Shown here piece after piece: positions 1 through 64,000 of a DNA stretch of 64,000 nt. Under the pieces are notes generated by a model. The model saw only the letters and a list, made by a program, of their open reading frames with translations, had not been told where the DNA came from and did no database searches. Every line of letters begins with the position of its first letter. Position 1 is the stretch's first letter. The position numbers were made by a program, and so were the translations under genes. This stretch comes from Pseudoalteromonas sp. R3 (GTDB lineage Bacteria; Pseudomonadota; Gammaproteobacteria; Enterobacterales; Alteromonadaceae), in assembly GCF_004014715.1 (NCBI RefSeq), contig NZ_CP034835.1:1178001-1242000 (forward strand). The letters run 5' to 3'.

Positions 1-407
1 GAGAAATCGACAATGGGCAGAACCCGATATTTGTCCTGCGCTTTGAGCTCATCCATGCTCAGGATGACCTGATGTGCTTCGCCCTGGTCTTCGTCAAACC
101 GGCAGCGCAAAATGTCGTGATCTGCCAGGGTTTGCTCAACGGCCTGAGTAAAACTGTCCAGATCCAGCGGTTGTGTGCTCTGGTATAGCTGAGGAATGCT
201 GTATTCCGGGCTCTCTGGTTCGTAGCGAGACAAGAACCAGATCCTTTGTTGTTCATGCGAGAGTGGAAAACGTTGCTGCGCTGCTTTAGCCACGACGGGA
301 ATGTCGTTCGCCACCGCTTTGGCTGCTTTGTTTTTTTCCGCAAGTTGTTGCAGTAACTTAGCCCGTTTTTCGGGGCTAAGTGCACTGAGTTTCTGTTGAA
401 TATCCAT
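1..407 (-). CDS. NRPS, N-terminal fragment (condensation domain), runs off the window
   Basis: Only the first 135 residues are present; the gene reads leftwards and leaves at base 1. A Lys/Ala-rich helical leader (about residues 1-45) is followed by the opening of a condensation domain with the C1-type motif LSHEQQRIWFL at residues 49-59 and the later DHDILRCRF segment typical of these domains. The ATG at 405-407 has a GAGG just upstream and lies 12 bases after the stop of the preceding NRPS, so the two are very likely co-transcribed as the last visible members of the minus-strand operon. By family knowledge the domain would join the chain from the upstream carrier domain to the next amino acid. 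Its remaining modules, and any terminal thioesterase, lie outside the window. Confidence 0.9.
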   Translation of the reverse strand, partial: MDIQQKLSALSPEKRAKLLQQLAEKNKAAKAVANDIPVVAKAAQQRFPLSHEQQRIWFLSRYEPESPEYSIPQLYQSTQPLDLDSFTQAVEQTLADHDILRCRFDEDQGEAHQVILSMDELKAQDKYRVLPIVDF

Positions 408-419
408 AATGCCTCATTG

Positions 420-3400
420 TTATTCTTGTTCTAGTTCCATCAGTAATGCAGCTAAATCGGCGTCATCCACCTGACTTAACTGTACTTGCTCAATGTGACT
501 GCTGAGCTGGCTTACGCTCTGATAGGCCAGTACATCGGCAATCGTCAGGCTGCTCAGGCCAAATGCTTCGTTCAGTCCTGCGACCAGTTGCATGGCCAAA
601 ATAGAGTTGCCCCCGAGTTTAAAGAAGTTGTCACTGAGCCCGACTTTGTCCTGGCCGAGAATGTTCTGCCATAAGTCACAAATGGTTCGCTCTGTTTCAC
701 TTTGTGGTGCCTGGTAGGGCATTAACTGGGTGAGCTGATAGCGACCCAGTGCCTTTTTATCGACTTTACCGCTGGGCGTCAGTGGCAGAGTGTCCAGTGC
801 TATCAGATGAGTCGGCACCATAAAGTGAGGGAGCTGAGCTGATAAACCGGTGACCAGCTGCGTCTCTTCCAGTGCGCTCTGGGCGACATAGAACGCCGCC
901 AGCACAGGCTCGGTCTGGGTCTGGTTGATGACCACAGCACACTGACTGACACCGCTTTGCCGTTCAAGTACCGCTTCAATTTCCTGAAGCTCGATACGGT
1001 AGCCACGCAGCTTCACTTGATCATCCAGGCGCTGCAGGTAAGCCAGTTCACCATTGCCAAGCTGACGAACTAAATCTCCGGTCAGATAGGCATCGACAGG
1101 TTGGCCGTCAATATCCAGGGTAACGAACTTTTCGGCATTCAACTCAGGGCGGTCACGGTAACCCATGGCCACACCCTGGCCCGCGATAGCCAGTTGTCCC
1201 ATTGCACCAAAGCGTGCCAGCTGATTATGCTCATTCAGCACATACAACTGGGTATTGTGGATCGGGCAACCTATGGTCACGCGCTCACCGGGCAGGATCT
1301 GTTTGATGCTGGACCAGACGGTGGTTTCTGTCGGGCCGTACATGTTCCACAGTGCCTGATTATCCTGTACTAATTGTTGTGCCAGTGCATCGGGCAGAGC
1401 TTCACCACCAACCAGACAAGTGAGGTTAGATTTGCCTTGCCAGTTTGCGCTATACAGCAGACGCCAGGTGGCGGGCGTGCCCTGCATCAGGGTAATATCC
1501 TGCTGTGCAATCAGGGTACAAAGTTGTGCGCCATCTTTGCTTTGTACATCGTTCGCCAGTACCAAAGTGGCACCACAGTACAGTGGCAAGAAAAGCTCCA
1601 GCACAGAAATATCGAAGGAGTAGGGGGTAATGGCCAGCAGCTTGTCTGTGGCGGTGCAACCCGGTTTTTCAGCCATTGCGTACAAGAAGTTATTCATGTT
1701 GGCACGGCTGATATCAACCCCCTTGGGCAGACCCGTTGAACCCGAAGTGTAGATACAGTAGGCCTGATTTTCAGGGCGATACTCAGGTGTTGTTAATGCA
1801 CTGGTGCCCGCATCGAGCTGATTGATGTCAACAAGCTGGCAGTCTGCGCCAAGGCTAAAGCCGGACTCTGTGCTATCGCTGAGTACAAATCTGACCCCCG
1901 CATCCGTTGCAATAAAGCTCAGGCGTTCGCTGGGGTAGTCGGGGTCCAGTGGCAGATAGGCTGCACCACAATGAAAAATGGCAAGCAGGCTGATCAGTAA
2001 GTCTCCCTGGCGTGGCAGTGAGACCGCGATAAGGTCGCCCGGTTGTACGCCAAGCTGGTGGAGTTGCATGGCACGCGTTTCAACCGCCTGCTGCAGTGCT
2101 TCATAGCTCCATTGTGCTTCGCCACAGATAAGCGCCGTCTGCTGCGGGTGCTGCGCGGTGTGGTGCGCCAGCTGTGCCAGTAAGTCAGGGATCTGTGCAG
2201 GGGCAATGGTTGTTCCTTGCGGCAGATTTGCCAAAGTGTCTGACTGAGCTGTGCTTTCTAATGCCTCTACCGAGCCGTCAAGGCTGCTCGCCAGCTGCGT
2301 CATAATTGCAATATAGCGTGCACGCAGCAAAGCGATAGTATCGGCAGAGAATAACTCTTCGCTGTATTCCAGGTGCCCTTTTATCCCCGCAGGAGAGGCG
2401 ACCAGAGTTAAGGTCAGGTCAAATCTCGCGGTGTCATTGGGCGTATCCGGCAAAGACAATGTCAGCGTATCCGTGATGGGGTGTGACTGCTCTGCGCTGC
2501 TGCTTAAAAAGTTAAAGAATACCTGAAATAGCGGGTTGTAATTTAAAGCCCGGTCGACGTCCAGTAACTGGACTAACGATTGCAACGGCAGGCTCTGGTT
2601 GTCAAACCCAGACAAGATGCGTTCCTGCGTTTGTGTTAGCAGCTCAGTCAGAGTTTGCTCAGGCGTCAGTGTCATGCGAATTGGCAGGGAATTAACAAAT
2701 AATCCCACAACCTGATCCAGCTGATGGCCCGGGCGTCCGGAAACCGGAATGCCAATGGCGAAATCCTGCTGTCTCGATTGCTCTTGCAATAACAGTGCAA
2801 AGGCGCACAGAGACAAGGTATATAAAGAGACACCAGCGCGGCTTGCCTGCTGTTCCAGCTGCTGACTTTGCGTCGCTGGCAGCGTCAACTCAAGACGGCT
2901 TCCCCGGAAGCTGGGGCGGGCCGGACGAGGTGCATCGAGCGGCAAGTCCAGAGTATGAGGCATACCGTTTAACGCATCGAGCCAGTATTGCTGGCTGTGT
3001 GCTAAAAATGCCTGGCCTTGCTCTGTGTGCTGCCAGTGGGCGTAATCCAGTAATTGCACCGTCAGATGATCTGGCTGCCAGTGATTGCCCTGAAGCTGCT
3101 GATAATAACAGGCGGTCAGCTCTTTGATCAGCACATCCATCGAGGCGCCATCGCAGAGAATATGGTGGATCACTAACCCCAGCCAGTGACGGCCATCCTC
3201 TAGCTGATACAAGACCCAGCAGTAGGCTGGTTTGGTCAAATCGAACTTTTGCTTGAGCAGAGTATGAAAGTGCGCTTTTGCCTCTGCCTCATCCAGTTGC
3301 AGCGTTTGTAAAGGCAGCTCAACGGTGTTGAGCACTTGCTGGCGGGCTTCACCCTGATGCTCAACAAAGCAGGTGCGCAGTGCTTCATGTCTGGTGGTCA

Positions 3401-6400
3401 GGGCTTGCAGTGTGCTGATGAGCACGGTTTTATCCAGCGGGCCATCAAGCTGCACTAACAGCGGCATATTGTACAGTCCGGCTTCACCTGCATATGCATC
3501 CAGCACATACATCTGTTGCTGGCTGTGAGTCAGGGTGCCTGCCTCTGTGCGAGAAACCGGTTGCAGTGCACTCATGCGCTGCTCTGTTTGCTGCTGCTCC
3601 AGCAATTGCGCTTGCTGTGCGATACTTGGCGCTGCGAAAAACTGCTTCAGCGTGAGCTCTTTATCTAACTGCTGCGTGATCTGACTGAGCACTTTAAGTG
3701 CTGCCAGTGAGTGACCCCCTTGCAGGAAAAAACTGGTTTCACAACAGAGCCCGGTCTTATTCAGTACCGTCTGCCAGATGGTCAGCAACGTCGCCTCAAG
3801 CTGCGAGTTAGGCGCAGCACGCTGAGTCAGTGCGTTAACCACATCGGCTTTAGGCAGGGCTTTTTTATCAATTTTCCCCCGCGCGGTCAGCGGCAGCGCA
3901 TCAAGTTGAATAATGTGCTCAGGGAGCATATAAGCGGGTAAAGTCTGAGCCAGCACATAGTTGAGCTTGTCTTGCTGTAACTGTGCCTGACTGACGACAT
4001 ACGCTACCAGGGTTGGCTGAGGTGTTTGCTGCACAACGCAAATACTGGCGGTCACGCCTGTGATGTTGTTTAGCTGACGGCTGATTTCTTCCAGCTCAAT
4101 CCGGTAGCCCCGGAATTTCACTTGCTCGTCAATGCGGCCTTTGAAATAGAGCAGCCCCTGTTGATCGTAATATGCCTGGTCGCCCGTTGCATACAAACGT
4201 TGCTGTAGCTGAGGGTGGACAGCAAATTTTTCGGCGCTTACCTCTGGCAGGTTTTGATAACCTTGCGCCAGGTTGTCACCACCAATATAGAGCTGGCCAA
4301 GCACATAAGGTGCAACCGCATGACCTTGCTGGTCCAGCACATAGACCTGGCTGTGTGGTAGCGCAGAGCCAATTGGTACTGGCGAGCGGTGAATATCAAG
4401 CTGATTGACTTCGTGGGCACTACAGCTGATAGTGGCTTCACTCGGCCCGTAGGCATTGATAAAACGTTGGGTTTTGGGGTTGGCCAGCGCGAACCAGTTG
4501 GCAACGGTGCGATTTTGCAGTTGTTCAGTGCCGGTTACGACCAGTTTGATCTCACTTGGCAGCGGCTGATCTGCATGACGCAGTTGCTCCATCCAGGCAT
4601 GCAAATAGCCCGTCGGCAGGCTCAGGTGATTGAGTGCGTAGCGTGCAATCAGATCACCCAAATCGGCAAAAGAGGGGGTGTCTTTTGCCGGACGCAGCAC
4701 GACCTGACCACCGTGATACAGGATCGGGAAGAACTCTTCCAGTGCCAGATCAAATGACAACACCGAAAATTGCAGCGCTTTGGTATGCGCCCCCAGTTGA
4801 TAGAGCCCGGCAACCGCCTGACAGTGGTTGTTGAGCGCTTGTCTGGTTACGCGCACCCCTTTGGGCGTGCCTGTAGAGCCTGAGGTATATACCAGATAAC
4901 CCAGTTCAGGATCTGTGCTCGCCTGTACATCAAGCACGGTCAGTGCAAGCTGGTTTGTGTCATCTGTTAACATCACGCTTGCCTGAGCATCCCGGGCAAT
5001 AAACTCGCGCCGGGACTGAGGTAAAGCAGGGTCAATGACAACGAAGGCACAACGGGCAAACTGGGCCGCCAGCATGGCTATCACGCAATGGTAGCTTTGC
5101 GCACAGCTAATGGCCACGGTCTGTCCGGTCTGTGCAACAGAGCGCAGCTCACTGCTGACGCTGCGCACCACCTGAAGTAACTGAGTATAAGTAAGGCTGG
5201 TATCCTGATCCGGTTGTGCGCCGGGCGCAACCAGTGCAATGGACTCTCCCTGATGCTCAGATAACGCGATGAGTCGCTCACTGAAGCAGGGCACCAGATG
5301 TGATGGCTGAGGCTGATTCAGCAGCGCCGACTGTTGTGCATAATCGAAGCTGCTAAGCTCACCAATAGTGCACTCAGAGCGGGTCAGCATCACATTGATG
5401 ATAGTGGCGAGCTGGTGCTGCCACTGACGCACTTGCTCTTTCGTAAACAGCGCCGTGCGAAATTCAAAGTAGCCGCTAAATGTGTCACTGGCTTGCTGAA
5501 TTTCCAGCGTAACATCCAGTTTGCTGTAGTGTCTTTGTACCGGGTAGGGCTGCCAAATTGGCGCTTTCTCAGAGTTTGATGGCGTGCCGCTGCCGAGGTT
5601 ATTAAATGAAAACATCACCTGGAACAGCGGATTCGTGCCACTGTCACGATCTGCCCCGAGCAAATCGACCAGTCGCTCAACCGTGACCTGGTTACATTGC
5701 AGATCCTGATAGAAATGCTGCTGCAACCGGGAAATAAAAGCGCTAACCGGTGTGTCTGGGCTCACGCCTGCCGGGATCAGTAAGGTGTTAGCAAAGTTGC
5801 CCACCATAGCGCGTTGCTGCTGATTGGTACGTGCCAGCTCAGGCATGCCCACAATAAAATTATGCTGACCGGTCAGCTTATGTAGTAACAACTGATAAGC
5901 GGCAAGAAAAAACACACATGGCGTGATAGCAAGTTGCTGGCAGCAAGTAGTGATTTGCTTGCTGAGCGCGTTATCAAAGCTGAAGTTGACATAACTGCCT
6001 TGCTGTAAATCCTGCTCCGGTGATGCCGGGTTGAGCGCCAGAGACAAAGTATGCTCAGTGTCTGCAAGGCGGCTCAGCCAGTATTGTTCCATTGCACTGC
6101 GGTCGCCGCTTTGGGTGGCGAGTAACTGAGTCAGCGTGTAGGCGGGCTCTGTCGGTACACTTATCGCACCCGAGTACAGAGCCATAATGGCGCGTTCTAC
6201 CATCACCACGGAATAACCGTCCAGCGCAATATGGTGGAAACACAAGGTCAGCACGTATTCGTCTGCGGCCTCAGTGTTATGGAATAACCGGAACCGACAT
6301 GGGTACTGACGACTGAGCTCAAACGGCACTTTTGCCTCGGCTTCAATCGCGTGTTTCATTTCGCTTGCTGAGTTCACCGGCACCTGCTCAAACGGGACCT

Positions 6401-6701
6401 TTTCCAGAGGCTGACTGAACTGTCTGGGCTCGTCTTTGACCATTACAAATTTACTGGTCAGGGCTGGGTGTTGTTGCATGACTGCGGCAATTGCTTGTTG
6501 CAATGCCGCAGTATCTGGTCTGCCAGCAAAGCGGTAGGCACGAAAAATATTATTCATGCCGCTGGTGGCATCCAGCTGATGACTGAACCAGAAGCGTTGC
6601 TGCTTATCGCTCAGTCCCAGCAGGGCCAGACCCGCCTTTTGCTGTTGCAGTTGTTTCAGCCGCGCGAGTTTTTCTGCGCGGCTCAGAGTTGAGGCTGTCA
6701 T
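420..6701 (-). CDS. Nonribosomal peptide synthetase, two modules (C-A-T-C-A-T)
   Basis: A 2093-residue synthetase. Approximate layout on the DNA, right to left: C 6620-5290 (HHIALDG), A 5290-3830 (YTSGSTGTPKG), T 3800-3620 (GGHSL), C 3560-2250 (HHILCDG), A 2200-750 (YTSGSTGLPKG), T 700-520 (GGNSI), then an acidic tail ending ALLMELEQE. Aligned by eye with the GrsA pocket positions, the first A domain reads D-L-E-S-V-G-A-I-S (Glu at 239, perhaps a basic substrate, weak) and the second D-I-L-Q-L-G-M-V-W, a Gly-type code. I chose the ATG at 6701 because it follows the stop of the upstream NRPS by one base, has GAGGAAA before it, and earlier in-frame starts would overlap that gene in another frame. 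The second T domain carries GGNS rather than GGHS. No epimerase or thioesterase domain is present. Confidence 0.95.
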   Translation of the reverse strand: MTASTLSRAEKLARLKQLQQQKAGLALLGLSDKQQRFWFSHQLDATSGMNNIFRAYRFAGRPDTAALQQAIAAVMQQHPALTSKFVMVKDEPRQFSQPLEKVPFEQVPVNSASEMKHAIEAEAKVPFELSRQYPCRFRLFHNTEAADEYVLTLCFHHIALDGYSVVMVERAIMALYSGAISVPTEPAYTLTQLLATQSGDRSAMEQYWLSRLADTEHTLSLALNPASPEQDLQQGSYVNFSFDNALSKQITTCCQQLAITPCVFFLAAYQLLLHKLTGQHNFIVGMPELARTNQQQRAMVGNFANTLLIPAGVSPDTPVSAFISRLQQHFYQDLQCNQVTVERLVDLLGADRDSGTNPLFQVMFSFNNLGSGTPSNSEKAPIWQPYPVQRHYSKLDVTLEIQQASDTFSGYFEFRTALFTKEQVRQWQHQLATIINVMLTRSECTIGELSSFDYAQQSALLNQPQPSHLVPCFSERLIALSEHQGESIALVAPGAQPDQDTSLTYTQLLQVVRSVSSELRSVAQTGQTVAISCAQSYHCVIAMLAAQFARCAFVVIDPALPQSRREFIARDAQASVMLTDDTNQLALTVLDVQASTDPELGYLVYTSGSTGTPKGVRVTRQALNNHCQAVAGLYQLGAHTKALQFSVLSFDLALEEFFPILYHGGQVVLRPAKDTPSFADLGDLIARYALNHLSLPTGYLHAWMEQLRHADQPLPSEIKLVVTGTEQLQNRTVANWFALANPKTQRFINAYGPSEATISCSAHEVNQLDIHRSPVPIGSALPHSQVYVLDQQGHAVAPYVLGQLYIGGDNLAQGYQNLPEVSAEKFAVHPQLQQRLYATGDQAYYDQQGLLYFKGRIDEQVKFRGYRIELEEISRQLNNITGVTASICVVQQTPQPTLVAYVVSQAQLQQDKLNYVLAQTLPAYMLPEHIIQLDALPLTARGKIDKKALPKADVVNALTQRAAPNSQLEATLLTIWQTVLNKTGLCCETSFFLQGGHSLAALKVLSQITQQLDKELTLKQFFAAPSIAQQAQLLEQQQTEQRMSALQPVSRTEAGTLTHSQQQMYVLDAYAGEAGLYNMPLLVQLDGPLDKTVLISTLQALTTRHEALRTCFVEHQGEARQQVLNTVELPLQTLQLDEAEAKAHFHTLLKQKFDLTKPAYCWVLYQLEDGRHWLGLVIHHILCDGASMDVLIKELTACYYQQLQGNHWQPDHLTVQLLDYAHWQHTEQGQAFLAHSQQYWLDALNGMPHTLDLPLDAPRPARPSFRGSRLELTLPATQSQQLEQQASRAGVSLYTLSLCAFALLLQEQSRQQDFAIGIPVSGRPGHQLDQVVGLFVNSLPIRMTLTPEQTLTELLTQTQERILSGFDNQSLPLQSLVQLLDVDRALNYNPLFQVFFNFLSSSAEQSHPITDTLTLSLPDTPNDTARFDLTLTLVASPAGIKGHLEYSEELFSADTIALLRARYIAIMTQLASSLDGSVEALESTAQSDTLANLPQGTTIAPAQIPDLLAQLAHHTAQHPQQTALICGEAQWSYEALQQAVETRAMQLHQLGVQPGDLIAVSLPRQGDLLISLLAIFHCGAAYLPLDPDYPSERLSFIATDAGVRFVLSDSTESGFSLGADCQLVDINQLDAGTSALTTPEYRPENQAYCIYTSGSTGLPKGVDISRANMNNFLYAMAEKPGCTATDKLLAITPYSFDISVLELFLPLYCGATLVLANDVQSKDGAQLCTLIAQQDITLMQGTPATWRLLYSANWQGKSNLTCLVGGEALPDALAQQLVQDNQALWNMYGPTETTVWSSIKQILPGERVTIGCPIHNTQLYVLNEHNQLARFGAMGQLAIAGQGVAMGYRDRPELNAEKFVTLDIDGQPVDAYLTGDLVRQLGNGELAYLQRLDDQVKLRGYRIELQEIEAVLERQSGVSQCAVVINQTQTEPVLAAFYVAQSALEETQLVTGLSAQLPHFMVPTHLIALDTLPLTPSGKVDKKALGRYQLTQLMPYQAPQSETERTICDLWQNILGQDKVGLSDNFFKLGGNSILAMQLVAGLNEAFGLSSLTIADVLAYQSVSQLSSHIEQVQLSQVDDADLAALLMELEQE

Positions 6702-6702
6702 C

Positions 6703-9700
6703 CTAGCTTTCCTCGCCATCCATCGCAGCCAGCAAGGCATCCAATTCCTGATCGGACAGTTGCTCGTCGATTTCAGCCTGTTCCGGTGCATGGGCAGGAT
6801 CCGCTGCCTGAGGTGCACTCTGCTGCTCGTCCAGTTTGCGGACCAGCTGAGCGACCGTAGGGGCTGTGAACAGGTCAACCAGAGTGAGATGTGCCTGTAG
6901 CTGCTCTTCGATGTTGGCAATCACTTTGACTGCGACCAGCGAGTGGCCACCCAGCATAAAGAAGTTGTCGTTACAACCAACCAGCTCGAGTCCCAGGGCT
7001 TGTGCAAAAATAGCGCACAGTGTCTGCTCTCGTTCAGTCTGTGGTGCCACAAACTGCGCCAGCTTACTGCGTACATCAATCGGGTTCGCCTCAATAATGG
7101 CATTGCGATCCAGTTTACCATTGCTGGTTAACGGGAACTGCTCCGCTTTAACGAAGAAATCCGGGATCTGGAAGCCCATCAGCGCAGACTGACAGTGATC
7201 CAGCAATGCGTCGTCCAGGTTCTTGTCTGCCTGATAATACGCGGCCAGATGTTGATTATCTTCACCAGTTACGGCCACACATACGGCTTGTACGTCTGGA
7301 TGCTGACCTATCACCTCTTCAATTTCATTGAGTTCAACCCTGAAACCACGCACCTTGACCTGGTTGTCGTTACGGCCGATAAACTCAAGCTGTCCCTGGG
7401 CATTTTCGCGCACCATATCGCCACTGCGATACAAACGAACGGTGCGTTCTATCCCATGCAGTTTAAAGGTATGAGTGACAAAGCGTTGTGCGTTAAGCTC
7501 GTTATCCAGATATCCCTGAGACAGTCCCAGTCCGGCCAGATACAATTCACCAATGCCACCTTGTGGTACACACTGGCCTTGCGCATCCAGCACAAACCCT
7601 TCGCTTCCTTTAATGGCGGTACCAATGGGCACTGAGCGTGACAGCGCAGTGGCTTCGAGGACGTCGGCTGTGAGTTGCTGACAGTATGAGAAAGTGGTGT
7701 TTTCTGTCGGTCCATAGCCATTGATCAGGATGCAGTGCGGATTGTGCTCCACAAACTTTTGCACTTTGTCCCGAGACAGCACGTCACCACCAGCCAGCAA
7801 ATAACGCAGCGATGTAGGCAGGGCAGTTTGTTGTGCTTCAGCCAACTGATGGAACAGGCCTGCGGTTAACCACATATGGCTGATGTTGTGGGTGTTCAGG
7901 TAATCCTGATACTGGGCCAGAGACAGACGCTTCTGTGCTGGCACAACCAAAGTACCGCCATTGAGCAGTGGGGCATAGATTTCAAGTGTGGAAGCATCAA
8001 AGTACTGAGAGGAGTGCTGCAGCCATACGTCTTCACTGCCCAGGGCAATGAAATCAGGCTGTTCTACCAGGCGCAGTATCCCCGCTTGCGGAATGCGAAC
8101 CCCTTTGGGTTTACCCGTAGAGCCAGAGGTGTACATGATGTATGCCGTCGAGTCCTGAGTACCTAAATCCAGCAATGGTGCATCAGACATATCGGTAATT
8201 TCGCTGACATGTACCAGGTTGAAGCGCTCAGCCAGCGTCAGTGCCTGCTGATCGGTCACAATCACCGGGCTGGCATTTAGCTGTGCCAGGTCATCAAGCA
8301 TTGTTTGGGTACGGATTTCACCGCTGTCCAGGTCGATAGGCATATAACTCGCACCCAGACGAGCCGCCGCCAGCATGGCAGCATAGAGTTCAAAGCCGGG
8401 TTTAAGTACCAGGCCCAGAGTATCACCCGCAGTAACATGTGCCTGCAGTGCTGCGGCTATGCAGGCAGAACGCTGTTGCAATGCCAGATAGCTGTACTCG
8501 GTTGAGTCTGCATCAATAACAGCTGTGTTATTCGGGTATTGCGCAACCTGATGGTCGAACAGGGCTGCAACCGAAGGTGACAGCTGTGATGCGAGTTCAT
8601 CTTCGTTCATCAGCAGCTGACTGGCAGAGCTGGCATTGATGGCCGTCAGCTGGTCAATAGGCTGATCCGGGTTTTGGGTCAGGTTAGCCAGCAGATGCAT
8701 GAAGTTAGCCACCATTTCCTGCATGGTTTCTTTGGCAAACAGATCGGTACTGTATTCCCAGGTCATAACTGCTGCCGCGCGTCGTGAGGTGGTTTGCCCG
8801 ACGCGTTGCTCTGCGTGTGGCGCGACTATGATGTTCAGGTCCAGCTTGGCCGATTTGTTGGTGTTAACCAGGCCATTGACCTGTAAGCCACCAAAGTCTG
8901 GCTCAGGGACTTCCGCATCATGGAAACTGAACATAGTCTGGAACAAGGGGTTGGCCTGTCCCATACGCTCAGGGCTGAGTTTCTGAACCAGTTGTTCAAA
9001 TGGCATGTCCTGATAAGCATAGGCATCTAGACAGGTCTTACGCACGCGCTGCAGCAACTCAAGGAAGCTTGGGTTACCTTCCAGGCTGGTACGTAGCACG
9101 ATGCTGTTAACCATCATACCCATGATAGGGTGCAGCTCGGGTGCGGTACGCGACGCCGTACCGGCACCGATATTAATGTCAGTCTGGCCACTATATTTGT
9201 GCAGTAACACATAGTACGCGGCGATCATGGTCATATATAAGGTGAAGCCATTTTCGCGCGCAAACGTACGCAGTGACTCATACAGTTCAAAGTCCAGGTT
9301 GAACATGAGTGAGTCACCTCTAAACGACGGCTCCAGCGGGCGTGGATAGTCATAAGGCAACTCCAGTGCCGGCGGTAAATCTGCCAGCTTGTCCAGCCAG
9401 TATTGCTCCATTTCTTCGTAGTAGGCACCCGACATCACTTCACGTTGCCACAAACAGAAGTCGGCATAAGTGAATTTAAGTGGCGCCATTGAATGGGCTT
9501 TACCTGCCAGTTTGGCCTCGTAGATGGCGTGCAGTTCTTTGGTGAAAATACCCACAGACCAGCCATCGTGGATCAGGTGGTGCTCAACCTGCAGCAGGCA
9601 GTGAGAATCTTCAGCCAGTTTGATTAGTTTCCAGCGGATCAGTGGCAGCTGAGTAATGTCGAATGGCTTCTGAGTCAATTTAGGAAGTAACTCATCCAAT

Positions 9701-12700
9701 TCTGCTCGTTGTTGTTCTTCGCTCAGATGGCTCATGTCCAGCGGGGTCAGGTCGACTTTGAACGGACTTTCGATGCGCTGATAAGGCACACCATCGTCAT
9801 CGTGGAAGGTACTGAACCACAGCGCATGACGGGCAACGATCTCTTCCAGCGTTTCTTCCAGGTAAGTGATGTTCAATGGACCGTCGAGGTAGAAGGTCAT
9901 CTGGAAGTTATAGGCCGTATTGGTTTTCTGTAATTGCTGCAGGAACCATACGCGTTCCTGCTGGAACGATAAGGGATAGCGGTCCAGCTCCGGACGATGT
10001 GTCAGGCTGGGAAGCAGTTGCTGGCTGCTCTCGCTGTTACGCGCCTTTTGGGCGATCAGCTGAGCCTGTGCTGCCAGTGTTGGATAATCAAAGATCTCGC
10101 TGAAATTCAGTTTTACGTGGAATACATCTTTAATTTTTGCCAGCAGTTTGATGGTCAGAATTGAGTGACCTCCCAAACGGAAGAAGTGGCTGTCTTCGCT
10201 CAGTGTCTCCGGAGAGAGTAGCTGCTGCCAGATCACCGCCAGTGAATTGAGGTAGTGATCTTCGAAATCGATTGTGACTGCTTTGCGCTCCAGTGCAGGC
10301 AGTTTTTTCCGGTCATATTTGCCGGTAATGGTTTTGGGGATATGTGGCAACTGCATCCAGTGACTGGGCACCATATAATCAGGCAGTCGCTCTGTCAGTG
10401 CATCACGTAGCGCCGCAGAGTCACACTCCACCGCTGCGGTGTAGTAAGCCGCCAGTTCCTGGGCACCCTGGTCGTTATCGACAACAACCAGGACCACTTC
10501 TGAAATGTCCTCCAGCTGCGCCAAGGCATGCTCAATTTCACCCAGCTCAACGCGATAGCCGCGGATCTTGACCTGGTGGTCTTTACGGCCAGCATAGTAG
10601 AGTACACCCTGCTTGATATAACCCAGGTCGCCACTGAGGTAGCAGCGGCCAAGTTGCGGGTGCGTAACAAACGCGGCTTCGGTCAGCTCACTCTGGTTCA
10701 GATATTCCCGTGCCAGACCGGCGCCCGATATGGCAATCTCACCTAAAAACCCTTCCGGCAGACAGTGCAGAGACTGGCTCAGGATATGACAGGCGGCGTT
10801 GTCGATGGCACGACCGATAGGCAAACGGGCGAGGGTCAGATGTGACTTATCCAGCTTGATTCGAGTGGTGACCACGGTCGCTTCTGTCGGGCCGTAGGTG
10901 TTGAATAAGTCAATGTTCAGCTGATGTTGCTGGCAGAAGGTGTGCCAGGCGCTGAAGCTTTGCTGGGTCAGCTCTTCACCGCCGACAATTACCGTCTTCA
11001 CTGATGCAGGCAGTGGCTGCTCAAGGGTGTTACTCCAGGCAATAAAGAATGCGGTTGGGAAGTTAAGGATACTCAGGTTATGGGCAGTAATAAAGTCTAT
11101 AAATGCCTGTGGATCAGCCATGATGGCATCGTTTCGTAACACCAGTTTGGCACCCGCAAATAAGGTGGGGTAGATCTCTTCAACGGCGGTATCAAAGCTC
11201 ACTGAGGCAAACTGCAAGGCGCTGCTTTGAGGTGTAATTTCGTAGCACTGCATTGCTGACAAAGTGTGGTTTAGCAATGCGCTGCGAGGCACACTCACCC
11301 CTTTCGGGTTACCGGTAGAGCCAGAGGTATAAATGACGTAGGCTTCTGCCGTGTCTTCAACGTCTGCTGCCAGCAGTGTATCGGCATGTATGGATGTGAC
11401 TTGTTCTGCACTCAGACAAGGTAGCTGACTATCGACGGCGACATTGGTGATCAACAGGGCCGGTTTCGCATCATCACAAATAAATGCCTGTCGGCTTGCA
11501 GGCATTTTAGGGTCAAGCGGAATATAGCTGGCGCCAATGCGCAGGGTTGCCAGTGTTGCGACGATAAAAGGTAATCCTCTGTCGAGTGCAATGGCGACAC
11601 GCTGACCTGCTGTAATACCTTGTGCCTGCAATTGTTGAGCGCAGCCATTGATAAGTGTATTCAGTTCGCGATATGAGACTGACTGTTCTGCATCCACGAT
11701 TGCAATGGATTCACCCGGTTCACCCAGCTTGGCCAAATGTGCGTGCAGATGGTTGTTTTCCCATTGAGTGCTAAGATCCGCCGCCGGCATAGCTGTCAGC
11801 ACATCCTGACTGTAAGGGTCCAACTGGGTCAGCGACTGCTGAGCTTGTTCAACACAGTTCAGCAGGAAAGCCTTGTAAAAGTCCAGCAACGCCTGAATAT
11901 GCGCAGCGCTGTAATGCTTGGACTGATAACTGGCGTGCACACTGAGTGCGCCCGATGCCATGACATACAGCGTCAGTGGATAGTGGCTTTGTTCATAGCC
12001 CACCACTTGCTGCATTGGAGCTTGCTGCGCATCTGATTGTTCATCACTGACCAGACGCTTAGGGAAGTTTTGGAAAATAAACAAAGTAGAAAACAAATGC
12101 TCAGTGATCGGCATTTTGACCGCTTGTTTAATTTGCTCCAAAGAGACATGGGCATGATCCCATGATGCCACTAGAGTGCTCTGGAATTGTTTCAGCCAGC
12201 TGGTGAAGTCGCTATTGTGCTGTGCATCAATACGGATTGGCAGGGCATTACTGAAAAAGCCTGCAATGCTTTCCATGTTAGGCACCAGGTGCGGGCGACC
12301 TGCGACAACCGAACCAATGACTGCGTCTTCACGTCTGCTGACCTGAGCTTCAAACAAGCCAAATGCGCCCAGCATCAGGGCATTTAATGTCACCCCCTGG
12401 CGCTGACAAAAATCGTTGAGCGTTGAAAATTCTTGCTCGCTGAAACTGAGCTTTGCCTGAGAGTTTTGTTGACTGACCTGCTCGGCCGCAAACCCCTGCA
12501 ATTTGAGCGGAGCACTTGATTGCGGCTCTCCCAGATGAGTATACCAGTGGCCTAAAGACTGTTTGGTGTCCTGCGCCAGCAGCCATTTAACGTAGTCTTT
12601 GTACTGACCTCCCTGAGGAAGCGCCACAGCTGAACCCTGAAGCAGCTGGGATACAGCCAGTTCGAGCTGATTGGTGATCAGCGCCATGGACCATCCATCC

Positions 12701-13143
12701 AGTTGCAAGTGGGTGAAGTTAAAGGTCATCAGGTTATGCTCAGGGAGCAAATAATAGTCCACCCAGACAGGGGGCACTTTGCCTAACTCAAGCGGTTTGC
12801 GGCGACTCTGCGCGCTATGTTCTAAGACGCTCTGCTCGGCCTGCTGTTCGCTCATTGCACTGAAATCGTGCTGATGCCAAGGCAGGGTGTACTGACCCAG
12901 CACAGCTTGCAACGGCTGAGACTTATTTTCCCAGCTGTACACTGAACGTAGTACAGGGTTGTGGTCAACGACGGCCTGCCAGGCCTGTTGCAAGATCTCT
13001 ACCCCGGTCTCCTTTGCAACGATGAGGTTAAGCTGCTCTCGGTAGTTCTCGTCTGACTCTGTTGCATTAACCAGGTAAAACAACATGCCTCGTTGGGTTG
13101 CCGAAAGCGGGTACACAGCTTGTATTTCTTTGACAGAACTCAT
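6703..13143 (-). CDS. Nonribosomal peptide synthetase, two modules (C-A-T-C-A-T)
   Basis: A 2146-residue synthetase. Layout on the DNA, right to left: C 13100-11770, A 11750-10280 (YTSGSTGNPKG), T 10240-10060 (GGHSI), C 9990-8660 (HHLIHDG), A 8590-7100 (YTSGSTGKPKG), T 7040-6850 (GGHSL), acidic tail LSDQELDALLAAMDGEES. The first C domain has THLQLDG where HHxxxDG is usual: the second, catalytic His is kept and the first is Thr. The pocket of the first A domain reads D-T-E-N-I-G-T-V-V (not firmly assignable; Glu239 hints at a basic residue). The second reads D-A-L-W-L-G-G-T-F, the well-known Val code. The ATG at 13143 has AAGGAA upstream and lies 41 bases after the preceding NRPS. The tail resembles short C-terminal docking motifs, which suggests it passes its chain to the next protein. 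Confidence 0.95.
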   Translation of the reverse strand: MSSVKEIQAVYPLSATQRGMLFYLVNATESDENYREQLNLIVAKETGVEILQQAWQAVVDHNPVLRSVYSWENKSQPLQAVLGQYTLPWHQHDFSAMSEQQAEQSVLEHSAQSRRKPLELGKVPPVWVDYYLLPEHNLMTFNFTHLQLDGWSMALITNQLELAVSQLLQGSAVALPQGGQYKDYVKWLLAQDTKQSLGHWYTHLGEPQSSAPLKLQGFAAEQVSQQNSQAKLSFSEQEFSTLNDFCQRQGVTLNALMLGAFGLFEAQVSRREDAVIGSVVAGRPHLVPNMESIAGFFSNALPIRIDAQHNSDFTSWLKQFQSTLVASWDHAHVSLEQIKQAVKMPITEHLFSTLFIFQNFPKRLVSDEQSDAQQAPMQQVVGYEQSHYPLTLYVMASGALSVHASYQSKHYSAAHIQALLDFYKAFLLNCVEQAQQSLTQLDPYSQDVLTAMPAADLSTQWENNHLHAHLAKLGEPGESIAIVDAEQSVSYRELNTLINGCAQQLQAQGITAGQRVAIALDRGLPFIVATLATLRIGASYIPLDPKMPASRQAFICDDAKPALLITNVAVDSQLPCLSAEQVTSIHADTLLAADVEDTAEAYVIYTSGSTGNPKGVSVPRSALLNHTLSAMQCYEITPQSSALQFASVSFDTAVEEIYPTLFAGAKLVLRNDAIMADPQAFIDFITAHNLSILNFPTAFFIAWSNTLEQPLPASVKTVIVGGEELTQQSFSAWHTFCQQHQLNIDLFNTYGPTEATVVTTRIKLDKSHLTLARLPIGRAIDNAACHILSQSLHCLPEGFLGEIAISGAGLAREYLNQSELTEAAFVTHPQLGRCYLSGDLGYIKQGVLYYAGRKDHQVKIRGYRVELGEIEHALAQLEDISEVVLVVVDNDQGAQELAAYYTAAVECDSAALRDALTERLPDYMVPSHWMQLPHIPKTITGKYDRKKLPALERKAVTIDFEDHYLNSLAVIWQQLLSPETLSEDSHFFRLGGHSILTIKLLAKIKDVFHVKLNFSEIFDYPTLAAQAQLIAQKARNSESSQQLLPSLTHRPELDRYPLSFQQERVWFLQQLQKTNTAYNFQMTFYLDGPLNITYLEETLEEIVARHALWFSTFHDDDGVPYQRIESPFKVDLTPLDMSHLSEEQQRAELDELLPKLTQKPFDITQLPLIRWKLIKLAEDSHCLLQVEHHLIHDGWSVGIFTKELHAIYEAKLAGKAHSMAPLKFTYADFCLWQREVMSGAYYEEMEQYWLDKLADLPPALELPYDYPRPLEPSFRGDSLMFNLDFELYESLRTFARENGFTLYMTMIAAYYVLLHKYSGQTDINIGAGTASRTAPELHPIMGMMVNSIVLRTSLEGNPSFLELLQRVRKTCLDAYAYQDMPFEQLVQKLSPERMGQANPLFQTMFSFHDAEVPEPDFGGLQVNGLVNTNKSAKLDLNIIVAPHAEQRVGQTTSRRAAAVMTWEYSTDLFAKETMQEMVANFMHLLANLTQNPDQPIDQLTAINASSASQLLMNEDELASQLSPSVAALFDHQVAQYPNNTAVIDADSTEYSYLALQQRSACIAAALQAHVTAGDTLGLVLKPGFELYAAMLAAARLGASYMPIDLDSGEIRTQTMLDDLAQLNASPVIVTDQQALTLAERFNLVHVSEITDMSDAPLLDLGTQDSTAYIMYTSGSTGKPKGVRIPQAGILRLVEQPDFIALGSEDVWLQHSSQYFDASTLEIYAPLLNGGTLVVPAQKRLSLAQYQDYLNTHNISHMWLTAGLFHQLAEAQQTALPTSLRYLLAGGDVLSRDKVQKFVEHNPHCILINGYGPTENTTFSYCQQLTADVLEATALSRSVPIGTAIKGSEGFVLDAQGQCVPQGGIGELYLAGLGLSQGYLDNELNAQRFVTHTFKLHGIERTVRLYRSGDMVRENAQGQLEFIGRNDNQVKVRGFRVELNEIEEVIGQHPDVQAVCVAVTGEDNQHLAAYYQADKNLDDALLDHCQSALMGFQIPDFFVKAEQFPLTSNGKLDRNAIIEANPIDVRSKLAQFVAPQTEREQTLCAIFAQALGLELVGCNDNFFMLGGHSLVAVKVIANIEEQLQAHLTLVDLFTAPTVAQLVRKLDEQQSAPQAADPAHAPEQAEIDEQLSDQELDALLAAMDGEES

Positions 13144-13184
13144 GGGTATTCCTTGTTTTCTTATATTTTTTATATTTTTAAAAA

Positions 13185-16100
13185 TCAGGACTCGAACTCA
13201 TCGAATAAGGACTGCAGATCCGCTTCTGATACGGCATCACCAATCACCTCAACGCCATGCAGTTGCTGCTCGCTGGCAAGCACAGTGTTGGGTGTTGAGT
13301 TCGGGATCAGGCTCTGAGCCAGATCCTTAATGGTTTGATGTTGAAAAATATGGCCACTGTTTGCATTGAAACCCAGTGTCTGTAATTGGCTCACCAGCTT
13401 TATCGCGGTGATTGAATCTCCGCCCAGTGCAAAGAAGTTGCAATTAGTGCCAATGTCAGACAGGTTGAGCAGGCTTTTCCAAAGCTCCAGCAATTGCTGT
13501 TCCTGATCATTTGCCGGGGGAACGAGCTGATTGTATTCCGGGCTGGGCTCCAGTGAAGCCAGGTGGTTTCGATCTATCTTGCCACTGGGGGTGAGTGGTA
13601 ATTTGTCCATCGCGATGATGAAATCTGGCACCATATAGGCCGGTAGTACCTGACGGAGCTGAAATTGCAACTGCTCGCGATCTTGCGTTTGCGTCGGATC
13701 GGCAAAATAGGCGATGAGTTTTTGACTGCCGTTTGGCATGGTGTGCACGACGACGCACACTTTTTCCAGTGCCGCCAGTTGCTGAAGTTGACGCTCGATT
13801 TCTTGTAATTCTATCCGGAAGCCACGAATTTTAACCTGATGGTCATTTCGGCCTAAACAGTAAAGCTCACCTTCGCAATTGATGTAGCCCAGATCGCCCG
13901 TACGGTATGCATTGACAGGACCTTGTGGGCTATCCAGCGTGATGAAACGTTCAGCGGTCTGAGATGCTAATCCGACATAGCCTTGGCCTACACACGCGCC
14001 AGCAATGACAATTTCTCCGCGCATCTGAGGCGGGCAGGGATTGCCCTGCTCGTCGAGGATATGGATTGCGCAATCATTGATTGGCTGGCCAAGCGGTATA
14101 TCCTGGCTGGTATTAGGGTCAACCAACTGACAGGTTGCCCACACTGTTGCTTCGGTGGGGCCATACATATTCCACAGGCATGCGACTTTGCCATTGAGTG
14201 CCTGAGCCAACGTAGTCGGCAGGCGCTCACCGCCAGAGAGTGCACGCACAGTCGGTTTGCCTTCCCAGCCTGCATCAAGCAACGATTGCCAGCCTGCAGG
14301 CGTTGCCTGCATCACGGTAATAGGCAGCGTATTGAGCTGTTGCTTGAGACTCAGACCATCCCTTTGCTGCTGTGGCGCAATGACCACTTCACCGCCAGCC
14401 ATCAATGGGGCAAACAGCTCCAAAACCGAAATATCGAACGAAATGGGTGTAACCGCCAGCAAGGTATCGTGGCGAGTCAGTGACAACTGAGTGACCATAC
14501 TGGTCAGGAAATTATCCAGATTCCCATGATTGATCTTGACCCCCTTGGGTTGTCCGGTCGAGCCTGAGGTAAAAATGATATAGGCAAGCTGATCCGACTC
14601 TGGAAGCAGATCCAAATCCGTTGGTGCCACAGGCTGCGCTCTGAGCTCATCTAAGGTCATCTGAGCAAAAGTGCCACTAAGCTGCTGCGTGTGTTCACAT
14701 AAGATAAGCTTACACTGGCCTTTTTGTGCAATGTATTCAAGGCGCTGCTGCGGATAATCAGGATCCATTGGAATGTAAATCAGACCAAGGCGCAGGGCTG
14801 CAAGCATCGCGATAACCATATCGCAATGACGCTCAAGCATGAGTCCCAGGTGATCGCCTTGTTTGAGTCCCTGGTTTAGCAGGTTTTGTGCCAGTAAATT
14901 AATCTGATTATTAAGAGATTCATAACTTATCTGCTGCTGATGACATCGCAGTGCAATGGCATGAGGCTGGTGCTGTGCGTGCTCAGCAAGGGCACCAAGC
15001 AGGGTGCGTTTTGGTGCATTCTGTGTCGATGTAAGCTGAGCCAGAGTTGGATACTTAATCTCTGTCAGGGCGCGTTTTAATGTTTGCTCCCGGGTATTCA
15101 TTAATTGAGTGAGCAAGGGCACCAGGCTGTCGCTCATCATGGTCATCAACTCGCTGCTGAACAGGTCTTCCCGATATTGCCAAAGGATCCGCGCTTCATT
15201 TGGTGCGGTGACAATCTTAAGAGTCAAATCGTATTTCGAGGTTGCCTGTGCTGAGCTGACAAACGACCAGCTTTGCCCATCTGAATGTGCTTGGTCGGTA
15301 CTGGTATGGTTAGATACCAGGATCTGAAAGAGTGGATTCACGTATGGCTGGCGAGCCGGTTTTAATTGCTCCAGTACGTATTCAAAGGGCACATCCTGAT
15401 AGCGCATCAGCGCGTTCTGCTTACCCTTAATGTACTCAATGAGTTCAGCAAAAGACCAGTTATAGTCAAGCTGATGGCGCAGTGGTAACAGGTTTAAAAA
15501 GCAGCCAAGTACCTGATCCATATTCGCGGTCGGGCGATGGATCACGGGTGTACCGAACATCACATCATCCACTTTACTCCAGTGGCCCAGTAGTATTGCC
15601 AGGACGGTATGATAAAACGAAAACTCGGTGATCCGAGCTTCCTGACAAAGATGCTTTACTGAGTCTGCCAGCGCATCGGGAATGGTGACGGGAATGGTTT
15701 GCGCTGTGCTGCGGGTGTTCTGTGCATGCGGTGCCTTAAGCGGTAAGCGATGTAGCTGAGGTGCACCGCGCAAGGTCTCAATGAACGCAGTTGCATGGCG
15801 CTGAAAAGCCGGGCTTGTCAGGTGTTGCTTTTGCCACAGCGCATAATCGCGATATTGCTCCGTGCGCGATGGTGTGGTGTGTTGCTGGTGTGAAGCAAAC
15901 AGTTGAGCAACAAACGTCTGACAGGCGGTCTCGTCCAGCGCAATGTGATGGAACAACAAACACAAGTCGCAGCCCGTGGCGGTATGGAAAAAGGCAACGC
16001 GCACCGGCATATCCGCCTCCAGCTCAAACGAGTAAGCAGAGAAGGTTTGTACCTGCTCCGCCAAATCTTGTTCGCTGCTTTGAGTACACTGGTGATGCTC

Positions 16101-16520
16101 AACAGTAAGTACCAAATCAGATTGTACTCGCTGATAAACTTCATCGTCTTTTTCGTAGTAGCAGGTATTAAATATTTCATGACTGGAAATCAAATTTCGA
16201 ATCGTAGTTTCCAGCTCATGTGTATCCCAGCTGTTATCGAACCTGATCCACATTGGAATATTGAAGTCTGTAGTGCCGGGTTGAAGCTGTTGTGTCAGCC
16301 AAATACGTTTTTGGCTCAGCGATGCGGGCGCATCACCTGACAAACGAGCAGCCTGCTGTCCTTCAAGGTAGGCAATGATATGAGATTTCCGGCCCGAAAT
16401 TCTGGACAGAATGGAGCGATCTTTAAGCCGCCTGTTTGTCTTGTAACCCAGTTTTCCATCTTCAATAAACAGCGAAACACCTGCTGAATCTGCTTCCTGG
16501 ATCAAGCTCTGGATATCCAT
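13185..16520 (-). CDS. Nonribosomal peptide synthetase, one module with N-terminal TubC-like docking domain
   Basis: An 1111-residue, one-module synthetase and first gene of the minus-strand operon. Residues 1-52 resemble the TubC N-terminal (beta-hairpin) docking domain: a helix, the strand pair SLFIEDGKLGYKT, then a helix ending HIIAYLEG. By family knowledge such a domain accepts the C-terminal tail of an upstream synthetase, so this protein is unlikely to start a chain. It is followed by a C domain (about 16345-15030, motif HHIALDE, with Glu in place of the usual Gly), an A domain (15000-13560, FTSGSTGQPKG) with pocket D-I-L-Q-L-G-M-V-W (Gly-type), and a T domain with GGDSI near 13405-13435. 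GGDS is more common before epimerase domains, but none follows. The acidic tail ends LQSLFDEFES. AGGAGG lies five bases before the ATG. Confidence 0.95.
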   Translation of the reverse strand: MDIQSLIQEADSAGVSLFIEDGKLGYKTNRRLKDRSILSRISGRKSHIIAYLEGQQAARLSGDAPASLSQKRIWLTQQLQPGTTDFNIPMWIRFDNSWDTHELETTIRNLISSHEIFNTCYYEKDDEVYQRVQSDLVLTVEHHQCTQSSEQDLAEQVQTFSAYSFELEADMPVRVAFFHTATGCDLCLLFHHIALDETACQTFVAQLFASHQQHTTPSRTEQYRDYALWQKQHLTSPAFQRHATAFIETLRGAPQLHRLPLKAPHAQNTRSTAQTIPVTIPDALADSVKHLCQEARITEFSFYHTVLAILLGHWSKVDDVMFGTPVIHRPTANMDQVLGCFLNLLPLRHQLDYNWSFAELIEYIKGKQNALMRYQDVPFEYVLEQLKPARQPYVNPLFQILVSNHTSTDQAHSDGQSWSFVSSAQATSKYDLTLKIVTAPNEARILWQYREDLFSSELMTMMSDSLVPLLTQLMNTREQTLKRALTEIKYPTLAQLTSTQNAPKRTLLGALAEHAQHQPHAIALRCHQQQISYESLNNQINLLAQNLLNQGLKQGDHLGLMLERHCDMVIAMLAALRLGLIYIPMDPDYPQQRLEYIAQKGQCKLILCEHTQQLSGTFAQMTLDELRAQPVAPTDLDLLPESDQLAYIIFTSGSTGQPKGVKINHGNLDNFLTSMVTQLSLTRHDTLLAVTPISFDISVLELFAPLMAGGEVVIAPQQQRDGLSLKQQLNTLPITVMQATPAGWQSLLDAGWEGKPTVRALSGGERLPTTLAQALNGKVACLWNMYGPTEATVWATCQLVDPNTSQDIPLGQPINDCAIHILDEQGNPCPPQMRGEIVIAGACVGQGYVGLASQTAERFITLDSPQGPVNAYRTGDLGYINCEGELYCLGRNDHQVKIRGFRIELQEIERQLQQLAALEKVCVVVHTMPNGSQKLIAYFADPTQTQDREQLQFQLRQVLPAYMVPDFIIAMDKLPLTPSGKIDRNHLASLEPSPEYNQLVPPANDQEQQLLELWKSLLNLSDIGTNCNFFALGGDSITAIKLVSQLQTLGFNANSGHIFQHQTIKDLAQSLIPNSTPNTVLASEQQLHGVEVIGDAVSEADLQSLFDEFES

Positions 16521-17313
16521 GTTGCCTCCTTGGATATAGAGAATTGGTTATCTTTGTTTGTTGTTTTTGTTACAGCAATTAACAGTGTTGTTTTCATTTT
16601 ATTGCAATTTGGATTTAGAGTACCTAAGGCTTGGAAATTGTCAAGATTAAAAAAATTCAAATTTAGTTTGATTTGTGCTCATCTTGTGTGTTTATTAGGT
16701 ATTAAGTGACTTTTAGTGCTTGCAAATTAATTAATTCATGTTTGTTTGTGTGCACTTACAAACCAAATTGTTTGTTTGTGGTTAATTTTAAGTATTGAAA
16801 TTGTAAGTTTTATTTTATTGTGCAAACCGGGATGAAAAGTGAACTTTTTGTGCAATGTATGAACAGGCTTGTGCAAAGTTAATAACATCTGAGTTTACTG
16901 TCTTGCTGTATGTCATTTTGTATGTTTTGTGTGATTTTTGAGCATGCATGAAAAAGCAGGCGGGGGATTCAGTGCCTTTGTATCAGTCCTGTCTATGGTA
17001 ATAAAACTTCGCATTGAGTATGCCTTTGATTAAGCAACCACTAACTTAGGTCTGTGAAGAACGGGTAATGGTGAGGCCACTGTGATGGTGTCCGTTATCT
17101 CATTCTGCAGTGCCGTTAAACCGAGTCCGGCATCTTGTTTTAAGTTGCTTTGCGCATCGCAAAACGAGAGATATGACGCTTAGTGCAACAATGGTTTGGC
17201 CAATCACGGACAGCATAAACAGAGTTACACAGATTCACACTGGTTTGCACGACAACAAGTGCAAGCCCTTATGTACTGAATTTTATAAATATAATAATAC
17301 CGGGAGAGATACA
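16521..17313. promoter_or_regulatory. Divergent intergenic control region between the two NRPS operons
   Basis: A 793-base, AT-rich stretch with no convincing gene, placed between the start codons of the two divergent NRPS operons, so promoters for both must lie here. It contains three exact copies of TTTGTTTGT (16553-16561, 16741-16749, 16771-16779) and an opposed ACAAACCAAA at 16758-16767, which makes an imperfect inverted repeat with the second copy. This is a candidate operator. I could not place -35/-10 boxes with confidence. An in-frame extension of the plus-strand ORF back to 17110 exists but lacks a good ribosome binding site and NRPS-like sequence. Confidence 0.5.
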
Positions 17314-20300
17314 GTGATTGTCGACAGAGCTAATCCAGGCATGGCTAAGGAAATAACCAGTTTGGCTCAATCCAGCCTAGATGCTGCAACAGTGACCCAG
17401 GCAGCAACCAGGCTGAATACAGACAAAGCGCAGATGTTGTTTAGCTGCTTCGCACTGGTGTATGCCAGATATTACCAGATGTCACCAGCGAGGATGCGAT
17501 ATGTAGATAATGCTGACGCTAATTCAGCAAGTAATACCGAACAAGTATGTGACTTACACCTTGACCCCATGATGACTGTGCAGCAATGGCACGATTATGT
17601 GTGTACACAGAAAACAGGCGCACTTCCCATGCCAACAGGCGTTACAGAGAATACAGATGCGCTGTTACCGGTTTTCCTTGTGGCGGAGTCTGCCAAAGCA
17701 GGCATGGAAAATATGTCATTTACTTTGCTGTTAAACATGGCATCTGACACACACCTTGAGTGGTTTTATGATGCTCAGCAGATAGACCGTCAAACCGTGG
17801 AGACGCTTGCCGACTGGCTAACCTTTGTGGTTACAGAGGTCGCGATTGACCCAAGTCAGTCTCTGAGCGCTTTGGCTTATTATCATGAGACATTGTCTCC
17901 CCCGGTTGCACAAGCGCCTCAAAGCATTGTCGATTTACTCGACCAGCTATCTGAACATGCTCCCCGGGCCCTGGCTGTGTGTGATAGTGATGAGCAAATC
18001 GATTATCGCACTTTAGTGACTCGCTCCTGTCATCTGGCAGCACAACTTAATGAGCAGGTTGACCCGGGTACTCGGGTCGGTGTGATGCTGCCCGGCTCAG
18101 TAGCTGCACTGGTGGCACAGCTTGCGTTATGGCGCTTAGGCGCCACCTTTGTACCGCTTGACCCAGGTTATCCGGCACAAAGACTGGCACACATTATGAC
18201 CGATGCGGATCTCAAATGTGTGCTCACAGATGCTACCAATGAGCACAAAGGTGTGCGCGATGGTGTGAAGTGCTATCGGTATGATGCTCTGATGGCACAG
18301 ACACACAGTAAGGTCTGGCATCCACCCGAAATAGACACCAGTTTGTCTGCTTATATTATTTATACTTCTGGATCGACCGGTTTGCCCAAGGGCGTGCCGA
18401 TAAGCTTTGAAGCTTTTGCTGCACACATTCATGCCATGTCTGAGCATTTGGCGCTATCGGATCAGGATGCCGTGTTGTCATTTGCATCTTTGAACGTAGA
18501 TACCGCGCTGGAGCAGATCTGGGTGGGACTATGTGCCGGTGCAGCAGTGCATATCAAGGGCGAGCGGTTGTGGCGTCATCAGGAGCTGACCGATTACTTG
18601 TTGCAACATCAGATTACCTGTACCGACCTGCCACCGGCACTGGTCGCTGAACTGCTCAGTGAGCAAGCGAACGAGATGGCGTTTTGGCAGCAAACCCGGT
18701 TGCATACCTTAGTGCTCGGCGGAGAAACCCTGAACCCTCAGATTGTCCGTCGCTGGGAAGAGTTGGCGCTTTTCTCACGCTGTCGATTATTTAATGCTTA
18801 TGGACCCACTGAAGCAGCCATTACCTCCACCTGGCACCAGGTAATACCGGCTGATTTGTCGCGTGCCAGTATTCCTATTGGTAAGTTATGTGGGCCCAGA
18901 ATTGCATTAGTGGTTGACAGTGAAGGCCATGAACAGCCTCCTGGTGCCGTTGGGGAACTGTTATTGGCAGGACCCTGCCTGAGCTCAGGTTATCTGAATC
19001 GTGAAGCAGAAAACCACAGTAAGTTTATTCAATACCGTGGTATGCGTTGGTACCGCAGTGGGGATTTAGTCAGACAAGGCCCCGATGGCGAATTCTATTT
19101 CCTGGGACGTGCCGATGAGCAGGTCAAAGTACGGGGCTTTCGTGTTGAGCTGGGCGAGATTGACAGTCAACTGGCACGTCATGATCAGATCAGAAGCATT
19201 GCGGTGGTTGATGTTGTACGAGGACAGAGTCAACAGCTGGTTGCCTTCTATGTTGCGCAGGGAGAGCCGCCTACTGGCGAGGAACTCAGTGAATTTGCCG
19301 CATCTCGTCTGCCCGGGCATATGGTACCAAACCAGTTTGTCGCCCTGAGTGAATTACCTCTGCTGCCCAATGGAAAGGTCAATCGTCGTGCACTGCGAGA
19401 TCATCGCTTGCCTGAAACTGTGGCCAGCGAAATCGTTGAGCCTCAGTCGCCATTACAAACACAGCTTAGGAAGATCTGGGCGCAGGCATTTGAATTGCCT
19501 GAAGAGGCGCTCAGTTGTGCTGCACACTTTTTTGCGCTGGGCGGACACTCCCTGATTGGTCTGCGTATACTCGGCGCCATTAGCGAACAGTTGATGGTAG
19601 ACCTTGAGTTTCAAACCTTGCTTACTCATCCCACCATAGTGGACCTGGCAAACTACATTGAGCTCGACACTGCGTCATTGGCAAAGGAAGCGAACCCATT
19701 GCCCGCCATCTCGATGCAACCTGATGCAGCAGCTGGTCCGGTGGTATCCTTTGCGCAGCAACAGATGTGGCTGGCCAGTCAGCACGAAGGCTTGGAGGAA
19801 AATGGACAACACAGCTATTTAGTGCCTCTGACACTGTCGCTTAGCGGCCCGCTGGAGGTCCCGCGTTTGCAAGCTGCATTGGATCTGTGGCTGGCACATA
19901 ACCCAATCTTACGCACTCGCCTGGTGATGGACGAAGACGGCCAGTTGCAGCCTCAGCTCGCAGACACTGCGCAGCTGCCATTGCAACACATTGAACTGAG
20001 CCAGCTGGATGAAGCACAGCAGTCACAGCGCATTGCGCAGGTCCGTGCTGAGTTGGGCCGCGGACTGACACCAGCCAGTGCGCTGATGGTGAACGCTTGT
20101 TTGATTAGCGTGTCTGAGCAGCGTCACCTTTTATGTTGTGTGTTTCATCACATCGCAGTTGATGACTGGTCGGTTAATTTACTGTGCCAGCAACTGAGTG
20201 AGTTCTATCAGCATGCGGTTGAGCCTGGTGAGCGGGCAGGTTATGGGGATTATGCTCGCTGGCAAAAGCAACACTGGGAGGGCAGTGAGCAGGCGCAGGC

Positions 20301-21057
20301 CATGAGCCAGTATTGGCAGACGCAGTTAGAGTCGTTGCCGGCTCTGCATGGTATTGCCCTGGATAAACCACGCAGTCATTTGTCACTCAATGAGGCGCAA
20401 TCACCCGCGGCAGGTATGGCACGAGTTGTGCTCCCACAGACTGTTGGGCAGCAATTGGCTGAATTTGCCAAGCGCCATGGCACCTCTGAATTTGTGGTAT
20501 TACAGAGTATGTTTGCGCTGGTGGTAAGCCTGTTTAGCCGTGAAGAAGACGTGGTGATTGGGTCACCCATGGCGAATCGTCAACAGCGCGCCACCCAGGA
20601 AATGGTCGGATATTTTGTTAATCCTGTGGCTATTCGCAGTCAGGTCAATCGCCAGCAAACTCTGGCGCAGTTTATCGCCGGTCAGCACGACACCATCATG
20701 GCGGCAATGGCGCACCAGGCGTTTCCTTTTTCTCATTTGGTCGATACGCTTAATCCGCCACGCCAGGAACATGTTCATCCAATTTTTCAGATTCTGTTTA
20801 ACTTTCTGGGTAAGAACCCACATCGTGAACACTTTACACTGGGCGAGGTTGAAGCTCAGGTGTTGACTGAGCAAGACACTCAGGCGAAGTTTGATCTGAC
20901 TCTGGATATCTGGCAGAGCATGGATGACCAGCTCACCACCAGCCTTTACTATAACTGTGCTTTGTTTGACAGCACGACCGCTCAGTCAATCCTGTCGCAA
21001 TTCTGTGAGGCCCTGAATCACTGGCTGACAGATCCACCCAACCTCTGCATCGTTTAA
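17314..21057 (+). CDS. Giant NRPS, 5' portion: C-domain remnant, A-T (module 1), C
   Basis: About 1247 residues from the GTG at 17314, chosen because GGGAGAG precedes it by five bases; an ATG at 17341 is the alternative. Residues 1-195 look like only the C-terminal half of a condensation domain: an FSCFALVYARYYQM helix, then SFTLLLNM and LEWFYDAQ strands, with no HHxxxDG motif. Next come an A domain (about 17920-19420; YTSGSTGLPKG, YGPTEA, RSGDLVR; pocket D-T-E-D-V-G-A-I-T, substrate uncertain, Glu239 hints at a basic residue), a T domain (GGHSL near 19541-19555), and a C domain (19735-21050, HHIAVDD at 20146-20166, Asp in place of Gly). The ORF stops at 21057 just where a C-A linker should continue. 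That linker goes on in another frame, so this is probably the front of the same gene as the next ORF. Confidence 0.85.
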   Translation: MIVDRANPGMAKEITSLAQSSLDAATVTQAATRLNTDKAQMLFSCFALVYARYYQMSPARMRYVDNADANSASNTEQVCDLHLDPMMTVQQWHDYVCTQKTGALPMPTGVTENTDALLPVFLVAESAKAGMENMSFTLLLNMASDTHLEWFYDAQQIDRQTVETLADWLTFVVTEVAIDPSQSLSALAYYHETLSPPVAQAPQSIVDLLDQLSEHAPRALAVCDSDEQIDYRTLVTRSCHLAAQLNEQVDPGTRVGVMLPGSVAALVAQLALWRLGATFVPLDPGYPAQRLAHIMTDADLKCVLTDATNEHKGVRDGVKCYRYDALMAQTHSKVWHPPEIDTSLSAYIIYTSGSTGLPKGVPISFEAFAAHIHAMSEHLALSDQDAVLSFASLNVDTALEQIWVGLCAGAAVHIKGERLWRHQELTDYLLQHQITCTDLPPALVAELLSEQANEMAFWQQTRLHTLVLGGETLNPQIVRRWEELALFSRCRLFNAYGPTEAAITSTWHQVIPADLSRASIPIGKLCGPRIALVVDSEGHEQPPGAVGELLLAGPCLSSGYLNREAENHSKFIQYRGMRWYRSGDLVRQGPDGEFYFLGRADEQVKVRGFRVELGEIDSQLARHDQIRSIAVVDVVRGQSQQLVAFYVAQGEPPTGEELSEFAASRLPGHMVPNQFVALSELPLLPNGKVNRRALRDHRLPETVASEIVEPQSPLQTQLRKIWAQAFELPEEALSCAAHFFALGGHSLIGLRILGAISEQLMVDLEFQTLLTHPTIVDLANYIELDTASLAKEANPLPAISMQPDAAAGPVVSFAQQQMWLASQHEGLEENGQHSYLVPLTLSLSGPLEVPRLQAALDLWLAHNPILRTRLVMDEDGQLQPQLADTAQLPLQHIELSQLDEAQQSQRIAQVRAELGRGLTPASALMVNACLISVSEQRHLLCCVFHHIAVDDWSVNLLCQQLSEFYQHAVEPGERAGYGDYARWQKQHWEGSEQAQAMSQYWQTQLESLPALHGIALDKPRSHLSLNEAQSPAAGMARVVLPQTVGQQLAEFAKRHGTSEFVVLQSMFALVVSLFSREEDVVIGSPMANRQQRATQEMVGYFVNPVAIRSQVNRQQTLAQFIAGQHDTIMAAMAHQAFPFSHLVDTLNPPRQEHVHPIFQILFNFLGKNPHREHFTLGEVEAQVLTEQDTQAKFDLTLDIWQSMDDQLTTSLYYNCALFDSTTAQSILSQFCEALNHWLTDPPNLCIV
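21009..21057 (+). other. Frame change joining the two halves of the giant NRPS
   Basis: The first NRPS ORF ends at the TAA 21055-21057. The frame of the second ORF is open from 21009, because its last stop is the TGA at 21006-21008. Between 21033 and 21138 that second frame reads a normal NRPS linker (STQPLHRLTNVPVHSAREAL, then LLTLGKGEECELDEFF) leading straight into the next A domain. The shift must therefore lie within these 49 bases. One added base near 21031-21038 (GATCCACCC) would restore a single frame. I see no canonical -1 slippery heptamer. Either a sequence error or a real frameshift is possible. Confidence 0.8.
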
Positions 21058-21125
21058 CAAACGTCCCTGTTCACTCTGCCCGGGAGGCGCTGCTGACACT
21101 TGGCAAAGGGGAAGAGTGTGAGCTG

Positions 21126-22830
21126 GATGAATTCTTTGTGCAACGTCTGAACCGCCTCAGTGAGCAATGTGACGGCCGCCCGGCGCTGATTGACGATAAT
21201 CGTTCTCTCAGTTACCGGGAGTTGGCACAACAGGCCCGTGCATTGGCTGGTTACTTGCAAAGTAACGGGGTGGAGCAAGGTGATGCCGTTGCCGTGATGA
21301 TGCCTCGTTGTGTTGAGTATATTGTCGCTGTCTATGCCTGCCATTTATGTGGCGCGGCGTTTGTTCCAGTTGATACTCACTTCCCGGCTGAGCGAGTTAA
21401 TAATATCGCCAGCCAGGCAGGTATCCATTGGTTGTTGAGTGTATCGGAAGTTGCCAAGGCCCCGGAACTGGCGTGTGAATTTATCGATGTACGGGTTGCG
21501 ATTGCACAGGGGTTGCGTTGTCAGCCGGTAGTCAACCGTCCACAAGATACGGCCTATATGCTGTTTACGTCCGGCTCAACTGGCACACCCAAAGGAGTTG
21601 TCGTCACTCAGCGTAACTTAAGCTACTTTTTAACCACCAATGATACAGATACATTCTCGGCGCATGATCCCAGCAACGTAAGATGGGGCTGGCGCCTGGC
21701 GTTTGTCTTTGACGGCTCCATGTTGGGGCTGGGCGCTGTCGCTGCTGGTGCAACTGTGGTACTGGCAGACGAAGCGACCTGTCAGGATCCAGAGCGTTAT
21801 GCGGAGTTTTGTCGTCAGCATCAGCTCACTCACTGTTGTGTCACCCCTTCATTTTGTGAGCTATTTATCGAGCAATGGCCGGATGTTGCACAGATGCCAA
21901 ACCTGGGGATGGGAGGCGAGTCGATTTCACCGTCTCTGTGGGCGCGCCTCAATGAGATTGCCGCTCAAACCGGGTTGAGCATCATCAATTACTATGGTCC
22001 AACTGAAATCACGGTACATGCCACATGCTGTGATATCAGCACATCGGCTTTACCAAGTATCGGTAAGGTGGCAAGCAATGCGCAGATTTATCTGGTCGAT
22101 GACTGTGGTACCTTGTTACCGCGCGGTGCAATTGGCGAGATATGGGTTGCAGGTAGTGGTGTCACAGCCGGTTATCTGGGCCAGCCGACATTGACCGCGG
22201 AAAAATTCATTGAGAACCCCTACGGTCCTGGTTTGGTTTATAAAACAGGTGACCTGGGACGCTGGAATACACAAGGGCAGCTTACTTTCCAGGGACGTGC
22301 AGATACGCAATTAAAACTGCGTGGCTATCGCATTGAGCCCGGTGAAGTCGAATCTGTTATTGCTCAGCATGAGGCCGTGCAACAAGCGTTTGTGACTGCG
22401 CACCGTCAGCAACTGGTTGCTTATGTGGCAGTGGGTGGTGCTGCAGAGGACGCACATGTAGAGCTGCAGCGTGCTTTACAGGTGAACCTGAATGCGCAGC
22501 TCCCGGCCTATATGGTGCCTACCCACTTTGTTTTTATACCTCAGCTACCTTTGACTCTGAACGGCAAGGTCAACAAAAAAGCATTGCCGCTGCCTCAGGC
22601 GAGTGGTGCTGATGAGTATGTTGCACCGAGCAATGGTACCGAGGAGAAGCTCTGCGAAATGTGGTCAGAAGTTTTAACGCTGGACGCCTCGCAGATCAGT
22701 GTGCAAAGCAACTTCTTTACGCTGGGTGGCCATTCCTTACTGGCCACTAAGTTGCTCAGCATGATCAAGAAAGTGTTTGGCTATCCGCTGACAATGACAC
22801 AGCTGTTTGCCAATCCAAACATTGCAGCAC
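21126..22830 (+). other. NRPS module 2 (A-T), unusual pocket
   Basis: A domain with FTSGSTGTPKG and YGPTEI. The stretch before core A4 is VRWGWRLAFVFDGS, a WGWR signature shared only with modules 3 and 4 here. Pocket read as D-G-L-C-G-G-Y-V-H; I know no matching substrate. T domain GGHSL near 22730. Confidence 0.8.
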
Positions 22831-25800
22831 TGGCTGCGCTGTTGCCAGCGCCTCAGGCTGCCGACAGCGCTGTGCGTAGTGAAATACAACTTGCTCCCAA
22901 TGCAGATGTGGTTTTGTCATTTGCGCAGCAACAAATGTGGCTGGCCTGTGAAATGAGCGACAACCAGGCTGGGTACTTGCTGCCACTACACCTGGCATTG
23001 CACGGCTCGGTTGATGCTGCCCGGCTTGATACAGCGCTGGTTAGCCTGCTCACTCGTCATACCGTGTTGCGTACTTCCATTGAGCGTACCGGGCAGGGGA
23101 TTGTTGCCAGGGTAAATCCGGCACCGGACAGGGTTTTAAGTCAGGTTGACTTGCGTGAGTACAATACCGTGCAGCAGCAAGAGGCCATTGCCAAAGTGAC
23201 AGAGCAAGTGGCAACGACACTAACACCTGCCAGCGATCTTATGCTGCATGCCGTCTTGTTTACGCTCGGTACTGAGCAGTATGAGCTGAGATTATGGTGT
23301 CATCATATCGCAGCGGATGGCTGGTCTGTCGAGCTGCTGGGTAATGAATTATCCGCTTTATATATTGACCCCACAGCTCAGCATGACGTGACGTTACAAT
23401 ACAGTGACTTTGCACGTTGGCAGCGTGAGCACTTTGCTGAGCAAGATGTGCTGCCGTCACTACGTGAATACTGGCAGACGCAGCTCACCGATTTACCGAG
23501 TTTACACAGTTTGCCGATAGATGGCGCACCTGAGGGGGATCTGCATACCGCGCATACCTGTCGGGTGACACTTGATGAAAAGCAAAACCAGCAGCTGAAA
23601 GCATTCTCTGGTGCCCAGGATGTTACCTCGTTTGTGACATTACAGAGCGCATTTGCGTTACTGCTGGCACAATTTGGCGCCGAGCAAGACGTGGTAATGG
23701 GTACGCCGATGGCGAATCGTCGTCATGAAGAAACTCAGTCACTGATTGGCTATTTCGTCAATTCAGTGGTGTTGCGCAGCGCGGTGGACTGGACGGACAG
23801 TTTCAGCGCTATGCTTGTTCGACAAAGAGCCATGATCCTTGATGCGTATGAGCATCAGGAAATGCCATTTGAACAGCTGGTTGAGCTCTTACAGCCGCAA
23901 CGTGTACATGGTCGTCATCCGCTTTTCCAGATCATGTTCAATTATTTATCCAGTGATGAACGTCTGACGTCGTTTGCCTTGCCGGGTGTCCGGGTAAGTA
24001 CATTGCCTCCTGAGCAAAGTGCCGCTAAGTTTGACCTGTCACTGAACATCATAGAGCGCGACTCTGGCGCATTGAGCATTGAAGTGGATTACGCCACGGA
24101 GCTGTTCAGTGAGGCGATGATAAACAGCTTGCTGTCTCAGTTCGTGCATATTATCTCAGTATGTTGCGCCGCGCCTTCTGAGCCACTCAATACGCTTGAT
24201 TTACTGGCACCAGAGCAAGTTCCTGTGGTGCGCGAGCAGCTGGGTCACGGGCCTGAGCAGCCTGTGCAGCCGGTACTCATGCCACAGCGCTTGTTTGAAC
24301 TGGCTGCCGCTCGTCCGGCGCACATTGCCGTGCACGATGCACATGCCCGGCTGAGTTATGCCGAGCTGGATCATCAGGCCAGACAGTATGCTGCGGGTCT
24401 GCAGCTGCTGGGTGTAAATCCGGGTGATGCGCTGGCATTGTTGCTCCCCAAAGATGCTCAGCTGGTGGCTTTGCTACAGGCCATTCATCTTTGTGGCGGC
24501 GTCTATATCCCGTTGGATGAAAGCTATCCGACTGAGCGGATAGACAACATCTGCCAGCAGGCGAATGTGCGTTTTATTATCAGTCGAGCGTCGCAGAAAA
24601 AACTGTATCAGGGTGAGCGTCCAGTCCATCAGCTGGAAAATCTCAGTGCTGATCATAATCGCTATCAGAGCGTGGATATAAGCGCGCAAGATACTGCGTA
24701 TATATTGTTTACATCTGGCTCAACCGGTGAACCTAAAGGGGTGCAGGTGAGCCATGGCAACCTGGCTCACTTTATTGGAGTGATGCACGATACTGTACTT
24801 AAAGGACGTGATATCAGGGATGTGTGCTGGGGCTGGCGTGCCCCGCTGGTCTTTGATGCCTCGGTGCTTGGTCTGGCGACGCTGGCGCTGGGCGGTCAGT
24901 TATGGGTGTGTGACAGAGAAACCAGCCGGGATCCACTTAAATATGCGGCGTTCGTTCAGCAACAGGGTATCAATCTGACCTTTGCAACCCCCTCGTTTGC
25001 TCAGCTGATGCTCGATGCCTGGCCACAGGATAAGCCTACCCCGGACCTGATGCTGGGCGGAGAGGCGCTGGAGCAGCCCCTTTGGTCACAACTGGTTGCA
25101 CTACGTGAACAGGGACACCGGGCTTATAATGTCTACGGACCAACGGAAACAACGGTTTATGTGACCTGTACTGAGGTAACCGGCGACACAACGCATCTGG
25201 GGCAAACCGTAGCCAGCACCCAGCTTTATGTGCTTGACGCTTACCAGCGTCTGCAACCATTTGGTGCGAAAGGCGAACTTTACATCGCAGGTAGCGGGGT
25301 CTCTCTGGGTTATCTGAATCGTGACCAACAAACCCGGGACAGCTTCCTGAATAACCCGTTTGGTGCAGGAAAACTGTACCGCAGTGGCGATCTGGTACGC
25401 TGGGATGAAGCTCGCCGTCTGACATACATGGGTCGGGCGGATGACCAAATTAAACTACGCGGTTTGCGCATTGAATTGGGAGAAATCACCCGCTTGATGA
25501 GCAACAGCGGTCTGGTAAAGCAAGCTTGCGTGCAGGTTGTTGAGCAGCATTTGATTGCCTACTTTACGGCACCAGAAACTGCGACAGGCGATCTTGATCG
25601 TCAACTGACACAATATCTGAGTGAAAAGTTGCCGGATTATATGGTGCCTTCACAGTGCATTTTGCTTGATGAAATGCCATTAACCGTAAACGGGAAAGTG
25701 GATAAGCGCAGGTTACCTGCAGCAAATATCGTTGAGCAGACGTATCTGGGGCCGGTTAATGAAACAGAGCAACAACTGGTGGAGCTGTGGGCTCAGGTAT

Positions 25801-28800
25801 TGGGCCGCAAAGCCGATGAAATAAGTACAACGGCCAACTTCTTTGCGCTGGGCGGACATTCTTTGCTGGCAGCTAAGCTGATCACGTTGATCAATGGGGC
25901 GTTTGGGGGTGACTGGTCACTGGCGAGTGTCTTTAAGTATGCGAGCATTCAGGCTCAGGCAGGGATGATTGCGCAGCACACGCAGATTACCCACAGTGTC
26001 GAAATTACGCGTTCACACTGTGATGAACCAGCGCTGTCTATGGCACAGCGCCAGATGTGGCTGGCTTGTGAGATGAGTGACGATCAGGCGGGTTATTATA
26101 TTCCGCTTTACCTGCGCTTTGATGCTTCCCCAGACCCTGAACGTCTGGACCAAGCCTTATGTGCTTTACTTGAGCACAATCCGGTACTGAGAACCTCAGT
26201 AGTGCAGCAAGGTAATGAGCTGGTTGCACAACTCAGTGCCCAGCCCGATAGCGTGCTAACGTTTGATGACCTGTCAGAGTGTGAGGCAGAGCAACGCGAC
26301 ACGGCACTGGCTAACAGTTTTGCGCAACTTCATGAGGGCCTGACGCCGCAAAGTCCGGTGATGCTGCGCGCAAAATTGATCACCCTGAGTGCACAAGAGT
26401 ACGTTTTGGCGCTGTGTATTCATCATATCGCGGCAGACGGCTGGTCAATGGGACTGATTCTGGAGCAGCTGGATCACTTTTATCGTACTGGGCACGCTGA
26501 TGAGTCTGAATTGCCTCTATACCATGACTACGCACGCTGGCAGCAAGCACAGTTCGACGATCCCGTTCATATGGATAAGCTGGCGAAGTACTGGCAACAG
26601 CAGCTGGCAGACTTACCACTGCATCATGAACTGGCATTGGATAAACCGCGCCCGGTTGATGCCAGCTATCGTGCGCAGACTCTGAGCAGACGCATTCCAG
26701 TGGAGCAGGTGAGTGCAATCCGCGAGTTTGCTCAACAACAGCAAACCACCCCATTTGTGGTGTTGCAGAGTGCTTTCTCCTGGGTATTGTCACTGTTCAG
26801 TGGTGAACAAGACATTGTGATGGGCACGCCAATGGCAAACCGCCAGCAGGCGAGCTGTGAACACATGATTGGCTATTTTGTAAATAGTGTTGTGTTGCGT
26901 GCGCAGGTGTCCCCTCAGCTCAGTTTTAATGACCTGGTCAAAGCGCAAAATAGTACCTTCCTGAGTGCTTATGAGCATCAAGCCTTCCCGTTTGAGACAC
27001 TGGTTGAAACCTTAAATCCGGAGCGGGTTGCACACCTTCACCCGTTGTTCCAGATTATGTTCAGTTATCTGACGGCTGAGCATAGTGCGGCGATTTCTCT
27101 GGGAGAGCTTGGCTGTGAAACGCTGGAAGAGCCTAACAGCTTCGCTAAATTTGACCTGACACTCAATGCAACAGAGCAGCAAAATGGCGATATCCTGCTG
27201 GAAATTGACTTCAGTACGGACATTTTTGAGGCTGCGACAGCACAAGCCCTGCTGACCTATCTGAGCGATGGACTCAGCAACTTACTGGCTCACAGCAGTA
27301 CGCCATTCGAATCATTGCCTGCACTGGTTGATGACACTCAGTGGCGTGCCATTGAGGCATTGGGTAAAGGAGCACCCTGCCAGTACGAGGCGGATTTGCG
27401 CACTATGCTCGAAGCGCGTGTTGCCCAAAACCCTGAGCAAGTCGTCATTGAAGAGGGCGAGTTGACCCTGACTTATAGTCAGCTACACACACGCGCCACG
27501 CAGTTGGCTGGGTATTTACAATCACTGGGTGTGCAGCCTGGTGAGAATCTGGGACTGCTATTGCCGCGCAGCGCAGATGCGCTCGTGGCTATTTATGCAA
27601 CCCAGTTGTGTGGCGCGACTTTTGTGCCGTTGGCGCTGGATTACCCTCGTGCCCGGGTTGAAAAAATAGCTGAACAGGCACAGCTCCGTCTGCTCTTGGT
27701 TCAGCACCTGGATGCCGGGCAGGCATTTGAGGGAATTGCCGAGATTGTCAGCCTGCAAACTATCCCATCTGGCTGTGATTACCGAGTGCCAGAGCGATAT
27801 GCACAGATGGCGTATTTGCTCTTTACATCAGGCTCTACCGGAGAGCCCAAAGGCGTGTGTATCAGTCAGCAAAACCTGGCGCATCTACTGACAAGCTGGA
27901 CACAGCGGACCTTTGCAACGGTAGACATGGCTACGGTGCGCTGGGGTTGGCGTGCTCCTTTAGTATTTGATGCGTCTATGTTTGGTCTGGCCATAGTGGC
28001 ATTTGGTGGGTGTCTGGTCATTGCTGATCATGAAACGGGCCGTGACCCCTATGCCTTTATGCGGTTCTGTCAGGCTCACAGTATTAACTACAGCTTTGCC
28101 ACGCCTTCTTTTGCGGAGCAAATGCTGGAGTGTCATGAGCAACCGATGCCATCGCTGATGCTCGGTGGCGAAGCGTTGAATCGTAAGCTCTGGTGCCAGC
28201 TCAGTGAATACAGTGAGCAACATGGTCGCGTGTTCTTTAATGCCTATGGTCCGACTGAAACAACCGTCGAAGTAACGCAGACTGAGGTCACAGGCACGCA
28301 TCCCCATCTGGGCGGTCCGATAGCCAATACCCAGCTGTACGTGCTGGACGCACAGCAGCGTTGTGTTCCGATCGGGGCCAAAGGGGAGTTGTATATTGCC
28401 GGTGCGGGTGTTGCCGCAGGGTATCTCAACAATCCGGCACAGAGTGAAAAAGCCTTTATTAACAATCCATTTGGTTCAGGTTTGTTGTATCGCAGTGGCG
28501 ATTTGGTGCGCTGGGATCATGATGGCAATCTGGAATTCTTTGGCCGTATCGATCAGCAGGTCAAATTGCGTGGATTCCGTATCGAACTGGGCGAGATTGA
28601 AACGGTACTCAGTCGCAGCGAAGCTGTGACTCAAGTAATATTAACAGTGCAGGGCTCGCATCTGGTTGCCTACTTCGTCGCGGCAGGCACACTGAGCGAG
28701 CAAGACATTACGACGCGCTTGCGGGCACTGGCTCAGCAAGCACTGCCTGACTATATGCAGCCAAGTTACTATGTTCAGATTGAGCAGGTGCCTTATACTG

Positions 28801-31800
28801 TGAGCGGCAAAATTAACCTGCGGGCGTTGCCTGCGATCAGTGTCGAGCAGGCGCATTATGAGGCGCCGGCAACGTACCTGGAGTCGCAGCTGCAAACGCT
28901 GTGGGCTGAAATTCTTGCACTGGATGTTGGTCAGGTAAGCGTTGAGGCCAATTTCTTTGCCCTGGGTGGTCATTCTCTGGCGGCGAGTAAACTGGTTGCC
29001 CGGGTGAAGCAAACCCAGCCATGTACATTGAACGTATCTGATGTGTTTAAAATGCCGACCATTCGGGCACTGGCACGTGCGCTGACGTCGCAACAACAGC
29101 TGCCTCAGGATCTGCCTTTGGTGAAGGCGCCGCGCCCGGAGCGTTTGCCATTAAGTGATGCGCAGCAGCGATTGTGGTTGGTTGATCAGATGGAAGGGCG
29201 CAGTGCTCAGTACAACATGCCCTTCGCATTTGATTATTATGGTGCGCTTGATTTAACGACGCTGACGCAGGCATTGACGGCGCTGGTTGAGCGTCATGAA
29301 GTGCTGCGCACCTGCTTGCGTCGGGATGAGCAGGGGCCTTACCAGTATATCCAGGAGGTCAGTGCATTTGAGCCACAAGTACTCGATGCCAGTGAATACA
29401 GTACAGAAGAATTTGCCGGTCTGCTTGAACAGTTGGCGGTGACCCCATTTGACTTGGAGCAGGATGTGCTGCTGCGTGCACATGTCTTTATCCGTGGTGA
29501 TGATCATTACACCCTGCTACTCAACTTCCATCATGTGGCGATGGATGGTTCGGGCATGGAGATATTCATTGCTGAGCTGGATGCGCTGTATAGCCACAGG
29601 GGAGACAGCGAACGCCTGAACCCGCTGGCACTGCAATATGCTGATTATGCGCTGTGGGAGCATCAGGGACGTCACCCTGAAAACCTGGCCGCACAACGGG
29701 CCTACTGGCATCAGCAGCTGGCACAGCTACCACCGGTGCATGAGTTGCCGCTGGATAAGCCGCGGCCTCAGGAAATGACCCACAGTGGTCAGGTGGTTTT
29801 CAATCAGCTTAGCGAACAATGCAGCGAGACACTGAAAGCCTATTGTGAACGCCAGGGGGTCAGTACTTTCATGGCGATGCATGGCTTACTCAGTGCGCTA
29901 TTGAGCAAGTTCAGTGGCAGTCGCGACATTGTTATCGGCACGCCTGTGGCCAATCGTGAACAGCTGGAAACGCAGCGCATGTTAGGCTTCTTTGCCAATA
30001 CTCTGGTCCTGCGTATGGACACAGATCTGTCTATGTCATTTGCACAATTGCTGGCACAAAGCCGCGACACTGCACTGGCTGCGTTTGATAATCAAAGCGT
30101 ATCTTTTGAAACCCTGGTGGCAGATTTACAAGAGGCGCGTCACAATCGTTATAACCCCCTATTCCAGATCCTGTTGGTGGTTCAGAGTCAGCACAATAGC
30201 GCCTGGTTACTGGATGGGGTCGAGCTGCGTGAGCACCCGGTTAACTTTGATCAGAGTAAATTTGACCTGACACTGTCGGTAGTTGAGCAAGCGGGACAGA
30301 TCCGTCTCGACTGGGAATATAACAGTGACTTGTTCCACAAAGCGACCATAGAATCACTGGCACAGGCGTTTGTGGCTCTATGTGAACAAGCTTTGGCGAC
30401 ACCAGATGCACAGCTGCTGTCTCTGCCGCTGAACGCTGAGGACGCCTGCGACGCTGCAGACGTGGCGCACTTACCTCAGTCTGTCGCCGATGTCTTGCGG
30501 TTAAGCGCCCAAACCCAGCCCGGTGCCCTGGCGTTAGAATCAAGTGAGGTACAACTGACTTATGGTGAGTTTGTGGCTCAATCCAGCCAGCTGGCGCGTT
30601 TACTGGCACAGCACGGGGTCAGGCAACACCAGGTTGTGGCACTGACTTATGCACGCACACCTGCCAGCTATCTGGCCATTGCGGCCCTGCTACAATTGGG
30701 CGCGGCGTATCTGCCTCTGGACCCTAAACTGCCAGAGCAGCGTCTGCGCTATATTCTGCAGCAAAGTGGCGTTGAACATGTGATTGACACCCGAGGCGAC
30801 GCCAGCCTCGCAGAGCTAATCGACACGCTTGAATTAAACTGTCTGGCACTCACCTGGCCGGCGCTACAGTCGCAACTGAAGGGGCTGGACGACAGCCTCT
30901 ATCGCAGTGAAGAACCCATTCAGGGTGATGACGCGGCCTATGTGATTTATACCTCAGGGACAACCGGTGAGCCTAAAGGGGTGGTGCAAACGCATCGTAC
31001 TTTATGTCATCTGGCGGTTGCCCAGCAAAGCACGCATGGGCTCACTGGTGCGAAGCGAACTTTGCAGTTTACGCCTCTCACCTTTGACGTGTCCGTGCAG
31101 GAACTGATCACCAGCTGGTTCACACTCAGTCCGCTGGTACTGATAAACGAAGAAGAAAAAGACAATCTGGCGCAGCTGCCTCAGCTACTGAGTGCACGCA
31201 AAATCGAGCGTTTGTTCTGTCCACCAGCGGTACTTCAAATCTTGGCTGAAGAAGTGCTGGGTAACGACTATGATGCGGTGCCGGATGAGATCATTGTTGC
31301 CGGTGAAGCCTTGTATATCTCAGAGGCCATCGCGGCGCTGTTTACCCGCTACCCCAGCAAGCTCTGGAACCATTATGGTCCGACAGAGACCCATGTAGCC
31401 TGTGCGGAGTTTGTCGACGACTTTAGCCAGCCCGGTTTTGCCTTTATTGGTCTCCCTGTGGGCCAGTGTGGGCTGCATGTTCTGGATCCCTATGGTCAGC
31501 CGGTGCCGCGAGGTGCCATCGGTGAGTTGCATGTCAGTGGCGCGCAGGTCGCCCTGGGTTACCTGGGCCGCGATGAGTTAACTGCGGAGCGTTTTTATAC
31601 GCACGCCAGCGGACAGCCTTGCTATAACACGGGCGATAGAGTTCGCTTCAATGGTAACGGTAAGCTGGAATATCTGGGCCGCAGTGACGATCAGGTTAAG
31701 ATCCGTGGTTTCCGTGTTGAGTTGAGTGAAATTGACCTGGCATTGCAGCAATGCGAGGGAGTTACTCAGGCACGTTGCTTCACCTTTACAGACAGCCAGG

Positions 31801-34800
31801 GGCAGCAGCAGCTCGCCGCGGCCGTGGTGTGTGAGTCCGGTGAGGCAAATGAAACACTGCAAAGTACCCTGGTTCAGACGTTGGGCACGCAGTTGCCTGC
31901 CTACATGGTACCAGAGCGCTATGCCTTTGTGGCGAGCCTGCCACTGACCCGCAATGGTAAACTGGACAAGGCTCGCGTGCTTGAGCAGCTGCAAAGTTCA
32001 GTCACTATGAATGAAGTGATTGTAGCGGCCAGTACGCCGACAGAGACTTTCCTGGTCACTGTGTGGGCCGAGCTGCTGAAACTGCACGAAGCGCAGATCA
32101 GTATCGACAGTAACTTCTTTAAACTGGGCGGACATTCACTGCTGGCGACACGCCTGTTAATTGCCATTGAAAAAGCGTTCTCGCTTCAGCTGCCGTTGAA
32201 AGTCATTTTCAGTCACAGCACCATCAACAAACTGGCCGCACTGATTGATGATTCGCAGGCCACAGAGCAGCACCTGAAACTGACTGCTGCAACTGAGGAA
32301 GGCCAGTGGTGTGCGCTGAGCTTTGCACAGGAAAGACTATGGTTTATGCAGCAACTTAACCCGGACGCCACCAGTTACCATATGCCGGCAGCCTATGTGT
32401 TCAAGGGGGAACTGGATGTCGCTGCGATGGAACAAGCGCTACACTGGCTTGTCGCCAGACAGGCCAGCCTGCGCACTCAGTTCCGGGTGTTTGCAGATGA
32501 AGGGGAACAACAGGTTGTACGTCAGCGTAGCCTGAGCCCGGCGCAGTTATCCTTTACCCTGACTCAGTGCACACTGAGCGACACAGAGACAGAAGCACAC
32601 TTTAATGCCTTTAACGCCCGGCCGTTTGACTTGCAGGCGGGCGAGGTGATCCGTGCTGAGTTGTGTAAAGTGGCTGAGCAGCATCATATTTTGATGATTT
32701 GTATGCACCACATAGCAACCGATGGCGGATCGTTCGCGATTTTTGAGCAGGAACTGTTCAGCGCCTACAATGCGCGCCGTGCGCACACGCCGCTTGAAGT
32801 TGCAGAGCTGGACCTTCAGTATCGTGATTTTGCTGCCTGGCAACGCGCGCCTGAGAACCTGGCAGCGCTGGAGCACAGCGAACAGTACTGGCAAACACAG
32901 TTACAAGGTCTGCCAACTGTCCACAGCATTCCACTGGATAAGCCGCGCGACAGCACGCAGTCATTTAAGGGTGGGTTCCATCACCACCAGCTTGACGGGG
33001 GGCTCAGTGCACAAATTGATGCGCTGTCTGCAAATGAGCAGGCGTCGTCGTTTATGCTGTTGCATAGCGTGTTTGCCGCGCTGCTGGCTCGCTGGAGTAA
33101 TGAGACGGATATTGTGGTTGGCACACCGGTGTCTAACCGCAACGATGCCGCGTTGCAAAATGTGATTGGTTTGTTCTTAAATTCGGTGGTGCTGCGTCTG
33201 GATTTAAGTGACTCGCCGAGTTTGACGAACCTGCTACAACAGGCAAAAACGCACCACCTGTCGGCGCATGAGCATGCCAACCTGCCATTTGAGCGGCTGG
33301 TGGAAGTGCTCAATCCGGAGCGTAACCTGCAACATGCGCCACTGTTCCAGGTGATGATTAATTTCGATGGTCATGACCAACCCGAACTGGCACTGGACGG
33401 ACTGGATGTATCAGGGCTTGCGCTGGGCGAGTTCGATAACAAATATGATCTGACCCTGTATTTGTCGCGCCGTGAACAGGGATATGAACTGACCTGGGCG
33501 TACGATGCAAGGTTGTTTAAAGCCAGCACAATCAGCATGATTGCCGCTGAATTTGAACACCTATTGGCTCTGGGCTGCAATAACCCGGAACAATCGCTGC
33601 TGAGCCATGCCTGGAGCGACAACGCGGTGCTGCCGCAGCCTCTGGCTCTGCCATCGCAAACTGACACCATACTGACTCAGTGGCAGCAGGTGGTGGCGAT
33701 GTGTGCCGATAAGCCTGCGCTGATATCTGGTGAGCATCGCCTCACTTACCAGCAGCTGGATGCGCAGGCCACACAGGTGGCGAACTTCCTTAGTACGCTG
33801 GGGGTTGAGCAGGGCGATCGGGTCGCCGTGTGTATGGCCCGGGCGTTGCCCAGGATTGTCGCCATTATGGCGGTGATCAAGCTGGGTGCAATCTATGTTC
33901 CTGTTTCTACTGAACTGCCTCAACAGCGCTGCGAATTTATGATTGATGAAGTTGGCTGTAAATGGGTACTCAGCAATGCGGGCAGTGAGGTCTTAGATTG
34001 GCAGGTTGAAGCGCAGGTTTGTGCCCTGGATGATAAGGAATCTGCCAGCGCGGTTGCGGCTCAACCAACAACGCCTTGCTATCAGGTTAGCCTGACACCC
34101 AATGATGGCGCCCATATTATCTTTACTTCTGGCTCAACGGGTAATCCAAAAGGGGTGCTGGGAACCCATGGCGCCACCCTGAACCGGGTTAACTGGATGG
34201 CACAAGCCTATCCGTATCAGGACGATGAGCAGGCCTGTCATATTACATCAATGGCCTTTATCCGGGCGGTATGGGAATTGTTCACGCCGTTACTGCAAGG
34301 CGTGACGCTGCACTTGATAGACCGCGAACTGGTTAAGCAGGTACCTCAGTTGCTGCAGGCTCTGAGTGAGCAGGGGATCACCCGTATTGTTACGGCGCCG
34401 TCGTTGCTGAATATTGCCAATGAATATATGGCGCAAACGGGCTTCAGATTACCGGCGCTGAACTACTGGTTTGTCAGTGGTGAGCCGCTGGCGACGGCAC
34501 TGGCCCGTCAGGTATTGCCTACACTGGGCGATACTCAGCTGGTGAATCTCTATGGCTCCACTGAGGTGATGTCAGATGTCACTCATTACGTTGTCACTGA
34601 TACTTCGCTTACCGATACCTTATATGCGCCTATCGGGGCTGCGATTGCCAATACCCAGGTGGTGTTGTTGGATGCTAACCACAATCCGGTGCCGCAGGGC
34701 GCGGTGGGTGAAATTGTGATCACAGGCCACGGTCTGGCAACTGGCTATTTTAATCGTCCGGAGCAAACAGCTGGTGCCTTTATTGAAACACCGATTGGCC

Positions 34801-37800
34801 GGGCTTATGCGACGGGCGATCTGGGTCGGGTTGATGAGGCGGGTCGTTTGCATTGCCTGGGCCGTAAAGATTATCAGATTAAGATCCGGGGTTACCGTAT
34901 TGAGATCGGTGAGATAGAAGCGCAGCTGGCGCGTCACAGTGATGTCCAGAATGCCATTGTCATATATGTGCCTGAGCAGCAGAGCCTGCAGGCGTATCTG
35001 CTGACCCAGGTACCTGCCTGTCAGCAATCGGCCCTGTTGCAGGCAATCAAAGCGCAGCTGGCTCAGACCCTGCCTGATTACATGTTGCCGGATGCCTTTA
35101 TGTGTGTCAGCAGCTTTGCCTATCGACCCAATGGTAAGGTGGACCGCAGTCGCTTACCGGCATTTGATGTGGCGGTGAAGGATGAGTATGTCGCTCCGGC
35201 TACGCCAACAGAGCAACGGCTGCAAGCTGTCTGGCAACGTTTGCTGGACAAAGAGTCGATTAGTACCGAAGCCAACTTCTTCCACCTTGGAGGTCACTCA
35301 TTACTGGCTACGCGTCTGGTGACGGCCATCATTGCTGAGTTTAACGTGGAGCTGGCGGTTAAATCCGTATTCAGTGCCAACACCATTGCCAAGCAGGCTC
35401 TGCTGATAGACAGCAGTGAGCAGCTCTCTGTTGGTGCTCAGTTGAGCGTTCAGGCGCGTCCTGCTGAAGGGGCTCCGCTGTCTTATGCACAGCAGCGCAT
35501 GTGGTTTATCAACCAGCTGGAAGGCAACAGCGGCAACTACAATATCCCGATGGTGTATGCGATCCGTGGTGAGGTGGATGTCAGTCTTATGGAGCTGGCT
35601 TTTGCTCAGCTGCTGACGCGTCACGAAGTGTTGCGCAGCCAATTTGTCAACCATGACGGAGAGGCGCGACAAATTGCCCATGATGACAGTCATTTCACGC
35701 TGGATTATCGTGACCTGAGTGCCTTGCCTGAAGTACAGAAACAGCAGCAGCTGGCCCTGGCAACAACGCAGGCCGCCACTCTGGCGATTGAATTAAGTTG
35801 TGACCCTATGTTGCATGTCACCTTGCTCAAAGAGCAGGAATGTTGCTTTAAGCTGTTGCTGACGGTACATCATATTGTTGCCGACGGTTGGTCTATGGGC
35901 CTGATCACCAATGAGTTTATTCGTCTTTACGAAGCGCTGGTTGAAGGGCGTGAGGCCGTATTGCCAACACTGAGTGTGCAGTACGCTGACTTTGCAATGT
36001 GGCAGCGAAGCTGGTTGCAGGGGGCACAGCTGGAACAACAAGTTGGCTTCTGGCAACAGGCACTGGCAGGGATCCCCGCGGTGCATGAATTACCGACCGA
36101 CCAGCCTCGTCCGGCAAAACAAAGTTATCGCGGTGCCTGGCATGAGTCTCAGCTCAGTCATGCACAGCTTGCTCAGTTACAGTCTCTGGCTCAGCAAACA
36201 GACAGCACACTGTACATGGTGTTGCAGTCTATGTTCAGCGTATTACTGCACAAACTGAGTCATCAGGATGACATTGTGCTGGGTACACCGGTGGCGAACC
36301 GCCGCCGTGAAGAGCTGGTGGACCTGGTGGGCTTTTTCGTGAACACTCTGGTCATGCGTACTCAGTTTGAGGCGCAGGATGGCTTTATGGATGTGCTGGC
36401 TCGTTCCAAGGCTTATATGCTTGAGGCGCAGACCCATCAGGATGTGCCTTTCGAAGCACTGGTTGAAAGTCTGGCACCGGAACGTAGTCTGGCGTACAGT
36501 CCGCTGTTCCAGATCATGTTTGTACTGCACAACAACCAAGCGGTTGAGCTGGACAACAGCGCCTTCGAAATTGATATTGAGCGCAGTAAAGCGGCACTGG
36601 CTAAGTTCGACCTTACCTTGACGGCGATGGAAAATGAGTCGGGTCTGGGTCTGTCCTGGGAGTACAATACTGATCTGTTCAGCGCGCAGCGGATCGCCCG
36701 ATTTGATGCGGCGCTGCACCGTTTGATTGACTTATTACTGGATATGCCACAGCAACGTATTGCGGATATCTCGCTGGCTACCCCAGCGCAAAGCCAGCTG
36801 ACAACTGCCGCTGTTGAAGTGACGCCGCAGTCACAGGTTATACCTTTATTTACGGCCGCCGCGGAGCAATACGCACAACACAGTGCGCTGAGTTTCCAGG
36901 GGGCACACCTGACCTATCAGCAACTTGCTGAGCGGGTTGAGCATCTGAGCGGCGCTTTGTTCGAGCAAGGTGTTGAGCCCGGCAGTGAAGTCATAGTGAT
37001 GGTCCCGCGGGGGATCAATGCGGTGCTGGCGATGCTGGCAGTCTGGCGTCTGGGCGCAGTATACATGCCCGTTGACAGTCAATGGCCTCAGGCTCGTATC
37101 GACACCATTTGCCACGACAATGAGGTGACCTTTGCGCTGATCAGCAACAACACGCCATCAGCGCAGCACCCTGACGTCGCTCGGGTACTGGAAATTGAAG
37201 CCTTACTGACCAGTACCGTGGCAGCAAGCGCACCTCACTGGCAGGGGGATCCGGATGATGCGGCGTATGTGATCCATACCTCAGGCTCAACGGGTAAACC
37301 CAAAGGGGTGGTGGTGCCTCACCGTACACTGGCAAACCTGCTGGCGTTCCAGCGCCGCGACAACAGTGTGCTGTCTGCACCGGCAAAAACGCTGCAGTTT
37401 GCTTCACTGAACTTTGATGTGTCTGTGCAGGAGATCTGCACGGCACTGACCACAGGCGCTGAGCTGGTGGTAGTCGATCAGCATACCCGTACCGATATGG
37501 CGGCATTGCTGGATGTGATTGCCACACAGCAAGTCGCCCGGATATTTGTGCCATTTGCCGTTTTGCAGGTGATGTGCAGCGAGGCGCTGGCGTCTGGTGT
37601 CTCACTGGATGCGCTGTGTGAGATAGTGACAGCCGGTGAGCAGCTGCAGATCAGTGCTGATATTATCCGCTTCTTCACTCGGTACTCGAATTGCACGCTG
37701 ATTAACCATTACGGTCCGTCTGAAACCCATGTTGTGACCGAGTATGTACTCCGGGGAGAGCCGGCTCAGTGGCCGCAGTTGCCACCCATTGGCCAGCTAC

Positions 37801-40800
37801 TGCCGGGTAATGAAGCACGCCTGCTGGATAAGCATCTTCAGCCTGTGTTGCCCGGGTGCGTGGGTGAGTTATTTATCAGTGGTGTGAACGTGGCGCTGGG
37901 TTATCTGAATAATCCTACACTGACCGGTGAGCGCTTTGTCGAGATGGCAGAGGGCAAACGCTGGTATCGCACCGGAGATCTGGTGCAGCTCGATGAGCAG
38001 GGCCAGTTGCGCTATGTTGGCCGCAGCGACACCCAGGTTAAGCTGCGCGGGTTCCGTATTGAGTTGGGCGAAATTGAAACCCTGCTGAACCAATACCCGG
38101 GCGTGAGTGAAGCCCTGGTGACGGTACACCAGCAAAGCCGTTTAATTGCTTACTATGTGGCGGATAAGCCTTGTGATGAAGCTCTAAAGGCGGCATTACA
38201 AGGTGCTTTACCAGATTATATGTGCCCGGAGCTTTACTATCATCTTGAGCGACTACCGCTTACCGATAATGGTAAAGTCGACAGACGTGCGCTACCACAG
38301 CCTGATGCTCAGCAGCAGGTGCAGTATGAGCCACCTCAGACGCCAACCGAGCAAACACTGGCGCAGATCTGGCAACAGCTGCTGTCAGTAGAGCAAGTGG
38401 GCAAAGGGGATAACTTCTTTACTCTGGGCGGGCATTCTTTGCTGGCAATGCGCCTGGTGACTCAGGTTAAGCAAAGCTTTGCCATCGAGTTTGGGGTTAA
38501 ACAGGTATTCGAGACACCGACTCTGAACGGCATGGCATTGGCCATTGATGCGGCTGCACACAGTGAGCTGGGGCAGATAAGTGCGGTATCTAACCCGGAT
38601 GCCTGTTATCCCTTGTCCTATGCGCAAAGTCGCCTGTGGTTTATCGACCAGTTGGAGCAGGGCAGCAGCAACTACAATGTACCGGCGAATTATCGCCTTC
38701 GTGGTGCCCTTAAAGTGACTGCACTGCAAGCCGCTTTTGCCGCCCTGAGTGACCGTCATCATATTCTGCGTACAGTTTACGAACAGGGCACAGAGGGGCC
38801 TGTCCAGCGTATTACACAGCGACAAGCTCAGCTCACCCTGCGTGATTTGAGTGGTCTGTCTGACCCGCAACAGGCACTGGACGCTGCGCTTCGCGAGTTG
38901 TCTGCGACCTGCTTTAACCTGGCAGCAGATCTGCCCGTACAGGCGGTGTTATATAAAGTGGCCACACAGGAATATGTTCTGGCGCTGGTGATCCACCATA
39001 TTGCCGTTGATGGCTGGTCATTTGCGGTGATTGAGCGTGAGTTGTTCGCTCATTATGAGCAGCTGTGTGCCGATCAGGTGCCGGATGCAGAGCCATTAGC
39101 CATTCAGTATAAAGACTTTGCGCAGTGGCAACATCAGGATGCGCAGCAACAGGCGCTGAGTCGCTCAGAGCAATACTGGAAAGAAGCGCTTAACGGCGCT
39201 CCTAAACTGCACAGCCTGCCGCTGGATAAGCCTCGACCTCAGGTACAGAGCTTTAACGGCGCACGGTTTATTACTGAGCTGGATAGTGATGTCAGTGCGA
39301 TGCTCAATACACTGGCGCTGGATCAGGGGTGCTCATTGTTTATGGTGCTGGAATCGCTCTTTGCGGCGTTGCTGGCCCGTTACAGTGGCACGGACGATAT
39401 CATGATAGGCACACCCGTTGCCGGACGTGAACGACCTGAAATTGAACCTCTGGTTGGCTTTTTCGTCAATACTGTGGTGCTGCGTAACCGTCTGGCATTG
39501 TCGCAGGGCTTTGTTGAAAACCTCAGAAGTACCAGCACGATGATCCTGGATGCCTTTGAGCATCAGGCCATGCCATTTGAGCGCCTGGTGGAAGTGCTTC
39601 AGCCAGAGCGTAGCCTGAGTCACTCACCATTGTTCCAGATCCTGTTTGCGCTTCAGAACAATGAATTTGACGAATTGCAGGTCGCTGATCTGGCGGTTGA
39701 ACCTATGGGATATGACAGGGACACCAGTAAGTTTGACCTTAAGTTGTCGACCATAGAGCAACCTGAGGGCGGTGTGGTACTGGCCTGGGAATATAACCTG
39801 GACTTGTTCAGCGAGCAGAGCATACAACGTATGGCACGTAGTTTTGCTACGCTGGCCCGGGCGGTTGTGAACCAGCCCCATACTCCGCTGGCGCAACTGG
39901 ACATGATCGACCCGCAGGCACATACAGAGCTTGCCGCGTGGAATGATACCCGCCGTCAGTTTACTGAGCAGGTGCCCTTCCATGACTGGTTCAGTGCTCA
40001 GGTTAAGGCGACACCTAATGCGATTGCTATTCGTCAGGGCGCTGCGCAGATAGACTATCAGCAACTGGACGCTTTGGTTAATCAATGGGCACATCTGTTG
40101 ATTGCACAGGGCGTGAAGCCAGGTGATGTGGTTGCGCTGAGCCTGGATAAATCGATTACGCTGATAGCCTGTATGCTGGCGGTATTAAAAGCCGGCGGTG
40201 CCTATCTGCCTGTTGACCCTGAGTATCCGCAGTCACGGATTGACTATCTGGTTGCTGATTCCGGGGCTGTTTGTGTGATCACTTCACACTCTGACAGCGA
40301 GAAGTTCCCGGCACTGACAACACGCTGCTTAGTTGACTGTCCGCAGTGGCAGGCTCAGCTGAGCGCCTGTGCGACTGTTGCACCTGATGTCGCCGTGTCG
40401 TCACTGATGCCTGCCTATGTCATTTATACCTCAGGTTCTACCGGTCAGCCAAAGGGCGTCATGATCAGTCACGCCAATATTGCCAATTATCTGGCTCAGG
40501 CGTTAGACACCTATTTTGTGTCTGACCTGGAAGGGTCAGTGCTGATGAGCTCGGTCAGTTTTGACGGTACGATCCCGAATATTTACCTGCCGTTACTGAG
40601 GGGTAAAACAGTCCATATCGCTGACAATGATAACCTGTATCTCAGTGCCGCGCAGATCCTGACAGACAGTGACGTGCCGCTGTACATTAAGGTGACGCCG
40701 ACTCAGATAGAGGTTCTGCTGTCTCAGTTAAGTGCGCCTGTAGCTCAGCCACACACACTGATGATGGGAGGGGAAGAGTTCACGGTGCAAACCTATGAGC

Positions 40801-43800
40801 GGATCCGTGCTTTATTGCCTGAGGCCCGCATCTACAACCACTATGGTCCGACTGAAACCACCATTGGCTGTACCTTTAACTTTGTTGCAGAGCCGCCACA
40901 GGGGGCCGCGATTGCCCTGGGTAAACCTATTCACAATACTCGTTTGTATGTACTGGATGAGCAACAGGCGCTTGCACCAGTTGGCGCTGTGGGTGAGTTG
41001 TATATTGCGGGTGAAGGGGTCACGCTGGGCTACCTTGGTGCTGCCGCTGAGCAGACCGGGAGCCGTTACCTGCCTGAATACGGTAATCCGGGTGGACGTA
41101 TGTACCGCACGGGCGATCAGGTACGCTGGCTCAATGACGGTACGATCCTGTACTTTGGCCGTAACGACGGACAGGTGAAGCTCAACGGTTACAGGATTGA
41201 AACTGCGGAGATTGAATCCTGTCTGCAGCGCCTTGATGGGGTTGAACAAAGCTGTGTGGTGATTAGGCAAGATGCGCAGCAGCAGGCCATTTTGGTGGCA
41301 TATTATTGTGCATCGCAGACGCTCGACAGTCAGACACTACAGACTCAGCTCAGTGCCTTGCTGCCTGAGTATATGGTGCCTAAAGCCTGGATGCAGCTTG
41401 ATGCCTTGCCACTGAATATGAGTGGTAAAGTCGACCGTAAAGCACTGCCGCAGCCTAGCTGGCAATCAGACGTGGCGTATCGCTCACCTGAAACGCCATT
41501 GCAGCTGCAGCTTGCGAAAATCTGGCAGTCGTTGCTGGGTCAGACGCAAGTTGGCCTGGACGATAGCTTCTTTGCGTTGGGCGGGCATTCATTGTTAGCC
41601 ATTCAGCTGGTCTCGCGGATCCGGGATGAGCTGACGCTGGAAGTGCCGGTCAGAACCATTTTTGAAGCACCAAAATTGGCGCAGTTCTGCGAGCGACTCA
41701 GTGCAATGAGTGCGACTTCAGGCATGACGGAGATTCAGGTGCTGGCAGATAACAGCCCGTCTGTGGTGTCATATGCACAGCAGCGTCTGCTGTTTATTGC
41801 CAAGTCTAACCCTGAGTCCGGGCTGTATAACATGCCTTATCCGTACGACATCTCAGGGCCGCTGGACCTGGCTATGTTCAGGACTGCGCTAGATTTAATC
41901 GTGACACGTCAGCACAGCTTACGGACACGTTTTGTGCTGGGCGAGACACTATTACAGTATTGCACTGACCACACTCAGGTTGCGCTTGAGCTGGCAGAGT
42001 TGGAAGGGGATGCACACAGCATCGCTGACTGGGTGAATGAAACTTCGACCCGTGCGTTTGATTTGCAAGGAGACAGCCTGTTCCGGGTGCATGTCGCCAC
42101 TATAGGTGCAGAGCGCCACATGGTGAACTTTGTCTTCCATCATGTGATTTGTGATGGCTGGTCAATCGGACGCTTCTGGCAGGAGCTCAGTTATCTCTAT
42201 ACCGCGCTGGTACGTGGTGAACAACCGCAGTTACCTGAGCTAAAAGTACAGTATCGGGATTATGCCGCATGGCAGCGCGGCTGGTTCAGCGGTGAGGTGC
42301 TTGAACAGCAAAGTGACTACTGGCAACAACAGCTTCAGGATATCCCGGCGGTGCACAGTTTGCCGCTGGATTTTGCCAGACCGAAAACCCAGTCGCACCG
42401 TGGGCACTTTATTGGTACTGAACTGGATCAGCAGACCCTGGCAGGGCTTAAAGCGCTTACGCAACGTCATGGTGCAACCTTGTTTATGACGTTACAAACC
42501 GCCTTTGCGGCACTGCTAAGCAGCTGGAGCAATGAAACCGATATTGTGATGGGGACCGTGGTGGCAAACCGCACCCAGCGAGATGTCGAAGCCCTGATCG
42601 GGTTCTTCGTAAATACCCTGGTGCTGCGCAACCGCTTTGATGACAACCCGAGTTTTGAGCAGGCGTTGCGCGACGCCAAGCAAATGCATCTGGATGCTCA
42701 GTCGCATCAGGATATGCCGTTTGAATTGCTGGTAGAACAACTGCAGCCAGAACGTAGCACGGCTTATCATCCATTGTTCCAGGTGCTCTTTGTACTACAG
42801 AACAATCAGTCGGCGGATTATGGTCTGGACCAGCTGGTGGTTGAGGACTATCAGCGCTCGGCTGAGTCAGATGTGAAGTTTGATTTGTCACTGACAGCCC
42901 ATGAATCTGATACCGGTCTGTACTTCACCTGGGGTTACTGCCGTGATTTGTTTGCTCAGCAGAGCATAGAAATCGCCGCTGAGGCCTTTAATCGCTTGCT
43001 CAAAGGGATAGTTGATGCGCCACAGCTGGCTTTGTCACAGCATACGCTCAGCGATGAGCCGATTGCCGAGGCAATTTGTCACTCGTCGCAAGGGCCACAG
43101 TCCATCGCTGCGGCGATCCGCGCCTTTGCGCTGGAGGATGCCGCACATACTGCGGTGTTCTATGCTCAGGAGCAGCTCAGTTATGGCGCACTTATCGAGC
43201 AGGCCGACGCACTGATGCAACGCCTGGCGGCGCAAGGCGTGAGTCACGGTGATAAGGTGGCAGTGATGTTTGACCGCTCGCTTGAGCTGGTGGTCGCGCA
43301 GCTGGCCATTATGCAGCTGGGCGCAGCATATGTGCCACTTGACCCGAACGCTCCTATGGACCGGCTGAGCTACATTGTAGATAACGCACAATGTCGTATG
43401 TTGCTGAAAGCCTCACACTTTGAGGTTGAACTGCCGTGTCCGATTTACACCGCGGCGCAACTTCCAGAGGCTCACGGCACGGCTGTATCTGTGGTCGAAA
43501 ACCACCCGGATGATCTGGCTTATATTATCTATACCTCAGGTACCACTGGACGTCCGAAAGGGGTGAAGATCAGCCAGGGCTCGATTTTCTCTATGCTGAC
43601 CCAGCTGGAATTCTGCCCGTTCAATCGCGATACCCGGGTATTGCAGCTGTTGTCACTGGCATTTGATGCGGCTGTTTTTGACATCTGGGGACCTTTGGTC
43701 CACGGCGGTGCTGTGGTGTTCTATCCGGGTCGTCATGTTGAGATAGATAAGCTGGAGCAGGTGGTGAAGCAAAGTGGTGCGAATACCGCGTTGATCACCC

Positions 43801-44849
43801 CGGCACTGTTCGAACCCTGGTGCGAGCAGCTCACAGGCACTTGTGGCTTTAGTCACTTGTTGATCGGGGGAGATGTTTTCCCGACTCAGTCGGTGCGACG
43901 TTTATTTGAGCTAGACCCTGAGGTTGAGGTTTACAATGTTTACGGTCCGACCGAGAACAGCGTTTTGTCGAGTTATTATCCGGTTCCGCGCACATTGCAG
44001 CTGAACGATGATATTCCTATCGGCCTGTCTCTGGGTGGCACCCAGTATACGATCCGCAATGCACAAGGGCAGCGTCTGCCATCTGGATTTGTGGGTGAGT
44101 TGTGCTGGCATGGCCCGAGTGTGGGTATTGGCTATCAGAATAACGCTGAAGCCACTGAAGCGGCCTTTATCACAGATCCGCAGTCGCAACAGCGATACTA
44201 TCGCAGTGGTGATATGGCACGGATTGGTATGGATGGCATGTGTTACTTCAAGGGACGTAAAGATCATCAGGTTAAACTGCGGGGCTTCCGCATCGAGTTG
44301 CAGGAGATTGAACAACAGTTTGAATTGCATCCTGCGGTGCGCCAGGCCGCGGTCTTGGTCAATAAAACGGACTTTGCGGTCCCTACCTTGTGTGCTTATG
44401 TATGCCTGGCCCAGGGCGCCGACGAGACGCAACTTGGCGATATCTGGCAACAGGTTCGTACAGGGTTACCCGGATATATGGTGCCAGGGCATTATGCCTT
44501 AGTGACAGAAATGCCGGTGAATCTCAATGGTAAGCGCGACGATAAAGCCCTGCAGGCGCTGACCCTCAGCGAGTGTACTGTGGATAACTATGTCGCACCG
44601 GAAACAGATACGGAGCAACAACTGGCCGAACTATGGTCGCAGATGCTTCGCCTGGAGCAGATCAGTATCCGCAGTAACTTCTTCGAACTGGGCGGTCACT
44701 CTTTGTTAGCGATGCAGCTGATTTCGAAGATCAATGATGCCTTTGAGTTAGAGCTGAATGTGGCTGATTTGTTTGAGCTGGGCGACATTGCGTCAATGGC
44801 CGAAGAAATCGACATAATGCTGGATGAGCAAGAAAGTGGGTGGTTATAA
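21138..44849 (+). CDS. Giant NRPS, 3' portion: A-T-(C-A-T)x7
   Basis: An open frame of 7903 residues, with eight A, eight T and seven C domains and no E, MT, Cy, KS or TE domain. The T-domain serine motifs recur about every 1045 residues (near nucleotides 22730, 25860, 28968, 32130, 35295, 38435, 41583 and 44697). The GTG at 21138 is only the first usable start codon; it has no ribosome binding site and lies inside an A domain, so translation very probably begins in the preceding ORF (see the frame change at 21009-21057). Joined, the protein would have nine modules and about 9,180 codons. The C-terminus after the last T domain is an acidic tail (EEIDIMLDEQESGWL) like those of the minus-strand proteins, which suggests docking to another synthetase. 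The thioesterase gene starts one base after the stop. Module entries follow. Confidence 0.93.
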   Translation: MQRLNRLSEQCDGRPALIDDNRSLSYRELAQQARALAGYLQSNGVEQGDAVAVMMPRCVEYIVAVYACHLCGAAFVPVDTHFPAERVNNIASQAGIHWLLSVSEVAKAPELACEFIDVRVAIAQGLRCQPVVNRPQDTAYMLFTSGSTGTPKGVVVTQRNLSYFLTTNDTDTFSAHDPSNVRWGWRLAFVFDGSMLGLGAVAAGATVVLADEATCQDPERYAEFCRQHQLTHCCVTPSFCELFIEQWPDVAQMPNLGMGGESISPSLWARLNEIAAQTGLSIINYYGPTEITVHATCCDISTSALPSIGKVASNAQIYLVDDCGTLLPRGAIGEIWVAGSGVTAGYLGQPTLTAEKFIENPYGPGLVYKTGDLGRWNTQGQLTFQGRADTQLKLRGYRIEPGEVESVIAQHEAVQQAFVTAHRQQLVAYVAVGGAAEDAHVELQRALQVNLNAQLPAYMVPTHFVFIPQLPLTLNGKVNKKALPLPQASGADEYVAPSNGTEEKLCEMWSEVLTLDASQISVQSNFFTLGGHSLLATKLLSMIKKVFGYPLTMTQLFANPNIAALAALLPAPQAADSAVRSEIQLAPNADVVLSFAQQQMWLACEMSDNQAGYLLPLHLALHGSVDAARLDTALVSLLTRHTVLRTSIERTGQGIVARVNPAPDRVLSQVDLREYNTVQQQEAIAKVTEQVATTLTPASDLMLHAVLFTLGTEQYELRLWCHHIAADGWSVELLGNELSALYIDPTAQHDVTLQYSDFARWQREHFAEQDVLPSLREYWQTQLTDLPSLHSLPIDGAPEGDLHTAHTCRVTLDEKQNQQLKAFSGAQDVTSFVTLQSAFALLLAQFGAEQDVVMGTPMANRRHEETQSLIGYFVNSVVLRSAVDWTDSFSAMLVRQRAMILDAYEHQEMPFEQLVELLQPQRVHGRHPLFQIMFNYLSSDERLTSFALPGVRVSTLPPEQSAAKFDLSLNIIERDSGALSIEVDYATELFSEAMINSLLSQFVHIISVCCAAPSEPLNTLDLLAPEQVPVVREQLGHGPEQPVQPVLMPQRLFELAAARPAHIAVHDAHARLSYAELDHQARQYAAGLQLLGVNPGDALALLLPKDAQLVALLQAIHLCGGVYIPLDESYPTERIDNICQQANVRFIISRASQKKLYQGERPVHQLENLSADHNRYQSVDISAQDTAYILFTSGSTGEPKGVQVSHGNLAHFIGVMHDTVLKGRDIRDVCWGWRAPLVFDASVLGLATLALGGQLWVCDRETSRDPLKYAAFVQQQGINLTFATPSFAQLMLDAWPQDKPTPDLMLGGEALEQPLWSQLVALREQGHRAYNVYGPTETTVYVTCTEVTGDTTHLGQTVASTQLYVLDAYQRLQPFGAKGELYIAGSGVSLGYLNRDQQTRDSFLNNPFGAGKLYRSGDLVRWDEARRLTYMGRADDQIKLRGLRIELGEITRLMSNSGLVKQACVQVVEQHLIAYFTAPETATGDLDRQLTQYLSEKLPDYMVPSQCILLDEMPLTVNGKVDKRRLPAANIVEQTYLGPVNETEQQLVELWAQVLGRKADEISTTANFFALGGHSLLAAKLITLINGAFGGDWSLASVFKYASIQAQAGMIAQHTQITHSVEITRSHCDEPALSMAQRQMWLACEMSDDQAGYYIPLYLRFDASPDPERLDQALCALLEHNPVLRTSVVQQGNELVAQLSAQPDSVLTFDDLSECEAEQRDTALANSFAQLHEGLTPQSPVMLRAKLITLSAQEYVLALCIHHIAADGWSMGLILEQLDHFYRTGHADESELPLYHDYARWQQAQFDDPVHMDKLAKYWQQQLADLPLHHELALDKPRPVDASYRAQTLSRRIPVEQVSAIREFAQQQQTTPFVVLQSAFSWVLSLFSGEQDIVMGTPMANRQQASCEHMIGYFVNSVVLRAQVSPQLSFNDLVKAQNSTFLSAYEHQAFPFETLVETLNPERVAHLHPLFQIMFSYLTAEHSAAISLGELGCETLEEPNSFAKFDLTLNATEQQNGDILLEIDFSTDIFEAATAQALLTYLSDGLSNLLAHSSTPFESLPALVDDTQWRAIEALGKGAPCQYEADLRTMLEARVAQNPEQVVIEEGELTLTYSQLHTRATQLAGYLQSLGVQPGENLGLLLPRSADALVAIYATQLCGATFVPLALDYPRARVEKIAEQAQLRLLLVQHLDAGQAFEGIAEIVSLQTIPSGCDYRVPERYAQMAYLLFTSGSTGEPKGVCISQQNLAHLLTSWTQRTFATVDMATVRWGWRAPLVFDASMFGLAIVAFGGCLVIADHETGRDPYAFMRFCQAHSINYSFATPSFAEQMLECHEQPMPSLMLGGEALNRKLWCQLSEYSEQHGRVFFNAYGPTETTVEVTQTEVTGTHPHLGGPIANTQLYVLDAQQRCVPIGAKGELYIAGAGVAAGYLNNPAQSEKAFINNPFGSGLLYRSGDLVRWDHDGNLEFFGRIDQQVKLRGFRIELGEIETVLSRSEAVTQVILTVQGSHLVAYFVAAGTLSEQDITTRLRALAQQALPDYMQPSYYVQIEQVPYTVSGKINLRALPAISVEQAHYEAPATYLESQLQTLWAEILALDVGQVSVEANFFALGGHSLAASKLVARVKQTQPCTLNVSDVFKMPTIRALARALTSQQQLPQDLPLVKAPRPERLPLSDAQQRLWLVDQMEGRSAQYNMPFAFDYYGALDLTTLTQALTALVERHEVLRTCLRRDEQGPYQYIQEVSAFEPQVLDASEYSTEEFAGLLEQLAVTPFDLEQDVLLRAHVFIRGDDHYTLLLNFHHVAMDGSGMEIFIAELDALYSHRGDSERLNPLALQYADYALWEHQGRHPENLAAQRAYWHQQLAQLPPVHELPLDKPRPQEMTHSGQVVFNQLSEQCSETLKAYCERQGVSTFMAMHGLLSALLSKFSGSRDIVIGTPVANREQLETQRMLGFFANTLVLRMDTDLSMSFAQLLAQSRDTALAAFDNQSVSFETLVADLQEARHNRYNPLFQILLVVQSQHNSAWLLDGVELREHPVNFDQSKFDLTLSVVEQAGQIRLDWEYNSDLFHKATIESLAQAFVALCEQALATPDAQLLSLPLNAEDACDAADVAHLPQSVADVLRLSAQTQPGALALESSEVQLTYGEFVAQSSQLARLLAQHGVRQHQVVALTYARTPASYLAIAALLQLGAAYLPLDPKLPEQRLRYILQQSGVEHVIDTRGDASLAELIDTLELNCLALTWPALQSQLKGLDDSLYRSEEPIQGDDAAYVIYTSGTTGEPKGVVQTHRTLCHLAVAQQSTHGLTGAKRTLQFTPLTFDVSVQELITSWFTLSPLVLINEEEKDNLAQLPQLLSARKIERLFCPPAVLQILAEEVLGNDYDAVPDEIIVAGEALYISEAIAALFTRYPSKLWNHYGPTETHVACAEFVDDFSQPGFAFIGLPVGQCGLHVLDPYGQPVPRGAIGELHVSGAQVALGYLGRDELTAERFYTHASGQPCYNTGDRVRFNGNGKLEYLGRSDDQVKIRGFRVELSEIDLALQQCEGVTQARCFTFTDSQGQQQLAAAVVCESGEANETLQSTLVQTLGTQLPAYMVPERYAFVASLPLTRNGKLDKARVLEQLQSSVTMNEVIVAASTPTETFLVTVWAELLKLHEAQISIDSNFFKLGGHSLLATRLLIAIEKAFSLQLPLKVIFSHSTINKLAALIDDSQATEQHLKLTAATEEGQWCALSFAQERLWFMQQLNPDATSYHMPAAYVFKGELDVAAMEQALHWLVARQASLRTQFRVFADEGEQQVVRQRSLSPAQLSFTLTQCTLSDTETEAHFNAFNARPFDLQAGEVIRAELCKVAEQHHILMICMHHIATDGGSFAIFEQELFSAYNARRAHTPLEVAELDLQYRDFAAWQRAPENLAALEHSEQYWQTQLQGLPTVHSIPLDKPRDSTQSFKGGFHHHQLDGGLSAQIDALSANEQASSFMLLHSVFAALLARWSNETDIVVGTPVSNRNDAALQNVIGLFLNSVVLRLDLSDSPSLTNLLQQAKTHHLSAHEHANLPFERLVEVLNPERNLQHAPLFQVMINFDGHDQPELALDGLDVSGLALGEFDNKYDLTLYLSRREQGYELTWAYDARLFKASTISMIAAEFEHLLALGCNNPEQSLLSHAWSDNAVLPQPLALPSQTDTILTQWQQVVAMCADKPALISGEHRLTYQQLDAQATQVANFLSTLGVEQGDRVAVCMARALPRIVAIMAVIKLGAIYVPVSTELPQQRCEFMIDEVGCKWVLSNAGSEVLDWQVEAQVCALDDKESASAVAAQPTTPCYQVSLTPNDGAHIIFTSGSTGNPKGVLGTHGATLNRVNWMAQAYPYQDDEQACHITSMAFIRAVWELFTPLLQGVTLHLIDRELVKQVPQLLQALSEQGITRIVTAPSLLNIANEYMAQTGFRLPALNYWFVSGEPLATALARQVLPTLGDTQLVNLYGSTEVMSDVTHYVVTDTSLTDTLYAPIGAAIANTQVVLLDANHNPVPQGAVGEIVITGHGLATGYFNRPEQTAGAFIETPIGRAYATGDLGRVDEAGRLHCLGRKDYQIKIRGYRIEIGEIEAQLARHSDVQNAIVIYVPEQQSLQAYLLTQVPACQQSALLQAIKAQLAQTLPDYMLPDAFMCVSSFAYRPNGKVDRSRLPAFDVAVKDEYVAPATPTEQRLQAVWQRLLDKESISTEANFFHLGGHSLLATRLVTAIIAEFNVELAVKSVFSANTIAKQALLIDSSEQLSVGAQLSVQARPAEGAPLSYAQQRMWFINQLEGNSGNYNIPMVYAIRGEVDVSLMELAFAQLLTRHEVLRSQFVNHDGEARQIAHDDSHFTLDYRDLSALPEVQKQQQLALATTQAATLAIELSCDPMLHVTLLKEQECCFKLLLTVHHIVADGWSMGLITNEFIRLYEALVEGREAVLPTLSVQYADFAMWQRSWLQGAQLEQQVGFWQQALAGIPAVHELPTDQPRPAKQSYRGAWHESQLSHAQLAQLQSLAQQTDSTLYMVLQSMFSVLLHKLSHQDDIVLGTPVANRRREELVDLVGFFVNTLVMRTQFEAQDGFMDVLARSKAYMLEAQTHQDVPFEALVESLAPERSLAYSPLFQIMFVLHNNQAVELDNSAFEIDIERSKAALAKFDLTLTAMENESGLGLSWEYNTDLFSAQRIARFDAALHRLIDLLLDMPQQRIADISLATPAQSQLTTAAVEVTPQSQVIPLFTAAAEQYAQHSALSFQGAHLTYQQLAERVEHLSGALFEQGVEPGSEVIVMVPRGINAVLAMLAVWRLGAVYMPVDSQWPQARIDTICHDNEVTFALISNNTPSAQHPDVARVLEIEALLTSTVAASAPHWQGDPDDAAYVIHTSGSTGKPKGVVVPHRTLANLLAFQRRDNSVLSAPAKTLQFASLNFDVSVQEICTALTTGAELVVVDQHTRTDMAALLDVIATQQVARIFVPFAVLQVMCSEALASGVSLDALCEIVTAGEQLQISADIIRFFTRYSNCTLINHYGPSETHVVTEYVLRGEPAQWPQLPPIGQLLPGNEARLLDKHLQPVLPGCVGELFISGVNVALGYLNNPTLTGERFVEMAEGKRWYRTGDLVQLDEQGQLRYVGRSDTQVKLRGFRIELGEIETLLNQYPGVSEALVTVHQQSRLIAYYVADKPCDEALKAALQGALPDYMCPELYYHLERLPLTDNGKVDRRALPQPDAQQQVQYEPPQTPTEQTLAQIWQQLLSVEQVGKGDNFFTLGGHSLLAMRLVTQVKQSFAIEFGVKQVFETPTLNGMALAIDAAAHSELGQISAVSNPDACYPLSYAQSRLWFIDQLEQGSSNYNVPANYRLRGALKVTALQAAFAALSDRHHILRTVYEQGTEGPVQRITQRQAQLTLRDLSGLSDPQQALDAALRELSATCFNLAADLPVQAVLYKVATQEYVLALVIHHIAVDGWSFAVIERELFAHYEQLCADQVPDAEPLAIQYKDFAQWQHQDAQQQALSRSEQYWKEALNGAPKLHSLPLDKPRPQVQSFNGARFITELDSDVSAMLNTLALDQGCSLFMVLESLFAALLARYSGTDDIMIGTPVAGRERPEIEPLVGFFVNTVVLRNRLALSQGFVENLRSTSTMILDAFEHQAMPFERLVEVLQPERSLSHSPLFQILFALQNNEFDELQVADLAVEPMGYDRDTSKFDLKLSTIEQPEGGVVLAWEYNLDLFSEQSIQRMARSFATLARAVVNQPHTPLAQLDMIDPQAHTELAAWNDTRRQFTEQVPFHDWFSAQVKATPNAIAIRQGAAQIDYQQLDALVNQWAHLLIAQGVKPGDVVALSLDKSITLIACMLAVLKAGGAYLPVDPEYPQSRIDYLVADSGAVCVITSHSDSEKFPALTTRCLVDCPQWQAQLSACATVAPDVAVSSLMPAYVIYTSGSTGQPKGVMISHANIANYLAQALDTYFVSDLEGSVLMSSVSFDGTIPNIYLPLLRGKTVHIADNDNLYLSAAQILTDSDVPLYIKVTPTQIEVLLSQLSAPVAQPHTLMMGGEEFTVQTYERIRALLPEARIYNHYGPTETTIGCTFNFVAEPPQGAAIALGKPIHNTRLYVLDEQQALAPVGAVGELYIAGEGVTLGYLGAAAEQTGSRYLPEYGNPGGRMYRTGDQVRWLNDGTILYFGRNDGQVKLNGYRIETAEIESCLQRLDGVEQSCVVIRQDAQQQAILVAYYCASQTLDSQTLQTQLSALLPEYMVPKAWMQLDALPLNMSGKVDRKALPQPSWQSDVAYRSPETPLQLQLAKIWQSLLGQTQVGLDDSFFALGGHSLLAIQLVSRIRDELTLEVPVRTIFEAPKLAQFCERLSAMSATSGMTEIQVLADNSPSVVSYAQQRLLFIAKSNPESGLYNMPYPYDISGPLDLAMFRTALDLIVTRQHSLRTRFVLGETLLQYCTDHTQVALELAELEGDAHSIADWVNETSTRAFDLQGDSLFRVHVATIGAERHMVNFVFHHVICDGWSIGRFWQELSYLYTALVRGEQPQLPELKVQYRDYAAWQRGWFSGEVLEQQSDYWQQQLQDIPAVHSLPLDFARPKTQSHRGHFIGTELDQQTLAGLKALTQRHGATLFMTLQTAFAALLSSWSNETDIVMGTVVANRTQRDVEALIGFFVNTLVLRNRFDDNPSFEQALRDAKQMHLDAQSHQDMPFELLVEQLQPERSTAYHPLFQVLFVLQNNQSADYGLDQLVVEDYQRSAESDVKFDLSLTAHESDTGLYFTWGYCRDLFAQQSIEIAAEAFNRLLKGIVDAPQLALSQHTLSDEPIAEAICHSSQGPQSIAAAIRAFALEDAAHTAVFYAQEQLSYGALIEQADALMQRLAAQGVSHGDKVAVMFDRSLELVVAQLAIMQLGAAYVPLDPNAPMDRLSYIVDNAQCRMLLKASHFEVELPCPIYTAAQLPEAHGTAVSVVENHPDDLAYIIYTSGTTGRPKGVKISQGSIFSMLTQLEFCPFNRDTRVLQLLSLAFDAAVFDIWGPLVHGGAVVFYPGRHVEIDKLEQVVKQSGANTALITPALFEPWCEQLTGTCGFSHLLIGGDVFPTQSVRRLFELDPEVEVYNVYGPTENSVLSSYYPVPRTLQLNDDIPIGLSLGGTQYTIRNAQGQRLPSGFVGELCWHGPSVGIGYQNNAEATEAAFITDPQSQQRYYRSGDMARIGMDGMCYFKGRKDHQVKLRGFRIELQEIEQQFELHPAVRQAAVLVNKTDFAVPTLCAYVCLAQGADETQLGDIWQQVRTGLPGYMVPGHYALVTEMPVNLNGKRDDKALQALTLSECTVDNYVAPETDTEQQLAELWSQMLRLEQISIRSNFFELGGHSLLAMQLISKINDAFELELNVADLFELGDIASMAEEIDIMLDEQESGWL
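22908..25960 (+). other. NRPS module 3 (C-A-T), aliphatic-type pocket
   Basis: C domain opens with FAQQQMWLACEMSDNQAGY and has HHIAADG. A domain has FTSGSTGEPKG and the WGWR signature; pocket D-A-L-F-M-G-V-V-Y, which shares several positions with Ile-type codes (weak call). T domain GGHSL near 25860. Confidence 0.8.
26025..29075 (+). other. NRPS module 4 (C-A-T), unassigned pocket
   Basis: The C domain (MAQRQMWLACEMSDDQAGY, HHIAADG) is close to that of module 3. A domain has FTSGSTGEPKG and WGWR before A4; pocket D-A-F-F-M-G-A-V-E, with an unusual Glu at 331. T domain GGHSL near 28968. Confidence 0.8.
29140..32250 (+). other. NRPS module 5 (C-A-T), Pro-type
   Basis: C domain HHVAMDG. A domain YTSGTTGEPKG and YGPTETH; pocket D-V-Q-F-I-A-H-V-A, close to the established Pro code. 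T domain GGHSL near 32130. Confidence 0.85.
32310..35400 (+). other. NRPS module 6 (C-A-T), beta-amino-acid-type A domain
   Basis: C domain HHIATDG. A domain FTSGSTGNPKG. Core A4 reads AFIRAVWELF, so the Asp at position 235 that normally holds the alpha-amino group is Ile (codon 34260-34262), and 236 is Arg. With YWFVSGEP and YGSTEVMSDV the pocket is I-R-W-V-F-S-L-S-D, resembling the beta-alanine code V-D-W-V-I-S-L-A-D as I remember it. T domain GGHSL near 35295. Confidence 0.8.
35475..38550 (+). other. NRPS module 7 (C-A-T), Pro-type
   Basis: C domain HHIVADG. A domain HTSGSTGKPKG (His in place of the usual Tyr/Phe) and YGPSETH; pocket D-V-Q-F-V-A-H-V-V, Pro-type. T domain GGHSL near 38435. 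Confidence 0.85.
38605..41700 (+). other. NRPS module 8 (C-A-T), Asp-like pocket
   Basis: C domain HHIAVDG. A domain YTSGSTGQPKG, A4 FDGTIPNI; pocket D-G-P-K-M-G-H-I-G, sharing Lys278, His322, Ile330 and Gly331 with Asp codes but with Gly-Pro at 236/239. Core A8 reads LNGYRIETAEIE, where LRG is usual. T domain GGHSL near 41583. Confidence 0.8.
41760..44800 (+). other. NRPS module 9 (C-A-T), aliphatic-type pocket
   Basis: C domain HHVICDG. A domain YTSGTTGRPKG, YGPTEN; pocket D-A-F-L-L-G-V-V-L, most like Val/Ile/Leu codes. T domain GGHSL near 44697 is the last domain of the polypeptide. Confidence 0.8.
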
Positions 44850-44850
44850 G

Positions 44851-45600
44851 ATGACAAAGTCTCCGTATTACTTTGCACCTAAGCCATTGCTTAATCCTCG
44901 TGCACGGATTTTTTGCTTTCCGTACGCGGGGGGCACCAGCAGTATTTACTTTGACTGGCCAGACTATTTTTTCAGCCGGCAGATTGAAGTAGTGGCAGTC
45001 AGTCTGCCAGGGCGCGGTGCGCGCTTTGGTGAGCCATTTGATGCCAGCATTGAGGCGGCCATAACTAATATGGTTGACGAGTTTGTGCCCTATCTGGACA
45101 GGCCCTTCTATCTGTATGGTCACAGTAATGGTGCGTTATATAGTTATGAATTTGCTCGTCAGTTACTTAATCGCGGACAGTTGCTAAATTGTCGGCGGGT
45201 ATTTTTGGGCGCAAAAGCCGCGCCCCGAATTACCTATCGTCGCGACCCGCTTCACTTGTTGAATGAAACGGATTTCAGGCAGGCACTGGCTGAGCTGGGC
45301 GGCACACCACAGGCGCTGCTGGCAGATGAGCAGTTACTGGCGTTGCTGTCACCTATGTTGCGCAGCGATTTTAAGCTGGGATTCGATTATATGTCCACAG
45401 AGCCTCAGCAGCGCATGCAGCAACTTCCCGCCACGCTTATTTATGGTACACAGGATGTGGATGTGGGCGCCCAAGCGATGTCTGCATGGCGCGAGTTACT
45501 ACCACAGGCTGAGCTGGAGTCAGTCGCCGGTGGCCACTTTTTTATCCATCACCAACAGGCCTCACTGGTCGATCTGCTCTTGACGCGGATCCCAATGTAG
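44851..45600 (+). CDS. Type II (editing) thioesterase
   Basis: A 249-residue alpha/beta hydrolase of the GrsT/SrfD type. By family knowledge these free-standing enzymes hydrolyse misprimed or stalled acyl groups from carrier domains; some also release products. Visible landmarks are CFPYAGG near residue 22, the nucleophile elbow GHSNG with Ser92 (Asn follows it, where Met or Phe is usual), an acidic candidate in YGTQDVD (Asp202 or Asp204) and GGHFF with His229. I chose the ATG at 44851, one base after the NRPS stop, over the in-frame ATG at 44824 inside the NRPS, because the family start YYFAPKPLLNPRARIFCFPYAGG then needs no odd extension. The tight spacing implies translational coupling to the synthetase. 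It is the only thioesterase in the window. Confidence 0.92.
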   Translation: MTKSPYYFAPKPLLNPRARIFCFPYAGGTSSIYFDWPDYFFSRQIEVVAVSLPGRGARFGEPFDASIEAAITNMVDEFVPYLDRPFYLYGHSNGALYSYEFARQLLNRGQLLNCRRVFLGAKAAPRITYRRDPLHLLNETDFRQALAELGGTPQALLADEQLLALLSPMLRSDFKLGFDYMSTEPQQRMQQLPATLIYGTQDVDVGAQAMSAWRELLPQAELESVAGGHFFIHHQQASLVDLLLTRIPM

Positions 45601-45633
45601 CCGATAAACGGAACTAGAAAAGGATAGACAACA

Positions 45634-46395
45634 ATGAAAATACTTTATTCACTGGCTTCTGCCGTGTCGCTGCTGGTCAGCGCACAGGCAGGAGCCGCAG
45701 TAGTCACGGATAGCGGAGTTAAAAAACACGCAATGGAAACATCAACACTGAACATTTTATACATGGGCAACAGTCACACCAAACGTCACAGTGTGCCCGA
45801 ATTTGTCAAAGCCATCATTGAAGCATCCGAGCCGGGGATTCAGGTTAGCTATCAAATGGCGCCCGGGATCTTATTTCTGGATCAGCGCTGGGATCATGGT
45901 CCGAGCCGTAAGATGTTAAAAGACACCTCATTAAGCCATGTGGTATTGCAGGCGCAAAAATACTCACAAAGCCGCAGAAAGCTCTACTCAACCAAAGAGG
46001 CGAAAAAGCTGGTTGCGCTGGCGAAGGAGCATGGCACCCAGGCCGTTATGTTTCCTGAGTGGGGGCAAAGAGGCCGTCAGTGGGAAGGCCAGTATGTGCA
46101 TGATATTTATGCAGGCATAGCAAAAGAGTCAGGCGCATGTATTGCACCCGTTGGTTTGGTGTGGGATAAGTTTTTATCGGAGCACCGTATGAACTTACAT
46201 GCTATGGACGGTAACCATGCTAATGACAAAGGCGCGTTTCTGGCCGCGCTGGTGTTATCGCAAAGTATTCTTGGTCGTCCGGCAGATCAGCTTGCAGTCA
46301 CCACAACCGCGCCTGTTGATGCTAAGTTACAAAAGCAAATGCAACTGGCAGCGGCCAGTTTGTTTAAAGCTGAAGCTACCGCCTGTACGTCATAG
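45634..46395 (+). CDS. Secreted SGNH/GDSL-hydrolase-like protein
   Basis: 253 residues with a signal peptide (KILYSLASAVSLLVSAQAGA, cleavage near residue 21). The mature part starts with LNILYMGNSHT, where Ser47 occupies the block I nucleophile place of SGNH hydrolases. Near the end, MDGNHANDKGAF fits block V, with Asp192 and His195 as the rest of a triad and Gly200 following. This pattern suggests an exported esterase or acyl hydrolase, but the substrate cannot be told and the call rests on motifs only. It lies 34 bases after the thioesterase, has AAAGGAT before the ATG, and precedes a hairpin terminator, so it is probably the last gene of the plus-strand NRPS operon. A role in tailoring or detoxifying the exported peptide is conceivable but only an inference. 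Confidence 0.8.
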   Translation: MKILYSLASAVSLLVSAQAGAAVVTDSGVKKHAMETSTLNILYMGNSHTKRHSVPEFVKAIIEASEPGIQVSYQMAPGILFLDQRWDHGPSRKMLKDTSLSHVVLQAQKYSQSRRKLYSTKEAKKLVALAKEHGTQAVMFPEWGQRGRQWEGQYVHDIYAGIAKESGACIAPVGLVWDKFLSEHRMNLHAMDGNHANDKGAFLAALVLSQSILGRPADQLAVTTTAPVDAKLQKQMQLAAASLFKAEATACTS

Positions 46396-46404
46396 CATGT
46401 TTAG

Positions 46405-46429
46405 ATCCGATGGCTGTTTGCCATCGGAT
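46405..46429 (+). terminator. Terminator-like hairpin after the NRPS operon
   Basis: A perfect 10-bp stem (46405-46414 with 46420-46429) closes a TGTTT loop, 9 bases after the stop of the SGNH gene. The T tract after it is weak (TTTG), so termination may be partial. It lies between converging genes and could serve both. Confidence 0.6.
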
Positions 46430-46497
46430 TTGCCCCGCTGCCCTTTGTTAGGCACTTCAGCCAGAGGTTTTAACTTTGCAAGGAATTCGGCTATTAG

Positions 46498-46773
46498 TTA
46501 GCTGATAACCCATGCTTCGTAGTAGTGGCTACCGTCTTTGAGAGCGTAAGTAAATAAGTTGTCATTCGAGTTCCATTGACTTCTATAACCTCCACCCCAG
46601 TCTTCAAGTGTAGTGATTAGGTGGCTAAACTCATACGGCTCCAGGTGGACTATTAACTTTTCATAGAATTGACTGATTTGATCATCATTACTGCCATGAG
46701 CTGCTGCCGCAGCATCGGTCACTGCATTCGTCCAATACTCCTGACTCATATCTGAAAGTGGTAACTTTGCCAT
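46498..46773 (-). CDS. Small protein of unknown function (91 residues)
   Basis: I do not recognise this protein. It is acidic and soluble-looking, with no signal peptide or membrane segment, rich in aromatic residues, and ends with YALKDGSHYYEAWVIS. A segment SDMSQEYWTNAVTDAAAAAHG near the N-terminus could be helical. The ATG at 46773 is preceded by AAAGGAAATTAATT, a good ribosome binding site, which supports a real gene. It stands alone on the minus strand between the SGNH gene and a plus-strand binding-protein gene. A short perfect inverted repeat (46797-46813) lies just upstream. Confidence 0.65.
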   Translation of the reverse strand: MAKLPLSDMSQEYWTNAVTDAAAAAHGSNDDQISQFYEKLIVHLEPYEFSHLITTLEDWGGGYRSQWNSNDNLFTYALKDGSHYYEAWVIS

Positions 46774-46796
46774 AATTAATTTCCTTTAATGTTGAG

Positions 46797-46813
46797 ACGA
46801 GTCTACGACTCGT
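46797..46813. promoter_or_regulatory. Perfect inverted repeat upstream of the 91-residue gene
   Basis: ACGAGTC and GACTCGT flank TAC, 24 bases before the minus-strand ATG at 46773. It could be an operator or a hairpin in the 5' untranslated RNA; nothing more can be said. Confidence 0.35.
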
Positions 46814-46964
46814 GTTTGTGAAAAAAACGTACTAATTATGTTGCGTTGAAAGGTGTAGCAGTCTAGGTGTTAGGCAGCAATTACACTGGATTACACGTCG
46901 AGTGTGCCGGACACCCAACCCATACCTGTAAGGTGCAAAGCTAGCGCAAGTGACCTCACGCTTC

Positions 46965-46970
46965 TATAAT
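46965..46970 (+). promoter_or_regulatory. Possible -10 box for the periplasmic binding-protein-like gene
   Basis: An exact TATAAT lies 32 bases before the ATG at 47003. No good -35 hexamer is found 16-18 bases upstream, so this is weak support for a promoter. Confidence 0.3.
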
Positions 46971-47002
46971 TTAACTAAATTCCTTGTACTGCATATTGCA
47001 TC

Positions 47003-47767
47003 ATGTTCAGGATCATATTGCTGTTATCTTTAGTCTGGCTGCTGCACGCTCGGGCCACAGAACCCGTGCGCATTGCAACGGGTGAGTATCCACCGTTTAC
47101 CGGCAGTAAGTTGCGGGACGACGGATTCGTTAATCATGTTATCCGCTTGGCATTGACGAAAGAAGGGTATCTGGCACAGTTTGACTATTTACCCTGGAAG
47201 CGCAGTTTTCAGGCGACTCAGCAAGGTCAGTATGAGATGGCGTCATACTGGGTCTGTGAGACTGAATATCAGCAACATTTTTATTGTAGTGATGAGCTTT
47301 ATCGTGGTCAGCTGCTACTGTATTTTCGTGCAGATACGCCGCTGCCAGATTGGCGCACTATTGACGATCTGAAACCCTATCGGATCGGTGCCATTTTAGG
47401 CTATGAATATGTGCCCGAGTTTCGCAAGGCGATTGAAGAGGGCGAGCTGGATGTGATTATGGTCAGTAATGACCGGCTCAATCTGAATATGTTGCTTAAC
47501 GACCGCGTGGACTTGATCCTGCTCAGTGACACGGCAATGCAAAGCCTGTTGACCAACCACTTTCCTTCCTTACAAAAAGATAAGATCCGGGCACACCCCA
47601 GACCATTTTTAAATTATCGCGCTCATGTCTTATTCCCAAAACTGAAAACAGGCAGTCTTTTGTTACGCGACCAGTTTAATCGGGGGCTGCAAACACTCAA
47701 AGCGTCAGGTGAATTTGAACGCCAGTGGCAGCGGTTACTGAATGGGGAGTTTGTTCCTGAGCGTTAG
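47003..47767 (+). CDS. Periplasmic solute-binding-like protein (SBP family 3 type)
   Basis: 254 residues. The first 18 (MFRIILLLSLVWLLHARA) form a signal peptide; the mature protein starts near TEPVRIATGEYPPFTG, the usual opening of family 3 amino-acid-binding folds. Also typical are LPWKRSFQATQQGQYEMASYW, the hinge-like DLKPYRIGAILGYEY, and a C-terminal LRDQFNRGLQTLKASGEFERQW segment. Length fits the family. No permease or ATPase of an amino-acid transporter lies next to it, and many such orphan proteins in Alteromonadales have no known ligand, so transport should not be assumed. The ribosome binding site before 47003 is poor. It is separated by 194 bases from the downstream peptide gene, which seems to have its own promoter. 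Confidence 0.8.
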   Translation: MFRIILLLSLVWLLHARATEPVRIATGEYPPFTGSKLRDDGFVNHVIRLALTKEGYLAQFDYLPWKRSFQATQQGQYEMASYWVCETEYQQHFYCSDELYRGQLLLYFRADTPLPDWRTIDDLKPYRIGAILGYEYVPEFRKAIEEGELDVIMVSNDRLNLNMLLNDRVDLILLSDTAMQSLLTNHFPSLQKDKIRAHPRPFLNYRAHVLFPKLKTGSLLLRDQFNRGLQTLKASGEFERQWQRLLNGEFVPER

Positions 47768-47871
47768 TTGTTATAAAAAGTGAACAGGCTTTCCAGTCCG
47801 CCTGATGAAGTGTCAGAGGCAATGTTACGGTGAAATATAGCCATTTGTTTATTATGTGTATTTTTATTTTT

Positions 47872-47919
47872 ATGAATTAATTCATGAATTTTCCGATGGT
47901 GTTGTAATTCGTTTATAGT
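47872..47919 (+). promoter_or_regulatory. Candidate promoter and palindromic operator for the Cys-rich peptide gene
   Basis: A perfect 14-base palindrome, ATGAATTAATTCAT (47872-47885), overlaps a second one, AATTCATGAATT (47879-47890). Immediately after comes TTCCGA (47891-47896), 17 bases, then TATAGT (47914-47919), a plausible sigma-70 promoter 42 bases before the ATG at 47962. The palindrome abutting the -35 box suggests control by a dimeric regulator. Confidence 0.4.
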
Positions 47920-47961
47920 GTGTTAACTTGGAGCGGCTTTAACAAACATAAGGAAATTAAA

Positions 47962-48189
47962 ATGAAGTTAAATCTAAAGAAGAAAAGCATCAAATCGTTG
48001 AGTTCGGACAACAAAAAACTCCCTAATGCAGCAACGCCCGCGGTTGCTGGTGGAACATTCACACAATACGAATGTGATACGGGCAGTTACTGCAATACTA
48101 TGCATTGCTTTACGAATAAAGATCAGGGTTGTAACTCTCAGCTTTATACCTACCAGGGGACAGGTTGCTGCAGAACCACCCTGTGCTAA
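47962..48189 (+). CDS. Small peptide precursor with double-glycine-type leader and Cys-rich core
   Basis: 75 residues from the ATG at 47962, chosen because AAGGAA lies a few bases upstream and the leader begins there. The first 31 residues form a Lys/Leu-rich leader (KLNLKKKSIKSLS, later LPNAATPAVAGG) ending in Gly30-Gly31, as in ribosomally made peptides and bacteriocins exported by peptidase-containing ABC transporters. The predicted 44-residue core has seven cysteines (38, 44, 49, 57, 69, 70, 75), many Thr/Ser/Tyr/Gly, and ends in Cys. This would suit disulfide or thioether bonds. No modifying enzyme (LanB/C/M, radical SAM, YcaO) and no C39-peptidase transporter lies in the window, so maturation must rely on genes elsewhere or on oxidation alone. 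Function unknown. A strong hairpin terminator follows and the gene is monocistronic. Confidence 0.8.
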   Translation: MKLNLKKKSIKSLSSDNKKLPNAATPAVAGGTFTQYECDTGSYCNTMHCFTNKDQGCNSQLYTYQGTGCCRTTLC

Positions 48190-48507
48190 GTTCAGTTGAG
48201 TAACGTCGTGTGCGTAAGCCATGATGCAAAGGGAAACTCTTTCAACAGGTGTTATTCCCATAATGGTTTTATCGACACATGGCAAACGCAACAGGCTCAT
48301 CATTCGGTGTGAGCCTGTTGCTTTCATTTTTCTCCATACACTGCTGTGATGCGCTACTTTCTAATATCAGCCAAATACGCTAATTCTTTCACTGGGCCTT
48401 AATCCAGGCTGGATTTCATAGCTCTATACCTGACCTGCCCAGTTACCTCAGGGTGACACAGTCATAGTCAGGTTAGAGCCAAATTTTGGCAAACCAGATT
48501 CGATTTT
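48190..48507. other. 318-base intergenic stretch between converging genes
   Basis: It holds the 12-bp terminator hairpin at 48288-48321. I see no gene, tRNA or clear second structure in the rest. Confidence 0.6.
48288..48331 (+). terminator. Strong rho-independent terminator of the peptide gene
   Basis: A perfect 12-bp stem (48288-48299 with 48310-48321), a 10-base loop and a TTTCATTTTT tract (48322-48331). It lies about 100 bases after the stop of the Cys-rich peptide, so the transcript would have an unusually long 3' tail for such a small gene. Confidence 0.8.
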
Positions 48508-50538
48508 TTATTTGGCGCTTAATCGCTTGATGTCTCCTTCAACCGATTCCATTTGGGCTATCAGTAAAGTGCCATCGGCAGCAATATCGTAGTGCCAGAG
48601 CAGGTTTTGTGTTTTCAGAAGCTCAGGTTTCGCGGCGCCATCCAGCGCCAGTCGCCAGATATGATCCGTTTTTGACCAGGCGCTTTGCCAGTACAAATAA
48701 CCATCTTTGAGTCTGGGGTTGGTTATCTGGTGGTATGCCCTGGGTTCAAGAGAAGTGATTCTGGTTTCCTCCATGCGCGCAGCGGTTAGTTCTGTACTGC
48801 GATAAAGTGCGGAGTCTTTAAAGATGAGCCAACTTTGAGCCCGATAGTCATACATCAACATATCTGATACCAGTGTAAAGCGGCGCTGCAATTGACCCGC
48901 TTTGTTATAAAGCAAAACGTCATGACCGTCCGTTGCCCACAGTGTGTCTGCATCTATCCAGCCAAAATGGCGAAGTGAGCGCGATAGGGCAGGAGTGAAG
49001 GTGTGCACTACTGTTGAGCGGTCTAGTAGTAGCAAGCGGGCCTCCCGGTTAGCCAGAATATGGGCATTATCCGGGCTCCAGGTGACAAAGTTGACGTAAT
49101 CACTGCCCTTGTGATGGGTCAGCTGAACTACCTTGTCATTGCTATGCAGGTATATTTCACACGCGCCGGTACGGCGTGACATAAATGCCGTTTCTCCCAG
49201 GCTGTTAGTGACCGGCAGATAATCATGGCTGGAGCTCGAAAAAATGGGCAGGTCGTCTTTGTCGCGAATATTCACCTGCCAGTTTTCGGCAGCACTGAAA
49301 ATATAGCCCTGTTCGTCAACACTGAGACTGCTAAAGATCCCCTGCGGTGTCGAGATGACCTGATATTGATGCCCATCACGCGTTGTGGCGATCAGGTTAT
49401 GGTGCTTGCTGCCATCGTTAGTGATCATGCTGTGTTGTTTTGGATCATAGGCAATCAGCCAGACTGGGAAGTTCCAGTGTAGCTGCACTTTGCCATCCAG
49501 CGTGATTAAGCGTGAATGCTGAAAGGCATTTTTCACCAAGTAATAGATTTGATTGTCCCAGCCGCGCAACGTGGTGATGAGCTTATCGCCTTCGTTGAGC
49601 TTGAGGGGAATAGGAATATATTTATTATTATCAGTATGATACTGATAGGCCTGCATGCCCGTTTTGCTCAATACAGAGACAATAAGCTGATTGTCTGATT
49701 GCCAGCTGGGCGCCTGAATACGATAACAAGGCAGGCCTTGAGGGCGGTTCAGCTGCTGACCTTGCGCGTTCACAATCAATAGTTCACAACGGTCGCCCTG
49801 ATAACGCCAAACTGCCAGCCAATCTTTTTCAGGATGCCAGGCTGGTTTGGCAACACGGCTGTCAAATTGCAAACGCTCTATTGGGTTGCCTTGCTTATCG
49901 GTAATAACCAGAGTTTTGAAATCGTCGATATAAGCCAGAAGCGATTTACTGGCGTGGGCGGCGACATCAAACTCCAATCCCAATTCATAGGTGATATCCG
50001 CGACCTCATATTGCGGGGCAGTTATGGTTGCTGGTGCAGAGGAAAAGTAGGCGATTGCACTGAAGCAGGCCGTGATAACAGGGAGTGCCATCATAAATGC
50101 ACGTTTTCTGCCGGTCATGGTCGGTTTCGTGACAGCATCGTTTTGTAAAGCAACGATGGTGTGCCCATTATGTTGTGGTGCCTGTTTTAGCGAGGCGCTC
50201 TGCAGCACAGTCACTGGTGCGATAAACACATAGCCCCGTTTGGGCACGGTCTTAATAAAGCTAGGGCTTTTGGCACTGTCATTGAGTACTCTGCGCAATT
50301 TGGTAAGCAGCTGGTACAGGCTGTTAGACTCAACAATGGTGTCTGGCCATAGTGCTGTGTTTAATGCTTCACGAGACAGGACCTTATCAGGAGATGTAAC
50401 AAAGAGTTCAAGGAGCCTGGCAACCTGTGGCTCTAGCTTGATAGCAACCCGGCTTTCGGGGGCGCGCAACTCATCCTGGCTGGCATCAAACTGCCAGGAT
50501 AGAAAATGGTATTGCTGAGCGCCAGTAGATATCGCCAT
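48508..50538 (-). CDS. CadC/ToxR-like membrane transcription regulator with predicted periplasmic beta-propeller
   Basis: 676 residues from the ATG at 50538, chosen over an upstream in-frame ATG at 50583 because AAGGAA precedes it and the DNA-binding domain begins soon after. Residues 10-108 are an OmpR-type winged helix (EPQVARLLELF, VLSREALNTALWPD, SNSLYQLLTKLRRVL, FIKTVPKRGYVF). A single membrane helix follows at about 147-166, after a positively charged MTGRKR. The remaining 500 residues would be periplasmic and contain repeated TolB/WD-like strands (AKPAWHPEKDWLAVW, FVTWSPDNAHILA), so probably a propeller sensor. Such proteins sense an extracytoplasmic signal and activate nearby genes. 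It is divergent from the DUF5916 protein gene at 50801, the likely target. No receiver domain is present. Confidence 0.9.
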   Translation of the reverse strand: MAISTGAQQYHFLSWQFDASQDELRAPESRVAIKLEPQVARLLELFVTSPDKVLSREALNTALWPDTIVESNSLYQLLTKLRRVLNDSAKSPSFIKTVPKRGYVFIAPVTVLQSASLKQAPQHNGHTIVALQNDAVTKPTMTGRKRAFMMALPVITACFSAIAYFSSAPATITAPQYEVADITYELGLEFDVAAHASKSLLAYIDDFKTLVITDKQGNPIERLQFDSRVAKPAWHPEKDWLAVWRYQGDRCELLIVNAQGQQLNRPQGLPCYRIQAPSWQSDNQLIVSVLSKTGMQAYQYHTDNNKYIPIPLKLNEGDKLITTLRGWDNQIYYLVKNAFQHSRLITLDGKVQLHWNFPVWLIAYDPKQHSMITNDGSKHHNLIATTRDGHQYQVISTPQGIFSSLSVDEQGYIFSAAENWQVNIRDKDDLPIFSSSSHDYLPVTNSLGETAFMSRRTGACEIYLHSNDKVVQLTHHKGSDYVNFVTWSPDNAHILANREARLLLLDRSTVVHTFTPALSRSLRHFGWIDADTLWATDGHDVLLYNKAGQLQRRFTLVSDMLMYDYRAQSWLIFKDSALYRSTELTAARMEETRITSLEPRAYHQITNPRLKDGYLYWQSAWSKTDHIWRLALDGAAKPELLKTQNLLWHYDIAADGTLLIAQMESVEGDIKRLSAK

Positions 50539-50800
50539 GATGGTTGTTTCCTTAGTTCTTGTTGTAGCCTGTTGCCGCTGCAATGCGGTGCCCGCACCTG
50601 AGTCTGGATCGTTTGTTCAGATGACTGATTCAGAAGCCGGCTTATCAGATGTCACGCATTCTGTTTGCTGAAACTAACCTAGTTCAGAACAAAGTCAATA
50701 ATCATCAGGGGTTGATCACCTTTATTCAGGAAACTTTCAGCTTTTTTAAGGCCCATTTCTGATGCAATGAATGGCAATCAGTCATATCGGAAGCAGTCAT

Positions 50801-53068
50801 ATGAAACAGCACTATTTAACTTTGTGTATCACCGCGGTATTGGGCAGTCAGTCACTCTGGGCAAACGAAATTCACAATACAGAGGTAAATCTCGACGGCC
50901 GCCTGGATGAAAAACAATGGCAATCTGCTCGGCAGTTTAAGCAATTTTATCAGGTGGTTCCGGCGACACTGACAACGCATACAGACAAGGTCCATGCAAA
51001 AGCATTCAGCAACGCAGCGGGTGTTTATATTGGTATTGTTAACTTTCAGAGCAGGGCAAACAGACAAAAGCAGTTTAATATTCAGGATGCCTTTATGCAG
51101 GCAGAATTCAATCGCATCGTGGTGGATTTCGCGGGCGATGGTAGCGGTGCTTATGAATTTGCTGTGACTCTGGGTGGTGGCACGCAAGATGCTGTATTGA
51201 CACCGCAGCTAACCAAAGACGGTGACTGGGATGGCGACTGGCAGTCTGCAACGTTTGAAGCCGATGATTACTGGTCTACTGAAGTTTTTATCCCCTGGCA
51301 TACTGTGTCTTTTTACAACCCGGCTCAAGGTACGGAAAGTGCGCTTGGGGAGATTGGCGTGTCAATACAGCTGTATGATCTGGGAAAAAATTATATCTAT
51401 TCAAATCAAAAACAAACAACCAGTAATAGCGATTTTTATCTGGGCATGCCAAAGTTGAAATCGGCCATTCCAAAACATAGCCAACTGAGTTTTGTGCCCT
51501 ATTTTAGTCATCAGCAGCATTTTGCCGAACAGGTCAAAAATAACAGCGAAAGCGATGTGGGTTTTGATCTGTTTTATAAACCGAATCATCATCAGAAACT
51601 GTCGGTGGCGGTTAACCCGGACTTTGGTCAGGTTGATAGTGACGAAGTTGATATTAATTATAGTGCAGTAGAAACACTACGCAGCGACAAACGGCCTTTC
51701 TTTACTCAGGATATTGCTGTGTTTAGTGTCCAGGCTTTGCAAGATACTAAGCTGATCCATACTCGGCGTATTGGGGCTGGCAGTGATGATGGGCGGGAAT
51801 TTATCACCCCTATCGATTTGGCTACCCGTTTTGTTCATCAGGGAGAGACGATGCAGGTCGGTGCCTTTGCGGTAAAAGAGGATGACCTGGACAGCGACGC
51901 CGGTAAACGCTTTTATGCGGCCCGCGCCAAGTATCGGCAAAAGCACTGGCAAACAGGTGTGCTGACCACGCATACAGACCGGCCATGGCTGGACCGCCAA
52001 GCCACCACTATGGCCTGGGATAGCCAGTATCAAAGTGCCACCTGGTCATTTCAGGGCGCTTTACTTGCTAGTCAGGTCGAGCAGCAACAAAAGCAAACGG
52101 GCAATGGTGCATCATTGCAACTTGGGTATCAGTTTTCTCCCAATACAAACCTGGAAGGGCGTTATCTTAAGCTTAATAAAAGTTTTGATAACAGTGATTT
52201 AGGGTACTCGCAGCGTAATGATTGGCAGTATAGTGAAGCCAAATTCAGTCATGCGATTAACACTCAAAGCGACTGGTTAGCGCGTATCAAGCACTCTTTG
52301 ACACTCAGTTATGAAGCTGACAGCCAGGGGCTGAAGCTACCGGCTCGGCAGGCCTATCTGAGCCAATGGCTGTTGACAAATGGTGGCCAGATTGATCTGC
52401 ACCTGGACAGGAACAGCGGTGGCTGGCAGGACAACCTGGGTCGTCAGAGCCAGGCCTTTGAAGTACCTGGTAATTGGGAAACACGGGTGATGTATGTGAG
52501 TCCTTACATTGGTAAATTCTCATGGGCCGCCAGTTTTGAGTACGATCAGGAGGGGTTTGATGGGCGCGCTCAGCAGTATGCGGTTGATATGACCTGGTTA
52601 CCACACCCAAACTGGACCTTGAAATTCAATAATTTCTATCGCACCGGAGATGGCTGGCTGGTGGCAAGTGACACAGATCAGGTCACTCAGTATCAGCGTG
52701 ATTTCTTCGTAAATAAGATTCAGGTTAGTGGATTGATAACCGATAAACTGGAATTTTCTTCAACACTTGAATGGGCGGTATTAGAAGCCCGTAGTGACGA
52801 TGTTTACTCCATACAGGCACATCACAGACATCGCCTGAACAATGTGGATACCAGCTTTGAAGATCGTCGCTTGTCCAGTCAATTTAAGTTGCGTTATCGG
52901 ATGGGGGCGCTGTCTGATTTGTTTTTAGTATATCGGCGTGGTGGGGCCGTGGGCGAAAGTTTGCCAGGTAATCAGATTGGATCAGCACCTTGGTTGGAAC
53001 GTGCAAAACAGCTTTGGCAATCACCTTCGCAAGACTCAGTGCTGCTTAAGGTCAGGTATAAGTTTTAA
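50801..53068 (+). CDS. DUF5916-type outer-membrane protein with CBM9-like N-terminal domain
   Basis: 755 residues. The ATG at 50801 was chosen because it begins a signal peptide (KQHYLTLCITAVLGSQSLWA); the in-frame ATG at 50771 would add ten residues before it. Residues 25-210 resemble the carbohydrate-binding family 9-like fold found at the start of these proteins (VNLDGRLDEKQWQSA, VYIGIVNFQ, WSTEVFIPWHTVSF). From about 230 to the end, alternating hydrophobic strands, the conserved NPDFGQVDSDEVDINYSA and RPFF segments, and the terminal VLLKVRYKF point to a large beta-barrel domain of the DUF5916 family. The final Phe is the usual outer-membrane insertion signal. The ligand is unknown. It sits opposite the membrane-bound regulator gene, which may control it. 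Confidence 0.85.
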   Translation: MKQHYLTLCITAVLGSQSLWANEIHNTEVNLDGRLDEKQWQSARQFKQFYQVVPATLTTHTDKVHAKAFSNAAGVYIGIVNFQSRANRQKQFNIQDAFMQAEFNRIVVDFAGDGSGAYEFAVTLGGGTQDAVLTPQLTKDGDWDGDWQSATFEADDYWSTEVFIPWHTVSFYNPAQGTESALGEIGVSIQLYDLGKNYIYSNQKQTTSNSDFYLGMPKLKSAIPKHSQLSFVPYFSHQQHFAEQVKNNSESDVGFDLFYKPNHHQKLSVAVNPDFGQVDSDEVDINYSAVETLRSDKRPFFTQDIAVFSVQALQDTKLIHTRRIGAGSDDGREFITPIDLATRFVHQGETMQVGAFAVKEDDLDSDAGKRFYAARAKYRQKHWQTGVLTTHTDRPWLDRQATTMAWDSQYQSATWSFQGALLASQVEQQQKQTGNGASLQLGYQFSPNTNLEGRYLKLNKSFDNSDLGYSQRNDWQYSEAKFSHAINTQSDWLARIKHSLTLSYEADSQGLKLPARQAYLSQWLLTNGGQIDLHLDRNSGGWQDNLGRQSQAFEVPGNWETRVMYVSPYIGKFSWAASFEYDQEGFDGRAQQYAVDMTWLPHPNWTLKFNNFYRTGDGWLVASDTDQVTQYQRDFFVNKIQVSGLITDKLEFSSTLEWAVLEARSDDVYSIQAHHRHRLNNVDTSFEDRRLSSQFKLRYRMGALSDLFLVYRRGGAVGESLPGNQIGSAPWLERAKQLWQSPSQDSVLLKVRYKF

Positions 53069-53170
53069 AGGAACTGAAGCAGCAGTCCGCGGTATCTGTG
53101 TGAATATTTCTCAATTCACACTCTACTGACAACACAGCATACTCAAACTTTTAAGTTTAGGGACAAAGCT

Positions 53171-54076
53171 ATGCAAATAAGACATGCTGTTGTATTGGGC
53201 GCTGCGTTGAGCTTGATTGCTTCGTGCGTATCCCGGCAATCGGGTACTGAGTTGTATCAGTCTCAGGATTGGATCTCGGACGGGGTGTTTACTCAGGGGG
53301 TAGAAGGTCCGGCCGTAAATCGAGATGGAGTTCTGTTTGCGGTCAATTTTGCCCGACAGGGCACCATTGGCCAGGTGAGCGGACAAGGTAAGGCGGGTTT
53401 ATATTTGAGTTTGCCACAAGGTAGCACGGGCAACGGGATCCGGTTTGATGCACAGGACACCATGTATATTGCTGATTATACTGGTCACAATGTATTGAAA
53501 GTGACACCTGATAAAACGGTTTCTGTACTGGCTCACAACCCAAAAATGTATCAGCCCAACGATTTAGCCATTAGTGATAAAGGCATACTGTATGCCAGTG
53601 ACCCGGATTGGCAAAACAACAAAGGACAGCTTTGGCGTATCTCACCAGATGGGCAGACACAGTTGTTGCGTGCAGATATGGGTACCACGAATGGCATTGA
53701 GGTGAGCCCCGACAATCGCATTTTGTATGTGAATGAGAGTGTGCAGCGCCGCATCTGGGCGTTTGAGCTTGATGAACAGGGGTTTATAGGTGACCCTGAG
53801 CTGTTTTATGAGTTTAACGATCATGGTCTGGATGGTATGCGCTGTGACGAAAATGGCAATCTGTACGTTGCCCGCTACGGGGCCGGGGAAGTGGTGATAC
53901 TGTCACCAAAAGGCCAGCTACTGAGAAAAGTGGCGTTGAAAGGCCAATATCCGACGAATATTGCATTTGGTGGCAAGCAGGGCAAACAGGTGTTTGTGAC
54001 CATGCAAAAGCGAGGCGCTATCGAAACCTTCACCTCAGAATACGCCGGGCGTTCGTTTAACCGACATACTTTGTAA
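53171..54076 (+). CDS. Predicted lipoprotein, SMP-30/gluconolactonase-like beta-propeller
   Basis: 301 residues. A lipoprotein signal with lipobox IASC (Cys19) is followed by a six-bladed-propeller pattern: VEGPAVNRDGVLFAVNF, GNGIRFDAQDTMYIADY, QPNDLAISDKGILYASDP, TNGIEVSPDNRILYVNES, LDGMRCDENGNLYVARY and PTNIAFGG. These match the metal-binding Glu, Asn and Asp positions of the SMP-30/Gnl/LRE family (E in VEGP, N in QPND and TNGI, D in LDG). Such enzymes hydrolyse lactones or related esters. The substrate here is unknown. It lies 102 bases after the DUF5916 gene with no obvious terminator between, so both may share a transcript and act in the cell envelope. Confidence 0.87.
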   Translation: MQIRHAVVLGAALSLIASCVSRQSGTELYQSQDWISDGVFTQGVEGPAVNRDGVLFAVNFARQGTIGQVSGQGKAGLYLSLPQGSTGNGIRFDAQDTMYIADYTGHNVLKVTPDKTVSVLAHNPKMYQPNDLAISDKGILYASDPDWQNNKGQLWRISPDGQTQLLRADMGTTNGIEVSPDNRILYVNESVQRRIWAFELDEQGFIGDPELFYEFNDHGLDGMRCDENGNLYVARYGAGEVVILSPKGQLLRKVALKGQYPTNIAFGGKQGKQVFVTMQKRGAIETFTSEYAGRSFNRHTL

Positions 54077-54143
54077 CCACACGCGGATATTTTGTATTGA
54101 GGTGTTTTGTTAATATCGGAACGGTTAAATATCAAGGACCTGT

Positions 54144-54725
54144 ATGATAGAAATAAAACACCTCACAAAAGTGTATTTGCATGACCCTGTTTTTTCGGAC
54201 TATTGTGCCGTGCTAAGTGAGCAGAAGCTCTGTATCGAAGCGCCAAATGGATTGGGTAAAAGCACGCTGTTCAGGATCATTGCCGGGCTGGATGATGCGT
54301 TTCATGGTGATGTACTGTTTGACGGTAAGCAGCACTCTGCCATGCAGAAAATCGTGGCCCTCGCCAGTGACTCTATAGCTTTTCCTGATTTTTTGACGGC
54401 CAGACAATTACTGCAATTGACAGCGAAAAGCTGGGCAAGCCCCTGGCCTGAGCTAATGATCCGGCAAATGGAATTTGAGGCTTTTTTGGATACCCGTTAC
54501 GGGGCGCTGTCGTCCGGCAATCAGAAAAAGTGCCAACTAATCAATGCTATGATGAGAAATACACCTTATCTGGTGCTGGATGAACCGAGCGCTGCATTAG
54601 ATCATGCCAGCGTTGATGTGTTGTTGAGCTGGCTTATTCATCACCCTGCACAAGTGATCATTAGTTGCCATGAACCTCAGCCCTTTATTGAAATTGGCTT
54701 TGTAACTCAGTCTCTGTTTGAGTGA
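54144..54725 (+). CDS. Small ABC transporter ATPase
   Basis: 193 residues, shorter than the usual 220-250 of ABC ATPases. Walker A is APNGLGKST (residues 33-41; the first Gly of GxxxxGKS is Ala), the signature is LSSGN (123-127) where LSGGQ is usual, Walker B is YLVLDEPS (Asp147, Glu148) and the switch His177 lies in ISCHEP. The Q-loop glutamine is not obvious: the segment after the first beta strands reads ALASDSIAFPDF. The helical subdomain is short, which accounts for the length. The next gene, encoding a multi-spanning membrane protein, starts seven bases after the stop, so the two probably form an exporter. Substrate unknown. Core catalytic residues are present, so it should hydrolyse ATP. 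Confidence 0.9.
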   Translation: MIEIKHLTKVYLHDPVFSDYCAVLSEQKLCIEAPNGLGKSTLFRIIAGLDDAFHGDVLFDGKQHSAMQKIVALASDSIAFPDFLTARQLLQLTAKSWASPWPELMIRQMEFEAFLDTRYGALSSGNQKKCQLINAMMRNTPYLVLDEPSAALDHASVDVLLSWLIHHPAQVIISCHEPQPFIEIGFVTQSLFE

Positions 54726-54732
54726 GGTGCTG

Positions 54733-55809
54733 ATGTTACATTATTACCAGTATCGTTACCGTGCGTTTCGTGTTGCGCTGGCCGCGTTGTTGCGCCAGCT
54801 TCAGCAGTTCTCGCTCATGTTTGTGACCTTATTCTTCATTTTCATCCCTCAGTTGATCATTGGGGTGTTTTTTGGTCTGGGTAAGTTGGTGTCGTTCGAC
54901 TCGCACGAAGTTGCGATGAAAGTGGCATTTGGTTTCCTGTTACTGCAAAGTTTGCTGCTACAGGCAATTAAGCCCGCCATTACTGATGCCAGACACAGGG
55001 CTTATCACCTTACCCTGTTGCGAAGCCGATTTCATCAGATTTCGGCTGACTGGTTGTTGTTATTGGTATGCCACGTACTATTTGGTGCATCCTTGCTCCT
55101 CGGTGTGAGCATGGGCACAGTAACATTCCGGGAGGCTCCACAGTTGCCTGGGTTTATGCTGGCACAGTGGCTGTTTGCGCTGGCATTGCTGTACCGCCCG
55201 CAAACATTGCTTTCATCATTGTTTGTCGCTTTCGTCGCTGTCTGGCTAGCGCCGGATATTCAGACATACCTTGCAGTGAGTGTGCTGTGGCTCGCTCTGG
55301 ATTGGGTCAGGCCGAGGCTAAAGCTAGCAGCACCTCAACCTCAGCTTAGTTCTGTCAGCTTTTGGTACTATGTCATCAAAGAGTATCCCTGGATGGTGTT
55401 GTGGCGAGCAGGCGCATCATTTCTGGCTCTGTGGGCGGGCGTCATCATGGCTAATGAGCGGCCCGATCTGCTGCATTACTATACTTTGATGATACTTCTG
55501 GTGAACCAGTTGTGGTGGTCCAGCTTGTATTTGGATACCAATAAACAAGTTATGGGGCGCAGAGGGTTTTGGCGTAGTCTGGGTCTTGACAGTCAAATTG
55601 AGTTTAGCCAAAGCGTTTTGATTTACGGATTATGCCTGGTTAGCTGGCTTGTAGGGGTTGTACTGCTAAGCGCTGAGCTGTATACCGTGTCAGTTGTCGC
55701 TGCCTGTCCGCTACTTTTATGGACTCTAAAGCACTATCCGCAGCGTTTTGCTGTTGTCTGGGGCTGTGTCAGTGTGACGCTGATGATGATTAAGGTGTTG
55801 TTTTTGTAG
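54733..55809 (+). CDS. Multi-spanning membrane protein, probable ABC permease
   Basis: 358 residues from the ATG at 54733, which has GTGAGG six bases before it; a TTG at 54718 would overlap the ATPase gene. About eight to ten hydrophobic helices are visible (for example FSLMFVTLFFIFIPQLIIGV, LLLLVCHVLFGASLLLGV, LLSSLFVAFVAVWLAP and SVLIYGLCLVSWLVGVVLLS). No named domain is recognised. Its position directly after the small ATPase gene makes it the likely membrane partner. It is followed by a bidirectional terminator before the converging fadE gene. Confidence 0.85.
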   Translation: MLHYYQYRYRAFRVALAALLRQLQQFSLMFVTLFFIFIPQLIIGVFFGLGKLVSFDSHEVAMKVAFGFLLLQSLLLQAIKPAITDARHRAYHLTLLRSRFHQISADWLLLLVCHVLFGASLLLGVSMGTVTFREAPQLPGFMLAQWLFALALLYRPQTLLSSLFVAFVAVWLAPDIQTYLAVSVLWLALDWVRPRLKLAAPQPQLSSVSFWYYVIKEYPWMVLWRAGASFLALWAGVIMANERPDLLHYYTLMILLVNQLWWSSLYLDTNKQVMGRRGFWRSLGLDSQIEFSQSVLIYGLCLVSWLVGVVLLSAELYTVSVVAACPLLLWTLKHYPQRFAVVWGCVSVTLMMIKVLFL

Positions 55810-55823
55810 GGCAGGGAAACAAA

Positions 55824-55846
55824 AAAGGCCAGCATGGCTGGCCTTT
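55824..55846. terminator. Bidirectional terminator between the ABC genes and fadE
   Basis: A perfect 10-bp stem, AAAGGCCAGC (55824-55833) with GCTGGCCTTT (55837-55846), around a three-base loop. A-runs on the left give a run of six or more T on the minus strand after fadE, and a shorter T run on the plus strand after the permease. Confidence 0.85.
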
Positions 55847-55860
55847 ACATTCGAGACAAG

Positions 55861-58311
55861 TTACGCGGCGTTCGCGTCTTTTGCAACCACTCTGGCTTTA
55901 CCAGCCAGCAGGTCGGCCGGATCAAAGTCATCAACATTGATAACGGCCAGTCGCTTCTCTTCAACGGCAGCCAGCTTGTTGGCTTCGTCGTTATTTAGTG
56001 CACCACATTCGCGGCCCATTTCGGCCACTTTATCCAATCGCATAAATGGTAGCTTTTCACCTTTGGCGCGACACACTTTGTCAAACAGAGGCTCCACTTC
56101 AAGGATGTCTTTCAGGGTTTGCTCTTGTTTACCAATCAGGTTAAGCGGCTCATCACGCAGGTAGATGTGTGAGGCAAGGCGGTCACGGGCTGCGCTTGGT
56201 GTTTGCAGCAGTTGCGCCAGTTTGTGCTCCATTTGGTCTGTTGGCTTGCGCACAGGACGACCAAATGGGAACAATACGAGCTTGAGCAAGCCACGTAGCG
56301 CCATTGACGGCATGTTGTTAATTAGATCCGCCAATGCACGTTGACACAGGTACAAATGCTCCTGACAGGCCCACTGAACATAAGGCAAATCTTCTTTGCG
56401 ACGGCCTTCATCGTTGTAACGTTTCAGTGTTGCTGAAACCAGATACAGATAACTTAGCAAGTCACCAAGGCGCGCAGAAATACGCTCTTTACGTTTCAAA
56501 GAGCCACCAAATACGGCCATACAGATGTCAGACATTAGCGCCAGTGATGCACTAAAGCGCGCTGCGGCACGATAGTAATCGGCTGTTTCGTCGTTAAATG
56601 GTACTTTGCTGAAGCGACCACCAGTTAGAGCCAGCCACTTAGTGCGAACCAGGTTAGAAATGGTAAAGCCAATATGGCCCATTAAAGCCTGGTCAAAGCT
56701 GTTCAGCGCTTCTTCTTTGTCTTTGATAGTACAGGCGTTAAGTTCAGCCAGAACAAAAGGATGACAGCGAATTGCGCCCTGACCGTAGATGATCATATTA
56801 CGAGTCAGAATGTTTGCACCTTCTACCGTGATAGCAATTGGGGCGCCCTGATAGCCGCGGCCCAGGTAGTTATTTGGACCCAGACAGATGCCTTTACCAC
56901 CGTGAATATCCATTGCATGCTTGGTTGAATCACGCATTTGCTCTGTCAGGTGATATTTCAAAATAGCAGAAATAACAGATGGCTTTTCACCTAAGTCGAC
57001 AGCACCCGTTGACATGCTCACTGCTGCGTCACTGCTGTAGGCGTAACCACCCAGTTTAGCCAGTGCTTCTTCAATACCTTCCATCTTACCGATAGGCAGT
57101 TTGAACTGACGGCGGATACGGCTATATGCACCACTGGCAAGCGCCAAAGATTTAATACCACCAGTTGAGTTAGACGGTAGCGTGATTACGCGACCAACTG
57201 ACAGACATTCCACCAGCATACGCCAGCCCTGACCTGCCATTTTCGCACCACCAATGATGAAATCAAGTGGTACAAAAACATCTTCACCCTTAGTTGGACC
57301 ATTCTGGAAAGGCACATTCAGCGGGAAGTGGCGACGGCCGATTTCAACACCTGGCGTGTTGGTTGGAATAAGGGCACAGGTAATACCAATTTCTTTTTTG
57401 TCGCCCAGCAGGCCATCCGGATCACGCATTTTGAATGCCAGACCTAGCACAGTGGCAACGGGTGCAAGGGTGATATAGCGCTTGTTCCAGGTTAAGCGAA
57501 TACCTAAGGTTTCTTTACCTTCCCACTCACCTTTACAGACGATACCGAAATCCGGGATAGATGAGGCATCAGAGCCCGCTTCCGGAGAAGTCAGTGCAAA
57601 ACAGGGGATCTCATCACCTTTTGCCAGACGAGGCAGGTAATGATCTTTTTGCTCCTGAGTACCATAGTGTTGAAGCAGCTCGCCCGGACCTAGTGAATTA
57701 GGTACACCTACAATAGATGAAAGCAGAGTCGATTTACTGGTTAGCTTTTGTAACACACAAGACTGTGCATAGGCCGAAAATTCCAGACCACCGTATTGCT
57801 TTTTGATGATCATGGCAAAGAACTTGTTGTCTTTGAGATATTGCCATACGTCCTGCGGTAAATCAGTCAGCTCATGAGTGGCTTCCCAGTCATCCAGCAT
57901 TGCACATACTTCTTCAACCGGACCATCCATAAAGGCCTGTTCTTCAGCTGTAAGGCGTGGTGCCTGATACTGGTGAAGCTTATTCCAGTTTGGGTTACCA
58001 CAGAACAAGTCTGCTTCCCACCAAGTAGTACCAGCGTCAATAGCAGACTTTTCTGTTTCAGACATGCTAGGCGTGACTTTCTTGAACGCCTTAAACAACG
58101 GCGCAACAATGTATTGTTGACGTAGGTTAGTCATTGATAAGGGAACTGCAATGGCCAAGAAGATAAGCCAGGCAAATGCGCCAAAGGCGCCGGCGAAGGT
58201 GCCGATCAGCAGCGTCGCCGCAGCAACACCTAAGCAGGTGTTCCAGCTCGCACGGTGGTAGCAGGCAGCGCTAACCAGTGCGATTAAAGCGAGTGTAAAT
58301 AAAAGTGTCAT
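55861..58311 (-). CDS. fadE: Acyl-CoA dehydrogenase FadE
   Basis: 816 residues from the ATG at 58311, almost the length of E. coli FadE (814). That start has AAGGAA upstream and opens with the two hydrophobic N-terminal helices of the family ([20 protein letters not shown], then [20 protein letters not shown]); the in-frame ATG at 58401 would add 30 atypical residues. FadE catalyses the first, FAD-dependent oxidation of fatty acyl-CoA in beta-oxidation at the inner membrane. Typical motifs are [15 protein letters not shown] in the middle domain, [15 protein letters not shown], and the family-specific [20 protein letters not shown] followed by [20 protein letters not shown] FadE-specific C-terminal domain fills the last 280 or so residues. 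A FadR-like site lies 16-32 bases before the start codon, suggesting repression in the absence of fatty acids. Confidence 0.97.
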
Positions 58312-58326
58312 GTTGTTATTCCTTGT

Positions 58327-58343
58327 AAGAGGTCTGACCACAT
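58327..58343 (-). promoter_or_regulatory. FadR-like operator upstream of fadE
   Basis: Read on the minus strand the site is ATGTGGTCAGACCTCTT. It keeps the palindromic core GGTCNGACC and agrees with 12 of 16 defined positions of the E. coli FadR consensus AGCTGGTCCGACNTGTT, as I remember it. Its place 16-32 bases before the fadE start codon is right for repression. Confidence 0.55.
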
Positions 58344-58463
58344 TGGCTAGGCTAGCTTGTTGGACCAGTGATTTCAAGCCTAAAAAGCATCTTATCTTCA
58401 TTTTAGTTGCTATTTAGTTACCTCGCGAGTTGGTCATATTGGTGTTGTTTTTATGTAATGAGT

Positions 58464-58491
58464 TTGTAATTTTAAAGATTGCTCCTATAGT
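58464..58491 (+). promoter_or_regulatory. Candidate promoter of the 96-residue membrane protein gene
   Basis: TTGTAA (58464-58469), 16 bases, TATAGT (58486-58491); the -10 box is 29 bases before the ATG and AGGAGG (58507-58512) lies between them. Confidence 0.45.
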
Positions 58492-58520
58492 TGAAGAGAT
58501 CATTCTAGGAGGGAATCGTC

Positions 58521-58811
58521 ATGCAATATGGAACATTGTGTGTCGCATCTGCGACGTTTTTTGCTATGCTGCTTTCAGCACATCTTTATCAACCTGCTGT
58601 ATTCCTTAATCTCGCCAGTTGCGTCTTGTGCGCTATCTATGGGTATCAGGGGGCCAGTATCATTGCCATGTTTTTAGCCTGGTGTAATGTTCAGGCGTTT
58701 TTGGTTAGCCCATGGATAAATCTAACCGAACAACCAAGTATTAAAGCACTCGTACTGTTTCTGCTTTGCCTGATGTTCGCAGCTATCAGTATCGGGGTTA
58801 GTAAACGTTAG
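58521..58811 (+). CDS. Small integral membrane protein of unknown function
   Basis: 96 residues and mostly hydrophobic, with about three to four membrane helices (TLCVASATFFAMLLSAHLY, FLNLASCVLCAIYGY, SIIAMFLAWCNVQAFLV and ALVLFLLCLMFAAISIGV), ending in a charged SKR. A strong AGGAGG precedes the ATG by eight bases, which supports expression. I do not recognise a family. It lies between divergent fadE and co-oriented pdxB, 62 bases before the latter, and may be the first gene of the pdxB-asd transcript. Confidence 0.75.
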   Translation: MQYGTLCVASATFFAMLLSAHLYQPAVFLNLASCVLCAIYGYQGASIIAMFLAWCNVQAFLVSPWINLTEQPSIKALVLFLLCLMFAAISIGVSKR

Positions 58812-58873
58812 CCTGTTGTCTGGGCTTTGGCTGCGGTACAATAAAGGGTCCGTGTATCGTTTGGGAAGTATGA

Positions 58874-60007
58874 ATGAAGATCCTTGCAGATCAGAATATG
58901 CCCCTGGTTGAAGAGTTTTTCTCTGATCTGGGGGAGGTCAGTCGCTTTGATGGTCGCACCATAGTGCCGCACCAGCTGGCTGATGTTGACGTGTTGCTTA
59001 CGCGTTCCGTCACTCAGGTTGATCAGACACTCTTGGCTGAGGCATCGAAGCTAAAGTTTGTTGGCACCGCAACAATTGGGGTCGACCACATTGACAGGTC
59101 ATTACTGGCTGAGCGTGACATTGGTTTTGCCAGTGCCCCCGGTTGTAATGCTGTCGCTGTTGCTGAATATGTGATCAGTGCTTTGTATGCCTATGCGCAG
59201 CGCAAGGCATACAATCTGCAAGGTAAAAAGCTAGGTATTGTTGGGGTTGGCAATATAGGCCAATGCTTGCACGATAAACTAGCAGCAAGTGGAATCGAGC
59301 TGCTCTTGTGTGACCCGCTCCGTCATGAAGCGGGGACTTTAGCGCAGCACATGCCACTTGATGAACTGTTAGCACAAGCTGATATCGTTACTTTCCATGT
59401 GCCTTTGATTAAAACCGGTGTTCATCAGACCCGACACATGCTTAATGCTGAACGCATAGCAACGCTTAAGCCTGATATGCTGGTGATCAATGCAAGCCGG
59501 GGAGATGTGATTGATAATCAGGCTTTGTTAGAAGCGCTTGAGAACGGCCAAGCAATCGATTTGGTTTTAGATGTATGGGAAAATGAACCCAATATACTAA
59601 TGCCCTTGTTAGACCATACATTGTTTGCTTCAGTGCACATTGCTGGTCACACACTTGAGGGGAAAGCTCGCGGAACGCAAATGTTATATCAGGCCTTGTG
59701 TGATCAACTCGGTATTGCGGCTACAAAGTCGCTTGAGTCGTTTTTGCCAATCCCGGCACTGACATCCTGTTATGCAGAGCATACGCTTAGCGAACTGGAG
59801 CTCGGCAGATTGGTCCATCTGGTCTATGATATTCGTCGGGATGATGGCCTGATGCGTAATAATATCAACAGTCAGGGGTTTGATATGTTGCGCAAAAATT
59901 ACCCACCGCGTCGGGAGTTCAATACCTTGACGGTGCAAAATGCACCTCAGTGTGGTAAGCAGTTACAACAGCTTGGTTTTAAAGTAGTTAATTCGAATGA
60001 GGAATAA
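58874..60007 (+). CDS. pdxB: Erythronate-4-phosphate dehydrogenase
   Basis: 377 residues, the family's usual length. PdxB oxidises 4-phosphoerythronate, the second step of the DXP-dependent route to pyridoxal 5'-phosphate, in the cytoplasm. The start (KILADQNMPLVEEFF) is characteristic. Visible are ATIGVDHID, the Rossmann motif GVGNIG (about 124-129), the D-2-hydroxyacid dehydrogenase signature LVINASRGDVID with its Arg, the Glu in VWENEP, and the catalytic His in SVHIAGHT. A PdxB-type dimerisation domain forms the last 90 or so residues. GGGAAG lies five bases before the ATG at 58874; another ATG at 58870 is out of frame. The stop is one base before the asd start, so the two are translationally coupled. 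Confidence 0.97.
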   Translation: MKILADQNMPLVEEFFSDLGEVSRFDGRTIVPHQLADVDVLLTRSVTQVDQTLLAEASKLKFVGTATIGVDHIDRSLLAERDIGFASAPGCNAVAVAEYVISALYAYAQRKAYNLQGKKLGIVGVGNIGQCLHDKLAASGIELLLCDPLRHEAGTLAQHMPLDELLAQADIVTFHVPLIKTGVHQTRHMLNAERIATLKPDMLVINASRGDVIDNQALLEALENGQAIDLVLDVWENEPNILMPLLDHTLFASVHIAGHTLEGKARGTQMLYQALCDQLGIAATKSLESFLPIPALTSCYAEHTLSELELGRLVHLVYDIRRDDGLMRNNINSQGFDMLRKNYPPRREFNTLTVQNAPQCGKQLQQLGFKVVNSNEE

Positions 60008-60008
60008 T

Positions 60009-61025
60009 ATGTCGCAGAAATATGATGTGGCGGTGCTCGGTGCAACCGGGTTGGTAGGTAAGCAAATTATTGAAACTCTGGCCGAGCGAAAGTTCCCGGT
60101 TGGCAACCTGTATCCTCTGGCAAGCAGCCGCAGTGCGGGTGAAGAAATTGAGTTTAATGGTGAGACGCTCACTGTGTTGGATGTGGCTGAGTTTGATTTT
60201 AGTCAGGCACATATAGGCTTGTTTTCAGCCGGTGGCAGCGTGTCGGAACAGTATGCACCAATAGCGGCAGAAGCGGGCTGTGTTGTCATTGATAACACAT
60301 CACACTTTAGATATGACTATGATGTGCCTTTGGTTGTACCTGAGGTAAACAGTGCCAGCCTGGCTGATTTTCGCAATCGTAATATCATCGCCAACCCAAA
60401 TTGTTCGACCATTCAAATGATGGTTGCGTTGAAACCTATCTATGATGCCTATGGTATTGATCGTATCAATGTGTCTACCTATCAAGCTGTATCTGGTGCA
60501 GGTAAAGAGGCGGTTGAAGAGCTGGCTAAACAAACTGCTAATCTGATGAATGCCCGACCTATGGAAAATGAGGTCTTCACTAAGCAAATCGCCTTTAATG
60601 TCATTCCGCAAATTGATGCCTTCCAGGACAATGGCTATACCAAAGAAGAAATGAAAATGGTCTGGGAGACGCAAAAAATCCTGGGCGATAGTAGTGTTAT
60701 GGTGAACCCGACGGCCGTTCGTGTTCCTGTTTTTTATGGTCATGCTGAGGCAATCCACCTAGAAACACGCATGCCTTACGATCTTGAACATATCAAGCAG
60801 TTGTTAAATGATGCTCCCGGTATCGAACTGGTTGAAGATGAACAGGATTATCCAACACCGGTCAGTGACGCCAGCGGTAACGACACCGTGTATGTAGGTC
60901 GACTGAGAGCGGATATTTCACATCCACATGGCCTGAACCTGTGGGTTGTGTCTGACAACACCCGTAAAGGTGCTGCAACTAACAGCGTACAGATTGCCGA
61001 AGAGTTGATCGCGCACTATCTGTAA
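60009..61025 (+). CDS. asd: Aspartate-semialdehyde dehydrogenase
   Basis: 338 residues from the ATG at 60009, chosen over 59997 because GAGGAA lies just before it and it avoids overlap with pdxB. The enzyme makes aspartate semialdehyde from aspartyl phosphate with NADPH, the branch point to lysine/diaminopimelate, methionine and threonine. GATGLVG (11-17) binds the nucleotide, Cys132 in NPNCS is the catalytic nucleophile, and Arg238 and His245 lie in RVPVFYGHAEAIH. The sequence is of the type that in enterobacteria includes the inactive Usg protein, but here the Cys is present, so it should be active. The pdxB-asd-fimV order is common in gammaproteobacteria. A hairpin terminator follows. Confidence 0.96.
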   Translation: MSQKYDVAVLGATGLVGKQIIETLAERKFPVGNLYPLASSRSAGEEIEFNGETLTVLDVAEFDFSQAHIGLFSAGGSVSEQYAPIAAEAGCVVIDNTSHFRYDYDVPLVVPEVNSASLADFRNRNIIANPNCSTIQMMVALKPIYDAYGIDRINVSTYQAVSGAGKEAVEELAKQTANLMNARPMENEVFTKQIAFNVIPQIDAFQDNGYTKEEMKMVWETQKILGDSSVMVNPTAVRVPVFYGHAEAIHLETRMPYDLEHIKQLLNDAPGIELVEDEQDYPTPVSDASGNDTVYVGRLRADISHPHGLNLWVVSDNTRKGAATNSVQIAEELIAHYL

Positions 61026-61362
61026 CGATTGCCGGGCCCGTGAACAACGGCGGGTCCAAATTCCTTTCAAATTCCTTTTCTGTTTGTTCCCATACGGCAG
61101 CAATTTGCCACTTTTCACTTCTCATCCGCCAAGTCTGTGTATTTCGTCTATCCTTGAGTGTATTCAGAGGCTTAAATAAAGAATTAGTAACTCACCAAAA
61201 AGCATGATAAGAATGTTAATTTTCAATACTTTGGCGATGGATATTCACCGTTATCTGGTTTATAGTTGGCAATTGGAACAGAGCTTGCACAAGCCCTATT
61301 AAGCACAATTCAGTAGTCGCGTTGCCGCCAGGGCAGCGCTAGAGAGTATACAAAGGAACAGC
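61026..61362. other. 337-base intergenic stretch between asd and fimV
   Basis: It contains the asd terminator hairpin near 61034-61057 and a direct repeat CAAATTCCTTT (about 61056-61077). The promoter of fimV must lie in the remainder, but no clear boxes were identified. Confidence 0.5.
61034..61057 (+). terminator. Probable terminator of pdxB-asd
   Basis: GGGCCCG (61034-61040) pairs with CGGGTCC (61051-61057), one G-U pair included, around a 10-base loop. T-rich sequence follows but without a continuous T run. Confidence 0.5.
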
Positions 61363-64000
61363 ATGCGCGGTTTAGCCTTTATTTGTATCTTAGCAATGGC
61401 CCTAATTGCAGCGCCCGTTCATACCCAGGACGGGACCGTTCTCAAAGGTCCGAAAGGGGTTGATCTGGGACTTCAGGGACGCTCAGTTGGCCCAATAAAG
61501 TCAACAGATACCTTATGGCGCATCGCGCACAAAGTGCGGCCTAATGACTCCGTTTCTATCTACCAGGTAATGCAGGCTCTATATGAGAAAAACCCACAGG
61601 CTTTTCTCGACAACAACCTGAACCATATGCGCGATGGCGCTTATCTGAAAATTCCAACTTTAGCTGAAATACGTCGCGTTAATGCACAGTTAGCACGTCA
61701 AAAATCTGATCAAGACGATGAGCTATGGGAGCTGAAAAAAAGTGGTAAGCTTGACCAGGCTACCATAGATGCTGCCGATAAGCGGGTAACGCAAGCGCGT
61801 AAAGTTGATGTAGAAGAAGCCCGTGAAGCGTTAACCAACGAGCTAAAATCACTCAAAATGGAGCAAGACTCGCGTCTGCTCGATTTACAAACTCAGTTTA
61901 AAACCTCCGTACGTAGTGTTGAAGAGATCCTTCAGGAAAACAACGAACTCGAGAAAAAACTAAATAATATTTCTGAAGAGCTTAAGAATGTTCAGGAGCA
62001 GCTGGGCAGAGATAGCGAAATTCAGCAGCAGCTTAAAGCTGTGATTGATATGCAAAGTGAAATGATTGCGCAGCAGCAGATGCAGGCACAAGCAGAAGCT
62101 GAATTTAGCATTACTAAGCTGTTTTCCAACCCTCTGGTTGTTGCCTTACTGGCGACCATTCCTGCCTTACTGATCATTGGTGCGGTTGTGATGCGTATGC
62201 GCAAAGGCAAGGCAAAACAAGCGGAGGAAGACGATGAATTTTTACCACAGTCACCAGCACCAGCCGCTGCTGCGGCAGCAACGGCAACAGCGGCAGCAGC
62301 CGACCCGCTCGATCTGGATATGCCACATGACAGTGGTGAAGATGCCCTAAACGAAGGCGTGCAGCTCGATGACGATATTTTACCGGATGATGAAATCGTC
62401 TTTGATAGCCTGGACGATGACGCATTTGAAGAAGGCAATGACACGCTTGAACAGGATGAACTGGACAGTTTACTGAACGATGACATCGTGTTTGATGATG
62501 AATCGGATGTTAATGCCCAGCAGTCAGGTGCGGACGATCTTGATGAGTTCCTGCAACAAAACTTCGACGAAGCAGATGACAGCCTGGGTGATGAAATTAC
62601 TCTGGATGTCGACGCTGATGCAGCGTCGGGCGATAACGACATACTGAGCGCCGATGATATTGATGATCTGTTCAACGAAGTCAGCGAAGGAGCAGATGAC
62701 GATACTCTGGATGTAAGTGATGACGCACTTGCCGCACTTAGCGAAGAATTGGCCGAAGAAAGTCTCGAAGAAGTTGAACCTGTGGAGACTGAAGCCCCCG
62801 CAGATGAAGACTTTGATCTTGACGACATTGATAGCTTAATAGATGAAGTTGGTGAGTCGCCCCCAAAGTCCCCAGCGGCTGATGGAGCAGCGACAGACGA
62901 CGGTATTCTAAGTGCTGATGACATTGATGACTTACTCGATGGTGCACTTGATGACGAGCCTGACATCGCAGAAGACGATTTTGACGTTGACGATATCGAC
63001 AGCTTGCTCGATCAGGCCCAAGATACTGGTGACAACACTGCCCTCCCTGAAGAATCGGAACTTGACTCTGATGATATAGACAGCCTGCTGGACGAGGCAT
63101 CCAGCGAAGCCCCCGACGCAGACTTGCTGGCAGAAGAGCCCGATGACATAGACAGCCTGCTGGAAGAGGCATCCAGCGAAGCCGCTGACTCAGACTTACT
63201 GGCAGAAGAGCCCGACGATATAGACAGCCTGCTGGAAGAGGCATCCAGCGAAGCCGCTGACTTACTGGCAGAAGAGCCCGACGACATAGACAGCCTGCTT
63301 GAGGAGGCATCCAGCGAAGCCGCTGATGCAGACTTACTGGCAGAAGAGCCCGATGACATAGACAGTCTGCTGGAAGAGGCATCCAGCGAAACCGCTGACG
63401 CAGACTTACTGGCAGAAGAGCCCGATGACATAGACAGCCTGCTGGAAGAGGCATCCAGTGAAACCGCTGACGCAGACTTACTGGCAGAAGAGCGTGATGA
63501 CATAGACAGCTTGCTGGAAGAGGCATCCAGCGGAGCCACTGATGAGCTCGATGGGTTGTTAGAAGAAGAGCCAGAGGCCGAACCTGCAGAAGACATGCTG
63601 ACGGAAGAGCCAGACGATCTGGATGGGTTATTAGAAGAAGAGCCAGAGGTCGAGCCAGCAGAAGACATGCTGGCGGAAGAGTCGGACGAGTTACTAGAAG
63701 AAGAGCCAGAAGCCGAACTTGCAGAAGACATCCTAACGGAAGCGCCGGACGATCTCGGTGGGTTATTAGAAGAAGAGCCAGAGGCCGAACCTGCAGAAGA
63801 CATGCTGACGGAAGAGCCGGACGAGCTGGACGGGTTATTAGAAGAAGAGGCAGAGACCGAGTCAGCAGAAGATATGCTGGCGGAAGAGTCGGACGAGTTG
63901 GATGGATTATTAGAAGAAGAGCTTGAGGCTGAACCCGCAGAAGACATGCTGGCGGAAGAGTCGGACGATCTCGATGGGTTATTGGAAGAAGAGCCAGAGG
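61363..64000 (+). CDS. fimV: FimV-like pole/peptidoglycan-binding protein, 5' part
   Basis: The first 879 codons are present and the gene runs off the right edge. The ATG at 61363 has AAAGGA upstream. A signal peptide (RGLAFICILAMALIAAPVHT) is followed by a LysM-like region (about 45-110: SVGPIKSTDTLWRIAHKVRP, VMQALYEKNPQAF, MRDGAYLKIP), the FimV N-terminal hallmark, then a coiled coil to about 250 and one membrane helix (about 252-276, NPLVVALLATIPALLIIGAV). The rest is a very acidic cytoplasmic region ending in tandem repeats (63073 onward). FimV proteins organise polar structures such as type IV pili and chemotaxis proteins. The C-terminal FimV/TPR domain is outside the window. The position after asd fits the family. 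Confidence 0.93.
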   Translation, partial: MRGLAFICILAMALIAAPVHTQDGTVLKGPKGVDLGLQGRSVGPIKSTDTLWRIAHKVRPNDSVSIYQVMQALYEKNPQAFLDNNLNHMRDGAYLKIPTLAEIRRVNAQLARQKSDQDDELWELKKSGKLDQATIDAADKRVTQARKVDVEEAREALTNELKSLKMEQDSRLLDLQTQFKTSVRSVEEILQENNELEKKLNNISEELKNVQEQLGRDSEIQQQLKAVIDMQSEMIAQQQMQAQAEAEFSITKLFSNPLVVALLATIPALLIIGAVVMRMRKGKAKQAEEDDEFLPQSPAPAAAAAATATAAAADPLDLDMPHDSGEDALNEGVQLDDDILPDDEIVFDSLDDDAFEEGNDTLEQDELDSLLNDDIVFDDESDVNAQQSGADDLDEFLQQNFDEADDSLGDEITLDVDADAASGDNDILSADDIDDLFNEVSEGADDDTLDVSDDALAALSEELAEESLEEVEPVETEAPADEDFDLDDIDSLIDEVGESPPKSPAADGAATDDGILSADDIDDLLDGALDDEPDIAEDDFDVDDIDSLLDQAQDTGDNTALPEESELDSDDIDSLLDEASSEAPDADLLAEEPDDIDSLLEEASSEAADSDLLAEEPDDIDSLLEEASSEAADLLAEEPDDIDSLLEEASSEAADADLLAEEPDDIDSLLEEASSETADADLLAEEPDDIDSLLEEASSETADADLLAEERDDIDSLLEEASSGATDELDGLLEEEPEAEPAEDMLTEEPDDLDGLLEEEPEVEPAEDMLAEESDELLEEEPEAELAEDILTEAPDDLGGLLEEEPEAEPAEDMLTEEPDELDGLLEEEAETESAEDMLAEESDELDGLLEEELEAEPAEDMLAEESDDLDGLLEEEPE
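63073..63543 (+). repeat. In-frame tandem repeats, family 1, in fimV
   Basis: Six units plus a partial seventh begin at 63073, 63145, 63217, 63283, 63355, 63427 and 63499. Units are 72 bases (24 residues, DDIDSLLEEASSEAADADLL then AEEP) except the third, which lacks six bases. Copies differ by only a few bases, suggesting recent expansion. Confidence 0.95.
63550..64000 (+). repeat. In-frame tandem repeats, family 2, in fimV
   Basis: A second 72-base family (DGLLEEEPEAEPAEDMLTEE then PDEL) with units starting at 63550, 63622, 63691, 63757, 63829, 63901 and 63973. Two units are shortened to 69 and 66 bases. It continues past the window edge. Confidence 0.95.

Follow-up and report, generated by a model that had tools for sequence, protein, structure and literature searches.

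Two divergent NRPS operons in Pseudoalteromonas sp. R3 probably form one 15-module assembly line that ends in an epimerization-type domain

Introduction

In Pseudoalteromonas sp. R3, two large NRPS operons are transcribed away from each other, raising the questions of whether they encode one assembly line or two and how a peptide would leave the line. The window, i.e. the whole stretch of 64,000 nucleotides that was analysed (bases 1178001-1242000), lies on the larger contig (4.50 Mb) of a two-contig genome of 5.82 Mb. NRPS genes as such are common in this genome, which gave 63 matches to the C domain family in a six-frame Pfam search. Here, we describe the domain content of the locus, its conservation in related genomes and the unusual domain at the end of its last protein.

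Results

Domain content of the two operons

Six-frame Pfam searches of the genome identified eight C domains on the plus strand along with nine A and nine T domains. The minus strand has six domains of each of these three types and a further C-type domain, so that both operons together contain 15 A domains. The plus strand is ordered A-T-(C-A-T)x8, while on the minus strand four proteins share six C-A-T modules. All 15 T domains have the carrier Ser motif, and all 14 C domains have H...D with the second His; the Gly following the motif Asp is absent in three C domains and the first His in one. With C-A-T modules in this order and with these carrier and condensation motifs, the locus has the make-up of a modular NRPS assembly line. 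An initial annotation had counted nine plus-strand modules of the C-A-T type; the number is correct and eight of the modules are C-A-T, whereas the first is A-T, with a C remnant discernible only by eye.

In the R3 assembly, the giant plus-strand protein, P, is split into two ORFs. P1 (17110..21057, plus strand; the real start is probably near 17314) comprises the putative C remnant and A-T-C, i.e. module 1 (loading) and the C domain of module 2. P2 (21138..44849, plus strand; 7903 aa) comprises A-T-(C-A-T)x7 and covers modules 2-9. P ends, as initially annotated, in a T domain and a short tail (...ESGWL) without a thioesterase (TE). A free-standing TE of 258 aa (44824..45600, plus strand; PF00975, 109.4 bits; GHSNG motif), which together with the split of P extends the initial annotation, overlaps the end of P. 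Its best solved relative is RifR (E 9.5e-33), and its closeness to RifR/SrfAD as a free-standing PF00975 protein identifies it as a type II TE. Such enzymes normally edit rather than release. The next gene encodes an SGNH-like, probably secreted protein of 253 aa (45634..46395, plus strand), in which a GNSHT motif and a signal-like start can be recognized by eye and which has no Pfam match.

The minus strand encodes N1 (13185..16520; 1111 aa; TubC_N-C-A-T with a Gly code, module 10), N2 (6703..13143; 2146 aa; (C-A-T)x2, modules 11-12), N3 (420..6920 for the ORF as listed; (C-A-T)x2, modules 13-14) and N4 (1547 aa; C-A-T with a Gly code followed by an epimerization-type domain, E*; module 15). 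N3 probably starts at about 6701, overlapping the end of N2, and its database form has 2093 aa. Only the first 407 bases of the N4 gene (1..407) are in the window, and the gene extends left of base 1 to about window position -4236 (L031:13764). Hence, five minus-strand modules lie wholly in the window and the sixth is completed outside it, in agreement with the five complete modules and one partial module annotated initially; all four proteins begin with a C domain, as was also proposed. Downstream of N4 are genes for an MFS protein, an HlyD adaptor, an ABC ATPase and a MacB-type permease, which probably export the product.

The operons are separated by a shared divergent control region (16521..17313), the presence of which had been suggested from the R3 sequence. 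In an alignment of four strains, this intergenic region has 793, 793, 793 and 795 bases to the probable start of P and aligns over its full length in all four. The window contains no tRNA, and none of its sequence matches Rfam at the gathering score. The single MbtH match in the genome (C2:4199856-4200005) is far from the cluster.

The cluster is conserved in two genera

Relatives were searched for in six frames at the genome level without a limit on protein length. The unique N-terminal part of P is present in 4/108 genomes of the genus, all four of which also encode E* (96-100% identity). Over the start of P, identity is 93% in Pseudoalteromonas rubra S2599, 86% in P. rubra S2676 and 90% in Pseudoalteromonas sp. 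XMcav2-N. With E* as the query, 31 further genomes of the genus fell within the limit of 1e-40, all at no more than 33% identity and 1e-61 at best. In the family sample (395 genomes), four genomes of a second genus, g18, have E* at 65%; the remaining matches come from Pseudoalteromonas itself or are at 2e-62 and weaker. E* itself scores from 0 to 1e-202, and there are no other matches near this range in the genus (next 1e-61) or the family (next 2e-62); in the class and phylum samples, only the R3 genome was found at 1e-65. Genus g18 is Rheinheimera-like: N4 of its genome G124 is identical to protein P0009 (100% over 1546 residues) and is 80% identical to P0012 of Rheinheimera sp. WS51.

The divergent layout, in which the giant P and the N1-N4 genes occupy opposite strands, is found in 8/8 genomes identified via N4, i.e. 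four of Pseudoalteromonas and four of g18. The contig of the g18 genome G169 breaks off within P; in the other seven genomes, the free TE and the SGNH-like gene are next to P. The SGNH-like neighbour is kept in both genera, on opposite strands. The four transporter genes are present in all six genomes in which that side was examined (R3, G053, G054, G094, G124 and G169).

P starts with an A-T module and is a single protein in relatives

Ahead of the first A domain of P, there were no Pfam matches up to an E value of 1. The approximately 200 residues encoded at 17314-17980 in R3 resemble part of a C domain by eye, and this stretch is found in 4/108 genomes of the genus. In g18, the first A domain begins at residue 5 (G124) or 6 (G169), leaving no room for a C-like remnant, and P thus starts with an A-T initiation module without an upstream C domain. 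Because there is no C domain before the first A domain in g18, P cannot accept a chain and must start the line.

In three of three Pseudoalteromonas relatives (G053, G054 and G094), P is one ORF of 9246, 9246 and 9211 aa, respectively. In R3, the switch of frame falls between about 21009 and 21057, in the overlap of the P1 and P2 open frames, of which the one on the P2 side is 7946 aa long. Several other NRPS domains of the R3 genome are split over two frames or by an internal stop (C1:267148, C1:858206-859500, C1:878653-878787 and C2:4167501-4168816), and the break in P is therefore likely to be an assembly (indel) error; the alternative is a real mutation, or several broken NRPS genes. With P frame-broken in the assembly, strain R3 may not make the product.

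Features of the subunit ends

N1 carries a TubC_N docking domain (PF18563, 29.2 bits against a cut-off of 26), confirming the acceptor docking domain noted in the initial annotation. This domain is of the beta-hairpin type, which engages a motif behind the carrier protein of another subunit, according to PMC13324335. All seven complete P proteins, which come from two genera, end in the same five residues, ESGWL. The four Pseudoalteromonas tails are near-identical throughout, while the rest of the tail differs between genera; because of the former, the comparison between genera is the telling one for ESGWL. The start of N2 resembles a COM acceptor by eye, and N1, N2 and N3 end in short acidic tails.

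N4 ends in an E domain relative without catalytic residues

The initial annotation expected a terminal TE to the left of base 1. When the sequence was extended leftwards, no TE was found; instead, a pseudo-epimerase domain closes N4, the last protein of the line. The genome has PF00975 matches at 10 places, none of which is at the end of N4, and we found no terminal release domain (TE, R or terminal C) in the line.

Trees, profile comparison, TIGR01720 and a predicted model place E* in the E clade and E fold. Both catalytic residues of an active E domain are replaced: the second His of HHxxxDG is Phe in N4 and F or Y across E*, and the Glu of EGHGRE is Leu in N4 and L or V across E*. E* domains form their own monophyletic clade of at least 85 proteins, with about 450 residues and 17 conserved positions of their own. 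In the protein search with N4, candidates of 0.55-1.75 times the query length were considered and the best 120 of 1505 matches were used. All 85 of the 85 E* proteins seen, among them some from Acidobacteriota, have a glycine-type A domain, while a Gly-type code precedes a canonical E domain in 1/36 cases. The dN/dS ratio of E* is 0.029-0.086, which indicates purifying selection and slightly exceeds the ratio for the other N4 domains compared (C and A). The short tail after E* was also considered as an argument for its terminal position and was discarded, because canonical E domains have it too (tails of 0-13 residues in 23/48 by the same measure).

A second NRPS line in the genome (C1:919339-935575; L058) ends in a T domain and an E-type domain with the sequence HHLAIDMMGW, in which the catalytic Glu is kept; this line has a free TE match at the end opposite to the E-type domain.

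Predicted product

Specificity codes of the A domains were taken from alignments at the PheA positions, and residue names come from code tables rather than from a predictor. On this basis, module 1 (DTEDVGAIT) would be Lys-like; modules 3 (DALFMGVVY) and 4 (DAFFMGAVE) hydrophobic; modules 5 (DVQFIAHVA) and 7 (DVQFVAHVV) Pro; module 8 (DGPKMGHIG) Asp-like; module 11 (DTENIGTVV) Lys-like; module 12 (DALWLGGTF) Val; module 13 (DLESVGAIS) basic; and modules 10 and 14 (both DILQLGMVW) as well as module 15 (DILQLGLVW) Gly, whereas modules 2 (DGLCGGYVH) and 9 (DAFLLGVVL) were given no residue. Module 6 (IRWVFSLSD) lacks Asp235 and perhaps uses beta-alanine, based on the code IRWVFSLSDK, which we take to be a beta-alanine code and for which we found no support in the literature. 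A special kinship of the module 6 A domain to LgrA was considered and rejected, since the score sums two LgrA A domains and a query with module 9 gives the same top match. Together, the codes suggest a product of perhaps 15 residues, Lys-x-x-x-Pro-x-Pro-Asp-x-Gly-Lys-Val-basic-Gly-Gly.

No E domain with both catalytic residues is present in the line. In the C domain tree, only the first C domain of N2 falls into the DCL/dual clade, and the module preceding it has a Gly code. Because there is no intact E domain and the sole DCL/dual C domain follows a Gly module, the product is likely an all-L linear peptide. The DCL/dual C domain of N2 after Gly, together with E* on Gly, suggests that modules for D residues once stood where there are Gly modules now.

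P of g18 has 10 modules (G124, G316 and G408). From module 5 on, the codes in these three genomes differ from those of R3 in at most one of the nine positions, except for module 9, which differs at three. The best matches of the A domains are positional for modules 1 and 5-15, and not for modules 2-4. Thus, the cluster family seems to combine a near-constant C-terminal part of ten or eleven residues with a variable start.

Discussion

Based on these data, we suggest with fair confidence that the two divergent operons encode a single NRPS line of 15 modules, in which E* most likely serves termination. In this model, P (modules 1-9) would start the chain with an amino acid loaded on its A-T module, leaving the amino end free, and no acyl-loading domain was seen. 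The peptidyl-T at the end of P would then pass the chain to N1 (module 10), probably via the C-terminal motif of P and the TubC_N-type domain of N1, and N2, N3 and N4 would continue in gene order to module 15. The order P, N1, N2, N3, N4, which coincides with that of the initial annotation, is favoured by synteny in 8/8 genomes, the A-first P of g18, the docking domain of N1 and the tail features, including ESGWL.

Two other arrangements have to be weighed against this one. If the operons were two separate lines with a common control region, P would make a nonapeptide freed by the adjacent TE, while N1-N4 would make a hexapeptide with an acyl or aminoacyl donor from outside. The free TE directly behind P fits this arrangement; so does the finding that N4-like proteins occur in phyla without relatives of N1 or N3 among the best 120 matches listed per search, which indicates that the terminal protein is movable. 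However, an N operon without P was found in 0/8 genomes, N1 carries an acceptor docking domain and its C domain, in a tree with a poorly resolved backbone, does not cluster with the two C domains that start lines in this genome, and the TE most resembles RifR, which is a type II enzyme. Moreover, the minus operon has no initiation module or TE domain of its own, the combination that the initial annotation had named as incompatible with a single line. Altogether, we regard two lines as improbable. The reverse order, with the minus-strand proteins first, P next and the free TE last, would make use of the overlap between the TE gene and the end of P, and the parting of P1 and P2 at a C|A boundary in R3 suggested that N4 could feed P1. 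This boundary, however, is a mere frame break, absent in three of three relatives, in which P1 and P2 are one ORF; N4 ends in an E-type rather than a C domain; and P of g18 begins with A and has no C domain for accepting a chain. We therefore dropped this order, which we consider highly improbable.

Within the favoured single line, what E* does is a separate question. Because E* sits on a glycine module, epimerization would be pointless at N4. Its position, its conservation and the absence of a terminal TE suggest that E* most likely serves chain termination, which could come about in two ways: E* may release the peptide by new chemistry with residues of its own, or it may be a platform, holding the terminal carrier and bringing in a release enzyme that acts in trans, for example the free TE. 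More specifically, E* could represent an undescribed class of termination domain, i.e. a former epimerase that, having lost its racemase residues, became fixed to a terminal Gly module from marine Gammaproteobacteria to Acidobacteriota and itself releases peptidyl-glycine in place of a TE; we put this forward tentatively, as one possibility. We consider it rather unlikely that E* is a mere vestige of an epimerase that was kept as N4-type proteins were inherited whole, with release by the free TE or spontaneously. The loss of both catalytic residues would suit a vestige, and a vestigial E domain on a Gly module occurs in LgrA. By contrast, a domain without any use should decay or vanish in time, while a monophyletic group of at least 85 proteins retains the full domain with its own set of conserved positions under purifying selection.

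The line of 15 to 16 residues common to two genera, variable at its start and near-constant towards its C-terminal end, offers a clear target for compound discovery. In addition, with a monophyletic family of at least 85 Gly-module proteins that end in a conserved but dead epimerase, the way in which bacterial NRPS lines release a product without a TE becomes testable. Annotating E* simply as E would wrongly predict an epimerized residue at glycine and would overlook the terminus of the line.

The design of the R3 line is overall similar to those of tyrocidine and linear gramicidin, the latter a 15-residue peptide, in which an A-T loading module is followed by C-A-T elongation modules in multi-protein lines joined by docking elements. 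Unlike these systems, the R3 line lacks an intact E domain and a terminal TE or reductase, no formylation domain was seen in it, and it has the terminal E* and divergent operons. The Gly module of LgrA, the linear gramicidin synthetase, also has an inactive E domain, which is not terminal. E* shares its clade, TIGR01720 and fold with the E domains of TycA, GrsA, TycB3, BacC and PvdL and differs from them in the changes of His to Phe/Tyr and of Glu to Leu/Val, in the Gly-code module in 85/85 proteins and in its location at the end of a one-module protein.

In the openly (CC-)licensed literature, including passages of PMC12819058, PMC4359443, PMC8949500, PMC13122642, PMC13324335 and PMC9113145, we found no description of the cluster or of E*. 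The X domain of glycopeptide synthetases is, according to PMC8949500, an inactive C-type domain that functions as a recruitment platform and is closest to C domains of the LCL type. Like E*, the X domain (4tx2) belongs to the C superfamily and has an altered active-site motif. However, E* is in the E clade (in trees without an X domain) rather than close to LCL domains, its predicted model has a TM score of 0.69 to 4tx2 compared to 0.80-0.87 to E domains, and its profile E values are 4.5e-10 to 4tx2 and 2e-103 to E domains. Also, no P450, the type of partner recruited by X domains, was among the cluster genes scanned. R* domains, as described in PMC8949500, are terminal, have lost the usual catalytic residue and perform other, non-reductive chemistry; they resemble E* as terminal domains without a former catalytic residue and differ from it in fold, which is that of the reductase family. 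R* domains are a precedent for E* as a release catalyst, X domains for E* as a platform. As an NRPS line the R3 system is of a known kind that differs in its terminal domain, and the E* family stands out as more unusual than the line itself.
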